This document shows, in pieces, positions 1 to 64,000 of a DNA stretch of 64,000 nt; the stretch's first letter is position 1; each line of letters begins with the position of its first letter. The stretch is from Brachionus manjavacas (lineage: Eukaryota > Rotifera > Eurotatoria > Ploima > Brachionidae), in NCBI GenBank assembly GCA_019054805.1, contig JAHQIY010000010.1:3207501-3271500 (forward strand), read 5' to 3'. Below the pieces are notes generated by a model that had not been told where the DNA came from, searched no databases, and saw nothing but the letters and a program-made list of their open reading frames with translations. A program made the position numbers and the translations under genes.

Positions 1-770
1 CACGGATGCCATATCGAAAGGGCGAGTCTTGTGAAAGACCATTATTTGCGTCTTTGTTTCCACAATTCATAGTCTAAAACTCTTTCGGTTTCAGTCAAAT
101 CTGGACTAAGATAAATAGATTTGAATCTCGCAACTTTTTGGTTACTAGGAGTAGTGGATTTCTGTTTGCTTCTTCTTTGAGTTCTTCTAAAATTGGGCCT
201 GGTTTACTCTGGTCTTTAGATCTCAAGCTTCTCGAATACGGTGGCTTGACATCACCTTTTCCAATATTGGTCAGAAATTGTTTGATTTTTTCTTCATCTT
301 CTGCCTCCTGTCTGTTAGAATCTCTATCTTTGATTCTGGTACACCATAAATTTTCACATTTTTTTTTCTTTTGATTCTTTTATTCATTTGCTGATGGTTG
401 CATTTGCTTCAGCTATCTGGTTGGCTGGTTTTTTTGCATTTTTTGTCCCTTTTTTTATCACTTGAATCCACTGACTACTGATGTCTTATGATTTTGCTGT
501 TTTATTTGCTGCTGCCAATTCAAATTTTAGTTTGTTTATTTCAATGTCTTTCTCCATTTCTCCTTCCTTTAGATGTTTCACATGATTTGAAAACTCCAGG
601 ATGAAATACGCAATATTTCCGCACCATTCATGCAAATATTTTGAATGCCCAGATACGGTTCCCTGTTCAAACGTTGCCCAGTTTGTTTCAATCAAAATAT
701 TTGAGTCCATTTGACAAAAACTGCGTGCTTTTTATTTTATTTTGGCTAACGTGTGCTTTTATTTTGGAGT
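1..770 (-). mobile_element. LINE ORF1 relic (3'-cut by window edge)
   Basis: Reading the minus strand from an ATG at 708-710, an open stretch of about 74 codons ends near 486, and similarity then continues in other frames toward position 1. At 81-116 the minus strand encodes YLSPDLTETER, a signature of ORF1 proteins of Jockey/CR1-type non-LTR retrotransposons, preceded by a charged, coiled-coil-like stretch. At least two frame changes and several stops are visible, so the copy is dead. ORF1 proteins of this type bind the element RNA. The family assignment rests on the SPDLTETER block and is moderately sure; the exact clade is not. Confidence 0.6.
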
Positions 771-989
771 GTGCCTTTCAATAAACTTTTTTATTTTTTC
801 AATTTTATTTATTTCAACAGATTCCAATCTATTGAATTATTTGAAAAATTTATTGAATTATTTAAATTATTAATTAATCTATTGAAAAATTAATTTTAAA
901 TTTTGATACGTATTACCTAATTCTTGTATAACAAAAATTTTTAAAGCTACACATTCAATGTAAAAATAATAGTCTTATTTTTACTTTTA

Positions 990-1090
990 ATAATAATAAT
1001 AATAATTTAAGCTATAGCAGGAGACATCGGGAGCAAGGCTTTACGTAACCTGGCTATGGTAGCTGTCTCCTTTTATGATTTAAAAAAAGC
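990..1090 (-). repeat. LINE 3'-UTR fragment with (AAT)n tail
   Basis: On the minus strand this stretch reads GACAGCTACCATAGCCAGG... and ends in repeated ATT/AAT triplets. It aligns by eye with the 3' UTR at about 24700-24785 (GACAGCTACCATAGCAAGG, then a triplet tail), which directly follows a recognisable LINE C-terminus. It is therefore the 3' end of a second copy of that LINE family, unrelated in frame to the ORF1 relic beside it. Confidence 0.55.
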
Positions 1091-2281
1091 CAGAATAAAT
1101 AAATTAATAAATTAGTAAAATAATATAATTCATTTTATTTTGTAAGTTTTTTTTTGATGATAATCAATTAAATTTAATTCCTTACCAATATTCTATCTTT
1201 TTTAGTTTTTTCTAGCATAAATATATTAATCATTATTTAAATGAAAATTCAAAAAAGTTAATAATGTGATCAACAATACAAATTTCAGCTTATTTTATTA
1301 ACAGTTGATTATGTAAAACAAGACTGAAAGATGATATGAATAAAGAACTAAACAAAATGCGATTTGTCAAGGAAACATTATGCAAATTTAAACAAAACTA
1401 ACAGTAAAAAATTAATTTTCGTTTTTGAAAACACAAAATCTCAAAATGATTTCTATTATAGATTTTCTAAAAGAATTGTTTACGAACAAAACAAGTTTTG
1501 AATTCTCATCACTTAGAATATGTTATGAAAATGATATAATTAAAGAAGAATTTTAAAAAAAATCATCTAAAATCACTCCTAATCCTTAAAAATAGCGAAT
1601 TAAAAATTGAACCTTTAAAGAAAAATTATTTTGTTTTTAGAAATAAGTTATTAAAAAAAACATTTCTTGAACAGACAAAACATAAAAATTTATTTTTTAA
1701 AAAATGAAACTCAATTTAATCATTAATTTCAAAAGCAATTATTAAAATTATTTAAAAAAATATAATTGCAATAATTTTCTAAATAGTTCTCGATTAGATG
1801 ATATGCTTTAAATTTTCTGAAAAAATTTGCTCTACTGAGATATGGTAAGTTTTTTTTTCTATTTGAAATTTCTAAAAATAATTTCATAATTATATTTCAA
1901 ATTTTAACATGCTTTAGTATTGAGTTTTAATGAAACAACGTAATTTCAAAATTTCAAAAAAGTTAAATAGAAAAAAAACATGCCATATGTTATATTAATA
2001 TTTAAAATTAAAATTTTTACAAAAAAAAAAATTAGAAAAAAATTTTAGTTTTATGAAAATGAAAAAATTACTATAAATTTTTAAATTTTTTTTACAAAGT
2101 CAATAAAGATCAAATTGATATTATTGTAAATTGATGGCTTGAGTGTTGCATATTTCAGTATTGATCTTTGATCACATGGCTATTTATCTTCGATTCCAAT
2201 TTTAGTCAGAATATTTTTCTTTTCTCTTGGTCAAGTAAGTCCTGCTAGAAAGATGAATAATCTAGACTTTTTCTTTACAAA
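1091..2281. other. AT-rich stretch without a recognised gene
   Basis: About 1.2 kb of A- and T-run-rich sequence. I see no coding potential, structured RNA or clear repeat in it. It ends where the left palindrome arm begins. Confidence 0.6.
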
Positions 2282-3350
2282 ATCTTTCCCATAATTTAAA
2301 ATTGAAGACATCGTGGCTCCAGAAAAAGGACTCAAAAAAGTTGAAATCTTTCGAAATGATAAGGCTTTAAGGGTTGAAGACGTGGTCATTTTGATAAATT
2401 TGAAGTTGATGATCAATTCAAAATATCGCTTCAATTAAAAGATTTAAAACTTAAGAAATTAAAATTAATCTTTATTTAGATCTGGTTTAATTTTTTGTGT
2501 TTGAATTACAAAATGTATCCAATGTTGAAGCAAGATAGAAAAAGTGCGATGATTCAAATATTTTTTTCAGTTTCAAAAAAAAATAATTTCAAATTAATAT
2601 TGCAAGCATGAAAAACTTTGAGTTTTTTTATTAATTTTGACTTTGGGTTTGTGATATGATGATCCTTAAAGATAATTTTCGTAGTTTTAAAAATCTATCT
2701 ACGCTCTGTTTTCCATTTTTAATAAATTGAGTATTGGTTAAAATGCACCAAACGAAAGTAAATTATCCCTCAAGTCAAAATTTTTAAGAAGAAAACAAAG
2801 TTTTTCGGGTCTAGTCGATTAAGTAAACTATGGTTCACATGTTATTGTAACAATTCTTGTTCTCAGGTTTTATGAACTATTAGTTGACCTAATCTAAAAA
2901 TTGTTCACCTATTTTGAAAAAGCCATTGTAATGATAAAAAATAGTATAGAAAAAATAATTACATAGAAAATTTAAATTTGGGCGGACTAGGTAAATTTTC
3001 CGAAATAGATGAATCTTAGTTCCCCAAAGTCAAACACTTGAAGGGTAAAAAATTAATTTTAATTTTCTTTAATTTTTATTATTTTATACTGAAAGGCAAA
3101 GATTTAAGAAAAGAGCGCATTTGGGTATTTGGGATTCAGAGCAAATACTAAGCTATTTATAAATCTCCTTTAAATTAAAAATAAAATAGTTAATATCTAA
3201 TTTTTTTATCAGTTTCGATAATTAGGCATTCTATTAAATTGCTTTATTCAATTTGTTCACATAATCTTAAAATTGTTCGTCTAATTCTATTTTGAACTAA
3301 AAAATTGGGTGAACCAATAGTTCACAAAAACCTGAGAACGAAAATTTTTC

Positions 3351-3560
3351 GTGAACATAATAAAAGTTGAACAAAGTTCACCTAACCGACTAGATCCAGT
3401 TTCACAACGATTGAATATAAACTTTAATCTAATGAATTATTTAATTTTTATTCATTTTTTATTTTATTTTATATTATTTAACTTTATTTTTAGTTTTTTC
3501 ATGTATTTTCATTCTGAAGGAGCATTTGCTCGGCAAAAAATAATTAAATGAATTGTTCTA
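3351..3560 (+). mobile_element. LINE 3'-end fragment with conserved tail hairpin
   Basis: The tail TTCTGAAGGAGCATTTGCTCGG forms a GAGC/GCTC hairpin followed by an A-rich end. The same arrangement (GAAGGAGCTTTAGCTCGG plus A-rich tail) ends the LINE relic at 19381-19430. A weak open frame of 66 codons here is mostly hydrophobic, T-rich tail sequence and is not a credible gene. The mirror copy is at about 8256-8465. Confidence 0.55.
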
Positions 3561-3741
3561 AAGTTAAATAGGAATTTTCAAAATTTTTCAAATTTCCAAA
3601 TAAAAAACTATTTAAAAGAGGAAAACTGGTGAAAATACGTTTGGCTATTTTTCAGTGACTTTATCAATAAGTTGTTTGTAGTGATGGAAATTAACTCTTT
3701 AGTTTAGCTTACTAAAAATCAAAAACAATTAGAAAATTATA

Positions 3742-3990
3742 ATAATGGAGAACTTCAAACCAACAAGCACATCATGGCATTGCCAAAAATATAATAAAAA
3801 TGGAAAAATCTTAGAAGAATTTATTTAAAAAAACAAATATATTGTACTTAACAATAAAAATCCTTCATTCAAAAGGAGTAAAAACGTAATTGACCTGATT
3901 ATAAGCGATAAAACCACAACCCTCAATCTTCACAATTACCAGACATGTAGCTCTCGCGACTCAGATCACTTCTTAATAACAGCTATACTT
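3742..3990 (+). mobile_element. LINE APE-endonuclease fragment
   Basis: The plus strand encodes a recognisable piece of the C-terminal half of a LINE apurinic-like endonuclease: a TSWHC.....NGKILEEF block, then LLN-like NKNPSFKRSKNVIDLIIS, then RDSDHFLI. The final SDHF/DSDHF block carries the catalytic Asp-His pair of the family. A stop lies inside, so the copy is dead. Mirror copy: about 7826-8074, minus strand. Confidence 0.65.
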
Positions 3991-4009
3991 GATTCCATTA
4001 ATTCCACTA

Positions 4010-4345
4010 TTTAGCTCCACTCTATACCAGACAAATTAAAATCCCCCATCATGATTTCACTTGAGGATACTCGGTCAGCAGCAAGTTGTGAAGCAGTATT
4101 GATTGATTTCTGTCATCTGTGTTCTGGTGGACTCAATTTGTGTCGTTTATCTGTAGATGCCCCCGTTAATAGCGGTGACTGATCTCCGAGTACAATAGAT
4201 AACCATTTTTGCTCACAATCTGGACTAATAAGGTATTTTTCCACAGCATCAATCACCTGAATTCCTTAACGAACATAAAAGCATACTCTGCCACTATTTC
4301 TGTTACCTTACGATTCGATCTAAATAGCTGAAATCCATGTGGATC
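4010..4345 (-). mobile_element. Second LINE endonuclease fragment, opposite strand
   Basis: On the minus strand the reading passes through FRSNRKVTEIVAEYAFMFVKE, then LISPDCEQKWLSIVLG, and ends in EIMMGDFNLSGIEWS, the GDFN-IxW block of LINE endonucleases. It abuts the plus-strand endonuclease fragment head on, so two different LINE copies were truncated and joined here. Several stops and frame changes are present. Mirror copy: about 7471-7804, plus strand. Confidence 0.6.
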
Positions 4346-4737
4346 AGTAACTGATCTAAGAACAAGTCATTTTTCTGTGATCGCTATGATGCCTTTAGAA
4401 AATGCTGCTACCCAGTCACAAAGAAAACGATGATTAATCGATGAAAATTGATAGATGAATCATTAATGTGTTAGGAACCATTTCATCTAGATTCACCGAT
4501 GAAAATAAGTAAATTTCATCGGAAATAATCGATGAAATTATTTTTTAATACATCATAATTTATTTAATTATTAAATGATAGTTTTTAATTTTTCAAATAA
4601 TTTTTAAGTTAATAATAAGTAAAAATTTAATAAGTTTTTTCAACTGATTTTTAACTGAAAATTATTTTTGACACTTGATTAAGGCAAACATTAATTCACA
4701 TTTTTCTCTATAGAAAGACTTATCTTAATATTGCTTA

Positions 4738-5025
4738 TCTTAATATTTAAAACCCAAATGTGTGAAAAAAAGTAAAATTTTCATGCATATACTTTCGATA
4801 ACTAACTTTGAAAAAAAGTGAAATGTTCATACATATACTAACGATAACTAACTTTAATATTTAATTATATACTGCTTTAAAAATTGTCTTATTCTGGATT
4901 ATCTTTAACATAATCTAAATATTTAAAACCCAAATGTGTGAAAAAAAGTAAAATGTTCATGCATATCCTTTCGATAGCTTTTTTTAATATTTGAATATCG
5001 TGCCTTTAAAATTGTCTTAATCCAT
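4738..5025 (+). repeat. Diverged short tandem duplication
   Basis: The phrase AAACCCAAATGTGTGAAAA and the following CATGCATATACTTTCGATAA recur two to three times with differences (about 4745, 4811 and 4922). No coding sense is visible. The mirror copy lies at about 6791-7078. Confidence 0.5.
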
Positions 5026-5163
5026 TTTTTTAGATTACATAATATATTTTAATTTTTTTGCGATCTAAAATTAGATTTTAATTAAAAAATTAAGAAAAGA
5101 AAAAAACATTCAAATTCATTGAAATTCATTCATTCAAGTTTATCTTACAAGAAATGTTGTTTG

Positions 5164-5459
5164 TACAGTATGCCACAAAAGGTTAGAATCAAGTTGAAAA
5201 AAATAAAAATTTTGTTTTTTTGCAATTAAAAAAATAGTTAACTATTAATTTTTTTCAAATAATAGCTTTTTTAAAGTAAGTCTACCAAAAAATCTAACAA
5301 AATAGGGTAAAAATAAAATAACTGATCAACAGAGATGGCAAATTGCGTTTTTTGATAAATCAGACTGAAAGAGAAATAGCCGAGTTAATGAAATAATGAA
5401 CAAATAAACAATCAGCTTAAAAAAAAAGTTTGACTCTAACTTTTTGCGACATACTGTAC
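5164..5459. mobile_element. MITE with Tc1/mariner-like ends
   Basis: The left end reads TACAGTATGCCACAAAAGGT and the right end, as reverse complement, TACAGTATGTCGCAAAAAGT. The ends are inverted, about 30 bp long, and flanked by TA at both sides, as expected of Tc1/mariner-type target duplication. The interior (about 235 bp) has no open frame, so it is non-autonomous. Mirror copy at 6358-6653. Confidence 0.6.
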
Positions 5460-5723
5460 AGAAATATTCATTAAATCATTTAATCAACACTTAAGAAAAA
5501 AAAATTTTAAAATCAATTTTTAATAAGAATTTTTCAATATAATAAATAAAATAAATCAATCAATTAAATAATCAATACTAATTTATTTTTCATTTAATTT
5601 AATTATTCTGGCAGCGAAGCAACAGGTAAAACCTTGTTAATTTTAATATTACTTAATAGCCCTTTAACTAGACAAAAAGTAGCTTGAGCAAATTTGAAAT
5701 CAAAGAACATTATAAGCAATCCA

Positions 5724-6092
5724 ATTATATAAATAACGTCTTTTGTTAAGAGCAGATACACTGATAAATAATTGAACATGAATTATCACTAAATATCGCC
5801 TTATAGAATTATTGGATGTATCAGCTTCATCTTTTTCGGCTATGAGACTAAGCCATTTTTCTAAACTGGCTGATTTTATAATTTTCGTTTTTTCCTCATT
5901 ATTTCGGTAATTTACGAATTTTTAGGCAATATCTAAATAAACAAAAATTCAAATTATATTAATGGCTATTCAAGAATAAAATTAATAAGCAATTTTACTT
6001 CGAATCTTTTTAAAGAAATCCTGAACTTGTTTACAAATAAAATTTGATGTCAACTAACTAAGTTTGTTTCGTTTAATTTCTATTTGAAAAAC
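5724..6092. other. Palindrome spacer (loop)
   Basis: This 369-bp unique segment separates the two arms. It is AT-rich and carries no evident gene, and its ends are not complementary beyond the arm edges (5723/6093). Confidence 0.85.
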
Positions 6093-6357
6093 TGGATTGC
6101 TTATAATGTTCTTTGATTTCAAATTTGCTCAAGCTACTTTTTGTCTAGTTAAAGGGCTATTAAGTAATATTAAAATTAACAAGGTTTTACCTGTTGCTTC
6201 GCTGCCAGAATAATTAAATTAAATGAAAAATAAATTAGTATTGATTATTTAATTGATTGATTTATTTTATTTATTATATTGAAAAATTCTTATTAAAAAT
6301 TGATTTTAAAATTTTTTTTTCTTAAGTGTTGATTAAATGATTTAATGAATATTTCTG

Positions 6358-6653
6358 TACAGTATGTCGCAAAAAGTTAGAGTCAAACTTTTTTTTTAAG
6401 CTGATTGTTTATTTGTTCATTATTTCATTAACTCGGCTATTTCTCTTTCAGTCTGATTTATCAAAAAAAACGCAATTTGCCATCTCTGTTGATCAGTTAT
6501 TTTATTTTTACCCTATTTTGTTAGATTTTTTGGTAGACTTACTTTAAAAAAGCTATTATTTGAAAAAATTAATAGTTAACTATTTTTTTAATTGCAAAAA
6601 AACAAAATTTTTATTTTTTTCAACTTGATTCTAACCTTTTGTGGCATACTGTA
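6358..6653. mobile_element. MITE with Tc1/mariner-like ends (mirror copy)
   Basis: Reverse-complement copy of the element at 5164-5459, with the same TA-flanked ACAGTATG termini. Confidence 0.6.
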
Positions 6654-7470
6654 CAAACAACATTTCTTGTAAGATAAACTTGAATGAATGAATTTCAATG
6701 AATTTGAATGTTTTTTCTTTTCTTAATTTTTTAATTAAAATCTAATTTTAGATCGCAAAAAATTAAAATATATTATGTAATCTAAAAAATGGATTAAGAC
6801 AATTTTAAAGGCACGATATTCAAATATTAAAAAAAGCTATCGAAAGGATATGCATGAACATTTTACTTTTTTTCACACATTTGGGTTTTAAATATTTAGA
6901 TTATGTTAAAGATAATCCAGAATAAGACAATTTTTAAAGCAGTATATAATTAAATATTAAAGTTAGTTATCGTTAGTATATGTATGAACATTTCACTTTT
7001 TCAAAGTTAGTTATCGAAAGTATATGCATGAAAATTTTACTTTTTTTCACACATTTGGGTTTTAAATATTAAGATAAGCAATATTAAGATAAGTCTTTCT
7101 ATAGAGAAAAATGTGAATTAATGTTTGCCTTAATCAAGTGTCAAAAATAATTTTCAGTTAAAAATCAGTTGAAAAAAAACTTATTAAATTTTTACTTATT
7201 ATTAACTTAAAAATTATTTGAAAAATTAAAAAACTATCATTTAATAATTAAATAAATTATGATGTATTAAAAAATAATTTCATCGATTATTTCCGATGAA
7301 ATTTACTTATTTTCATCGGTGAATCTAGATGAAATGGTTCCTAACACATTAATGATTCATCTATCAATTTTCATCGATTAATCATCGTTTTCTTTGTGAC
7401 TGGGTAGCAGCATTTTCTAAAGGCATCATAGCGATCACAGAAAAATGACTTGTTCTTAGATCAGTTACTG

Positions 7471-7806
7471 ATCCACATGGATTTCAGCTATTTAGATCGA
7501 ATCGTAAGGTAACAGAAATAGTGGCAGAGTATGCTTTTATGTTCGTTAAGGAATTCAGGTGATTGATGCTGTGGAAAAATACCTTATTAGTCCAGATTGT
7601 GAGCAAAAATGGTTATCTATTGTACTCGGAGATCAGTCACCGCTATTAACGGGGGCATCTACAGATAAACGACACAAATTGAGTCCACCAGAACACAGAT
7701 GACAGAAATCAATCAATACTGCTTCACAACTTGCTGCTGACCGAGTATCCTCAAGTGAAATCATGATGGGGGATTTTAATTTGTCTGGTATAGAGTGGAG
7801 CTAAAT
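7471..7806 (+). mobile_element. LINE endonuclease fragment (mirror copy)
   Basis: Mirror image of 4010-4345. It encodes GDFNLSGIEWS near 7765-7804 in the plus direction. Confidence 0.6.
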
Positions 7807-7825
7807 AGTGGAATTAATGGAATCA

Positions 7826-8465
7826 AGTATAGCTGTTATTAAGAAGTGATCTGAGTCGCGAGAGCTACATGTCTGGTAATTGTGAAGATTGAGGGTTGTG
7901 GTTTTATCGCTTATAATCAGGTCAATTACGTTTTTACTCCTTTTGAATGAAGGATTTTTATTGTTAAGTACAATATATTTGTTTTTTTAAATAAATTCTT
8001 CTAAGATTTTTCCATTTTTATTATATTTTTGGCAATGCCATGATGTGCTTGTTGGTTTGAAGTTCTCCATTATTATAATTTTCTAATTGTTTTTGATTTT
8101 TAGTAAGCTAAACTAAAGAGTTAATTTCCATCACTACAAACAACTTATTGATAAAGTCACTGAAAAATAGCCAAACGTATTTTCACCAGTTTTCCTCTTT
8201 TAAATAGTTTTTTATTTGGAAATTTGAAAAAATTTTGAAAATTCCTATTTAACTTTAGAACAATTCATTTAATTATTTTTTGCCGAGCAAATGCTCCTTC
8301 AGAATGAAAATACATGAAAAAACTAAAAATAAAGTTAAATAATATAAAATAAAATAAAAAATGAATAAAAATTAAATAATTCATTAGATTAAAGTTTATA
8401 TTCAATCGTTGTGAAACTGGATCTAGTCGGTTAGGTGAACTTTGTTCAACTTTTATTATGTTCAC
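7826..8465 (-). mobile_element. LINE endonuclease fragment and LINE tail (mirror copies)
   Basis: Mirror images of the endonuclease fragment (7826-8074) and of the LINE 3' end with the GAGC/GCTC tail hairpin (8256-8465). Confidence 0.55.
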
Positions 8466-9783
8466 GAAAAATTTTCGTTCTCAGGTTTTTGTGAACTATT
8501 GGTTCACCCAATTTTTTAGTTCAAAATAGAATTAGACGAACAATTTTAAGATTATGTGAACAAATTGAATAAAGCAATTTAATAGAATGCCTAATTATCG
8601 AAACTGATAAAAAAATTAGATATTAACTATTTTATTTTTAATTTAAAGGAGATTTATAAATAGCTTAGTATTTGCTCTGAATCCCAAATACCCAAATGCG
8701 CTCTTTTCTTAAATCTTTGCCTTTCAGTATAAAATAATAAAAATTAAAGAAAATTAAAATTAATTTTTTACCCTTCAAGTGTTTGACTTTGGGGAACTAA
8801 GATTCATCTATTTCGGAAAATTTACCTAGTCCGCCCAAATTTAAATTTTCTATGTAATTATTTTTTCTATACTATTTTTTATCATTACAATGGCTTTTTC
8901 AAAATAGGTGAACAATTTTTAGATTAGGTCAACTAATAGTTCATAAAACCTGAGAACAAGAATTGTTACAATAACATGTGAACCATAGTTTACTTAATCG
9001 ACTAGACCCGAAAAACTTTGTTTTCTTCTTAAAAAATTTTGACTTGAGGGATAATTTACTTTCGTTTGGTGCATTTTAACCAATACTCAATTTATTAAAA
9101 ATGGAAAACAGAGCGTAGATAGATTTTTAAAACTACGAAAATTATCTTTAAGGATCATCATATCACAAACCCAAAGTCAAAATTAATAAAAAAACTCAAA
9201 GTTTTTCATGCTTGCAATATTAATTTGAAATTATTTTTTTGAAACTGAAAAAATATTTGAATCATCGCACTTTTTCTATCTTGCTTCAACATTGGATACA
9301 TTTTGTAATTCAAACACAAAAAATTAAACCAGATCTAAATAAAGATTAATTTTAATTTCTTAAGTTTTAAATCTTTTAATTGAAGCGATATTTTGAATTG
9401 ATCATCAACTTCAAATTTATCAAAATGACCACGTCTTCAACCCTTAAAGCCTTATCATTTCGAAAGATTTCAACTTTTTTGAGTCCTTTTTCTGGAGCCA
9501 CGATGTCTTCAATTTTAAATTATGGGAAAGATATTTTTTTTTTGTTGGACTTAATTTTAGGATTTTAAAATTTTTTCAATGAGAAAAAAAATGTATTTTG
9601 AATTTTTCAAATTCAAATACTTTGAGCCCTTAGCAGCAAAATATTTCTTACGAAGCACAAAAAAAGCTGTGTTTTTATTTAAAAGTTTATTAACAAATTA
9701 ATTTAAATTAATTAAATTAGTACCATAATTGTTCCATATATACAACAAAAGTGAAAAAAAAATTCTAAAAAAACATACAAATA

Positions 9784-10545
9784 TTAATTTTTTAAAATAA
9801 CCATTGTGACCATGCCCAGTACAAACGAACAAAAGAGCTTTAATTCGTAGCTTACATGCAAATAGGCCGGAAACACAGTCGACGCACTTTGTGCCGACGA
9901 CTCCGGCATCAAATTCGGAAGAAATAAAATGGCCAAACAAAACAAACCAATTATGATTACCAAATAGTTAACATTGTCGCCATTGTAGAGCGCTATCTGA
10001 TCAGCATAGAATTTCTGTCTCACATTTGTATTAAAGCCCTTGATGTCCTTGGTAATACTGCGCGTCATCTCCTGCTGCACCGCCATCATCTCCGGCAGAC
10101 TATTGCCAAAAGCAAATGACGTATTCGAATACTTGTCTTCAGAGGTCTCGTTCGAATACGTCGAATAGTTGGCGCTGGCTTTGGACATCATTTGACTCAT
10201 GACATGCTCTCTCCTGTCGACCACCGAATGCAACGGTATGTCGCGCTTGCTGACCATGCTGCCGTCGACAAAGAACTTGAACCTTAGTTTGTCGGTGATG
10301 TTGTTGTCGGAGAAGGCCGCAGAGTGCTTCACTACCAGCTGGATGCTGGCCTTGGCCTCAACACTGCCCTCGGGAATCCTCACACTGTATTTGTTAGGCG
10401 CTGTGGTCAACACTTTAAATTTGATTGAGTGCTCGCACGGATTGTGCAAGTGCATCTCCGACTGCCAGCTCTTAGCATCGTCGGAGAAAAACTCCAGCGA
10501 CAATGGATACAACATTAGCTCGCTATTGCTAGCCTCTAGTGTCAT
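9784..10545 (-). CDS. MOSPD1: MOSPD1-like ER membrane protein with MSP domain
   Basis: Single-exon gene of 253 residues. Residues about 8-115 form an MSP (major sperm protein) domain; the segment IKFKVLTTAPNKYSVR corresponds to the peptide-binding strand of the VAP/MOSPD family. Two hydrophobic helices follow at residues 194-212 and 233-251, and the end AYLHVSYELKLF...LGMVTMVILKN closely resembles vertebrate MOSPD1 (YLHLS...LGLITMAILRT). Two C-terminal membrane spans are typical of MOSPD1/3, whereas VAP has one. Family members sit in the ER membrane and bind FFAT/FFNT-type motifs at membrane contact sites. Length is close to the 213-235 of the vertebrate proteins, with an extra Ser/Asn-rich linker at 120-150. 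AATAAA polyadenylation signals lie on the minus strand at 9686-9691 and 9674-9679. It looks intact and is divergently paired with the MLX gene. Confidence 0.9.
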   Translation of the reverse strand: MTLEASNSELMLYPLSLEFFSDDAKSWQSEMHLHNPCEHSIKFKVLTTAPNKYSVRIPEGSVEAKASIQLVVKHSAAFSDNNITDKLRFKFFVDGSMVSKRDIPLHSVVDRREHVMSQMMSKASANYSTYSNETSEDKYSNTSFAFGNSLPEMMAVQQEMTRSITKDIKGFNTNVRQKFYADQIALYNGDNVNYLVIIIGLFCLAILFLPNLMPESSAQSASTVFPAYLHVSYELKLFCSFVLGMVTMVILKN

Positions 10546-10791
10546 TTTGTTTTAGTGTGATAAAATTTTAAAGTGTTAATACGTGTTGCAATTAAATTGT
10601 GCATTCTTGTGAAATAAGAGATTTTTCATTTTTTTACTTTTTAGTTTTTTTTGCACTAATTTCAAAGCTTTATTTAAAATGAAAAAGAAAAAAACATAAT
10701 AAGTTTATACACGATCACGAGTTTGTTTTATGATTTATTCAATTTGCGCAGTTTATTTTTAAGAAAAGATTGTTGTTGACCAGGAGAGTCG
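10546..10791. promoter_or_regulatory. Shared divergent promoter region, MOSPD1/MLX
   Basis: Only 246 bp separate the two start codons, so both promoters must lie here or overlap the first exons. The stretch is AT-rich. I see no convincing TATA box at a fixed distance from either ATG, and no CACGTG E-box. Confidence 0.5.
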
Positions 10792-13700
10792 ATGAATAAC
10801 AGTTTGAATTTGAATAGTTCGTCGAGCAATCTGGCAGCGAGTGTGCCGCAGCCATGCACCTCGAGCTCGCTACAAGCTCATCAAATGCCGAGAAAAGCCT
10901 ACTTTTTGAATAAATACGAACAATTGAATGTAAGTTTGAGAGTGTGTGCACACCTTTGTGAAATTTTCTAAACTAAATTGAATAGAACCCACAGACTAAA
11001 GTCGGTATAGGCGAGATTACGGCAGCTAAGCCAAAGGACCAGATGTCGTCGCAACAGGGCTCCAAGCGCCACTTCAGCGGCTCTAATTCCAGTCTCCAGA
11101 ACAGTGATGACGATGATGATGAATTTGCCGACTCCAGTATGGACACAAGCCAGGGTGGCACCGTCAGCAAGAGCAAAGAGGAAAAACGAAGACTCTCACA
11201 CACCGCTGCCGAGCAAAAACGCCGCAACGCAATCAAAGTAAGAGCTAATTTTTACAACGTATCCTTTGTTCGGTCAAGAGTTTTGTCCACATTTAGAATT
11301 TCAAGTCCTAAACCCATGATTGCCTCATCCGTCCTCTCTTATCTTCCACGATTTTTTTTCTCTAATTTTTTTCCTCAATTTCATTTGAATATTCATTGAA
11401 ATGTAAGTGAAGTTGTTGTTTAAAAAGAGACCCCGTAGCTGCTTCGCTGACTGTGTAAATTAATTTGATTAAAATAAATTTTGTTTTTTTTTAATTTTTG
11501 AAGCGATTTCAAAAAAATTAAATAATCAAAATTTAATTCAAAAAAATTTAAAATTATTCTCAGAGCAATTTTTGCTTTTATTGCCGAAAAAATTCCCATT
11601 GTGGTGAACACAAATATGCTTGGCATTGTGAATTTTCATAAAAATTTAAATTCGTAATAAAATATGGATTTTGTACTACAGATTTTTCTGTAAGTTACAA
11701 AAGGTAAAGCAATCAATGTTTCATTTAGCAGTCCGATTTAAAGAAAAAATTTAAATAAATATTTGCCAATAAATGGATTATTTTAGTCAAATTGTGTGTT
11801 GACTTAAAATTTTGAAAATACCTTGATTATTAATACTTCCCTGATAATTGAAATTATTTTTTTATTCGTTGGATTTAGTGAAACATATTTTGTTTCATGT
11901 TGTTTCATCATCAATGTTTAAAAAACTTAATCTTGTCAATTTAAATTATTGAATAAGAAAATAAAATTTGGGGTAAATTTATTTATTTTTTTTGAGTATA
12001 ACATTTTCAACTATAGTATAAAAAAATGCAGTTTAGATATTATTTTTTCGAAAGTTACTAAAAAAATTAAGAAAGCCAAAAAAATGTTATCTGGGATAAA
12101 GTTAAGGTATTTACCAAAAATACTGGACTTGAAACATTTATCAGGAACGATTTACTACGAAACATATTAAAAACTAGTTCACAGACTCTTAAATGTAACG
12201 GATGCCAACTAGAAATTAATGCTGAAAATGAGGCTAGAAGAAAAAGAGGTCGTGGACGTCCAAGAAAAAGGAAAATTGAGGATGAGGTTGTTGATTTAAA
12301 ATAAGGCAGCAAAAATGAAACCAGGTCGTCCACCTAACGTTCGAACCACCTTTAGAATTTGATTGATTTTTTTATACTCTTGAAATTATTTTTTATTCTT
12401 GGATGTATGAGAGTATTCTAAGATATGTTTTTATTTTTTAGTTCAAATTTAATTGACTTTTTATGCATAATTATTTTTTTTATACTAAAATAAATAAATT
12501 TTTTTGTTATTCTATAGATAATTTTTTTTAATTTTTTTATTTCCCATTCACAATACCGGCAATGATTTTTTTTAACAGTACTGCTGTTTTGATAAACTGT
12601 TTTTACGAAATTTTACGTAATTTTACGAAAATTTAATTAATTTTTGTAAATATAAAAAGGGCCAAAAAAAACTGAAAAAATGGCGATTTTTATGAATTTT
12701 TCTCTTTTTTTTGAAAATTAATAAGAAAATTGAAAAAAAAATACGAAATTTTAAGTAAATTTTTATTATAAAAAAAGGTAAAAATGGTAAATTTCAGTAA
12801 ATTTTAGTAAAAAAACGAGAAAAAAAATCGTTAAAAAAACTACAATGCAATTATTAATGATCCGACCAGTCACACTTTTTCACATTTTATCAATTTAACA
12901 CGTTATTTTATCTTTTAATACTAGATTATTTATCTATCATTAATAATTGCATTGTTGTTTTGTTTTTTTTAACGATTTTATTTTCCGTTTTTATACTAAA
13001 ATTTACCGTTTTTCCCATTTTTTATAATAAAAATTTACGTAAAATTACGTAATTTCGTAAAAATAGTTTATCATAGCAGTACATTATGTGGAAGAAAAAT
13101 TATCAAAAAATTATAAAAAAAAGATTAGTAAAATAGAAAAAAATGTCTTTAATCTAAGCTTTTTAATGTCTAAAAAACGAAAAAATTTTAATTGCGCATT
13201 TAAATTTGTCTTAAACAATTTTTAAAAATGAACTAAGAATCTCCCTAATTTGCTGTGGCATATCTATTGTTACCACTACGTAATTGAGGCTTTGTGGAAT
13301 GTGGTTCACTTTTTCAACAAGTTATTTTGTTAAAAAAAATTTTTTTATTTATAAAGATATTTTTTTTTAATTTATAAAAATCGTAATCATGAAAAAAATC
13401 AAATAGTTTAAATCCATTAAATTAAAATATCTTAATTAACTCAGTCAAACAAAGCTTTAGGGTTTAAAACTCTTAAATTTTTTGTTGCCACAGCAATTTA
13501 CATAGAATGTAGAAAATTTTTTCTTCTAAAAATGTGTAGATTTACGCATATTTACGTTGTTTTACGTTTGTTAATGTTTTTAAAAAAAAGCGTATCATTA
13601 CTGCAATTTAATTTTTTGATTAAAAGATTAGTTTTTATAAATTTTCCAGTTTTATTTTCTTTTATTTCTTTCTCATATAAAGCCATTTATGTTAAAGCAA

Positions 13701-16700
13701 TATACCATGGATCAAATTTGGACAAGCAAAAAAAATCGACTAATTTGTACGAACTAAAAAGGGAAAAAAAAATATTTTTTTTAAATCAAGCACATGCGAA
13801 TTTCATTCACGAAAATTAAGAAGAGAGATTTTTTTCTGGATCTCTTGAACTCTCCAAAAAATATTCACAGTTTTCATGGATGATATAATTACATTTTATA
13901 TTTGCAGAGCAAAAACAATTTATAATGCATAAATATTCTTTTAACTTCGCAAAAAAAAACATAAATAAATGTACAATAATTTAAATTAACACTAAAAAGT
14001 ACAACTTTTGAGATAGATTTTGGGCACATTTTTGATTAATTTTTTTTAAACAAAAATGTGTTATTACAACATGTATTTTTGTGCATTTTTTAGTACAGAA
14101 ATTTAAAAAAGTCATATTAAAATACAGATTTTTAAAAAAAATTATATTTCAATTTTAAATAAAAAAATCAAATCTATTTTAATAAAGCTAAAGCAATATG
14201 AAATTTTAGTACAAAAAGTAAAAACGCTATAATTTTCATACTAAAAATGGTTCTGTAAACTGAACAATATTTTAAAAAATTGAGCAAACCTATTCTAAGC
14301 TCTGCAAAGGCTTTTTTTTCTGTAAAATGCACACCATCAAAAAATATTTGATTAAATTATGCATTAAATTGCAATGTTTTTTCAGAGCTAAGAATTTATT
14401 TGCACAAATTTGTATTTACATAACCACTTTTGCCCAATTAGAAAAAAAATTATAGCGTTTCTCCTTTTCGTACTAAAATTTCACATTGGCTAAAACTATT
14501 AATAGTATTCAATTAAGAATTAAAATAGCAGTAAGTTTTTAATTAAAAAAGAGCTAAATATGATACATTTTCTTATTACGATTTTTTTTGTAGATCCAAT
14601 GTTCTAAAAATTATAAAATCTCCTTTTTATAAAAAAAATTTTGTAAGATTGATATCGAAAAGTCTTAAGTATCTTTTTTTATTCTATCCGTCTTTTGTGT
14701 AAAAATTGCAAGAAAATTCTGATATGTGGCAAATTTTAAATGCATTAGACAACCCATGAGTAATTAATATAAATACCCATATAAATATTATACCTATATA
14801 AATTTTTTGATATATTTGTTTAACTATAAAGATTAAATTAAATTTTTTTTTTTATAATTTGAATCAATGAATTGAGAATATAAAAATTATGAATTTGAAT
14901 TTCTGAATTAACTTGATTGTTTCTGTTTAATAAATAAGAGATTAATCATTTTGATGATAATTTGATTATGATCCATTATTTGACATTTCATGTCAAATAA
15001 TTTTTAAATATTTCACAAAATGTTAAAACTTAGTAATTTATGATAATATTTTAAAATTTATAAAAATCATTAGAGGCTTTGTGAAGATCATTTCAATCTA
15101 TTAGAAAATAGATAGAAAATACATTTTTTTTTTTAATTAACAGATTGTACCTTTAATGAAAAAGAAAACTATTGATAACTTTGTATATGTAACTAGATTT
15201 AAATGCATCCAGCTACCATAGATGCTTAACCTTTTTGATACTATTATTCAAAGTGAAATACTGGTTGAAATCAAATTTAGTTCTGTAACATCGACTAACT
15301 TGGTTTTAACCGCTAAAGCAGCAATATGCTTACACAAATAATCCTTGAAATAAGCTTTACAAGGACACTTACTAAATTGACATTCAGCTTTATTTAGCCT
15401 AACTTTTTTGATACTATTATTCAAAGTGAAATACTGGTTGAAATCAAATTGAGTTGTGTAACAATGTCAATTTTTTGATTCGCATTCGATCATTTCGTAA
15501 TACATTTCACAAGATTCATCGATTGTTTCAGTTTGACAACCTTTTTTTTCACCAAAAAATTATTTCTTTTAGTTTAAATAAATAGAGTTTTTAGATTCAA
15601 AAAATTATTTAATGAACATTAATTTATTAATTAATTTGTATTAATGAATTAATATTTTATGTAAACTAATTACATGAAGTTATTACATGCACGTGCGCAT
15701 TTAGATTTGTTTTGGAATGGTCTAATTTTCCCAAATTAATAGGAAAAATTTCAGTTAAAAACAATGCAAACTTTTCCATCTAAATGTGGACAGACAAGGC
15801 TAAAGCAAAATAATTTGAAGCAATTACACTATGACTGCTTAGGGCTTGGAATAGAGATGCCAGAGTCTAATGTAGTAGAAGCGCTGAACATAAATTGAAT
15901 AATCTTTATCTTTGTCGTTTGAATTTAACTGAATTGTTTTGTGCATAGACCTTATCCGTTTTGTTAACTTAAAATAAAAATTCTTAACAATAAAACAACC
16001 TAATTGTAGCGCGGCTATGACGAACTTCAAAATATAGTGCCTAGCTGTGAATACATGGACCCGTCGAGTAGCCAAAAAGTCTGTAAAGCAACTGTGCTTA
16101 AAAGATGTAAGTTGTTTTTATGGCACCTAGTCTTGTCTTTAGTGTCAATATTTTGTCTAACATTAAACTTTTACTAACACTTTGCCAACGTAAAGATAAA
16201 GATATTCGATTTATTAGTTTTTTTTTGTTGTTGTTGTTGCTATTGTTGTCGAATTTGAAGGCAACAGTTTATTTTATTTTACTCTACTTTTGTTTTGTGA
16301 ATAGCAAGGTTTCGAGTTGCTGCAAAATGTTTTGCCCTATTGTCAACAAATAGATCCTGTAATATCGTCACGGATCACACGTGCCACTACACTTGAACAG
16401 AGTAAGTGAAAAAAAAGACTAATAAAAATAAATTACCTCCTCGCCCTAATCAATAAATCGATTATTTAAGATTTATCTTTACGCTCGGCTAAATAAGCTC
16501 GCTTCTAAAAATGTTCTATTTTAAGCTATAGATTATATTCATGAGCTTGAGAAGGAGAAGGACAAGCACGAACATGACCTGGACTCGCTTAAAAAAGAAA
16601 TAATGGCGCTGAGAATAATGAAGACCAACTACGAGGAGATGCTGCAGTATCACCGGAACGCGCCCAAAGACAACTCGGTCGAAATAAATGACGAGGCCAA

Positions 16701-16887
16701 GTTCGATTTGTTTGTCAAGTTTTCTGACAATTTGTTCAATTCTTTCCAGTCGATGATCAACACCAATTCCTTTGGCGAACTGTCCGCCTCCATGTTCAAT
16801 TGGCTAGAACAAACGTGTACAGCAAATAACCTGAAAAATTTTATCGTTTTGTCGTTGTATCAGGCTGCTCAACAGATTTTTCACTAG
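10792..16887 (+). CDS. MLX: MLX-type bHLH-leucine zipper factor (4 exons)
   Basis: Exons read 10792-10929, 10986-11237, 16010-16106 and 16526-16887 with GT-AG introns of 56, 4772 and 419 bp, giving 282 residues. Exon 2 ends in the basic region (RRLSHTAAEQKRRNAIK) and exon 3 continues RGYDELQNIVPSC..., helix 1 of the bHLH. The His, Glu and Arg that contact CACGTG in this class are present. Exon 4 supplies IDYIHELEKEK (helix 2 and zipper), ALRIMKTNYEEML, and the C-terminal dimerisation/cytoplasmic-retention domain (DLFVKFSDNLFNSF...LSASMFNWLEQTC). This matches vertebrate MLX block by block. MLX partners Mondo/ChREBP and MXD proteins in nutrient-responsive transcription. The N-terminal 130 residues are Ser- and Asp-rich and not conserved. 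AATAAA is at 17029-17034. The first start codon is chosen because the frame is open through the short intron; the exact start is less sure than the rest. Confidence 0.88.
11450..12073. other. MLX intron 2, AT-rich part
   Basis: No gene or clear element is visible between the exon 2 donor and the transposase relic. Confidence 0.5.
12074..12340 (+). pseudogene. Transposase C-terminal relic with AT-hook
   Basis: A reading without start codon runs NVIWDKVKVFTKNTGLETF..., then KCNGCQLEINAENEARRKR and GRGRPRKRKIEDEVVDLK before a stop, followed by another Gly-Arg-Pro phrase. A CxxC pair followed by an RGRPRKRK AT-hook/nuclear-localisation stretch is common at the ends of transposases. A similar Lys/Arg-Gly-Arg tail follows the SWIM-finger relic at 20240. 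I infer a MULE-type or related transposase fragment inside MLX intron 2; the family is not certain. Confidence 0.4.
12578..13083. mobile_element. Fold-back MITE in MLX intron 2
   Basis: Long inverted arms: the left end GTACTGCTGTTTTGATAAAC matches the reverse complement of the right end (GTACTGCTATGATAAAC), followed on both sides by TTTTTACGAAAT and ACGTAATTTTACG. The arms continue inward with CAATTATTAATGAT near 12850 and ATCATTAATAATTG near 12940, leaving a loop of roughly 80 bp. No coding sequence is present. The ends resemble hAT-type MITEs only loosely, so the superfamily is left open. Confidence 0.65.
13247..13500. repeat. Short inverted-repeat element, weak
   Basis: AATTTGCTGTGGCA at the left is matched by the reverse complement AATTGCTGTGGCA at the right, about 250 bp apart. 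Complementarity does not extend far inward, so this may be a degenerate MITE or chance. Confidence 0.3.
14181..14510. mobile_element. MITE-like inverted-repeat element
   Basis: The left end contains TGAAATTTTAGTAC...AAACGCTATAATTTT and the right end is its reverse complement (AAATTATAGCG...GTACTAAAATTTCA). Arms are about 45-60 bp long with roughly 200 bp between them. The interior is non-coding. It lies in MLX intron 2. Confidence 0.5.
15220..15670 (-). pseudogene. SWIM-finger transposase relic, MLX intron 2
   Basis: The minus strand encodes FDFNQYFTLNNSIKKV...KAECQFSKCPCKAYFKDYL and then CKHIAALAVKTKL. The CPC...CKH arrangement is a SWIM zinc finger (CxCx(n)CxH), found at the C-terminus of MULE-type transposases. 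A stop interrupts the reading upstream, and part of the segment (FNQYFTLNNS) is duplicated nearby. It is a reverse-complement relative of the relic at 19820-20250. Confidence 0.6.
15689..15696. promoter_or_regulatory. Possible E-box (GCACGTGC) in MLX intron 2
   Basis: The palindrome GCACGTGC contains CACGTG, the site bound by MLX heterodimers. A second CACGTG is at 16378-16383 in intron 3. Such sites are rare in sequence this AT-rich. Autoregulation is inference only. Confidence 0.25.
16378..16383. promoter_or_regulatory. Possible E-box (CACGTG) in MLX intron 3
   Basis: A CACGTG core within TCACACGTGCCAC. It pairs with the intron 2 site as a candidate for autoregulation by the MLX product. 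Confidence 0.25.
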
Positions 16888-17269
16888 TTTTTTCTATGAT
16901 GCTAGAGCTTTTTAAAAAATTGGAACAGTTTAAATTTTTTTTGATTAATTAAGTTTACTAAATTAATTTTAGCACAAAAATATGTTGTTGTTTTAAAGTA
17001 AAATTTTTGATTTGAATTCTATTAATTTAATAAAGTATATAAACAAGTTGTTAAAATGATTAAATTAAATCTTTGATTTGTCAATTCTTATGTTCATTTT
17101 TCAATTTTTCTATTTTGCATTTTTCAAATACTTTAAGTAAAAAAATCAAACAAGATAATATTCACAATATCTGGTAGTAGGTTTAGGCGAAGACAAGTAG
17201 AACGAAACACATATAAAGAAAAAAAACAAAATATTTATTTAATTAAGGGGATAATTTGTTTTTTTGATT

Positions 17270-17520
17270 TACTGTAAATTAATGTTAAAATATTTTAATG
17301 TCAAAAAATTAATGTCAGTGAGTTTAATGTTAAATCTTAATTAAGGAATCTAATGTTAAAAATTAAATAAGGAATTAAATGTTATTTGCTAAATAAGGAA
17401 ATTATTGCTAAATCTTAAATAAGGAATTAAATGTTATTTGCTAAATAAGGAAATTATTGTTAAATCTTAAATAAGGAAAGTATTGCTAAATCTTAATTAA
17501 TAATCTAATGTTAAAAAATG
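17270..17520 (+). repeat. 26-bp tandem repeats forming one side of an inverted pair
   Basis: Imperfect units of about 26 bp such as GGAATTAAATGTTATTTGCT... alternate in a 52-bp higher-order period (clearest at 17370-17480). The outer part has TTAATGTTAAA/TTTAATGTCAAA phrases. The reverse complement of the same phrases occurs at 19640-19775, so the two blocks are inverted around the LINE relic. Confidence 0.6.
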
Positions 17521-17589
17521 ATGCTATTCTATTTTAATTTGCCTAATTAAAAAAGACTAATTGACCGCTTCCTTAAAAAAAAGCTTTGA

Positions 17590-19440
17590 ATTAATAGAAC
17601 GATAAACGATTTTCTACCATTATGCCAGTCACTTGTCAATGTACGCCCAAATGATAAGAATGAGACTGAGAATTTTTTCCAAACCAAAAATCAAACCAAG
17701 AGATTTCCCGAATCTGATCCAAATGAAAAAGAGCTCACCGAAAATGAATCAAAGAAACCATTAGTTGTCTTAGAAAATCAAAACGACAGTACCTTCGAGT
17801 CTGAATCAAACAGTTCAACAACTGAATGTTCAATTCAAGTAGATCAATCATCTAACGAAATTTGTCAGCAAACTGCCGGTCAAAACAGCATTGAAGAAAA
17901 TTTAGAATGAACAAGAAGATAAATAAATCAACTTTAAGAACAAAACCTCTTAATAAAACAAGGTTAGTAATTACACACTGGAATTGTCTTCATTTACCTA
18001 GTAGGGTTCATCTCTTAGCCAATTTTTTAGCTCAAAAATGTCCAGACATTGTTTTGCTCAATGAACTAAAGATAGATTTAAGTGAGGCAAATATTTATCT
18101 TGATTTTCACAATTATCAATTCATAACAAAACCACGCAACAAGTATGGAGGAGGAGTAGCAATTTTAATTAAAGAAGGAATTGAATTTATACAAGATTTC
18201 TCTTATGAGGAATTCAATTCCGAACTCCTTTGTATAAATATGAACTTAAGAAAGAATAATGAATTGTTTATATTCAGTCTTTATAATCCACCCAATATGC
18301 TTCTGAACTTTGAGTTTTTTAAAACTGTTAATAAAAAATGTAGAAACTACATTTTAGGTGGTGATCTTAACGCCAGAACAAGGCAAATAGGCTGCGTAGG
18401 GGAAAATGAAAACGGCATAATGTTGAAAAGAATAATCAATGCGTTAGACTTCTCAGTAATTAATGATAAGCGTCCTACTTTCAATATTTTTAATAGTAAT
18501 TACTTTGAAATTCTTGATATTTTTTAGTTTCATCTACACTAATTGACAAAATTACTGACTTTTGTGTCCTAAATAGTCAAGACATGACTAGTGACCATTT
18601 CCCAATCGAAGCATCGATTTCTATGGGCTATCAATTAGAAAATAAATCAGCAGCTAAAAAGTTTAACTATAAGAAAGCAAACTGGCAATTATTCAGCGAG
18701 ATTTTAAATTCTCAAATAGTGACTCATCACTGAAAGTTCCCTCACAATAGATCAACTAAATAATAAAATTACAGAAAAAAATTTTCCTGCTTCACATAAA
18801 AGCATTCCATATCTTTCTCAGAAAATCTACAAAACGAGTCTTCCACCGAAAATCTTAAGTCGGATCGATTTTAGACTATTCTTTTCCTTGCTTAAATTCA
18901 TTTTCAGAAAATAATATCAAAAAACTACAAGCAATTCAGAATACAGCAGTAAGATCTATCCTTAAGTTAAAATATGATACTCCCTCCAACATCGTGCAAC
19001 ATGAAGCTTTTAATAAACTAAAATTACTAACAGTCTCGAATCGTCTTTTTGAGTTGAGCGAGAAATATGTTGGGACAGGACTGAGTCATTCTATTCCATT
19101 GGTTGAAAGACTGGTGAAAGAATACAAAGAAGGTTTCGAATCAAGATACATTGAATACCCAACTCCATTGTGTAATTGCTACCTTACTATTTCTTCTTTT
19201 TTTCCTGAAACTTGAACTATTTAAACATGTGCCACATGAAACAATCTTTTCCAATTTATGTCTTTTCAACTTTAATTTTTTTTAGCTTATTTACTCTATT
19301 TTGTTTCTTTTTTTTTTTTATTTAATTTTATTTACTTTAATTTTATTTTTATTTTGTTTTTTTTATTTTATTTTTAATTTATTCTGAAGGAGCTTTAGCT
19401 CGGTACAGAAAACAAATAAATAAATAATAGAAGTCCGAAA
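17590..19440 (+). mobile_element. LINE relic keeping ORF1 end, endonuclease and 3' tail
   Basis: 17590-17910 is the C-terminal part of ORF1, acidic and Ser/Asn-rich with no start codon. Its stop TGA overlaps the ATG of the next frame at 17907 (ATGA). ORF2 opens with an APE endonuclease: THWNC, LLNELK, GGGVAIL, YNPP, GGDLNAR and, after a frame change near 18530, TSDHFPIEA, which together give the catalytic Asn, Glu, Asp, Asn, Asp and His positions. The reverse transcriptase is absent. Near 18915 the reading resumes with the LINE C-terminus (KLQAIQNTAVRSILKL...). The tail ends in the GAGCTTTAGCTC hairpin (19381-19430) and an AAATAAATAAATA end. It is an internally deleted CR1/Jockey-like copy. 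Confidence 0.7.
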
Positions 19441-19639
19441 TTGTTTTGAAATCAGCATTCTTTTGATAAAAATTAAATTTTTACCCTTTAAAATATTGAG
19501 TAGTCCAAAATTTACTTAAAAATTGAACAAAATTAACTTTTTTAAACAATAAAAAACAAAATTTAAAGCAAATATACGAAATGGAAGACTCTGAAGAGAT
19601 TTTTACAATTTTAAGAACAAATTTTTAATTATCTTTATT

Positions 19640-19775
19640 GACTATAGCTTTTATCATCAGAAAATTTTAACATTAAAATCCTTATTTCATTTTTGACATT
19701 AAATTATTTTGACATTAAAATTTTTGACAATAAATTTTTGACATTAAAATCATTTAACAATAATTTACAATAGAC
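19640..19775 (-). repeat. Inverted partner of the 17270-17520 repeat block
   Basis: TTGACATTAAA recurs about five times. Read on the minus strand it gives TTTAATGTCAAA and AATAAGGATTTTAATGTT, matching the left block. The pair brackets the LINE relic. Confidence 0.5.
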
Positions 19776-19819
19776 CGTTTTTTTTTTCACCAAAAAAGAT
19801 TCATTTTTAAAAAAATCAC

Positions 19820-20560
19820 TTCAAGTAGTTAATTTACATAAAATATTAATCCATTAATACAAATTAATTAATAATTTAATGTTCATAAAATATTTTTTTG
19901 AATCTAAAAACTCTATTTATTTAAACTAAAAGAAATAATTTTTTGGTGAAAAAAAAGGTTGTCAAACTGAAACAATCGATGAATCTTGTGAAATGTATTA
20001 CGAAATGATCGAATGCGAATCAAAAAATTGACATTGTTACACAACTCAATTTGATTTCAACCAGTATTTCACTTTGAATAATAGTATCAAAAAAGTTAGG
20101 CTAAATAAAGCTGAATGTCAATTTAGTAAGTGTCCTTGTAAAGCTTATTTCAAGGATTATTTGTGTAAGCATATTGCTGCTTTAGCGGTTAAAACCAAGT
20201 TAGTCGAAATCGATTTTAAGTTCAAGATTTTACTAAAGGAATGAAGAATAAACGTGGTAGAAAAGCAAAAGCAAAAGATTGGTTTTTCAAAGATACTAAC
20301 TAGACTAAAAACAATTTTTATATGTTTAGTGATTTCTTATATTAAAAAAAACAATTTATACAATAAAGGATTTTTCATAACATTAGAATATTTTATACAT
20401 AAAAGAATATTTTTTGGTGAAAAAAAGGTTGCCTTTAATTAAAAAGGATAAAACACATAGTCATCTTAATAAAGGTCGTCCCTCTAGCCTGAAGTTGCTG
20501 AGCACCTTGAGCAGAGTTGGTCAAAAGCCAGAACCGTTAAAAGTCAAAATCTGACTTTGA
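19820..20560 (+). pseudogene. SWIM-finger transposase relic, downstream copy
   Basis: Upstream sequence from about 19820 is the reverse complement of 15560-15670. The plus strand then encodes CEMYYEMIECESKN, a stop, HCYTTQFDFNQYFTLNN..., the SWIM finger CPCKAYFKDYLCKH (near 20128-20170), and a basic tail MKNKRGRKAKAK. About 200 bp later a Gly-Arg-Pro tail (NKGRPSSLKLLSTLSRV) is read at 20450-20510. This is the C-terminal half of a MULE-type transposase with stops and a gap; the DDE core is not visible. Confidence 0.6.
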
Positions 20561-21250
20561 CTCGAACCCACGTTTAAGAATAATACAATGGACCTCGTTT
20601 TTTTGCCTGAAAAATTCAAAATTTAATTAAATATTTAAATAAAAAATAAGAAATAAAAAAAACTAATTAAATTAGCTAGTTTATTTTTGCAATTAAAAAT
20701 CAATTTTTAGCTAGTTTAATTCACCAAGTTATTCTCTAAAAATTTTTTTTGTTATTAAATATCCAATACACGGGAGTCACTTAGAATAGCAATATTTAAG
20801 ATAGCCAGGTTTAGTGGGCAAACTAATGTGATAGCACTAATTAAAATAGCAAAATATAAAATATAAATTAAAATTTTATTAGGAAATCTAAAAAATTTTG
20901 CCGAAAGATGAGTGTAAGACCTTTCTTTCATACAATTCTATTTGAACTCTTTTTTCTTTAATTAATAGTAAAAGGTCCAAATTTCAATGCAAAAAAAGTA
21001 TTGTTCTTTAGCAAAGTCAAATTAGCTAAAGTGCTTAATAACAAATAGCAAGCTTATTTGAGCAACAAAAAATACCAACTTTATATTTAAAAATAAAGTC
21101 TTGTTGCTCCCCGTCATCTTGTAGCAAGTGTCGCTAATGAGGTGAAATGTGTGGAAGCGCTTGCACTTATGCCATCTTATAATGCGTACCGTAAGATAGT
21201 TAATATATAAAAGAGATTGAATAGAACGATTAAAATTCAGTTACCTATTA
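20561..21250. other. AT-rich stretch, no gene recognised
   Basis: Contains a moderately GC-richer patch at 21100-21200 and a TATATAAAA at 21204-21212, but no credible frame before 21254. Confidence 0.45.
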
Positions 21251-21253
21251 AAG

Positions 21254-21500
21254 ATGCCTGGAAACTCTTTAGATGATTTAATTAATTATTTACAAAATAT
21301 ACACATAAAAACAGGAAAAATAACAACTTCTCAAAAAAATTTTACAATGTTATCTAATGGCAGTTTCTTGTTTCGAATTTCATCTAAGTCCGAAAAAATT
21401 TTTTTTTATTTCTTGCTAATTGGAATTAGCTAATTAAAGCAGTGCCCTATTATAGCTTCTGAACTGAGAATCATTTTTTAATCGTAAAATTTCAATTCGT
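21254..21500 (+). pseudogene. Short ORF, possible FLYWCH-like transposase start
   Basis: An ATG at 21254 opens 59 codons (MPGNSLDDLINYLQNIHIKT..., then SNGSFLFRISS and KIFFYF) about 45 bp downstream of a TATA-like TATATAAAA. The pattern of a short N-terminus, a Ser-Asn-Gly turn and paired aromatic strands recalls the FLYWCH fingers at the N-terminus of some MULE transposases. The expected Trp-Cys and Cys-His ligands are not clear. It could equally be a chance ORF. Confidence 0.2.
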
Positions 21501-21841
21501 GCTCAACTTTCAAGTCAAATTTTACCAAGCAGATCCAAAAGAGTCTAAATTAGTCATATATTTACACGTTAACACTCGGTATGTTAATATAAAATCCAGA
21601 ATACTAAATTTCAAATTATGTGTTCATTTAAGATGTGTTGAGGTTCCAAGCTAATGATTGAAAAAAAATTCAGAGAATCGAAAAAGAAAATTATTAGGAT
21701 GACGCTGAAATGGTTTCACAACAATAAAAAGGTAAATTTTAATTTTGTTTTATTTATAAATTATTCTCAATCGAAATTACCTAAAATTAAACACTATAAA
21801 ACACTAAAGCAATCACTTTTTTTTTCAAGTGAAGAACAAAA

Positions 21842-22207
21842 ATGAAGAATTATTTTTCGATGTTTATGTTGGTTTGTCTAATGGCCCATATGGCTATGGC
21901 AAATCCGGTAATATTTTGCAAAAAAATTATCCTGTCCAAGAGTAAAACATTTTTTTAGAATCCAAGATTGAGAGAAATACTTGCCAAGAATAAAAACTTT
22001 GGCCTTGACTTTAAGCAAATGCATGACTTGATTTCAATTAAAAAGCAATTAGAACACTATAAGACAACAAATTTGAAGCCGACTGAGGAACAAATGGAGA
22101 AATTGCTTCAGTCAGCCAATGCAATTATCAAAGATAATCCATTAATGAAGTCATTTTCAGAGAAAATTCAGCAGCAAATTGAAAAACTAAGACAATCTTC
22201 AAATTAA
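21842..22207 (+). CDS. Small secreted helical protein (two exons)
   Basis: Exon 1 is 21842-21907 and exon 2 is 21959-22207, joined through a 51-bp GT-AG intron in phase 0, giving 104 residues. Residues 1-20 (MKNYFSMFMLVCLMAHMAMA) are a clear signal peptide with a good AMA-NP cleavage site. The mature 84 residues are rich in Lys, Gln, Glu and Leu, have no Cys, and read as several amphipathic helices (REILAKNKNFGLDFKQMHDL, then EEQMEKLLQSANAIIKDNP, then FSEKIQQQIEKLRQ). A TATAAA lies at 21795-21800, about 47 bp before the ATG, and AATAAA at 22254-22259. I do not recognise a family. The short intron, signal peptide, TATA box and poly(A) signal together make it a real gene. Confidence 0.7.
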
Positions 22208-22259
22208 TAAGGCACGTTTTAAAAGCCTCAGATATTTTTCTAAATATTAATTTAATAAA

Positions 22260-22840
22260 TTTTAAATCAATTACTTTTAATGTGTTTAAAATTTTAATTA
22301 TTTAATAATTAATTTTTAAATCTGTAATAAAAATTTATTAAAATTGGTTAATAAATTTTGTATTTGGTTTCTAATTTCACAAAACCAAATTTAACAAAAT
22401 TTTTGGCAAAATGAGGTCGCATGCTAAATGATCATGCTCTATCAAGTTTTTTAACACTCAAATACCGATTTTTTTTTTACCTTAAGTACTAAAAGCGTCC
22501 AAAAAATCCATTTAAAAAATATGCTTTTTTGATAACATCAAGTACCATAATTATTTAACATAAAATGTATGCCGAATGTAAAAATAAATGTATTTTTTTC
22601 TAATTTTTATTTTGATTAAAAAAAAATTATGCATATTTTTAAGTTAATATTTAATATTATTCATACAAAAAATTAAATTAGATAAAAATACAGGCGAAAA
22701 GTTTTTTTTGAAATTCTATTCGTAGTTTGTTCTTAACAATTTTTACAGATCGATTTAAAAACCTTTCTTTTCTACAGAAAGTCCACATGAAAATTGTTTA
22801 AATTTGTCACAAGTAACGCTTGATTTGTATCCATTTAGAA
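22260..22840. other. AT-rich intergenic stretch
   Basis: No gene or named repeat seen. Confidence 0.5.
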
Positions 22841-22849
22841 CTTTAAATC

Positions 22850-23340
22850 TTTAAGTTCGCGTAATGCGAAGGGCGACAAAGGTTCCTGGTCGTCTTCTAG
22901 ACCTAAACTATGTTGAACGCTGTAAAAAGCTGGGTTTGACCAATCTAAAGGCAAGGCGATAGAGGGGTGATTTGATACAGCAGTTTAAAATTTCAAAAGG
23001 AATAGAGCATGTTGAATTTGCCGCCCCGACTTCCATCTCTGCGCCAAGAGGCAATAGGAGAGCGAGATTGAGACGAGAATTGGTGAAGAACTGTAATCAA
23101 CGACATAACTTTTTCTGCAACCGAATTGTCAATTACTGGAACGATCTTAACGACTCCATCACCACCGCCAAAAGTACCAACGACTTCAAAAGCAAGCTTG
23201 ACAAAACAGCATTACGGCAAGTGGCTCCATATAGGGTTTCGTCACCCATCGCGTTTTGCATCATCCTGCATGAAAATCGCGACTTGTAGCCTACCCCTTA
23301 CTACTACTACTACTAAGTTCAATTTTAATAATATTAATAA
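22850..23340 (+). mobile_element. LINE ORF2 C-terminus with (TAC)n tail
   Basis: Plus-strand reading gives ATKVPGRLLDLNYVERCKKL, GLTNLKARR, a stop, RGDLIQQFKISKGIEHVEF, then a RGNRRARLRRE block, FFCNRIVNYWNDL and FKSKLDK. This is the standard C-terminal end of CR1/Jockey-like LINE reverse transcriptases. The copy ends in repeated TAC triplets at 23301-23317. It is base-richer than its surroundings, suggesting a fairly recent arrival, but at least one stop is present. Confidence 0.75.
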
Positions 23341-23344
23341 ATTC

Positions 23345-24430
23345 TTGACCACATGACATAAAAGCTAATATTTCTCTTTTTGTAAATTAAAGTTTAGTAT
23401 TTAATGCTTTTTGGTGACAATTGGTGCAATTCAAAATAAATTTATTATCGACAGGTCAAAAATCATGAAAAATTCTGACAGTTTGGTCCCATTTATTTAC
23501 GTGTTGTTTTAACTTTCTCATCTAAAATTTATCGTTTCCTCAGACTTGCCACTTCTCCGTTCTCAGTCAATCCCATATCTTTCTTTATTTCAAGTTTTTG
23601 TCAATGGAAGTTGCTTATTCTTCTTCAGGTTATCTATTACCTGAGTATTCATCTGATTCATATTCGGTATTAGGTTGATTTGGTCTTTCCATTTTTTCTT
23701 CAAAATCATTATCAAAGTTTTATTTATCCTCATAATCATTTTAATTGTCATCAGAGGCTTCTTGTTGGGTATCATCCGCATTTCTAAGAAGTTCAAAAGT
23801 TTGTAAGGTAGCTTATATCGAGACTTTATAATAGGAATTATATAAATGTAGTAGAGTTTGGAATTTAAAGTGTAATTAGCCATGTCTTTGATTTATTCTT
23901 TAAAATAAAAGACAATATTTTTGGAGGAACCTAAAAACCCCTCTTCCGGTTTTACGCATACTTTTTTATGCATGAAAATTCAAATATTTTCTAATCAAAA
24001 TTAATTATTATTATGTTTTTTTTAATTGAAAAAAAAATCGTCAAAAATGATTAAATTTATTGAGTTATAAGCAAACAAAAAAATTAATTTATATCTGCAG
24101 ACAATTTCTTTTAAAAATAGATTTGTATTTTCTAATTTGAGGGTATTATCAGTTATTAGCTCCTCCAGATAAATAAAGCATTAACACTAAATAAACTTAT
24201 CGTTTAATTCTCCCCTCCCGAACCACCAGCTTAACAGTATCAAAAAGGGTCGTTAAATTACTATTGAAAATTGCTGGAAAAAGAAAAATATTATAGAAAA
24301 ACTGCTATAACTTGTGCAGAAATAGGCTATGAAGTTAATTTTAATACACTAAATTAATCAAACTTTCTGGCCAACAAAAAAAAACAAAACCTTTTTTAGA
24401 CTTTTTAATGAAAATTAATCCAAAAATTGT
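23345..24430. other. No convincing gene
   Basis: A minus-strand open frame at 23590-23883 is basic and low-complexity; another minus frame of the same bases gives an acidic Asp/Glu/Asn-rich stretch. Neither resembles a known family. The rest is AT-rich. Confidence 0.45.
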
Positions 24431-24439
24431 ACTAGCAGC

Positions 24440-24790
24440 CATGCACTTACATGCAATGGTCCAGCCGGTGGAATCCGAGGACATCATAAAAGATTGAATA
24501 AGCAAGTGACAAGGATCAAGATAAGAGAAAAATTTCTAACAAATCGAGTGGTGAATGCGTGGAACGAATTACTGATAGATGTTGTAAATGCAAAATCAAA
24601 AAAGGAATTCAAAAACAAATTAGATAACTTTTTGAAGCAAAAAAAATTTATTTTTTTTTAATACTAACATAATCTTGTTAAAACAAAATTTAAAATCAGA
24701 CAGCTACCATAGCAAGGCTACATATAGCATTGCTTCGCAGTTAGTCTGCTGTAGCTTTTTATTTATTATTATTATTATAGCAGAGGGAGC
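24440..24790 (+). mobile_element. LINE C-terminus and 3' UTR
   Basis: The reading IRGHHKRLNKQVTRIKIREK, FLTNRVVNAWNELLIDVVNA, KSKKEFKNKLDNFLK is a typical LINE ORF2 C-terminus. It is followed by a 3' UTR (GACAGCTACCATAGC...) ending in ATT triplets at about 24762-24779. The same UTR is at 990-1090 on the minus strand. Confidence 0.7.
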
Positions 24791-25276
24791 ACCAGGGATT
24801 CACTATGGATTTGCTAAAGTTTTTAATTTAGAAAAAAGATTAATGTGCAAGGCTCATGTTGCTTATAAAAATCAATTGAATATTTTATTTAAAACAATTA
24901 ATTGCTAATCGTTGAGTTTTTTGATGAGTATGAACAAAAAATATTAAATTTAATTTAATTTTTTTATTTGACATATTTCTTTTAACCAAAATTGTCTTTT
25001 AAAATTATTATCAATCTATAAATAAAATCAAGTTTTTTGTAAATAATAATAAATATAAGGTTTAATGAACAAGTCTAAAATATATGATTACAGAAAGTTT
25101 AATTTATTTATTGTTAAATAAACCTCCATTGAAGGAGAAAGAGAACATATAAAAAAAGAAAAAAAAAAGTTAAATATATAAAAAAGGTAAAAAAAACTAA
25201 TCACCAAAATTTGTTTCACTGGAAATACTAAATGACTTAATAAGTAGCGTAAAGTACTTGTTGCCGTTAATATTTT
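24791..25276. other. AT-rich stretch with a short unassigned frame
   Basis: Immediately after the LINE tail an open stretch of about 40 codons (GAPGIHYGFAKVFNLEKRL...) ends at 24908. I do not recognise it. The rest is AT-rich. Confidence 0.35.
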
Positions 25277-25946
25277 CTAGATAATAATTAGAAATTACGA
25301 TTATTTTTTAAAAAATATTTATTTTAAAAAACTTTCGAATAAAAATTAAATTGTCACGACGCGTTTCGACCAAATGGCCTTCTTAAGGTTTTAAGACTGA
25401 AAGAAAGAATAAAATTTAATAATAAAAATTTTAAATAAAAAAAAAATAAAAAAAAAGAGGAATATTTCACATAATTGAAATAATTGCTTTTCAAATTATT
25501 ATTAAATTATTATAAAAATAGATAATTAGAATAAAATTAATACATAAAAAATAGTTTTTGAAATTAATGTAAAATTAATGTCGAATTTTCATAATTGAAA
25601 TTTAATATTTAAATTTAGAATATTTTTTTTACAATTCAAAAAATCAAAGTTAACAAAAATTAAAGATAAAAAATTTTTTATGAAAAACTTAGAGTTTTTA
25701 TATGTTCAATTTTAGGAATTTTTTTGTTCATAATAGGTATATTAAATTTTAAGAAAAAGTTTATAAGATCAGTTTAAGTTGATTTTCGAATAATATCTTG
25801 TTTCAGGTCAGATTTTACTATAGAGATTGAAAAATCTTCTTCAACATGATTTATTTTATTAAAGTGAATAGATACTTCTGAACATGAATTAAAATTACTT
25901 AGAGATTTTCTAATATCTTTTTTAAATTTCCTAATTGAATATAAAT
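25277..25946 (-). mobile_element. Penelope-like element: nuclease C-terminus and 3' region
   Basis: From 25945 downward the minus strand encodes HNLYSIRKFKKDIRKSLSNF, then EVSIHFNKINHVEEDFSIS, the C-terminal part of a GIY-YIG endonuclease as found in Penelope-like elements. Below about 25780 the sequence is non-coding and includes the hammerhead-like core at 25358-25387. The N-terminal side of the same domain (SIGIVYIIKCNK) lies at 30472 on the same strand, beyond the LTR element. The two are therefore pieces of the same kind of PLE, separated by the LTR insertion. Confidence 0.7.
25358..25387 (-). ncRNA. Degenerate hammerhead-ribozyme-like motif
   Basis: The minus strand keeps the GCCATTTGGTCGAAACGCGTC half (stem II loop, GAAA and minimal ACGCGU stem III ending in GUC), but the CUGA part of the core is altered. 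Compare the better-preserved copies at 39311-39340 and 54547-54576. Confidence 0.4.
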
Positions 25947-28900
25947 TGTGACCCTCTAGCCCTACGAAAAGACATTAGGAAAATATTTGAAAAACTAAAG
26001 GAAACCTGTTTCAGACCAACCAAATACTACCTTAACCTGTTCTACAGTAGAATCCTTAATCCAGGCGAATCATTGGCAAGTTTTGCAAGAGATTCAGAAA
26101 AACTAGTAGACAAGGGTCTACCAGGTTTAGATGTGATAGTAAAGTCGAAATTGTTAAAAGCGAGACTAGTGTCAAGCGTGCCGGAAACAACGAAAACTTT
26201 CCTAGAATTGATAGCGGACAAGAAATGGTAAGAATTAAAAGTAATTTTTGAAAATCAAGTCGACTATAAGTCAGTTTTGCCAGGCCAGTTTAAACAAGAA
26301 ATAGAGATCAGTAAAGCGGTTCCCAGGCCTCAATACGAGAACAGAAGGTTTGTGGGGAATTGTAATTATTGCAACAAACCAGGTCACAAGTGGGCAATGT
26401 GTAGGAGACGTATGTTGGACTCGGATAAGAAAGGTGAGTCTAAAGACACGAAGTACGAGAGAAAGCACCAGCAGCAGACGCCAAATTACCAAATACAAAG
26501 TCAAAATTATCAACACAGGATGCATCAAAATCAAAACCAGAATGTGTATAATAACAAACAGAATTATAACCAGAATAGGCCGAAGACATCTGCTTTTAAG
26601 ATCGAAGCTGAAATGGAAGATGAGTCAGAATTAGCCGCTAACACTGTGCAATGCGAGTCTTTCAGCTTAGATCTAGCACGTGCAACCAAACAAAGAAAAA
26701 GGTTCAAGGTGATGGTAAGCAGGAATATCGTTTTTGCATTGATTTTAGGAAGTTGAATCAAGTGACAGTAAAAGACTCATTCCCACTACCGAGGATTGAC
26801 GAGACGGTGGACATGCTAGGTGTTATGGTGTATTTTACGACTTTGGATCTAGAAGCGGGATATAAGCAGATCCCAGTGGATGAAGAGGACAAAGAGAAGA
26901 CGGCATTTACGGCCAATAACCGCTTGTACCAGTTCCGAGTGATGCCGTTTGGGTTGACCAATGCCCCTCCGACGTTCCAACGGGCGATGGACAACCTACT
27001 ACAAGGCCTTTGTCTCGTATACATTGACGACATCATTGTTTTTGCAAAAGAGTTCGAAACACATGTAGCCAGATTAGAGGAAGTGTTAAAAAGATTCATT
27101 GTAGCCAATCTGAAGCTCAAACCGAGCAAGTGCAAACTGTTCATGGATACAGTAAATTACTTAGGGTACCAGATTACCAAGCGAGGACTTAGGCCAGACT
27201 ACGGCAAGATTAGAGCTATTGTGGAAATGAAAGCACCAACTTACAAGGACGATGTTAAACGGTTCTTGGGAATGATCTCGTATTACAGAGGGTTCATTCC
27301 TTCGTTCAGTGACGTAGCCGCCAATCTATATGCGCTTATAAAGCCGAAGTCTTCGTTCATTTGGTCAGAAGAAAGCGTATGAAGAGCTAAAAAAGTTGCT
27401 TGTTCAAGCACCAATCTTGATTTACCCAAATTTCAAAGGCGAGTTCGAAATTTATACTGACGCATCGGATTTAGCACTGGGCGCTGTGTTAGGACAGCGG
27501 ATTGAAGGTATTTTTCACCCAATTGCGTATACAAGCCGGTTGTTAAACAAGCACGAGAGGAACTATTCAACATCGGAAAAAGAAATGTTAGCGATTGTGT
27601 ACGCGTCCAAGGTTTACCATGCGCATATTTTTGGGAGGCCGATTCAGTTTTTCGCAGACCATAAGCCTTTAAGAACATTGGAAAAAGCCAAAGAGGCCAA
27701 TGGACCTCTTTATAGGTTATTGCTAAAATTCGAAGAACTGAATTACAAAATAGTATATCATCCAGGAGCTTTAAATCAGACAGCGGATTTGTTATCGAGA
27801 CCACCTCAGGTGTGTGTGAACAAGCTGGAAACAGATGTGAAAGTAGACTGGGAAGAAGAACAGGGCAAGGACCGGGAAATTGCAGTGGTTAGGTTAGGAG
27901 TAAAAACAGGCGATACAAAAGATTTTTTAGACTTAGACAATTCAGCATACTGGAACAATAATAAGGAATTTTTATTTATAGAAAATGATGTTTTAAGAAA
28001 TTAAATGAAATTAAAGAACTTTCAAAGAGAAAATTCCATCTTAGTTCCCAAACAACTACGCAAGTTGGTTTGCCAGTTATACCATGACGAGATTTCAGCA
28101 GGGCATCTTAGTTACGAAAAAACCTACAAAACCATTTCCCGTCGTTGTGGCCTCAGATGAAGTCCGAAATTTATGATTATTGCAAGAGTTGTGAAAAATG
28201 CCAGTTGACTAAACCAAAGAATCTACAGAACAGGAGTCCATTAATTACAATTAAAGTGCAATTTCCGTGGGATCTTGTGGGATAGAAATAGCGGGACCGT
28301 TGAAATTAACGAAAAACGGAAACACACATTTTTTCTACTAGTTGATTATGTGTCAAAGTATTGCATCACAAGTGAGACTCAGAGGACGACAGCAGACAAG
28401 ACCATTAGTTTTGTGAAAAGAAGAGCGTTGGAAATTTTTGGGGTGCCATTCGCGATTTTGAGCGACCAAGGCCGGAATTTTGAAGCAAGAGAATTCGACA
28501 AGTTTTGCAGAGAACAGGGAATCAAGAAAATACGCACTACGGCATATTACCCGCAGTGTAATGGTTTGGCGGAACGCACCATCAAAACAATTAAACAAAC
28601 ATTGAGCTAAAGCGTGGCGGAAAGTCACGACGACTGGGACGAAATATTAGGCCAGGTTACGTTTGCATATAATAACGCTACACACGAGTCAACAAGTTAT
28701 AGCCCAAATCAAATAATCTTTGGAACAACACTGATGAACAAGTGCGACAGAAAATTGCAAATTGAAACTAGTGAGCCAGTAGCGTCGCGCGAAGAAATCC
28801 AGAAAAAGTTTCAGAAAACATCGAACAGGCGCAACAAAAGCAAAAGAAGCAATACGACAAAGCGGTGAGGAACAACCAAGTGTTTAAAGTAGGCGATCTG

Positions 28901-30451
28901 ATAATGTTGTCGAACAATAGGTAAAAAGTAGGACAAGTCAGAAGTTTCGTTCCAAAATTTTTAGGCCCTTTTGAAGTTACGAGTATCTTGGGTGACGTTA
29001 ATTTTGAGGTCCGTGACGTGAAAACAGAAAAAACAAATTGTGCACTACAATAGGATGACGCGTTACGTGGCAAGAGATCACGCTAAAATGATGGAAAGTA
29101 TCAGTTCAGATTCAGGTAGCGAATGGAGAGAAAACAAGAAAATCATTGCCATCCACAGGAATAAGAAGAAACAAGGGAGAACAGCAAGCGAACAAGCCGG
29201 AAGAGAAGAGACAAGGTCAGAGGTTGTTGAAATCGAAAATGGAGCTACGCAAAATACGAACCAAAACCAGCAGGCACAAGCGAACAGTAACATAGAAGAA
29301 AATCCACCTGAGGATGAAACGGTAATTATTCCACAGTTGGAAACACTTGGGCAGGAAAATTTGGAAGGGGAAAGTAATCCAGAAGTTCCACACAATGAAG
29401 AAGAGATCTTAGAAAAAACCATGTACGGTACACCAGAGAAAACGACAGGACCAGTAGGAGCAGTGAAAGAAAACTATAGGTGCGATGAGTGTGATTTCGT
29501 AACAAGCACAGCTGGAGCATTAGGCTCACACAAGCGGATACACAAAAAAGGGGAAAAGCTTACAAAAGAGCAAGGGTCTAACGGCAAGTTAACCACCAAA
29601 ATCTAGGACTCTATTTAACCCTTTTTACACAAACTATTTTTTTTATTTTTTATTTGTTTCGTTTAATGAAAGTCCAAATATTTATTTTATGGATTTGGTC
29701 CAGAAATTGCAAGTTTTGAAGTTGTTTTTTTTTTTTTTTAAGACAGTTTTTTTTTTTATACAGTTAAACACATCTCACAAATTAGACAGTTAAAATACAG
29801 TTAAGTCAAATGAAACAAGACAAATTTTCACTATTCCAGGAGTGTTTACTTGTGCAAGAAGCACGAGTCAAGCTAGGAATTTTCTTTTCTCTTTCTAACA
29901 ATTAAAGTTACAAACACTACTTGTTTTATTTTATTTTTTTGCAACTCAAACATCATGGAATTGATATACGACTTGATCGTCAAAAACGTGCCAAGTGTAA
30001 TAAATAGCCGGGACTCGTTAAAGACCCGGCTCAACGATAGGGTCCGCGAGGAAGGGCTCTCGCAAATATTGGTATGCCACCTCCTGTCGAACAACCGGAT
30101 GAAGCCGGGACACGCATTTGTGGCGCTCACCCGCCTAGAAGATAATGAGGCCATTCTCGACTGGACGTGCATGGTCTTTCATGGGTCAAGATTGAAGTTT
30201 GAAGTAAATAGGGTGTGCGGGGTGAGACGCCGCAAAATGGAAGAAGAATTAGGACTTCCCCAGCAGAAGGAGGACGCCGAGGAGTTCTCCGGGCCCGAGA
30301 ACCTGCCCGACGACGACCCCTCGGACGACGAGCGCGGGGGCCAGCAGCATGCGGCGGAGAGATGTGATCCTCTAGCCCTTCCCCTCCAAGACGCCAGGAA
30401 AGACGACGAGCGCGGGGGCCAATAGCAAGCGGTGGAGGGATGTGACCCTCT
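25947..30451 (+). mobile_element. Ty3/gypsy-type LTR retroelement fossil, copy A (permuted)
   Basis: Parts in order: C-terminal gag with a CCHC knuckle (about 25.95-26.75 kb), reverse transcriptase with YIDDI (about 26.7-27.4), RNase H (27.4-28.0), integrase with its DDE region (28.0-28.9), a tail carrying a C2H2 finger (29.0-29.6), a non-coding LTR-like stretch (29.61-29.95), then the N-terminal gag (29.95-30.45). The gag parts are in the wrong order for a linear element, so the copy is circularly permuted or a slice of a tandem pair. The 11-bp phrase TGTGACCCTCT is at both ends (25947-25957, 30441-30451), where Penelope-like sequence abuts. A protease is not evident. The copy is broken, with roughly half a dozen interruptions. 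No pair of LTRs is available for dating. Confidence 0.8.
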
Positions 30452-31540
30452 GTGACTCTCTAAAATAATTATCATTTATTACATTTAATTATATAAACTA
30501 TTCCAATCGATTTACAATTTGAGTCACTCAAGAATGGAATATAAAGTTTTTTATATTTCAAATAAAACTTTTTTTCGGTAAATTTACAGCTCAAACATCC
30601 AAGGATATCACAATTTTCTGAGTAAAATTTTTTAGTATTATTAAGTTTAAAATTTAATATAAATAAAGAACCTATATTTTTCTGAATTTTATTTACCACC
30701 TTTAATTCCATATTTTTCAAAAAACTAGAATCCATTTTTATCTTTTGAAAAGAATCTTTAATAACTAAATTAAGCTATGAAATATTTTTATCAAATGAAT
30801 TAAAAAATTTTAATTCTGAATTAGGTATAAGTGACTTTCTTTTATAGGGAAGGAGATCACTTCTTTCCTTTTTAGCTATACTACGACATATTCCTGAAAC
30901 TTAGTTAACTTAGTTTTAAGTAAAGAAATTGTGACTTAAATTCATCCAAATTTAATTCTGTAGTAGATGCAATAAAAATGTCATCAATAAATCTTTTGCA
31001 TAGAATGAAAGAGCTATTTAAAGAAACCCAGTTTTTTTCTAAAATAAAAAGATAAAGGTTAGCTACAGACGGACCGCATTTACATCCCATCGGTAACCCT
31101 AACTTTTGAACATAAAATCCTTTATTAAACTCAAAAATACCACAGGTAAATATCAAATTTAAAATAGTTCTAAAAGATATTAAATTGAACTCAAAATTGT
31201 CAACAAATATATTTGAACTATTAAGAAACTCACAGAGTAATAAAATGGGATGTTCTGGTTTAATATTAGTATAGAATGACTCAAAATCACATGAATAAAG
31301 AAAAACTTTTTCACTATCAAATTTTTTATTTTCACAAATTTGTAAGAGCTCTTGAGAGTCTTTTAAAATTGTATTGCAATTTTTCAGAAAAGGTTGAAAT
31401 AATATATCAATAAACCGGCACATTTTAGAACTAGGGTGGTCAATGCAATTTATTATTGGTCTAATACCAAATTTACATTTATGAATTTTGGGTAAATTCC
31501 TAAATGTATCAATTTTACTGTTTTTTACTAATAATTTATT
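30452..31540 (-). mobile_element. Penelope-like element, copy A (RT and nuclease start)
   Basis: The minus strand reads the Penelope-type reverse transcriptase: NLPKIHK, RPIINCIDHPSSK, YSCDFESFYTNI, GLPMGCKCGPSVANLY and CKRFIDDIF, the last giving the catalytic Asp pair. After a linker with CDILGCLSCKF it reaches GIVYIIKC, the start of a GIY-YIG nuclease, and stops at the LTR element. The 5' part present in copies B and C is missing here. PLEs reverse-transcribe their RNA at a nicked target; this copy is incomplete at both ends. Confidence 0.8.
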
Positions 31541-31840
31541 GAAGTTGACGATCAATTCAAAATATCATTTCAATTCAAAGGGTTTATCATTAAATATTAA
31601 AATAAATCTTTGAATTAGTTTAATAAATTTTAATGTAACATAGTAAACATGCTATAACATGCTAATTACAAAAATAAAATAATAAAAAAAATTTTTTCTC
31701 AATCTATTGAAAAAATCGATCTTAAAAATTGAAATTTATGAACTCATTTTTTGTTAAGTTTATTTTGAAAATTTTTTCTAATTTTCAAAGTTTTAAAGCA
31801 GGCACATTTTTCAAAAAAAATCTTTAATATTTTTCAAACC
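31541..31840. repeat. AT-rich spacer between Penelope and spectrin parts, copy A
   Basis: Starts with GAAGTTGACGATCAATTC and is repeated at 34936-35206 (inverted) and 58686-58985. A diverged relative (GAAGTTGATGATCAATTC) lies in the outer arms of the 2282-9532 palindrome. No coding potential. Confidence 0.6.
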
Positions 31841-33640
31841 ACTAAAGCTTGAAAGCACACTTTTCTCGCTCCAAAGCCGCCATTCGCGCATACAAGAAGA
31901 AATATTTGGAATTTAAACAGGACTACAAAAGAGACAAGCTTACATCAAATTCATGTTCAATCAACTGTTGAACATGATTCAATCAACTCGTCAATTGAGC
32001 GACGCAAGCAACTGGACAACACAATGGCATTTTACCGATGGCTCAGAAAGTACGAAAAGTTCAGCAAGTGGGTTGGCCAAAAGCTTGACGAAATGAGCCT
32101 GAGCAACCGACAGTCATTGCTGACCACAAACAGCTCGGTCAGCGAGCAGTTGATAGGGCACACTCTGCAAAATTTGAACTCAAAGTGGCAGGCGCTCGCC
32201 TACGAGGTGAACGAGCGCGAAAAAGAGTTTGCCGAAGCCAAGGACATACTTGAGTTCAATGACCAGTTCGAAAAGCTTGAAGAGTGACACAAGGACAAAG
32301 AGTTGATGATTCAGAGTGGCTACGTGGATCGCGACCATGAGCACTGTGCTCAACTTTTGAAAAAGGTCGACGACACCACATCGCCCACACATGAGCTCAA
32401 GCCAAAACAATTGATCGATATGGGCAACAAATTGATGCGATTGGGACGCACTGACTACCAAATGGTGGCCGACAAAAATGACCGCTTGATCAACAGATCC
32501 GAGCTGATCAAGTCGGGTGTGAACAAGTACCGGCAAAAGTTGGTGGCTGCGCTGGACGTTCATTTGTTGATGCATGACTTGGAAGACATTGACCAGCGCA
32601 TTCTGGACAAGATAAGTGTTCTGCAAGTGGAGGTGGAGCACAAAAATTTAGACTCTGTCCAAGTGGCACAATCAAAGCTCAATGATCTTAAATCGGAGCT
32701 GAGTCCGATCGAGGAAAAGCTTGAGCAGGTGAAGACCGAGTCTTTGGCGGCCTCGTCTTTCGATCAACTCTCATAAAACTCAAAGTCTAAATCACATAAT
32801 AATACATTCAATTAACTGGAACAATATAAACGAAAGAATTGCATATCAAGAATGGTCGAGTCCAGGGAGTTGAAGTGTTGGATTCGGGACATGGGAAACA
32901 GAATTGAGCAGCAAAGTGAGCCTAGCAGTGTTGGCGAGGCCGAGACTGGCATAAATTTGCACCAAGAAAGAATGACTGAAATTGAGAGCAAGGCTTACAG
33001 GTTCATTGGTCTGAGTGACATGGCCAACTAGTTGATTGAGCGCAAGTCAACCGAGTCCAATTATCAGCTGGTGCAGTGGCAAATATCCAATTTTATCAAA
33101 GACATTGGTCAATTAAAAGAGCAGCTTGATTTTATGATCGATTTGAATAAAGTGGGACAGAGATGAGTGGAGGACATGCACAAAGAGGCGAACCAACTGT
33201 TGGCCAGACACCAGACCACGCTGTACTCGTTGAGCACATGGTCGTCGCAAATAATTGCCAACATAAACGAACACCTTAAGGATCTTGACTTTCAATGGAA
33301 CGGACTAAAGACTGCCGCAGAGACAAAGAGGAAATTTTTGGAAGATGCGTTCGAGTATGTCTCGTTTACCAGGTTTTCCGATGACTTGTTTGCTTGGTTC
33401 GATGAAGTAGAGTCACAGTTGGTCAATGACGATCATGACATATCCTCGTGCAAAATGCTCTTGTTGAGACACGAGAATTTGAGCAAACAAATTGAGGCAC
33501 AATGTGACAAAATTTCCGAGCTTAACTCGTATATGTTGACAGATAAGGATAACTTTATGCTGGCTGATATACAGCAAATGGCTGGTCAAGTCAAGCAGCG
33601 GTTCAATGAGCTCAAAGAGCCTAGCAAGATTAGGTAATTA
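31841..33640 (+). pseudogene. Spectrin-repeat pseudogene fragment, copy 1 (both halves)
   Basis: Heptad-rich helices with spectrin-repeat hallmarks: RRKQLDNTMAFYRWLRKYEK followed by FSKWVGQKLDEM, then ALAYEVNEREKEF, GYVDRDHEHCAQLLKKV, LIDMGNKLMRLG, ELKCWIRDMGNRI, FDDLFAWFDEVE-type blocks (RFSDDLFAWFDEVESQL) and LADIQQMAGQVKQRFNEL. Four to five repeats are visible, most like beta-spectrin. Three in-frame stops (TGA at 32285-32287, TAG near 33030, TGA near 33164) and an upstream frame change kill it. All copies that span these sites share them. It ends in AG|GTAATT at 33635, a plausible splice donor, which argues for a genomic rather than processed origin. No intact parent gene is in the window. 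Confidence 0.75.
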
Positions 33641-33914
33641 ATTTATTTTTTTTATTAAATAGTTAGTCAATTCTTTTATTCATATTATTTTTTTAAATTA
33701 GATTTTTTTAAAAATTTAATTGATTGATTTTTCTACGATTCTTTCGATGGAGGAATTTTGGATTGATTTGGGAATATTTTAGAACGTGAGCCAAAGTTAA
33801 AGAAATTTTTTTGAGCAAAAACAAGAAAGAAAAGAGCTTGATTTTTTCAGTGTTTTTCTCACTTATTAGGTTTAAGAAAAGCGATTCTAATTTTTTTAGC
33901 CCTATGTCTACCCT
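33641..33914. other. Junction: spectrin downstream sequence joined to LINE 5' piece
   Basis: 33641-33835 equals the start of the non-coding tail seen at 48276-48472. At about 33836 it switches to a 79-bp piece (33836-33914) that is the inverted 5' end of the LINE at 40778. The rest of the tail and of the LINE is missing, so this looks like a deletion with 1-2 bp microhomology. The segment belongs to the spacer (32853-33914) of the 11-kb palindrome. Confidence 0.7.
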
Positions 33915-34935
33915 TTCTTGATATGCAATTCTTTCCTTTATATTGTTCCAGTTAATTGAATGTATTATTATGTGATTTAGACTTTGAGTTTTATGAGAGT
34001 TGATCGAAAGACGAGGCCGCCAAAGACTCGGTCTTCACCTGCTCAAGCTTTTCCTCGATCGGACTCAGCTCCGATTTAAGATCATTGAGCTTTGATTGTG
34101 CCACTTGGACAGAGTCTAAATTTTTGTGCTCCACCTCCACTTGCAGAACACTTATCTTGTCCAGAATGCGCTGGTCAATGTCTTCCAAGTCATGCATCAA
34201 CAAATGAACGTCCAGCGCAGCCACCAACTTTTGCCGGTACTTGTTCACACCCGACTTGATCAGCTCGGATCTGTTGATCAAGCGGTCATTTTTGTCGGCC
34301 ACCATTTGGTAGTCAGTGCGTCCCAATCGCATCAATTTGTTGCCCATATCGATCAATTGTTTTGGCTTGAGCTCATGTGTGGGCGATGTGGTGTCGTCGA
34401 CCTTTTTCAAAAGTTGAGCACAGTGCTCATGGTCGCGATCCACGTAGCCACTCTGAATCATCAACTCTTTGTCCTTGTGTCACTCTTCAAGCTTTTCGAA
34501 CTGGTCATTGAACTCAAGTATGTCCTTGGCTTCGGCAAACTCTTTTTCGCGCTCGTTCACCTCGTAGGCGAGCGCCTGCCACTTTGAGTTCAAATTTTGC
34601 AGAGTGTGCCCTATCAACTGCTCGCTGACCGAGCTGTTTGTGGTCAGCAATGACTGTCGGTTGCTCAGGCTCATTTCGTCAAGCTTTTGGCCAACCCACT
34701 TGCTGAACTTTTTCGTACTTTCTGAGCCATCGGTAAAATGCCATTGTGTTGTCCAGTTGCTTGCGTCGCTCAATTGACGAGTTGATTGAATCATGTTCAA
34801 CAGTTGATTGAACATGAATTTGATGTAAGCTTGTCTCTTTTGTAGTCCTGTTTAAATTCCAAATATTTCTTCTTGTATGCGCGAATGGCGGCTTTGGAGC
34901 GAGAAAAGTGTGCTTTCAAGCTTTAGTGGTTTGAA
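33915..34935 (-). pseudogene. Spectrin-repeat pseudogene fragment, copy 2 (first half)
   Basis: Inverted copy of 31841-32852, with the same in-frame stop at the EE*HKDKEL position. It differs from copy 1 by homopolymer lengths and a base near the junction (AAAGG instead of AAACG). Confidence 0.75.
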
Positions 34936-35206
34936 AAATATTAAAAAATTTTAAAAGATTGAAAATTAGAAAAAATTTCTAAATAAACTTAACAAAAAAT
35001 GAGTTCATAAATTTCAATTTTTAAGATCGATTTTTTCAATAGATTGAGAAAAAATTTTTTTTATTATTTTATTTTTGTAATTAGCATGTTATAGCATGTT
35101 TACTATGTTACATTAAAATTTATTAAACTAATTCAAAGATTTATTTTAATATTTAATGATAAACCCTTTGAATTGAAATGATATTTTGAATTGATCGTCA
35201 ACTTCA
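34936..35206. repeat. AT-rich spacer, copy B (inverted)
   Basis: Inverted copy of 31541-31840, shorter by about 20 bp next to the spectrin part. Confidence 0.6.
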
Positions 35207-36727
35207 AGATGCCGAAAATTATTCAAAAAACTTTGATTTTTCTTTTTTTGTTGATAAATTTTGTGATGGTTTAAAAAGAAACAATAAATATATAAAAAAT
35301 ATACCAATATTAAATGAAAGCATTAAATTAAGATATGAAATTTTTGAAAAAGGAAAAATAAATTAAATAAAAAAATTTTCTTCTAATCTTGAGAGACACA
35401 AAATTAAATCCTTAAAAAGGTATATAAAAGAAAAACTATTTAGAATACTTCAGTGTGATAAGAATGTAGGAACTTTCTTAATAAGCAACGAAGATTTTCT
35501 ACAACTAGCATACGAGCATCTAGATAACACTGAAACATATCTTAAATTAGAATCAGATCCACTTTTAGATATAGAAAAAAAAATAAATTTTGAGTTGATA
35601 TATCTATACGATAAAAGTTATCTTTCTAAAAGACTCTACAATAAATTATTAGTAAAAAACAGTAAAATTGATACATTTAGGAATTTACCCAAAATTCATA
35701 AATGTAAATTTGGTATTAGACCAATAATAAATTGCATTGACCACCCTAGTTCTAAAATGTGCCGGTTTATTGATATATTATTTCAACCTTTTCTGAAAAA
35801 TTGCAATACAATTTTAAAAGACTCTCAAGAGCTCTTACAAATTTGTGAAAATAAAAAATTTGATAGTGAAAAAGTTTTTCTTTATTCATGTGATTTTGAG
35901 TCATTCTATACTAATATTAAACCAGAACATCCCATTTTATTACTCTGTGAGTTTCTTAATAGTTCAAATATATTTGTTGACAATTTTGAGTTCAATTTAA
36001 TATCTTTTAGAACTATTTTAAATTTGATATTTACCTGTGGTATTTTTGAGTTTAATAAAGGATTTTATGTTCAAAAGTTAGGGTTACCGATGGGATGTAA
36101 ATGCGGTCCGTCTGTAGCTAACCTTTATCTTTTTATTTTAGAAAAAACTGGGTTTCTTTAAATAGCTCTTTCATTCTATGCAAAAGATTTATTGATGACA
36201 TTTTTATTGCATCTACTACAGAATTAAATTTGGATGAATTTAAGTCACAATTTCTTTACTTAAAACTAAGTTAACTAAGTTTCAGGAATATGTCGTAGTA
36301 TAGCTAAAAAGGAAAGAAGTGATCTCCTTCCCTATAAAAGAAAGTCACTTATACCTAATTCAGAATTAAAATTTTTTAATTCATTTGATAAAAATATTTC
36401 ATAGCTTAATTTAGTTATTAAAGATTCTTTTCAAAAGATAAAAATGGATTCTAGTTTTTTGAAAAATATGGAATTAAAGGTGGTAAATAAAATTCAGAAA
36501 AATATAGGTTCTTTATTTATATTAAATTTTAAACTTAATAATACTAAAAAATTTTACTCAGAAAATTGTGATATCCTTGGATGTTTGAGCTGTAAATTTA
36601 CCGAAAAAAAGTTTTATTTGAAATATAAAAAACTTTATATTCCATTCTTGAGTGACTCAAATTGTAAATCGATTGGAATAGTTTATATAATTAAATGTAA
36701 TAAATGATAATTATTTTAGAGAGTCAC
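35207..36727 (+). mobile_element. Penelope-like element, copy B
   Basis: This copy keeps more of the 5' coding part: ERHKIKSLKRYIKEK, ILQCDKNVGTFLISNEDFL and AYEHLDNTETYLKLE precede LPKIHK. The DKN-G...AYEHL-TY pattern is the N-terminal block of Penelope-type reverse transcriptases. RT motifs and the start of the GIY-YIG domain (GIVYIIKCNK) follow, then the LTR element at 36728. It is not intact. Confidence 0.8.
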
Positions 36728-39203
36728 AGAGGGTCACATCCCTCCACCGCTTGCTATTGGCCCCCGCGCTCGTCGTCTTTCCTGGCGTCTTGGAGGGGAA
36801 GGGCTAGAGGATCACATCTCTCCGCCGCATGCTGCTGGCCCCCGCGCTCGTCGTCCGAGGGGTCGTCGTCGGGCAGGTTCTCGGGCCCGGAGAACTCCTC
36901 GGCGTCCTCCTTCTGCTGGGGAAGTCCTAATTCTTCTTCCATTTTGCGGCGTCTCACCCCGCACACCCTATTTACTTCAAACTTCAATCTTGACCCATGA
37001 AAGACCATGCACGTCCAGTCGAGAATGGCCTCATTATCTTCTAGGCGGGTGAGCGCCACAAATGCGTGTCCCGGCTTCATCCGGTTGTTCGACAGGAGGT
37101 GGCATACCAATATTTGCGAGAGCCCTTCCTCGCGGACCCTATCGTTGAGCCGGGTCTTTAACGAGTCCCGGCTATTTATTACACTTGGCACGTTTTTGAC
37201 GATCAAGTCGTATATCAATTCCATGATGTTTGAGTTGCAAAAAATAAAATAAAACAAGTAGTGTTTGTAACTTTAATTGTTAGAAAGAGAAAAGAAAATT
37301 CCTAGCTTGACTCGTGCTTCTTGCACAAGTAAACACTCCTGGAATAGTGAAAATTTGTCTTGTTTCATTTGACTTAACTGTATTTTAACTGTCTAATTTG
37401 TGAGATGTGTTTAACTGTATAAAAAAAAAAACTGTCTTAAAAAAAAAAAAAAACAACTTCAAAACTTGCAATTTCTGGACCAAATCCATAAAATAAATAT
37501 TTGGACTTTCATTAAACGAAACAAATAAAAAATAAAAAATAGTTTGTGTAAAAAGGGTTAAATAGAGTCCTAGATTTTGGTGGTTAACTTGCCGTTAGAC
37601 CCTTGCTCTTTTGTAAGCTTTTCCCCTTTTTTGTGTATCCGCTTGTGTGAGCCTAATGCTCCAGCTGTGCTTGTTACGAAATCACACTCATCGCACCTAT
37701 AGTTTTCTTTCACTGCTCCTACTGGTCCTGTCGTTTTCTCTGGTGTACCGTACATGGTTTTTTCTAAGATCTCTTCTTCATTGTGTGGAACTTCTGGATT
37801 ACTTTCCCCTTCCAAATTTTCCTGCCCAAGTGTTTCCAACTGTGGAATAATTACCGTTTCATCCTCAGGTGGATTTTCTTCTATGTTACTGTTCGCTTGT
37901 GCCTGCTGGTTTTGGTTCGTATTTTGCGTAGCTCCATTTTCGATTTCAACAACCTCTGACCTTGTCTCTTCTCTTCCGGCTTGTTCGCTTGCTGTTCTCC
38001 CTTGTTTCTTCTTATTCCTGTGGATGGCAATGATTTTCTTGTTTTCTCTCCATTCGCTACCTGAATCTGAACTGATACTTTCCATCATTTTAGCGTGATC
38101 TCTTGCCACGTAACGCGTCATCCTATTGTAGTGCACAATTTGTTTTTTTTCTGTTTTCACGTCACGGACCTCAAAATTAACGTCACCCAAGATACTCGTA
38201 ACTTCAAAAGGGCCTAAAAATTTTGGAACGAAACTTCTGACTTGTCCTACTTTTTACCTATTGTTCGACAACATTATCAGATCGCCTACTTTAAACACTT
38301 GGTTGTTCCTCACCGCTTTGTCGTATTGCTTCTTTTGCTTTTGTTGCGCCTGTTCGATGTTTTCTGAAACTTTTTCTGGATTTCTTCGCGCGACGCTACT
38401 GGCTCACTAGTTTCAATTTGCAATTTTCTGTCGCACTTGTTCATCAGTGTTGTTCCAAAGATTATTTGATTTGGGCTATAACTTGTTGACTCGTGTGTAG
38501 CGTTATTATATGCAAACGTAACCTGGCCTAATATTTCGTCCCAGTCGTCGTGACTTTCCGCCACGCTTTAGCTCAATGTTTGTTTAATTGTTTTGATGGT
38601 GCGTTCCGCCAAACCATTACACTGCGGGTAATATGCCGTAGTGCGTATTTTCTTGATTCCCTGTTCTCTGCAAAACTTGTCGAATTCTCTTGCTTCAAAA
38701 TTCCGGCCTTGGTCGCTCAAAATCGCGAATGGCACCCCAAAAATTTCCAACGCTCTTCTTTTCACAAAACTAATGGTCTTGTCTGCTGTCGTCCTCTGAG
38801 TCTCACTTGTGATGCAATACTTTGACACATAATCAACTAGTAGAAAAAAATGTGTGTTTCCGTTTTTCGTTAATTTCAACGGTCCCGCTATTTCTATCCC
38901 ACAAGATCCCACGGAAATTGCACTTTAATTGTAATTAATGGACTCCTGTTCTGTAGATTCTTTGGTTTAGTCAACTGGCATTTTTCACAACTCTTGCAAT
39001 AATCATAAATTTCGGACTTCATCTAAGGCCACAACGACGGGAAATGGTTTTGTAGGTTTTTTCGTAACTAAGATGCCCTGCTGAAATCTCGTCATGGTAT
39101 AACTGGCAAACCAACTTGCGTAGTTGTTTGGGAACTAAGATGGAATTTTCTCTTTGAAAGTTCTTTAATTTCATTTAATTTCTTAAAACATCATTTTCTA
39201 TAA
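36728..39203 (-). mobile_element. Ty3/gypsy-type LTR element fossil, copy B (partial)
   Basis: Inverted partial copy: gag N-terminal part (36.73-37.25 kb), LTR-like non-coding stretch (37.26-37.57), C2H2-finger tail and integrase (37.57-39.2). It lacks RT and RNase H. Broken, with several interruptions. It is nearly identical to copies A and C, so it arose by duplication of the locus, not by a separate insertion. Confidence 0.8.
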
Positions 39204-39310
39204 ATATTAATAATTATATCTATAAATTGCTAATCAATAATTAGAAATTACGATTATTTTTTAAAAAATATTTATTTTAAAAAACTTTCGAATAGAAATT
39301 AAATTGTCAC

Positions 39311-39340
39311 GACGCGTTTCGACCAAATGGTCTTCTTCAG
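39311..39340 (-). ncRNA. Hammerhead ribozyme-like core, copy B
   Basis: The minus strand reads CTGAAGAAGACCATTTGGTC then GAAACGCGTC, matching the type I hammerhead plan CUGANGA, stem II, GAAA, very short palindromic stem III (ACGCGU) and cleavage-site GUC. One extra A between CUGAAGA and stem II departs from consensus. Minimal hammerheads with such stem III are known from Penelope-like elements, where they are thought to act as dimers. Activity is unproven. Confidence 0.55.
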
Positions 39341-39403
39341 GTTTTAAGACTGAAAGAAAGAATAAAATTTAATAATAAAAAGTCAGCTAGTCCATTCTCT
39401 TGG

Positions 39404-39571
39404 CTAAACTGTAATTTGAGATACGTTTTGAGAGTTTAAGATTAGAATTTTTTTTATTATTTCTGAGGTAAAATGAGATTCCAAAATAACAATGTCCTGA
39501 TTGAAAGACTTCAATTTATTCTCCATAGTCGGTTTGTTTAGATACAAATCTTGATAGATAACAAAAGCCAT
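39404..39571 (-). CDS. Unassigned 55-residue ORF, copy B
   Basis: Starts MAFVIYQDLYLNKPTMENKL and ends in ...VSQITV. No recognised domain. Mirror of 54316-54483. It may be a fragment of a longer retroelement protein rather than a gene. Confidence 0.25.
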   Translation of the reverse strand: MAFVIYQDLYLNKPTMENKLKSFNQDIVILESHFTSEIIKKILILNSQNVSQITV

Positions 39572-39750
39572 TCTGTTAAATTTGTTTGTAATTTAAACGA
39601 AAGTTTGGAAAAAACGTACAGCTGATCAAAGTTGAACAACTGAAGTGCATTTAAAACGCTGGTCATTCGACACTTTGGTTAAAGACCTAATATTTGCCTA
39701 ATTAGATTGTTTTGAGATATATTTAGGTAATTTCTTGTTGATTTATCTTT

Positions 39751-40777
39751 AATATTTTTCAAACCACTAAAGCTTGAAAGCACACTTTTCTCGCTCCAAA
39801 GCCGCCATTCGCGCATACAAGAAGAAATATTTGGAATTTAAACAGGACTACAAAAGAGACAAGCTTACATCAAATTCATGTTCAATCAACTGTTGAACAT
39901 GATTCAATCAACTCGTCAATTGAGCGACGCAAGCAACTGGACAACACAATGGCATTTTACCGATGGCTCAGAAAGTACGAAGAGTTCAGCAAGTGGGTTG
40001 GCCAAAAGCTTGACGAAATGAGCCTGAGCAACCGACAGTCATTGCTGACCACAAACAGCTCGGTCAGCGAGCAGTTGATAGGGCACACTCTGCAAAATTT
40101 GAACTCAAAGTGGCAGGCGCTCGCCTACGAGGTGAACGAGCGCGAAAAAGAGTTTGCCGAAGCCAAGGACATACTTGAGTTCAATGACCAGTTCGAAAAG
40201 CTTGAAGAGTGACACAAGGACAAAGAGTTGATGATTCAGAGTGGCTACGTGGATCGCGACCATGAGCACTGTGCTCAACTTTTGAAAAAGGTCGACGACA
40301 CCACATCGCCCACACATGAGCTCAAGCCAAAACAATTGATCGATATGGGCAACAAATTGATGCGATTGGGACGCACTGACTACCAAATGGTGGCCGACAA
40401 AAATGACCGCTTGATCAACAGATCCGAGCTGATCAAGTCGGGTGTGAACAAGTACCGGCAAAAGTTGGTGGCTGCGCTGGACGTTCATTTGTTGATGCAT
40501 GACTTGGAAGACATTGACCAGCGCATTCTGGACAAGATAAGTGTTCTGCAAGTGGAGGTGGAGCACAAAAATTTAGACTCTGTCCAAGTGGCACAATCAA
40601 AGCTCAATGATCTTAAATCGGAGCTGAGTCCGATCGAGGAAAAGCTTGAGCAGGTGAAGACCGAGTCTTTGGCGGCCTCGTCTTTCGATCAACTCTCATA
40701 AAACTCAAAGTCTAAATCACATAATAATACATTCAATTAACTGGAACAATATAAAGGAAAGAATTGCATATCAAGAA
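39751..40777 (+). pseudogene. Spectrin-repeat pseudogene fragment, copy 3 (first half)
   Basis: Copy of 31841-32852, cut at CATATCAAGAA where the LINE begins. It carries GAAGAG where copy 1 has GAAAAG (Glu for Lys in the KYEKFSK stretch), a variant shared with its mirror copy at 53114-54140. Same stop at EE*HKDKEL. Confidence 0.75.
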
Positions 40778-42965
40778 AGGGTAGACATAGGGCTAAAAAA
40801 ATTAGAATCGCTTTTCTTAAACCTAATAAGTGAGAAAAACACTGAAAAAATCAAGCTTACACTAACGAACTCTTTAAACGAGATTTGATCAGTCTTGATC
40901 AATGCAACTATCAAAACTAGAAACGAATTTAACAACAAAAAACAAAAAAAGAAACGAATCGGGGACTTAAAATTTAACCATTGTGGAATGACAAAATGAA
41001 TGAGCTCCACAATAAGGTAATAGAGAAATATAGACTTCTCAAAGACTCAGGATTTTCCAATGAACTCGAAAAAGAACACAGAGATGCCAAACGCGAATTT
41101 AGATTAAGAAAACGTTTAAATATTAAACTTAAGCGAAATAAAGCATTAAGAAAACTTGACCATTTGTTTCTTCTTGACAAAGACTCGTTTTGGAAGAAGA
41201 TTAGAGCCTTAAATAGGCAAAAAATTAAAGTAGACATTGACACAGCCATAATCAAGGATGAGTACCATAAACAATTTAACCAAAGAATTGACGCCAATCG
41301 AGATGTAGAAAATTTAAGCAAACTTCAAGTGGATCTATTCATTAAAAGAAAAACTGGTGTGGAATTTGTATACCACTTAAATACTCAAGTTGTAAAAAAA
41401 ACCATTGAAGAGTTGCCAAATGGGAAGAATAATGGACTCAGTGAAGTAACTTATGAGATGCTTAAATATTGCTCAAATAATCGACTCGTCGAGTATATAA
41501 CAGTACTTTTCGAAAAAATGATACAGTTTCAACAGATGTCTTACTTATTTAACATTTCAATCTTAAAACCGATCGTCAAAGACGCCAAAAAGTCAAACAA
41601 AAACCTCAATAACTTACGCCCGATAGCAGTATCCGACGCAATTTCAAATATCTTTGAAAACATTATGTTAAACGAAATTGAAAAAAATTACAGAGACAAT
41701 AATAAACAGTTTGGGCTTAAAAAACAATCGTCTTGTAGCCACGCTATTTCGGTTCTCAAACAAGCCATAAAACTGAGCAACTTTCTTCAAAAACGGCTTT
41801 ACGTGTGCGCAATTGCGCTTCAAAAGCGTTTGATAAAGTCAACAGGACTAACCTCTGGGCAAAACTGATAAGAAAAAATATAGATCCAGCAATAACTATG
41901 GCAATTATTAAGAACTATGATGAATCATTAATGATTATATATAATGGAAGTGAGTTTTCTAGCCCATTTAAAACAACCCTTCTTGTACGCCAAGGCGGAA
42001 CTATGTCCCCAAAACTCTTCTCCACTTATGTTGACGAACTGATTACCATAACCGAGTCTTTAGACCCGGGACTCAGGCTAAACGATGAGAATAAAATTGA
42101 TATCATAGTATACGCCGATGACATATTACTATTAAGTACATCCAAATACGGTCTAAAAACACAACTAGAGGCTATTGAAGAATATGGAAATAAGTATGAA
42201 ATAAAGTTCAACTCTGATTAAACGAGCTTTATAATTTTTAACCAAGCAAAAACTCGTAGTTGTCAAGAAAAAAGAGCTGACACTTGGCAAGCGGATGTCA
42301 TGTTGAATGGAATAGCGATCAATCAAGTGAAGTCCATGAAATACTTGGGTGTACATATTAGCGACCACGACAAGAACGAAGTTCAAATTGATAATCGTAA
42401 AAAGTCAGCAATAACCGCTCTGGCAAGGCTGAACAAATTAGGCTTCACCACGGAGAATATACACCCGAACATGAAGGGGCACTTATACAACACATACGTT
42501 CGACCCGTACTCTACTATGGACTTGAAAATTACAATCTAAACATGTGCGAAAAAACCTGTTAAAAGAATAGAGGGTAACTTGATAAAAACAATGAATGGG
42601 GTCCGAACTCGATGTAGGTCAAGTCATCTCATGAACGCGCTAAGAATTGAACAAAGTAACCAAAGACTTGAATAACTTAAATGTGACTTTTTTATACGAC
42701 TAAATCAAAATATATACACAAAAACAATACTGGATAATGTATTTGCCTTAAATATCAAAGGGGACTTAACAAGAGAGGTGATGGAAAACTTGCCAAACAA
42801 GTGAAAATGATTTGGTGTCGTCTTGCTCGATTCACAAGTACAAAATAAAACAGAGATTAAAGCGAACGAAGACAACCAAACAGTTACGGAATTACGTAAA
42901 ATTTTCAATTTAAAAAATAGGTCAATTATAGCAAATAAACTATATGAAATAATTAAATTTTGACT
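40778..42965 (+). mobile_element. 5'-truncated LINE, copy 1 (reverse transcriptase)
   Basis: Begins within ORF2 downstream of the endonuclease (GLKKLESLFLNLISEKNTEK), then WNDKMNELHNKVIEKYRLL. RT motifs follow: NNLRPIAVSD (about 41610), KAFDKVNR (41827), RQGGTMSPKLFS (41990) and the catalytic YADDILLLS (42110), then the MKYLGVHI block and the C-terminal domain to a stop near 42963. Frame changes near 41810-41870 and a stop near 42220 show it is dead. The clade looks CR1/Jockey-like but I cannot place it firmly. Its 5' end abuts the spectrin fragment. Confidence 0.8.
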
Positions 42966-43189
42966 CAATTTTTATATTATATATATTTTTTTCATTTATT
43001 GATCAGTCTTCTACTAATTTTTTTATTTTTCTAAAGTGTATTATTCTCTTTTTAAATAATCTAATTTATCTTGAGAACCTGAAAACTTAAAATTTTTGAA
43101 ATTAAAATTTTTCTTTTTTTGTTATTTTGTAAAAACAGTACGCTTTATTTAACAGTGTACTGTGACGTGGTCAGAAACGGCCCTTGCTA
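42966..43189. other. LINE 3' UTR and AT-rich sequence
   Basis: No coding sense. Includes CAGTAC...GTACTG, a small inverted repeat (43138-43164) just before the pogo derivative. Confidence 0.4.
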
Positions 43190-43703
43190 AAGAATAAATA
43201 ATAACGAGTTTCGATATAACGAAAACTTGATATAACGAGCTTGAACAAAAGAAATTTTTTCACACTTTTTATATAAAAAAATAAAAATAAAACAATTAAC
43301 TTATCTTCATGAATAACTATAAATCACCAGAAAACATTTCCTATCTAATTGTTTATAAAAAATGTCCAATCTTAATCAAAAAAAAAAGAAAGTCACTTGA
43401 AACAAAAGTTGAAATAATAAAAAAGATTTTTTTTTGAATAAAAACCAAGATTTCTCAAAAAAAGTTGATTTTTTGTTTAATATTGATAATGTTGTGATTG
43501 AAAAATGTAATACCAAACAAACATCTATTAAAGATTTTGTAAAAAAACAATAATTTTGTATTTTTATTAATTTTTTATTTATTTTTTTACCAATAAACAT
43601 TTTGAAAAAAAAAATTTTTTGCCCATCTTTTTCAATGCAATTTCGATATAACGAGCAGTGAAATTTTCGCCCAACTTGCTCGTTATATCGAGGATTGACT
43701 GTA
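43190..43703 (+). mobile_element. Internally deleted pogo/Tigger element, copy 1
   Basis: The right end is CGTTATATCGAGGATTGACTG followed by TA; the left side repeats CGATATAACGA and TTGATATAACGAGC in inverse sense. Between them lie a transposase start (MSNLNQKK..., then KRKSLETKVEIIKKI, the N-terminal helix-turn-helix of pogo/CENP-B type transposases) and a transposase end (CNTKQTSIKDFVKKQ, the typical C-terminus), with the DDE catalytic core missing. It is a non-autonomous deletion derivative. In this copy a homopolymer run breaks the frame that is open in the copy at 50345-50533. Confidence 0.7.
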
Positions 43704-45628
43704 TTTAAATTTTTTAAAAAGTATAATTTTTCAAATTCAAATTGGAAATTTTATTTTTTTCAAATATATAAAATTATCTTAAAACTTAAAATCTTAATTA
43801 AAAAATATTCAAATACTAAATAAATAAATCTTCAATAAAAGATAAAGGAAATATCGACAGCTTTCCAGAAGAGCCAGTTTGAAAGCTTTCAATATTCAAT
43901 AATTTCAACTAAATTATCAAAAATTTAGTAAAAAAAATGAAATTAAATTTGAATTTAATTCATATATTACATTGTTGAATTTTTTTATTAAAAATTTAAT
44001 CTCAATTTTTAAATTTTGTATTTCATTTTAATTAAATTGAATTAATGAATCTATATTTACAATTTTTTTTGTTTAATATATTTTAATAAAAACATCTTGA
44101 TATGGTGAATTAAAATGAAAATTTATTGGAATCATTTTTCAAATTAACCCTAAATTTTTTTTAAGATTTTTTTTAATTTCTTTCCCAAAATATACCCTTA
44201 AATTAGCCAAAACCACCTTTAAATCCATATTCCAAAATTAATTTTATAATTTTTAAAATTAGGAAAAAGTTTCGGGACTACCCGGTTATGTTATCAGCTG
44301 ATAACACATTATGTTATCAAAGTGGTCACCCCCGGTTTTGTTATCATTTAGAGGACGATTAAAATCAATCTCAAAATTTTGAATAAAATACTCCAATAAA
44401 ATAGTTATCCATAAAAAATTAATCAACACCAAATTAATAAGAAATCCAATATTTTTAACTTATTGAAAAATTAAAAAAAAAACGCTATTTAATTTAAGAC
44501 AAATTTGTTTATTTATCTTTGAAATTTTTTAATTAATTCAATGAGTATAAAATTAAGAAATGTAAATAATGTATTTTTAAATTAAAACCAGATTATTTTT
44601 CCTAATTTTTAAAGCCTATCAATATTTAAAATTTTTAAATCTATTATGACTTAAATAAATTTACCTATTTGATTTTTGATTCGATTTATTTAATTTTTTC
44701 AATCTAAAGGAGAATTGGCTCGAGATAGTCAATAATATTTGATAAAAAAATTAAATAATAATATTAAATTATTAAATAAAGTGTTAATTAACTTTTTAAT
44801 ATATAATCTTAATTATTGGGAATTTTTTTTAATATCTAGGGTATTTTATTCGAAATTAGAGGTATTCGAACTAAATAAGCAAACATTATGATTTTTTTAT
44901 TCTTGATAATTGTTAAATATTAAATGTAAAATTAAAAAAAATAAAAATAAAAATTAATAAATAATTCTGACTGATTATTTTATGGTTATAAAATTTTATA
45001 ATTTAAATGCAAAATTGATGTGATATTGATAATTTTGTTTGTGACTAAAAAGATTGAAATAAAAATGGAAGATTTTTTCTCAAGTCATGACGGACTTTCT
45101 ACTGTTAAAAAATGTTTTATTTTGTCAGTCTCAATTCACTGCAGTCTTTTTTAGTTTTTATATTTTAGTTTTTTTTAAATGATTCTATAAGTCCATTACT
45201 TTTTAGAAATTTTGAATTAACAATTAAATTAATATTTAAAAGTTTAAAATTTTTCTTGATTATAAAATTCAACGCTTTTCTTAACTTTTGACAAACTTTT
45301 GTCTTGGATCTAATTCAATTTGGCTGACTTAAGAATAAAAAAAATATCAGAAAAAATTTAATGATTGAAATTAATTAAAGCTAAATAATAATAAAAATTT
45401 TCGATATTGATTATTAACTTTAATTTGGCAATTCTTTTCTTTCTTGTTTTTGCTCAAAAAAATTTCTTTAACTTTGGCTCACGTTCTAAAATATTCCCAA
45501 ATCAATCCAAAATTCCTCCATCGAAAGAATCGTAGAAAAATCAATCAATTAAATTTTTAAAAAAATCTAATTTAAAAAATAATATGAATAAAAGAATTGA
45601 CTAACTATTTAATAAAAAAATAAATTAA
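43704..45628. other. Non-coding AT-rich tail of the repeat unit (inverted copy)
   Basis: Contains the GTTATC cluster (44275-44350) and a LINE-like tail hairpin (44700-44725, GGAGAATTGGCTCGAG). Otherwise no genes. Repeated at 48276-50196 and 60786-62709. Confidence 0.6.
44275..44350. repeat. GTTATC/GATAAC cluster with two direct CCGGTTnTGTTATC boxes
   Basis: CCCGGTTATGTTATCAGCTG and, about 55 bp on, CCCGGTTTTGTTATC, with TTATCAGCTGATAA (a perfect 14-bp palindrome) and another ATGTTATC between. This GC-containing island stands out in an AT desert. It may be the terminus of a DNA transposon or a protein-binding array. Copies: 49555-49630 and 62065-62140. Confidence 0.45.
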
Positions 45629-46936
45629 TTACCTAATCTTGCTAGGCTCTTTGAGCTCATTGAACCGCTGCTTGACTTGACCAGCCATTTGCTGTATATC
45701 AGCCAGCATAAAGTTATCCTTATCTGTCAACATATACGAGTTAAGCTCGGAAATTTTGTCACATTGTGCCTCAATTTGTTTGCTCAAATTCTCGTGTCTC
45801 AACAAGAGCATTTTGCACGAGGATATGTCATGATCGTCATTGACCAACTGTGACTCTACTTCATCGAACCAAGCAAACAAGTCATCGGAAAACCTGGTAA
45901 ACGAGACATACTCGAACGCATCTTCCAAAAATTTCCTCTTTGTCTCTGCGGCAGTCTTTAGTCCGTTCCATTGAAAGTCAAGATCCTTAAGGTGTTCGTT
46001 TATGTTGGCAATTATTTGCGACGACCATGTGCTCAACGAGTACAGCGTGGTCTGGTGTCTGGCCAACAGTTGGTTCGCCTCTTTGTGCATGTCCTCCACT
46101 CATCTCTGTCCCACTTTATTCAAATCGATCATAAAATCAAGCTGCTCTTTTAATTGACCAATGTCTTTGATAAAATTGGATATTTGCCACTGCACCAGCT
46201 GATAATTGGACTCGGTTGACTTGCGCTCAATCAACTAGTTGGCCATGTCACTCAGACCAATGAACCTGTAAGCCTTGCTCTCAATTTCAGTCATTCTTTC
46301 TTGGTGCAAATTTATGCCAGTCTCGGCCTCGCCAACACTGCTAGGCTCACTTTGCTGCTCAATTCTGTTTCCCATGTCCCGAATCCAACACTTCAACTCC
46401 CTGGACTCGACCATTCTTGATATGCAATTCTTTCGTTTATATTGTTCCAGTTAATTGAATGTATTATTATGTGATTTAGACTTTGAGTTTTATGAGAGTT
46501 GATCGAAAGACGAGGCCGCCAAAGACTCGGTCTTCACCTGCTCAAGCTTTTCCTCGATCGGACTCAGCTCCGATTTAAGATCATTGAGCTTTGATTGTGC
46601 CACTTGGACAGAGTCTAAATTTTTGTGCTCCACCTCCACTTGCAGAACACTTATCTTGTCCAGAATGCGCTGGTCAATGTCTTCCAAGTCATGCATCAAC
46701 AAATGAACGTCCAGCGCAGCCACCAACTTTTGCCGGTACTTGTTCACACCCGACTTGATCAGCTCGGATCTGTTGATCAAGCGGTCATTTTTGTCGGCCA
46801 CCATTTGGTAGTCAGTGCGTCCCAATCGCATCAATTTGTTGCCCATATCGATCAATTGTTTTGGCTTGAGCTCATGTGTGGGCGATGTGGTGTCGTCGAC
46901 CTTTTTCAAAAGTTGAGCACAGTGCTCATGGTCGCG
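45629..46936 (-). pseudogene. Spectrin-repeat pseudogene fragment, copy 4
   Basis: Inverted copy of the second half plus part of the first half. It is cut at the palindrome centre, within the coding of SGYVDRDHEHC. It shares the two stops of the second half. Confidence 0.75.
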
Positions 46937-46966
46937 ATCCACGTAGCCACTCATGGTCGCGATCCA
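46937..46966. other. Centre of the 26-kb palindrome
   Basis: Only about 30 bp separate the mirror arms. The 18-bp phrase TCATGGTCGCGATCCACG occurs at 46926-46943 and again at 46951-46968, so the turn-around contains a short templated duplication in addition to the inversion. Confidence 0.85.
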
Positions 46967-48275
46967 CGCGACCATGAGCACTGTGCTCAACTTTTGAAAA
47001 AGGTCGACGACACCACATCGCCCACACATGAGCTCAAGCCAAAACAATTGATCGATATGGGCAACAAATTGATGCGATTGGGACGCACTGACTACCAAAT
47101 GGTGGCCGACAAAAATGACCGCTTGATCAACAGATCCGAGCTGATCAAGTCGGGTGTGAACAAGTACCGGCAAAGTTGGTGGCTGCGCTGGACGTTCATT
47201 TGTTGATGCATGACTTGGAAGACATTGACCAGCGCATTCTGGACAAGATAAGTGTTCTGCAAGTGGAGGTGGAGCACAAAAATTTAGACTCTGTCCAAGT
47301 GGCACAATCAAAGCTCAATGATCTTAAATCGGAGCTGAGTCCGATCGAGGAAAAGCTTGAGCAGGTGAAGACCGAGTCTTTGGCGGCCTCGTCTTTCGAT
47401 CAACTCTCATAAAACTCAAAGTCTAAATCACATAATAATACATTCAATTAACTGGAACAATATAAACGAAAGAATTGCATATCAAGAATGGTCGAGTCCA
47501 GGAGTTGAAGTGTTGGATTCGGGACATGGGAAACAGAATTGAGCAGCAAAGTGAGCCTAGCAGTGTTGGCGAGGCCGAGACTGGCATAAATTTGCACCAA
47601 GAAAGAATGACTGAAATTGAGAGCAAGGCTTACAGGTTCATTGGTCTGAGTGACATGGCCAACTAGTTGATTGAGCGCAAGTCAACCGAGTCCAATTATC
47701 AGCTGGTGCAGTGGCAAATATCCAATTTTATCAAAGACATTGGTCAATTAAAAGAGCAGCTTGATTTTATGATCGATTTGAATAAAGTGGGACAGAGATG
47801 AGTGGAGGACATGCACAAAGAGGCGAACCAACTGTTGGCCAGACACCAGACCACGCTGTACTCGTTGAGCACATGGTCGTCGCAAATAATTGCCAACATA
47901 AACGAACACCTTAAGGATCTTGACTTTCAATGGAACGGACTAAAGACTGCCGCAGAGACAAAGAGGAAATTTTTGGAAGATGCGTTCGAGTATGTCTCGT
48001 TTACCAGGTTTTCCGATGACTTGTTTGCTTGGTTCGATGAAGTAGAGTCACAGTTGGTCAATGACGATCATGACATATCCTCGTGCAAAATGCTCTTGTT
48101 GAGACACGAGAATTTGAGCAAACAAATTGAGGCACAATGTGACAAAATTTCCGAGCTTAACTCGTATATGTTGACAGATAAGGATAACTTTATGCTGGCT
48201 GATATACAGCAAATGGCTGGTCAAGTCAAGCAGCGGTTCAATGAGCTCAAAGAGCCTAGCAAGATTAGGTAATTA
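46967..48275 (+). pseudogene. Spectrin-repeat pseudogene fragment, copy 5
   Basis: Mirror partner of copy 4, in plus orientation through the end of the second half, ending in AG|GTAATT. Two single-base losses distinguish it from other copies (GGCAAAGTTGG near 47170 and GTCCAGGAG near 47498). Confidence 0.75.
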
Positions 48276-50196
48276 ATTTATTTTTTTTATTAAATAGTTA
48301 GTCAATTCTTTTATTCATATTATTTTTTTTAAATTAGATTTTTTTTAAAAATTTAATTGATTGATTTTTCTACGATTCTTTCGATGGAGGAATTTTGGAT
48401 TGATTTGGGAATATTTTAGAACGTGAGCCAAAGTTAAAGAAATTTTTTTGAGCAAAAACAAGAAAGAAAAGAATTGCCAAATTAAAGTTAATAATCAATA
48501 TCGAAAATTTTTATTATTATTTAGCTTTAATTAATTTCAATCATTAAATTTTTTCTGATATTTTTTTTATTCTTAAGTCAGCCAAATTGAATTAGATCCA
48601 AGACAAAAGTTTGTCAAAAGTTAAGAAAAGCGTTGAATTTTATAATCAAGAAAAATTTTAAACTTTTAAATATTAATTTAATTGTTAATTCAAAATTTCT
48701 AAAAAGTAATGGACTTATAGAATCATTTAAAAAAAACTAAAATATAAAAACTAAAAAAAGACTGCAGTGAATTGAGACTGACAAAATAAAACATTTTTTA
48801 ACAGTAGAAAGTCCGTCATGACTTGAGAAAAAATCTTCCATTTTTATTTCAATCTTTTAGTCACAAACAAAATTATCAATATCACATCAATTTTGCATTT
48901 AAATTATAAAATTTTATAACCATAAAATAATCAGTCAGAATTATTTATTAATTTTTATTTTTATTTTTTTTAATTTTACATTTAATATTTAACAATTATC
49001 AAGAATAAAAAAATCATAATGTTTGCTTATTTAGTTCGAATACCTCTAATTTCGAATAAAATACCCTAGATATTAAAAAAAATTCCCAATAATTAAGATT
49101 ATATATTAAAAAGTTAATTAACACTTTATTTAATAATTTAATATTATTATTTAATTTTTTATCAAATATTATTGACTATCTCGAGCCAATTCTCCTTTAG
49201 ATTGAAAAAATTAAATAAATCGAATCAAAAATCAAATAGGTAAATTTATTTAAGTCATAATAGATTTAAAAATTTTAAATATTGATAGGCTTTAAAAATT
49301 AGGAAAAATAATCTGGTTTTAATTTAAAAATACATTATTTACATTTCTTAATTTTATACTCATTGAATTAATTAAAAAATTTCAAAGATAAATAAACAAA
49401 TTTGTCTTAAATTAAATAGCGTTTTTTTTTAATTTTTCAATAAGTTAAAAATATTGGATTTCTTATTAATTTGGTGTTGATTAATTTTTTATGGATAACT
49501 ATTTTATTGGAGTATTTTATTCAAAATTTTGAGATTGATTTTAATCGTCCTCTAAATGATAACAAAACCGGGGTGACCACTTTGATAACATAATGTGTTA
49601 TCAGCTGATAACATAACCGGGTAGTCCCGAAACTTTTTCCTAATTTTAAAAATTATAAAATTAATTCAGGAATATGGATTTAAAGGTAGTTTTGGCTAAT
49701 TTAAGGGTATATTTTGGGAAAGAAATTAAAAAAATCTTAAAAAAAATTAAGGGTTAATTTGAAAAATTATTCCAATAAATTTTCATTTTAATTCACCATA
49801 TCAAGATGTTTTTATTAAAATATATTAAACAAAAAAATTGTAAATATAGATTCATTAATTCAATTTAATTAAAATGAAATACAAAATTTAAAAATTGAGA
49901 TTAAATTTTTAATAAAAAAATTCAACAATGTAATATATGAATTAAATTCAAATTTAATTTCATTTTTTTACTAAATTTTTGATAATTTAGTTGAAATTAT
50001 TGAATATTGAAAGCTTTCAAACTGGCTCTTCTGGAAAGCTGTCGATATTTCCTTTATCTTTTATTGAAGATTTATTTATTTAGTATTTGAATATTTTTTA
50101 ATTAAGATTTTAAGTTTTAAGATAATTTTATATATTTGAAAAAAATAAAATTTCCAATTTGAATTTGAAAAATTATACTTTTTAAAAATTTAAATA
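48276..50196. other. Non-coding AT-rich tail of the repeat unit
   Basis: Mirror of 43704-45628, with the GTTATC cluster at 49555-49630. At 49668-49690 this copy has three substitutions not found in the other two copies. Confidence 0.6.
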
Positions 50197-50710
50197 CAGT
50201 CAATCCTCGATATAACGAGCAAGTTGGGCGAAAATTTCACTGCTCGTTATATCGAAATTGCATTGAAAAAGATGGGCAAAAAATTTTTTTTTTCAAAATG
50301 TTTATTGGTAAAAAAATAAATAAAAAATTAATAAAAATACAAAATTATTGTTTTTTTACAAAATCTTTAATAGATGTTTGTTTGGTATTACATTTTTCAA
50401 TCACAACATTATCAATATTAAACAAAAAATCAACTTTTTTTGAGAAATCTTGGTTTTTATTCAAAAAAATCTTTTTTATTATTTCAACTTTTGTTTCAAG
50501 TGACTTTCTTTTTTTTTGATTAAGATTGGACATTTTTTATAAACAATTAGATAGGAAATGTTTTCTGGTGATTTATAGTTATTCATGAAGATAAGTTAAT
50601 TGTTTTATTTTTATTTTTTTATATAAAAAGTGTGAAAAAATTTCTTTTGTTCAAGCTCGTTATATCAAGTTTTCGTTATATCGAAACTCGTTATTATTTA
50701 TTCTTTAGCA
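50197..50710 (-). mobile_element. Internally deleted pogo/Tigger element, copy 2
   Basis: Starts CAGTCAATCCTCGATATAAC just after TA. The minus strand has the open 62-codon frame (50345-50533) that fuses the transposase N-terminal helix-turn-helix region with its C-terminal tail. Confidence 0.7.
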
Positions 50711-50927
50711 AGGGCCGTTTCTGACCACGTCACAGTACACTGTTAAATAAAGCGTACTGTTTTTACAAAATAACAAAAAAGAAAAATTTTAATTTCAAAA
50801 ATTTTAAGTTTTCAGGTTCTCAAGATAAATTAGATTATTTAAAAAGAGAATAATACACTTTAGAAAAATAAAAAAATTAGTAGAAGACTGATCAATAAAT
50901 GAAAAAAATATATAATATAAAAATTGA

Positions 50928-53113
50928 GTCAAAATTTAATTATTTCATATAGTTTATTTGCTATAATTGACCTATTTTTTAAATTGAAAATTTTACGTAA
51001 TTCCGTAACTGTTTGGTTGTCTTCGTTCGCTTTAATCTCTGTTTTATTTTGTACTTGTGAATCGAGCAAGACGACACCAAATCATTTTCACTTGTTTGGC
51101 AAGTTTTCCATCACCTCTCTTGTTAAGTCCCCTTTGATATTTAAGGCAAATACATTATCCAGTATTGTTTTTGTGTATATATTTTGATTTAGTCGTATAA
51201 AAAAGTCACATTTAAGTTATTCAAGTCTTTGGTTACTTTGTTCAATTCTTAGCGCGTTCATGAGATGACTTGACCTACATCGAGTTCGGACCCCATTCAT
51301 TGTTTTTATCAAGTTACCCTCTATTCTTTTAACAGGTTTTTTTCGCACATGTTTAGATTGTAATTTTCAAGTCCATAGTAGAGTACGGGTCGAACGTATG
51401 TGTTGTATAAGTGCCCCTTCATGTTCGGGTGTATATTCTCCGTGGTGAAGCCTAATTTGTTCAGCCTTGCCAGAGCGGTTATTGCTGACTTTTTACGATT
51501 ATCAATTTGAACTTCGTTCTTGTCGTGGTCGCTAATATGTACACCCAAGTATTTCATGGACTTCACTTGATTGATCGCTATTCCATTCAACATGACATCC
51601 GCTTGCCAAGTGTCAGCTCTTTTTCTTGACAACTACGAGTTTTTGCTTGGTTAAAAATTATAAAGCTCGTTTAATCAGAGTTGAACTTTATTTCATACTT
51701 ATTTCCATATTCTTCAATAGCCTCTAGTTGTGTTTTTAGACCGTATTTGGATGTACTTAATAGTAATATGTCATCGGCGTATACTATGATATCAATTTTA
51801 TTCTCATCGTTTAGCCTGAGTCCCGGGTCTAAAGACTCGGTTATGGTAATCAGTTCGTCAACATAAGTGGAGAAGAGTTTTGGGGACATAGTTCCGCCTT
51901 GGCGTACAAGAAGGGTTGTTTTAAATGGGCTAGAAAACTCACTTCCATTATATATAATCATTAATGATTCATCATAGTTCTTAATAATTGCCATAGTTAT
52001 TGCTGGATCTATATTTTTTCTTATCAGTTTTGCCCAGAGGTTAGTCCTGTTGACTTTATCAAACGCTTTTGAAGCGCAATTGCGCACACGTAAAGCCGTT
52101 TTTGAAGAAAGTTGCTCAGTTTTATGGCTTGTTTGAGAACCGAAATAGCGTGGCTACAAGACGATTGTTTTTTAAGCCCAAACTGTTTATTATTGTCTCT
52201 GTAATTTTTTTCAATTTCGTTTAACATAATGTTTTCAAAGATATTTGAAATTGCGTCGGATACTGCTATCGGGCGTAAGTTATTGAGGTTTTTGTTTGAC
52301 TTTTTGGCGTCTTTGACGATCGGTTTTAAGATTGAAATGTTAAATAAGTAAGACATCTGTTGAAACTGTATCATTTTTTCGAAAAGTACTGTTATATACT
52401 CGACGAGTCGATTATTTGAGCAATATTTAAGCATCTCATAAGTTACTTCACTGAGTCCATTATTCTTCCCATTTGGCAACTCTTCAATGGTTTTTTACAA
52501 CTTGAGTATTTAAGTGGTATACAAATTCCACACCAGTTTTTCTTTTAATGAATAGATCCACTTGAAGTTTGCTTAAATTTTCTACATCTCGATTGGCGTC
52601 AATTCTTTGGTTAAATTGTTTATGGTACTCATCCTTGATTATGGCTGTGTCAATGTCTACTTTAATTTTTTGCCTATTTAAGGCTCTAATCTTCTTCCAA
52701 AACGAGTCTTTGTCAAGAAGAAACAAATGGTCAAGTTTTCTTAATGCTTTATTTCGCTTAAGTTTAATATTTAAACGTTTTCTTAATCTAAATTCGCGTT
52801 TGGCATCTCTGTGTTCTTTTTCGAGTTCATTGGAAAATCCTGAGTCTTTGAGAAGTCTATATTTCTCTATTACCTTATTGTGGAGCTCATTCATTTTGTC
52901 ATTCCACAATGGTTAAATTTTAAGTCCCCGATTCGTTTCTTTTTTTGTTTTTTGTTGTTAAATTCGTTTCTAGTTTTGATAGTTGCATTGATCAAGACTG
53001 ATCAAATCTCGTTTAAAGAGTTCGTTAGTGTAAGCTTGATTTTTCAGTGTTTTTCTCACTTATTAGGTTTAAGAAAAGCGATTCTAATTTTTTAGCCCTA
53101 TGTCTACCCTTTC
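50928..53113 (-). mobile_element. 5'-truncated LINE, copy 2 (reverse transcriptase)
   Basis: Inverted copy of 40778-42965 with the same RT motifs (YADDILLLS near 51770) and the same 5' truncation joined to a spectrin fragment at 53113/53114. The frame is broken at an extra position near 52480 through a homopolymer difference. Confidence 0.8.
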
Positions 53114-54140
53114 TTGATATGCAATTCTTTCCTTTATATTGTTCCAGTTAATTGAATGTATTATTATGTGATTTAGACTTTGAGTTTTATGAGAGTTGAT
53201 CGAAAGACGAGGCCGCCAAAGACTCGGTCTTCACCTGCTCAAGCTTTTCCTCGATCGGACTCAGCTCCGATTTAAGATCATTGAGCTTTGATTGTGCCAC
53301 TTGGACAGAGTCTAAATTTTTGTGCTCCACCTCCACTTGCAGAACACTTATCTTGTCCAGAATGCGCTGGTCAATGTCTTCCAAGTCATGCATCAACAAA
53401 TGAACGTCCAGCGCAGCCACCAACTTTGCCGGTACTTGTTCACACCCGACTTGATCAGCTCGGATCTGTTGATCAAGCGGTCATTTTTGTCGGCCACCAT
53501 TTGGTAGTCAGTGCGTCCCAATCGCATCAATTTGTTGCCCATATCGATCAATTGTTTTGGCTTGAGCTCATGTGTGGGCGATGTGGTGTCGTCGACCTTT
53601 TTCAAAAGTTGAGCACAGTGCTCATGGTCGCGATCCACGTAGCCACTCTGAATCATCAACTCTTTGTCCTTGTGTCACTCTTCAAGCTTTTCGAACTGGT
53701 CATTGAACTCAAGTATGTCCTTGGCTTCGGCAAACTCTTTTTCGCGCTCGTTCACCTCGTAGGCGAGCGCCTGCCACTTTGAGTTCAAATTTTGCAGAGT
53801 GTGCCCTATCAACTGCTCGCTGACCGAGCTGTTTGTGGTCAGCAATGACTGTCGGTTGCTCAGGCTCATTTCGTCAAGCTTTTGGCCAACCCACTTGCTG
53901 AACTCTTCGTACTTTCTGAGCCATCGGTAAAATGCCATTGTGTTGTCCAGTTGCTTGCGTCGCTCAATTGACGAGTTGATTGAATCATGTTCAACAGTTG
54001 ATTGAACATGAATTTGATGTAAGCTTGTCTCTTTTGTAGTCCTGTTTAAATTCCAAATATTTCTTCTTGTATGCGCGAATGGCGGCTTTGGAGCGAGAAA
54101 AGTGTGCTTTCAAGCTTTAGTGGTTTGAAAAATATTAAAG
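53114..54140 (-). pseudogene. Spectrin-repeat pseudogene fragment, copy 6 (first half)
   Basis: Mirror of copy 3, with the same GAAGAG variant and one base lost near 53430. Same stop at EE*HKDKEL. Confidence 0.75.
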
Positions 54141-54315
54141 ATAAATCAACAAGAAATTACCTAAATATATCTCAAAACAATCTAATTAGGCAAATATTAG
54201 GTCTTTAACCAAAGTGTCGAATGACCAGCGTTTTAAATGCACTTCAGTTGTTCAACTTTGATCAGCTGTACGTTTTTTCCAAACTTTCGTTTAAATTACA
54301 AACAAATTTAACAGA

Positions 54316-54483
54316 ATGGCTTTTGTTATCTATCAAGATTTGTATCTAAACAAACCGACTATGGAGAATAAATTGAAGTCTTTCAATCAGGACATTGTTA
54401 TTTTGGAATCTCATTTTACCTCAGAAATAATAAAAAAAATTCTAATCTTAAACTCTCAAAACGTATCTCAAATTACAGTTTAG
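54316..54483 (+). CDS. Unassigned 55-residue ORF, copy C
   Basis: MAFVIYQDLYLNKPTMENKL start, followed by a helical, mixed-charge stretch and VSQITV end. I recognise no domain. It sits about 60 bp upstream of the hammerhead-like core, in the same orientation. Confidence 0.25.
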   Translation: MAFVIYQDLYLNKPTMENKLKSFNQDIVILESHFTSEIIKKILILNSQNVSQITV

Positions 54484-54546
54484 CCAAGAGAATGGACTAG
54501 CTGACTTTTTATTATTAAATTTTATTCTTTCTTTCAGTCTTAAAAC

Positions 54547-54576
54547 CTGAAGAAGACCATTTGGTCGAAACGCGTC
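54547..54576 (+). ncRNA. Hammerhead ribozyme-like core, copy C
   Basis: CTGAAGA, GACC-ATTT-GGTC stem II, GAAA, ACGCGT stem III and GTC, identical to the copy at 39311-39340. Flanks (AAAAC before, GTGAC after) can form only a short interrupted stem I. Confidence 0.55.
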
Positions 54577-54685
54577 GTGACAATTTAATTTCTATTCGAA
54601 AGTTTTTTAAAATAAATATTTTTTAAAAAATAATCGTAATTTCTAATTATTGATTAGCAATTTATAGATATTATTATTAATATTT

Positions 54686-57163
54686 ATAGAAAATGATGTT
54701 TTAAGAAATTAAATGAAATTAAAGAACTTTCAAAGAGAAAATTCCATCTTAGTTCCCAAACAACTACGCAAGTTGGTTTGCCAGTTATACCATGACGAGA
54801 TTTCAGCAGGGCATCTTAGTTACGAAAAAACCTACAAAACCATTTCCCGTCGTTGTGGCCTTAGATGAAGTCCGAAATTTATGATTATTGCAAGAGTTGT
54901 GAAAAATGCCAGTTGACTAAACCAAAGAATCTACAGAACAGGAGTCCATTAATTACAATTAAAGTGCAATTTCCGTGGGATCTTGTGGGATAGAAATAGC
55001 GGGACCGTTGAAATTAACGAAAAACGGAAACACACATTTTTTTCTACTAGTTGATTATGTGTCAAAGTATTGCATCACAAGTGAGACTCAGAGGACGACA
55101 GCAGACAAGACCATTAGTTTTGTGAAAAGAAGAGCGTTGGAAATTTTTGGGGTGCCATTCGCGATTTTGAGCGACCAAGGCCGGAATTTTGAAGCAAGAG
55201 AATTCGACAAGTTTTGCAGAGAACAGGGAATCAAGAAAATACGCACTACGGCATATTACCCGCAGTGTAATGGTTTGGCGGAACGCACCATCAAAACAAT
55301 TAAACAAACATTGAGCTAAAGCGTGGCGGAAAGTCACGACGACTGGGACGAAATATTAGGCCAGGTTACGTTTGCATATAATAACGCTACACACGAGTCA
55401 ACAAGTTATAGCCCAAATCAAATAATCTTTGGAACAACACTGATGAACAAGTGCGACAGAAAATTGCAAATTGAAACTAGTGAGCCAGTAGCGTCGCGCG
55501 AAGAAATCCAGAAAAAAGTTTCAGAAAACATCGAACAGGCGCAACAAAAGCAAAAGAAGCAATACGACAAAGCGGTGAGGAACAACCAAGTGTTTAAAGT
55601 AGGCGATCTGATAATGTTGTCGAACAATAGGTAAAAAGTAGGACAAGTCAGAAGTTTCGTTCCAAAATTTTTAGGCCCTTTTGAAGTTACGAGTATCTTG
55701 GGTGACGTTAATTTTGAGGTCCGTGACGTGAAAACAGAAAAAAAACAAATTGTGCACTACAATAGGATGACGCGTTACGTGGCAAGAGATCACGCTAAAA
55801 TGATGGAAAGTATCAGTTCAGATTCAGGTAGCGAATGGAGAGAAAACAAGAAAATCATTGCCATCCACAGGAATAAGAAGAAACAAGGGAGAACAGCAAG
55901 CGAACAAGCCGGAAGAGAAGAGACAAGGTCAGAGGTTGTTGAAATCGAAAATGGAGCTACGCAAAATACGAACCAAAACCAGCAGGCACAAGCGAACAGT
56001 AACATAGAAGAAAATCCACCTGAGGATGAAACGGTAATTATTCCACAGTTGGAAACACTTGGGCAGGAAAATTTGGAAGGGGAAAGTAATCCAGAAGTTC
56101 CACACAATGAAGAAGAGATCTTAGAAAAAACCATGTACGGTACACCAGAGAAAACGACAGGACCAGTAGGAGCAGTGAAAGAAAACTATAGGTGCGATGA
56201 GTGTGATTTCGTAACAAGCACAGCTGGAGCATTAGGCTCACACAAGCGGATACACAAAAAAGGGGAAAAGCTTACAAAAGAGCAAGGGTCTAACGGCAAG
56301 TTAACCACCAAAATCTAGGACTCTATTTAACCCTTTTTACACAAACTATTTTTTTTATTTTTTATTTGTTTCGTTTAATGAAAGTCCAAATATTTATTTT
56401 ATGGATTTGGTCCAGAAATTGCAAGTTTTGAAGTTGTTTTTTTTTTTTTTTAAGACAGTTTTTTTTTTTTATACAGTTAAACACATCTCACAAATTAGAC
56501 AGTTAAAATACAGTTAAGTCAAATGAAACAAGACAAATTTTCACTATTCCAGGAGTGTTTACTTGTGCAAGAAGCACGAGTCAAGCTAGGAATTTTCTTT
56601 TCTCTTTCTAACAATTAAAGTTACAAACACTACTTGTTTTATTTTATTTTTTGCAACTCAAACATCATGGAATTGATATACGACTTGATCGTCAAAAACG
56701 TGCCAAGTGTAATAAATAGCCGGGACTCGTTAAAGACCCGGCTCAACGATAGGGTCCGCGAGGAAGGGCTCTCGCAAATATTGGTATGCCACCTCCTGTC
56801 GAACAACCGGATGAAGCCGGGACACGCATTTGTGGCGCTCACCCGCCTAGAAGATAATGAGGCCATGCTCGACTGGACGGGCATGGTCTTTCATGGGTCA
56901 AGATTGAAGTTTGAAGTAAATAGGGTGTGCGGGGTGAGACGCCGCAAAATGGAAGAAGAATTAGGACTTCCCCAGCAGAAGGAGGACGCCGAGGAGTTCT
57001 CCGGGCCCGAGAACCTGCCCGACGACGACCCCTCGGACGACGAGCGCGGGGGCCAGCAGCATGCGGCGGAGAGATGTGATCCTCTAGCCCTTCCCCTCCA
57101 AGACGCCAGGAAAGACGACGAGCGCGGGGGCCAATAGCAAGCGGTGGAGGGATGTGACCCTCT
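54686..57163 (+). mobile_element. Ty3/gypsy-type LTR element fossil, copy C (partial)
   Basis: Parts: integrase (54.7-55.65 kb), tail with C2H2 finger (55.7-56.32), LTR-like non-coding stretch (56.33-56.65), GC-rich gag N-terminus (56.66-57.16). It lacks RT and RNase H. Broken, with a few interruptions. Two substitutions in the gag part separate it from copies A and B. Confidence 0.8.
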
Positions 57164-58685
57164 GTGACTCTCTAAAATAATTATCATTTATTACATTTAA
57201 TTATATAAACTATTCCAATCGATTTACAATTTGAGTCACTCAAGAATGGAATATAAAGTTTTTTATATTTCAAATAAAACTTTTTTTCGGTAAATTTACA
57301 GCTCAAACATCCAAGGATATCACAATTTTCTGAGTAAAATTTTTTAGTATTATTAAGTTTAAAATTTAATATAAATAAAGAACCTATATTTTTCTGAATT
57401 TTATTTACCACCTTTAATTCCATATTTTTCAAAAAACTAGAATCCATTTTTATCTTTTGAAAAGAATCTTTAATAACTAAATTAAGCTATGAAATATTTT
57501 TATCAAATGAATTAAAAAATTTTAATTCTGAATTAGGTATAAGTGACTTTCTTTTATAGGGAAGGAGATCACTTCTTTCCTTTTTAGCTATACTACGACA
57601 TATTCCTGAAACTTAGTTAACTTAGTTTTAAGTAAAGAAATTGTGACTTAAATTCATCCAAATTTAATTCTGTAGTAGATGCAATAAAAATGTCATCAAT
57701 AAATCTTTTGCATAGAATGAAAGAGCTATTTAAAGAAACCCAGTTTTTTCTAAAATAAAAAAGATAAAGGTTAGCTACAGACGGACCGCATTTACATCCC
57801 ATCGGTAACCCTAACTTTTGAACATAAAATCCTTTATTAAACTCAAAAATACCACAGGTAAATATCAAATTTAAAATAGTTCTAAAAGATATTAAATTGA
57901 ACTCAAAATTGTCAACAAATATATTTGAACTATTAAGAAACTCACAGAGTAATAAAATGGGATGTTCTGGTTTAATATTAGTATAGAATGACTCAAAATC
58001 ACATGAATAAAGAAAAACTTTTTCACTATCAAATTTTTTATTTTCACAAATTTGTAAGAGCTCTTGAGAGTCTTTTAAAATTGTATTGCAATTTTTCAGA
58101 AAAGGTTGAAATAATATATCAATAAACCGGCACATTTTAGAACTAGGGTGGTCAATGCAATTTATTATTGGTCTAATACCAAATTTACATTTATGAATTT
58201 TGGGTAAATTCCTAAATGTATCAATTTTACTGTTTTTTACTAATAATTTATTGTAGAGTCTTTTAGAAAGATAACTTTTATCGTATAGATATATCAACTC
58301 AAAATTTATTTTTTTTTCTATATCTAAAAGTGGATCTGATTCTAATTTAAGATATGTTTCAGTGTTATCTAGATGCTCGTATGCTAGTTGTAGAAAATCT
58401 TCGTTGCTTATTAAGAAAGTTCCTACATTCTTATCACACTGAAGTATTCTAAATAGTTTTTCTTTTATATACCTTTTTAAGGATTTAATTTTGTGTCTCT
58501 CAAGATTAGAAGAAAATTTTTTATTTAATTTATTTTTCCTTTTTCAAAAATTTCATATCTTAATTTAATGCTTTCATTTAATATTGGTATATTTTTTATA
58601 TATTTATTGTTTCTTTTTAAACCATCACAAAATTTATCAACAAAAAAAGAAAAATCAAAGTTTTTTGAATAATTTTCGGCATCTT
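57164..58685 (-). mobile_element. Penelope-like element, copy C
   Basis: Inverted relative of copy B with the same extent: the 5' block (near 58300-58650), RT motifs and GIVYIIKC end at the LTR border. Not intact. Confidence 0.8.
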
Positions 58686-58985
58686 GAAGTTGACGATCAA
58701 TTCAAAATATCATTTCAATTCAAAGGGTTTATCATTAAATATTAAAATAAATCTTTGAATTAGTTTAATAAATTTTAATGTAACATAGTAAACATGCTAT
58801 AACATGCTAATTACAAAAATAAAATAATAAAAAAAATTTTTTCTCAATCTATTGAAAAAATCGATCTTAAAAATTGAAATTTATGAACTCATTTTTTGTT
58901 AAGTTTATTTTGAAAATTTTTTCTAATTTTCAAAGTTTTAAAGCAGGCACATTTTTCAAAAAAATCTTTAATATTTTTCAAACCA
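58686..58985. repeat. AT-rich spacer, copy C
   Basis: Direct copy of 31541-31840. Confidence 0.6.
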
Positions 58986-60785
58986 CTAAAGCTTGAAAGC
59001 ACACTTTTCTCGCTCCAAAGCCGCCATTCGCGCATACAAGAAGAAATATTTGGAATTTAAACAGGACTACAAAAGAGACAAGCTTACATCAAATTCATGT
59101 TCAATCAACTGTTGAACATGATTCAATCAACTCGTCAATTGAGCGACGCAAGCAACTGGACAACACAATGGCATTTTACCGATGGCTCAGAAAGTACGAA
59201 AAGTTCAGCAAGTGGGTTGGCCAAAAGCTTGACGAAATGAGCCTGAGCAACCGACAGTCATTGCTGACCACAAACAGCTCGGTCAGCGAGCAGTTGATAG
59301 GGCACACTCTGCAAAATTTGAACTCAAAGTGGCAGGCGCTCGCCTACGAGGTGAACGAGCGCGAAAAAGAGTTTGCCGAAGCCAAGGACATACTTGAGTT
59401 CAATGACCAGTTCGAAAAGCTTGAAGAGTGACACAAGGACAAAGAGTTGATGATTCAGAGTGGCTACGTGGATCGCGACCATGAGCACTGTGCTCAACTT
59501 TTGAAAAAGGTCGACGACACCACATCGCCCACACATGAGCTCAAGCCAAAACAATTGATCGATATGGGCAACAAATTGATGCGATTGGGACGCACTGACT
59601 ACCAAATGGTGGCCGACAAAAATGACCGCTTGATCAACAGATCCGAGCTGATCAAGTCGGGTGTGAACAAGTACCGGCAAAAGTTGGTGGCTGCGCTGGA
59701 CGTTCATTTGTTGATGCATGACTTGGAAGACATTGACCAGCGCATTCTGGACAAGATAAGTGTTCTGCAAGTGGAGGTGGAGCACAAAAATTTAGACTCT
59801 GTCCAAGTGGCACAATCAAAGCTCAATGATCTTAAATCGGAGCTGAGTCCGATCGAGGAAAAGCTTGAGCAGGTGAAGACCGAGTCTTTGGCGGCCTCGT
59901 CTTTCGATCAACTCTCATAAAACTCAAAGTCTAAATCACATAATAATACATTCAATTAACTGGAACAATATAAACGAAAGAATTGCATATCAAGAATGGT
60001 CGAGTCCAGGGAGTTGAAGTGTTGGATTCGGGACATGGGAAACAGAATTGAGCAGCAAAGTGAGCCTAGCAGTGTTGGCGAGGCCGAGACTGGCATAAAT
60101 TTGCACCAAGAAAGAATGACTGAAATTGAGAGCAAGGCTTACAGGTTCATTGGTCTGAGTGACATGGCCAACTAGTTGATTGAGCGCAAGTCAACCGAGT
60201 CCAATTATCAGCTGGTGCAGTGGCAAATATCCAATTTTATCAAAGACATTGGTCAATTAAAAGAGCAGCTTGATTTTATGATCGATTTGAATAAAGTGGG
60301 ACAGAGATGAGTGGAGGACATGCACAAAGAGGCGAACCAACTGTTGGCCAGACACCAGACCACGCTGTACTCGTTGAGCACATGGTCGTCGCAAATAATT
60401 GCCAACATAAACGAACACCTTAAGGATCTTGACTTTCAATGGAACGGACTAAAGACTGCCGCAGAGACAAAGAGGAAATTTTTGGAAGATGCGTTCGAGT
60501 ATGTCTCGTTTACCAGGTTTTCCGATGACTTGTTTGCTTGGTTCGATGAAGTAGAGTCACAGTTGGTCAATGACGATCATGACATATCCTCGTGCAAAAT
60601 GCTCTTGTTGAGACACGAGAATTTGAGCAAACAAATTGAGGCACAATGTGACAAAATTTCCGAGCTTAACTCGTATATGTTGACAGATAAGGATAACTTT
60701 ATGCTGGCTGATATACAGCAAATGGCTGGTCAAGTCAAGCAGCGGTTCAATGAGCTCAAAGAGCCTAGCAAGATTAGGTAATTAA
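58986..60785 (+). pseudogene. Spectrin-repeat pseudogene fragment, copy 7 (both halves)
   Basis: Direct copy of copy 1 with the same three stops and the same AG|GTAATT end. Together with copy 1 it is the longest version in the window. Confidence 0.75.
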
Positions 60786-62709
60786 TTTATTTTTTTTATT
60801 AAATAGTTAGTCAATTCTTTTATTCATATTATTTTTTTAAATTAGATTTTTTTTAAAAATTTAATTGATTGATTTTTCTACGATTCTTTCGATGGAGGAA
60901 TTTTGGATTGATTTGGGAATATTTTAGAACGTGAGCCAAAGTTAAAGAAATTTTTTTGAGCAAAAACAAGAAAGAAAAGAATTGCCAAATTAAAGTTAAT
61001 AATCAATATCGAAAATTTTTATTATTATTTAGCTTTAATTAATTTCAATCATTAAATTTTTTTCTGATATTTTTTTTATTCTTAAGTCAGCCAAATTGAA
61101 TTAGATCCAAGACAAAAGTTTGTCAAAAGTTAAGAAAAGCGTTGAATTTTATAATCAAGAAAAATTTTAAACTTTTAAATATTAATTTAATTGTTAATTC
61201 AAAATTTCTAAAAAGTAATGGACTTATAGAATCATTTAAAAAAAACTAAAATATAAAAACTAAAAAAAGACTGCAGTGAATTGAGACTGACAAAATAAAA
61301 CATTTTTTAACAGTAGAAAGTCCGTCATGACTTGAGAAAAAATCTTCCATTTTTATTTCAATCTTTTTAGTCACAAACAAAATTATCAATATCACATCAA
61401 TTTTGCATTTAAATTATAAAATTTTATAACCATAAAATAATCAGTCAGAATTATTTATTAATTTTTCTTTTTATTTTTTTTAATTTTACATTTAATATTT
61501 AACAATTATCAAGAATAAAAAAATCATAATGTTTGCTTATTTAGTTCGAATACCTCTAATTTCGAATAAAATACCCTAGATATTAAAAAAATTCCCAATA
61601 ATTAAGATTATATATTAAAAAGTTAATTAACACTTTATTTAATAATTTAATATTATTATTTAATTTTTATCAAATATTATTGACTATCTCGAGCCAATTC
61701 TCCTTTAGATTGAAAAAATTAAATAAATCGAATCAAAAATCAAATAGGTAAATTTATTTAAGTCATAATAGATTTAAAAATTTTAAATATTGATAGGCTT
61801 TAAAAAATTAGGAAAAATAATCTGGTTTTAATTTAAAAATACATTATTTACATTTCTTAATTTTATACTCATTGAATTAATTAAAAAATTTCAAAGATAA
61901 ATAAACAAATTTGTCTTAAATTAAATAGCGTTTTTTTTTTAATTTTTCAATAAGTTAAAAATATTGGATTTCTTATTAATTTGGTGTTGATTAATTTTTT
62001 ATGGATAACTATTTTATTGGAGTATTTTATTCAAAATTTTGAGATTGATTTTAATCGTCCTCTAAATGATAACAAAACCGGGGGTGACCACTTTGATAAC
62101 ATAATGTGTTATCAGCTGATAACATAACCGGGTAGTCCCGAAACTTTTTCCTAATTTTAAAAATTATAAAATTAATTTTGGAATATGGATTTAAAGGTGG
62201 TTTTGGCTAATTTAAGGGTATATTTTGGGAAAGAAATTAAAAAAAATCTTAAAAAAAATTTAGGGTTAATTTGAAAAATGATTCCAATAAATTTTCATTT
62301 TAATTCACCATATCAAGATGTTTTTATTAAAATATATTAAACAAAAAAAATTGTAAATATAGATTCATTAATTCAATTTAATTAAAATGAAATACAAAAT
62401 TTAAAAATTGAGATTAAATTTTTAATAAAAAAATTCAACAATGTAATATATGAATTAAATTCAAATTTAATTTCATTTTTTTACTAAATTTTTGATAATT
62501 TAGTTGAAATTATTGAATATTGAAAGCTTTCAAACTGGCTCTTCTGGAAAGCTGTCGATATTTCCTTTATCTTTTATTGAAGATTTATTTATTTAGTATT
62601 TGAATATTTTTTAATTAAGATTTTAAGTTTTAAGATAATTTTATATATTTGAAAAAATAAAATTTCCAATTTGAATTTGAAAAATTATACTTTTTAAAAA
62701 ATTTAAATA
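60786..62709. other. Non-coding AT-rich tail of the repeat unit, third copy
   Basis: Direct copy of 48276-50196, with the GTTATC cluster at 62065-62140. At 62165-62190 it agrees with the mirror copy near 44220 rather than with its direct partner near 49670. Confidence 0.6.
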
Positions 62710-63215
62710 CAGTCAATCCTCGATATAACGAGCAAGTTGGGCGAAAATTTCACTGCTCGTTATATCGAAATTGCATTGAAAAAGATGGGCAAAAAATTTT
62801 TTTTTTCAAAATGTTTATTGGTAAAAAAATAAATAAAAATTAATAAAAATACAAAATTATTGTTTTTTTACAAAATCTTTAATAGATGTTTGTTTGGTAT
62901 TACATTTTTCAATCACAACATTATCAATATTAAACAAAAAATCAACTTTTTTGAGAAATCTTGGTTTTATTCAAAAAAATCTTTTTATTATTTCAACTTT
63001 TGTTTCAAGTGACTTTCTTTTTTTTTTTGATTAAGATTGGACATTTTTTATAAACAATTAGATAGGAAATGTTTTCTGGTGATTTATAGTTATTCATGAA
63101 GATAAGTTAATTGTTTTATTTTTATTTTTTTATAAACAGTGTGAAAAAATTTCTTTTGTTCAAGCTCGTTATATCAAGTTTTCGTTATATCGAAACTCGT
63201 TATTATTTATTCTTT
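62710..63215 (-). mobile_element. Internally deleted pogo/Tigger element, copy 3
   Basis: Same CAGTCAATCCTCGATATAAC end and the same fused transposase ends as copies 1 and 2, with homopolymer differences that shift the frame. Confidence 0.65.
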
Positions 63216-63429
63216 AGCAAGGGCCGTTTCTGACCACGTCACAGTACACTGTTAAATAAAGCGTACTGTTTTTACAAAATAACAAAAAAGAAAAATTTTA
63301 ATTTCAAAAATTTTAAGTTTTCAGGTTCTCAAGATAAATTAGATTATTTAAAAAGAGAATAATACACTTTAGAAAAATAAAAAAATTAGTAGAAGACTGA
63401 TCAATAAATGAAAAAAATATATATAATAT

Positions 63430-64000
63430 AAAAATTGAGTCAAAATTTAATTATTTCATATAGTTTATTTGCTATAATTGACCTATTTTTTAAATTGAAA
63501 ATTTTACGTAATTCCGTAACTGTTTGGTTGTCTTCGTTCGCTTTAATCTCTGTTTTATTTTGTACTTGTGAATCGAGCAAGACGACACCAAATCATTTTC
63601 ACTTGTTTGGCAAGTTTTCCATCACCTCTCTTGTTAAGTCCCCTTTGATATTTAAGGCAAATACATTATCCAGTATTGTTTTTGTGTATATATTTTGATT
63701 TAGTCGTATAAAAAAGTCACATTTAAGTTATTCAAGTCTTTGGTTACTTTGTTCAATTCTTAGCGCGTTCATGAGATGACTTGACCTACATCGAGTTCGG
63801 ACCCCATTCATTGTTTTTATCAAGTTACCCTCTATTCTTTTAACAGGTTTTTTTCGCACATGTTTAGATTGTAATTTTCAAGTCCATAGTAGAGTACGGG
63901 TCGAACGTATGTGTTGTATAAGTGCCCCTTCATGTTCGGGTGTATATTCTCCGTGGTGAAGCCTAATTTGTTCAGCCTTGCCAGAGCGGTTATTGCTGAC
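63430..64000 (-). mobile_element. LINE, copy 3 (C-terminal part, cut by window end)
   Basis: Direct copy of 50924-51500: the C-terminal domain of the LINE reverse transcriptase, read on the minus strand. The RT core lies beyond the window. Confidence 0.75.

Follow-up and report, generated by a model that had tools for sequence, protein, structure and literature searches.

A 64,000-nucleotide stretch of the Brachionus manjavacas assembly (contig JAHQIY010000010.1; hereafter, the window) contains a near-perfect palindrome of about 26 kb, and we think it most likely, with a probability of roughly 0.65, that this structure is an in-vitro fold-back that was built into the assembly. When we compared the window to itself with BLAST, 33915-59999 matched 59996-33912 in the inverted orientation across 26,145 columns, with 99.415% identity. 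A previous analysis of the letters alone (the sequence-only reading) had reported such a palindrome at 33915-59990, and the self-BLAST bears this out. A chance origin is excluded.

The self-BLAST match includes 33 mismatches and 74 gap openings, with every difference between the arms counted twice. In a global alignment of the two 13-kb arms, we found 12 substitutions, which fall into about five clusters, and 35 gaps. Almost all of the gaps (30/35) are differences in the length of a homopolymer. The other five are the two ends of the alignment (3 and 16 nt), adjacent gaps of 12 and 8 nt, and a single TA unit. So many gaps for so few substitutions is the opposite of what would be expected under ordinary divergence, and the excess of homopolymer-length differences looks like long-read error.

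Table 1. Coordinates of the palindromes, repeated segments, and joints within the window.
Feature	Position	Strand	Details
Second palindrome (separate)	2279-9536		Arms 2279-5735 and 6081-9536; spacer ~345 bp
Main palindrome, left arm	33915-46952	+	Self-BLAST and global arm alignment
Main palindrome, right arm	46967-59999	-	Self-BLAST and global arm alignment
Direct tandem, period 12,507 bp	46967-64000	+	46967-51489 is repeated at 59474-64000; window ends inside the tandem
Segment a, copy 1	27973-31541	+	3' part of Ty3-type element and second reverse transcriptase
Segment a, other copies	35639-39206 (-); 54681-58253 (+)		Self-BLAST
Segment A, copy 1 (A1)	31539-33835	+	Spectrin pseudogene fragment
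Segment A, full or partial copies, left arm side	33915-35207 (-; A2); 39745-40777 (+); 45433-46952 (-)		
Segment A, full or partial copies, right side	46967-48472 (+); 53111-54142 (-); 58684-60980 (+)		
Joint of A1 with inverted piece of LINE-containing segment	33835-33915	-	1-bp overlap
Segment X, between a and A	39206-39745	+	Inverted copy at 54142-54681
LINE-containing segment, AT-rich flank	40857-45433	+	Reverse transcriptase match at 41805-42221
LINE-containing segment, other copies	48472-53033 (inverted); 60980-64000		Second of these is part of a third copy
Tip hairpin	46951-46977		11-nt stems 46951-46961 and 46967-46977; loop ATCCA at 46962-46966
Slip-back duplication in left arm	46926-46950	+	25 extra nt adjoining the tip; 3-bp CTC overlap

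"Palindrome" is too mild a name for this region, as inverted and tandem copies form a tangle. Reading from left to right, outside sequence runs to 27973 and is followed by segment a (+), segment A (+), the inverted piece of the LINE-containing segment, and A (-). Then come a piece of ~430 bp that has no counterpart in copy 1, a (-), X, A (+), 80 bp and the LINE-containing segment up to 45433, A (-), and the centre. The other half is the mirror image of this, and past its last A (+) the LINE-containing segment begins again; consequently, self-BLAST shows the right half repeating in direct orientation every 12,507 bp. Neither this direct repeat nor the further copies at 27973-33835, which were also found by self-BLAST, were mentioned in the sequence-only reading. 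The first copy of segment a lacks 433 bp that are found in the other two copies, with a 3-bp overlap (TTG) at the joint. The spectrin stretch around 32330-32852 is present seven times in the window. We dropped a boundary at 42404 as a candidate joint because it is an effect of the end of the window at 64000.

The centre of the main palindrome is a 5-nt loop that is closed by a perfect hairpin. Once the 25 extra nucleotides of the left arm are removed, the first 208 nt of the arms, counted from the tip, pair without a mismatch. Followed rightwards, the reversed segment continues as far as GCCACTC; there it slips back by 25 nt with a 3-bp overlap (CTC), 16 nt are copied a second time, and the strand then flips around the loop with 2 bp (CG) in common. 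If folded as single-stranded DNA, 46880-47010 has z = -14.8, and none of 200 shuffled sequences were as stable. The sequence-only reading had described a 30-bp centre with an 18-bp templated duplication. The turn-around is indeed there, although it is better described by the loop, the hairpin, and the 25 extra nucleotides. Both positions of the 18-mer (46926-46943 and 46951-46968) are right, but they are just the visible part of the 25-nt slip, and the 18-mer is ordinary repeat sequence. The window has seven occurrences of it, against an expectation of 0 from 100 shuffles, and it is found at the five further places because it belongs to the repeated segment. As a template-switch scar, the centre must have been present in some DNA molecule or read, and it is not a gap in scaffolding. 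At four joints, both parents can be seen; the overlaps are 2, 3, and 3 bp at three of these and 1 bp at the fourth (33835).

The window contains another palindrome, 24 kb from the main one, that the sequence-only reading had missed. Its arms are ~3.45 kb each and contain no inner substitutions: all 12 of the inner differences are in the lengths of homopolymers, and all other differences are confined to the ends of the arms. We looked by eye for a target-site duplication at the outer ends of this second palindrome and saw none at 11 offsets. That two separate, near-identical palindromes are present within 64 kb suggests a process that is common to the assembly or to the genome.

The copies of repeat A (~1 kb) are ~99.8% alike and are present in both orientations, and two single-base differences define two types of A. 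At the first site, A1, A2, and A7 have an A, while A3 and A6 have a G (A4 and A5 stop short of this site). At the second site, A1, A4, A5, and A7 have a C, while A2, A3, and A6 have a G. A2 combines both types and is a mosaic. Some changes are private to one copy. Compared to A1 and A7, A2 has a deletion of ~22 bp and nearby substitutions, at 34930-35000. Similarly, within ~100 bp of the AT-rich flank, the copy at 48466-51489 differs by five private substitutions from the two other copies, which agree with each other there. If these private changes are not consensus errors, they show true divergence between real copies.

As to coding content, Pfam identified Ty3-type reverse transcriptase, RNase H, and integrase domains at 26651-28610, a second reverse transcriptase at 30905-31555, a piece of an endonuclease at 17907-18527, and a gene with an MSP domain at 9784-10545. 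We take the second reverse transcriptase to be Penelope-like, and the reverse transcriptase match in the LINE-containing segment is presumably LINE-like. The endonuclease piece lies within 15291-20207, which has inverted ends of 394 bp (15291-15684 and 19814-20207, 98% alike). Segment A carries spectrin repeats, and by eye, there is a stretch resembling a LINE protein between two spectrin parts. The spectrin frame (fragment 31820-33835) has three in-frame stops (TGA at 32285, TAG at 33029, and TGA at 33164), which look like former tryptophan codons. We considered a changed code with TGA as tryptophan, as two of the three stops are TGA, but the third is TAG, and a pseudogene accounts more simply for a spectrin piece that is truncated and interrupted. 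We consider segment A to be a fragment of a spectrin pseudogene.

Judging from the retroelement, spectrin, and MSP-domain matches, the window looks like animal nuclear DNA, and we set aside an origin from bacteria, phages, plasmids, or organelles. Megablast of 33000-47000 against phage and plasmid collections gave no match, and there were no exact matches for a 28-mer in viral contigs or for a 20-mer in genome contigs. Neither Rfam (at the gathering score) nor ARAGORN found a match in the window. About 150 bp, at 96-98% identity, are shared between 25274-25428, just before the Ty3-type element, and 39227-39381, within segment X. Segment X contains a hammerhead-like string; we do not claim a hammerhead there, as Rfam reported none up to E = 5 in 25000-64000. 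The same region has six weak matches to mir-2001 (including 43629-43698, 50200-50269, and 62713-62782), with a best score of 27.2 bits against a cutoff of 74, which are probably due to chance.

We propose that a copying strand slipped back by 25 nt and then folded on itself at the 5-nt loop, and that this most likely happened outside of the organism, during strand-displacement whole-genome amplification or library preparation. The assembler would then have added sequence of the same locus, in which fragments of retroelements and of the spectrin pseudogene are clustered, to either side of the fold-back molecule, and switches through repeat A would have given rise to the tandem period as well as to the mosaic joints. 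The sequence itself shows the structure, the anatomy of the junction, how nearly identical the copies are, and that homopolymer lengths make up most of their differences. We infer both the in-vitro setting and the assembler's part from the balance of substitutions and gaps between the arms; the second palindrome of like quality; the short loop, overlap, and slip at the centre; and the mosaic A2, which would be expected if a switch took place within a repeat. The sequence-only reading had attributed the fold-back and its short copied segment to template switching during break-induced or fork-stalled replication. Template switching does fit the junction, but we favour an in-vitro or assembly product over replication in the animal as the more probable setting. 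That reading had left open whether the palindrome is young, maintained, or an assembly product, and we lean towards the last of these or an in-vitro origin.

Published artefacts resemble this structure. In one study of multiple displacement amplification, 85% of the chimeras were inverted, and most joints had overlaps of 2-21 nt (PMC1855051). That study found 495 chimeras in 10.88 Mb, or by our arithmetic, about one per 22 kb. In Arabidopsis, palindromes were reported in 45.8% of the amplified reads and 0.5% of the control reads (PMC6218980). For five amplified tardigrades, 25.6-38.5% of the reads were palindromic, some structures had multiple inversions, and such multi-inversion reads from microscopic animals disturbed assembly (PMC13265396). 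As in these chimeras, the window has segments that are joined in inverted orientation (by self-BLAST), overlaps of at least 2 nt at three of four joints, several inversions in one molecule, and near-identical arms. In contrast to them, our arms differ by substitutions and a small deletion as well as by what may be sequencing error. Also, those analyses treat reads, while ours is an assembled contig. Library preparation yields fold-back reads too (PMC12870357). In the Breakinator paper, these turn to the opposite strand within 200 bp and are near-perfect mirrors, as is the case here with the 5-nt loop, but the 25-nt slip at the tip sets our structure apart from them. A further criterion for such reads is that the turn lies no more than 10% away from the read's midpoint. 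The 2013 assembly of Adineta vaga is another animal assembly with mirrored blocks in its contigs; its palindromes are blocks of homologous genes, whereas ours are nearly identical fragments of retroelements and a pseudogene.

Some observations argue against an artefact. These are the clustered substitutions between the arms, the private changes in A2 and in the AT-rich flank, the overlap of just 1 bp at 33835, and the presence of several joints in one contig, as random artefacts should seldom outlast assembly at good depth. The main rival explanation, which we consider less likely, is that the cluster of spectrin-pseudogene and retroelement fragments is a genuine and very recent palindrome with almost no spacer, which runs into a tandem array with a 12.5-kb period and lies close to a second palindrome. 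In this case, an end that had broken or stalled would have slipped, folded at the 5-nt loop, and been extended (a fold-back inversion), and recombination between the A repeats would then yield the tandem and the mosaic A2. Consistent with this, substitution clusters and the small deletion are private to single copies, and two consistent SNPs mark two types of A by their neighbours. Also, fold-back inversions in human and yeast cells involve a hairpin-primed turn with a short overlap, and human junctions have inverted overlaps of 2-8 bp (PMC3907307). On the other hand, the spacers of all 21 sequenced human fold-backs are 766-70,466 bp (PMC3907307), and in yeast, short loops (medians of 3-4 nt) come mainly from mre11 or sae2 mutants, while the median is otherwise 36 nt, and the stems are at least 4 bp (PMC7467729). 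Because the human spacers are so large, and because the median loop is 36 nt in yeast with Mre11 and Sae2 intact, a turn with a 5-nt loop and 2 bp of overlap is unusual for normal repair. The second palindrome, with its ~345-bp spacer, does not share the short loop. A nearby palindrome of equal quality and the predominance of homopolymer-length differences both weigh against real amplification.

Two other explanations seem very improbable. The region is filled with pieces of retroelements, and there are separate inverted ends at 15291-20207, so the palindrome might be a mobile element whose inverted ends are very long. However, the main palindrome terminates within the repeated segment A, the slip and flip at its centre fall inside a pseudogene, and inspection of 11 offsets around the second palindrome revealed no target-site duplication. 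Equally remote is the idea that the arms are two haplotypes of one locus that the assembler placed end to end, with no fold-back molecule involved. Misassembly has been named as a source of palindromes that are not real (PMC7953838), and the palindromes reported for the assembly of one bdelloid rotifer could not be found in a closely related one (PMC5916493). But there is little haplotype-like divergence between our arms, and the slip and flip form a molecule-level joint that lies inside a segment rather than at a boundary.

If the palindrome is an artefact, as we favour, then copy numbers and claims of palindromes from this assembly need to be checked at the level of reads. If instead it is real, it would be an animal palindrome with a short loop that formed only recently, and it would offer a natural way to study how such structures escape repair; the lineage would then tolerate hairpins with short loops, such as Mre11 and Sae2 keep in check in yeast.
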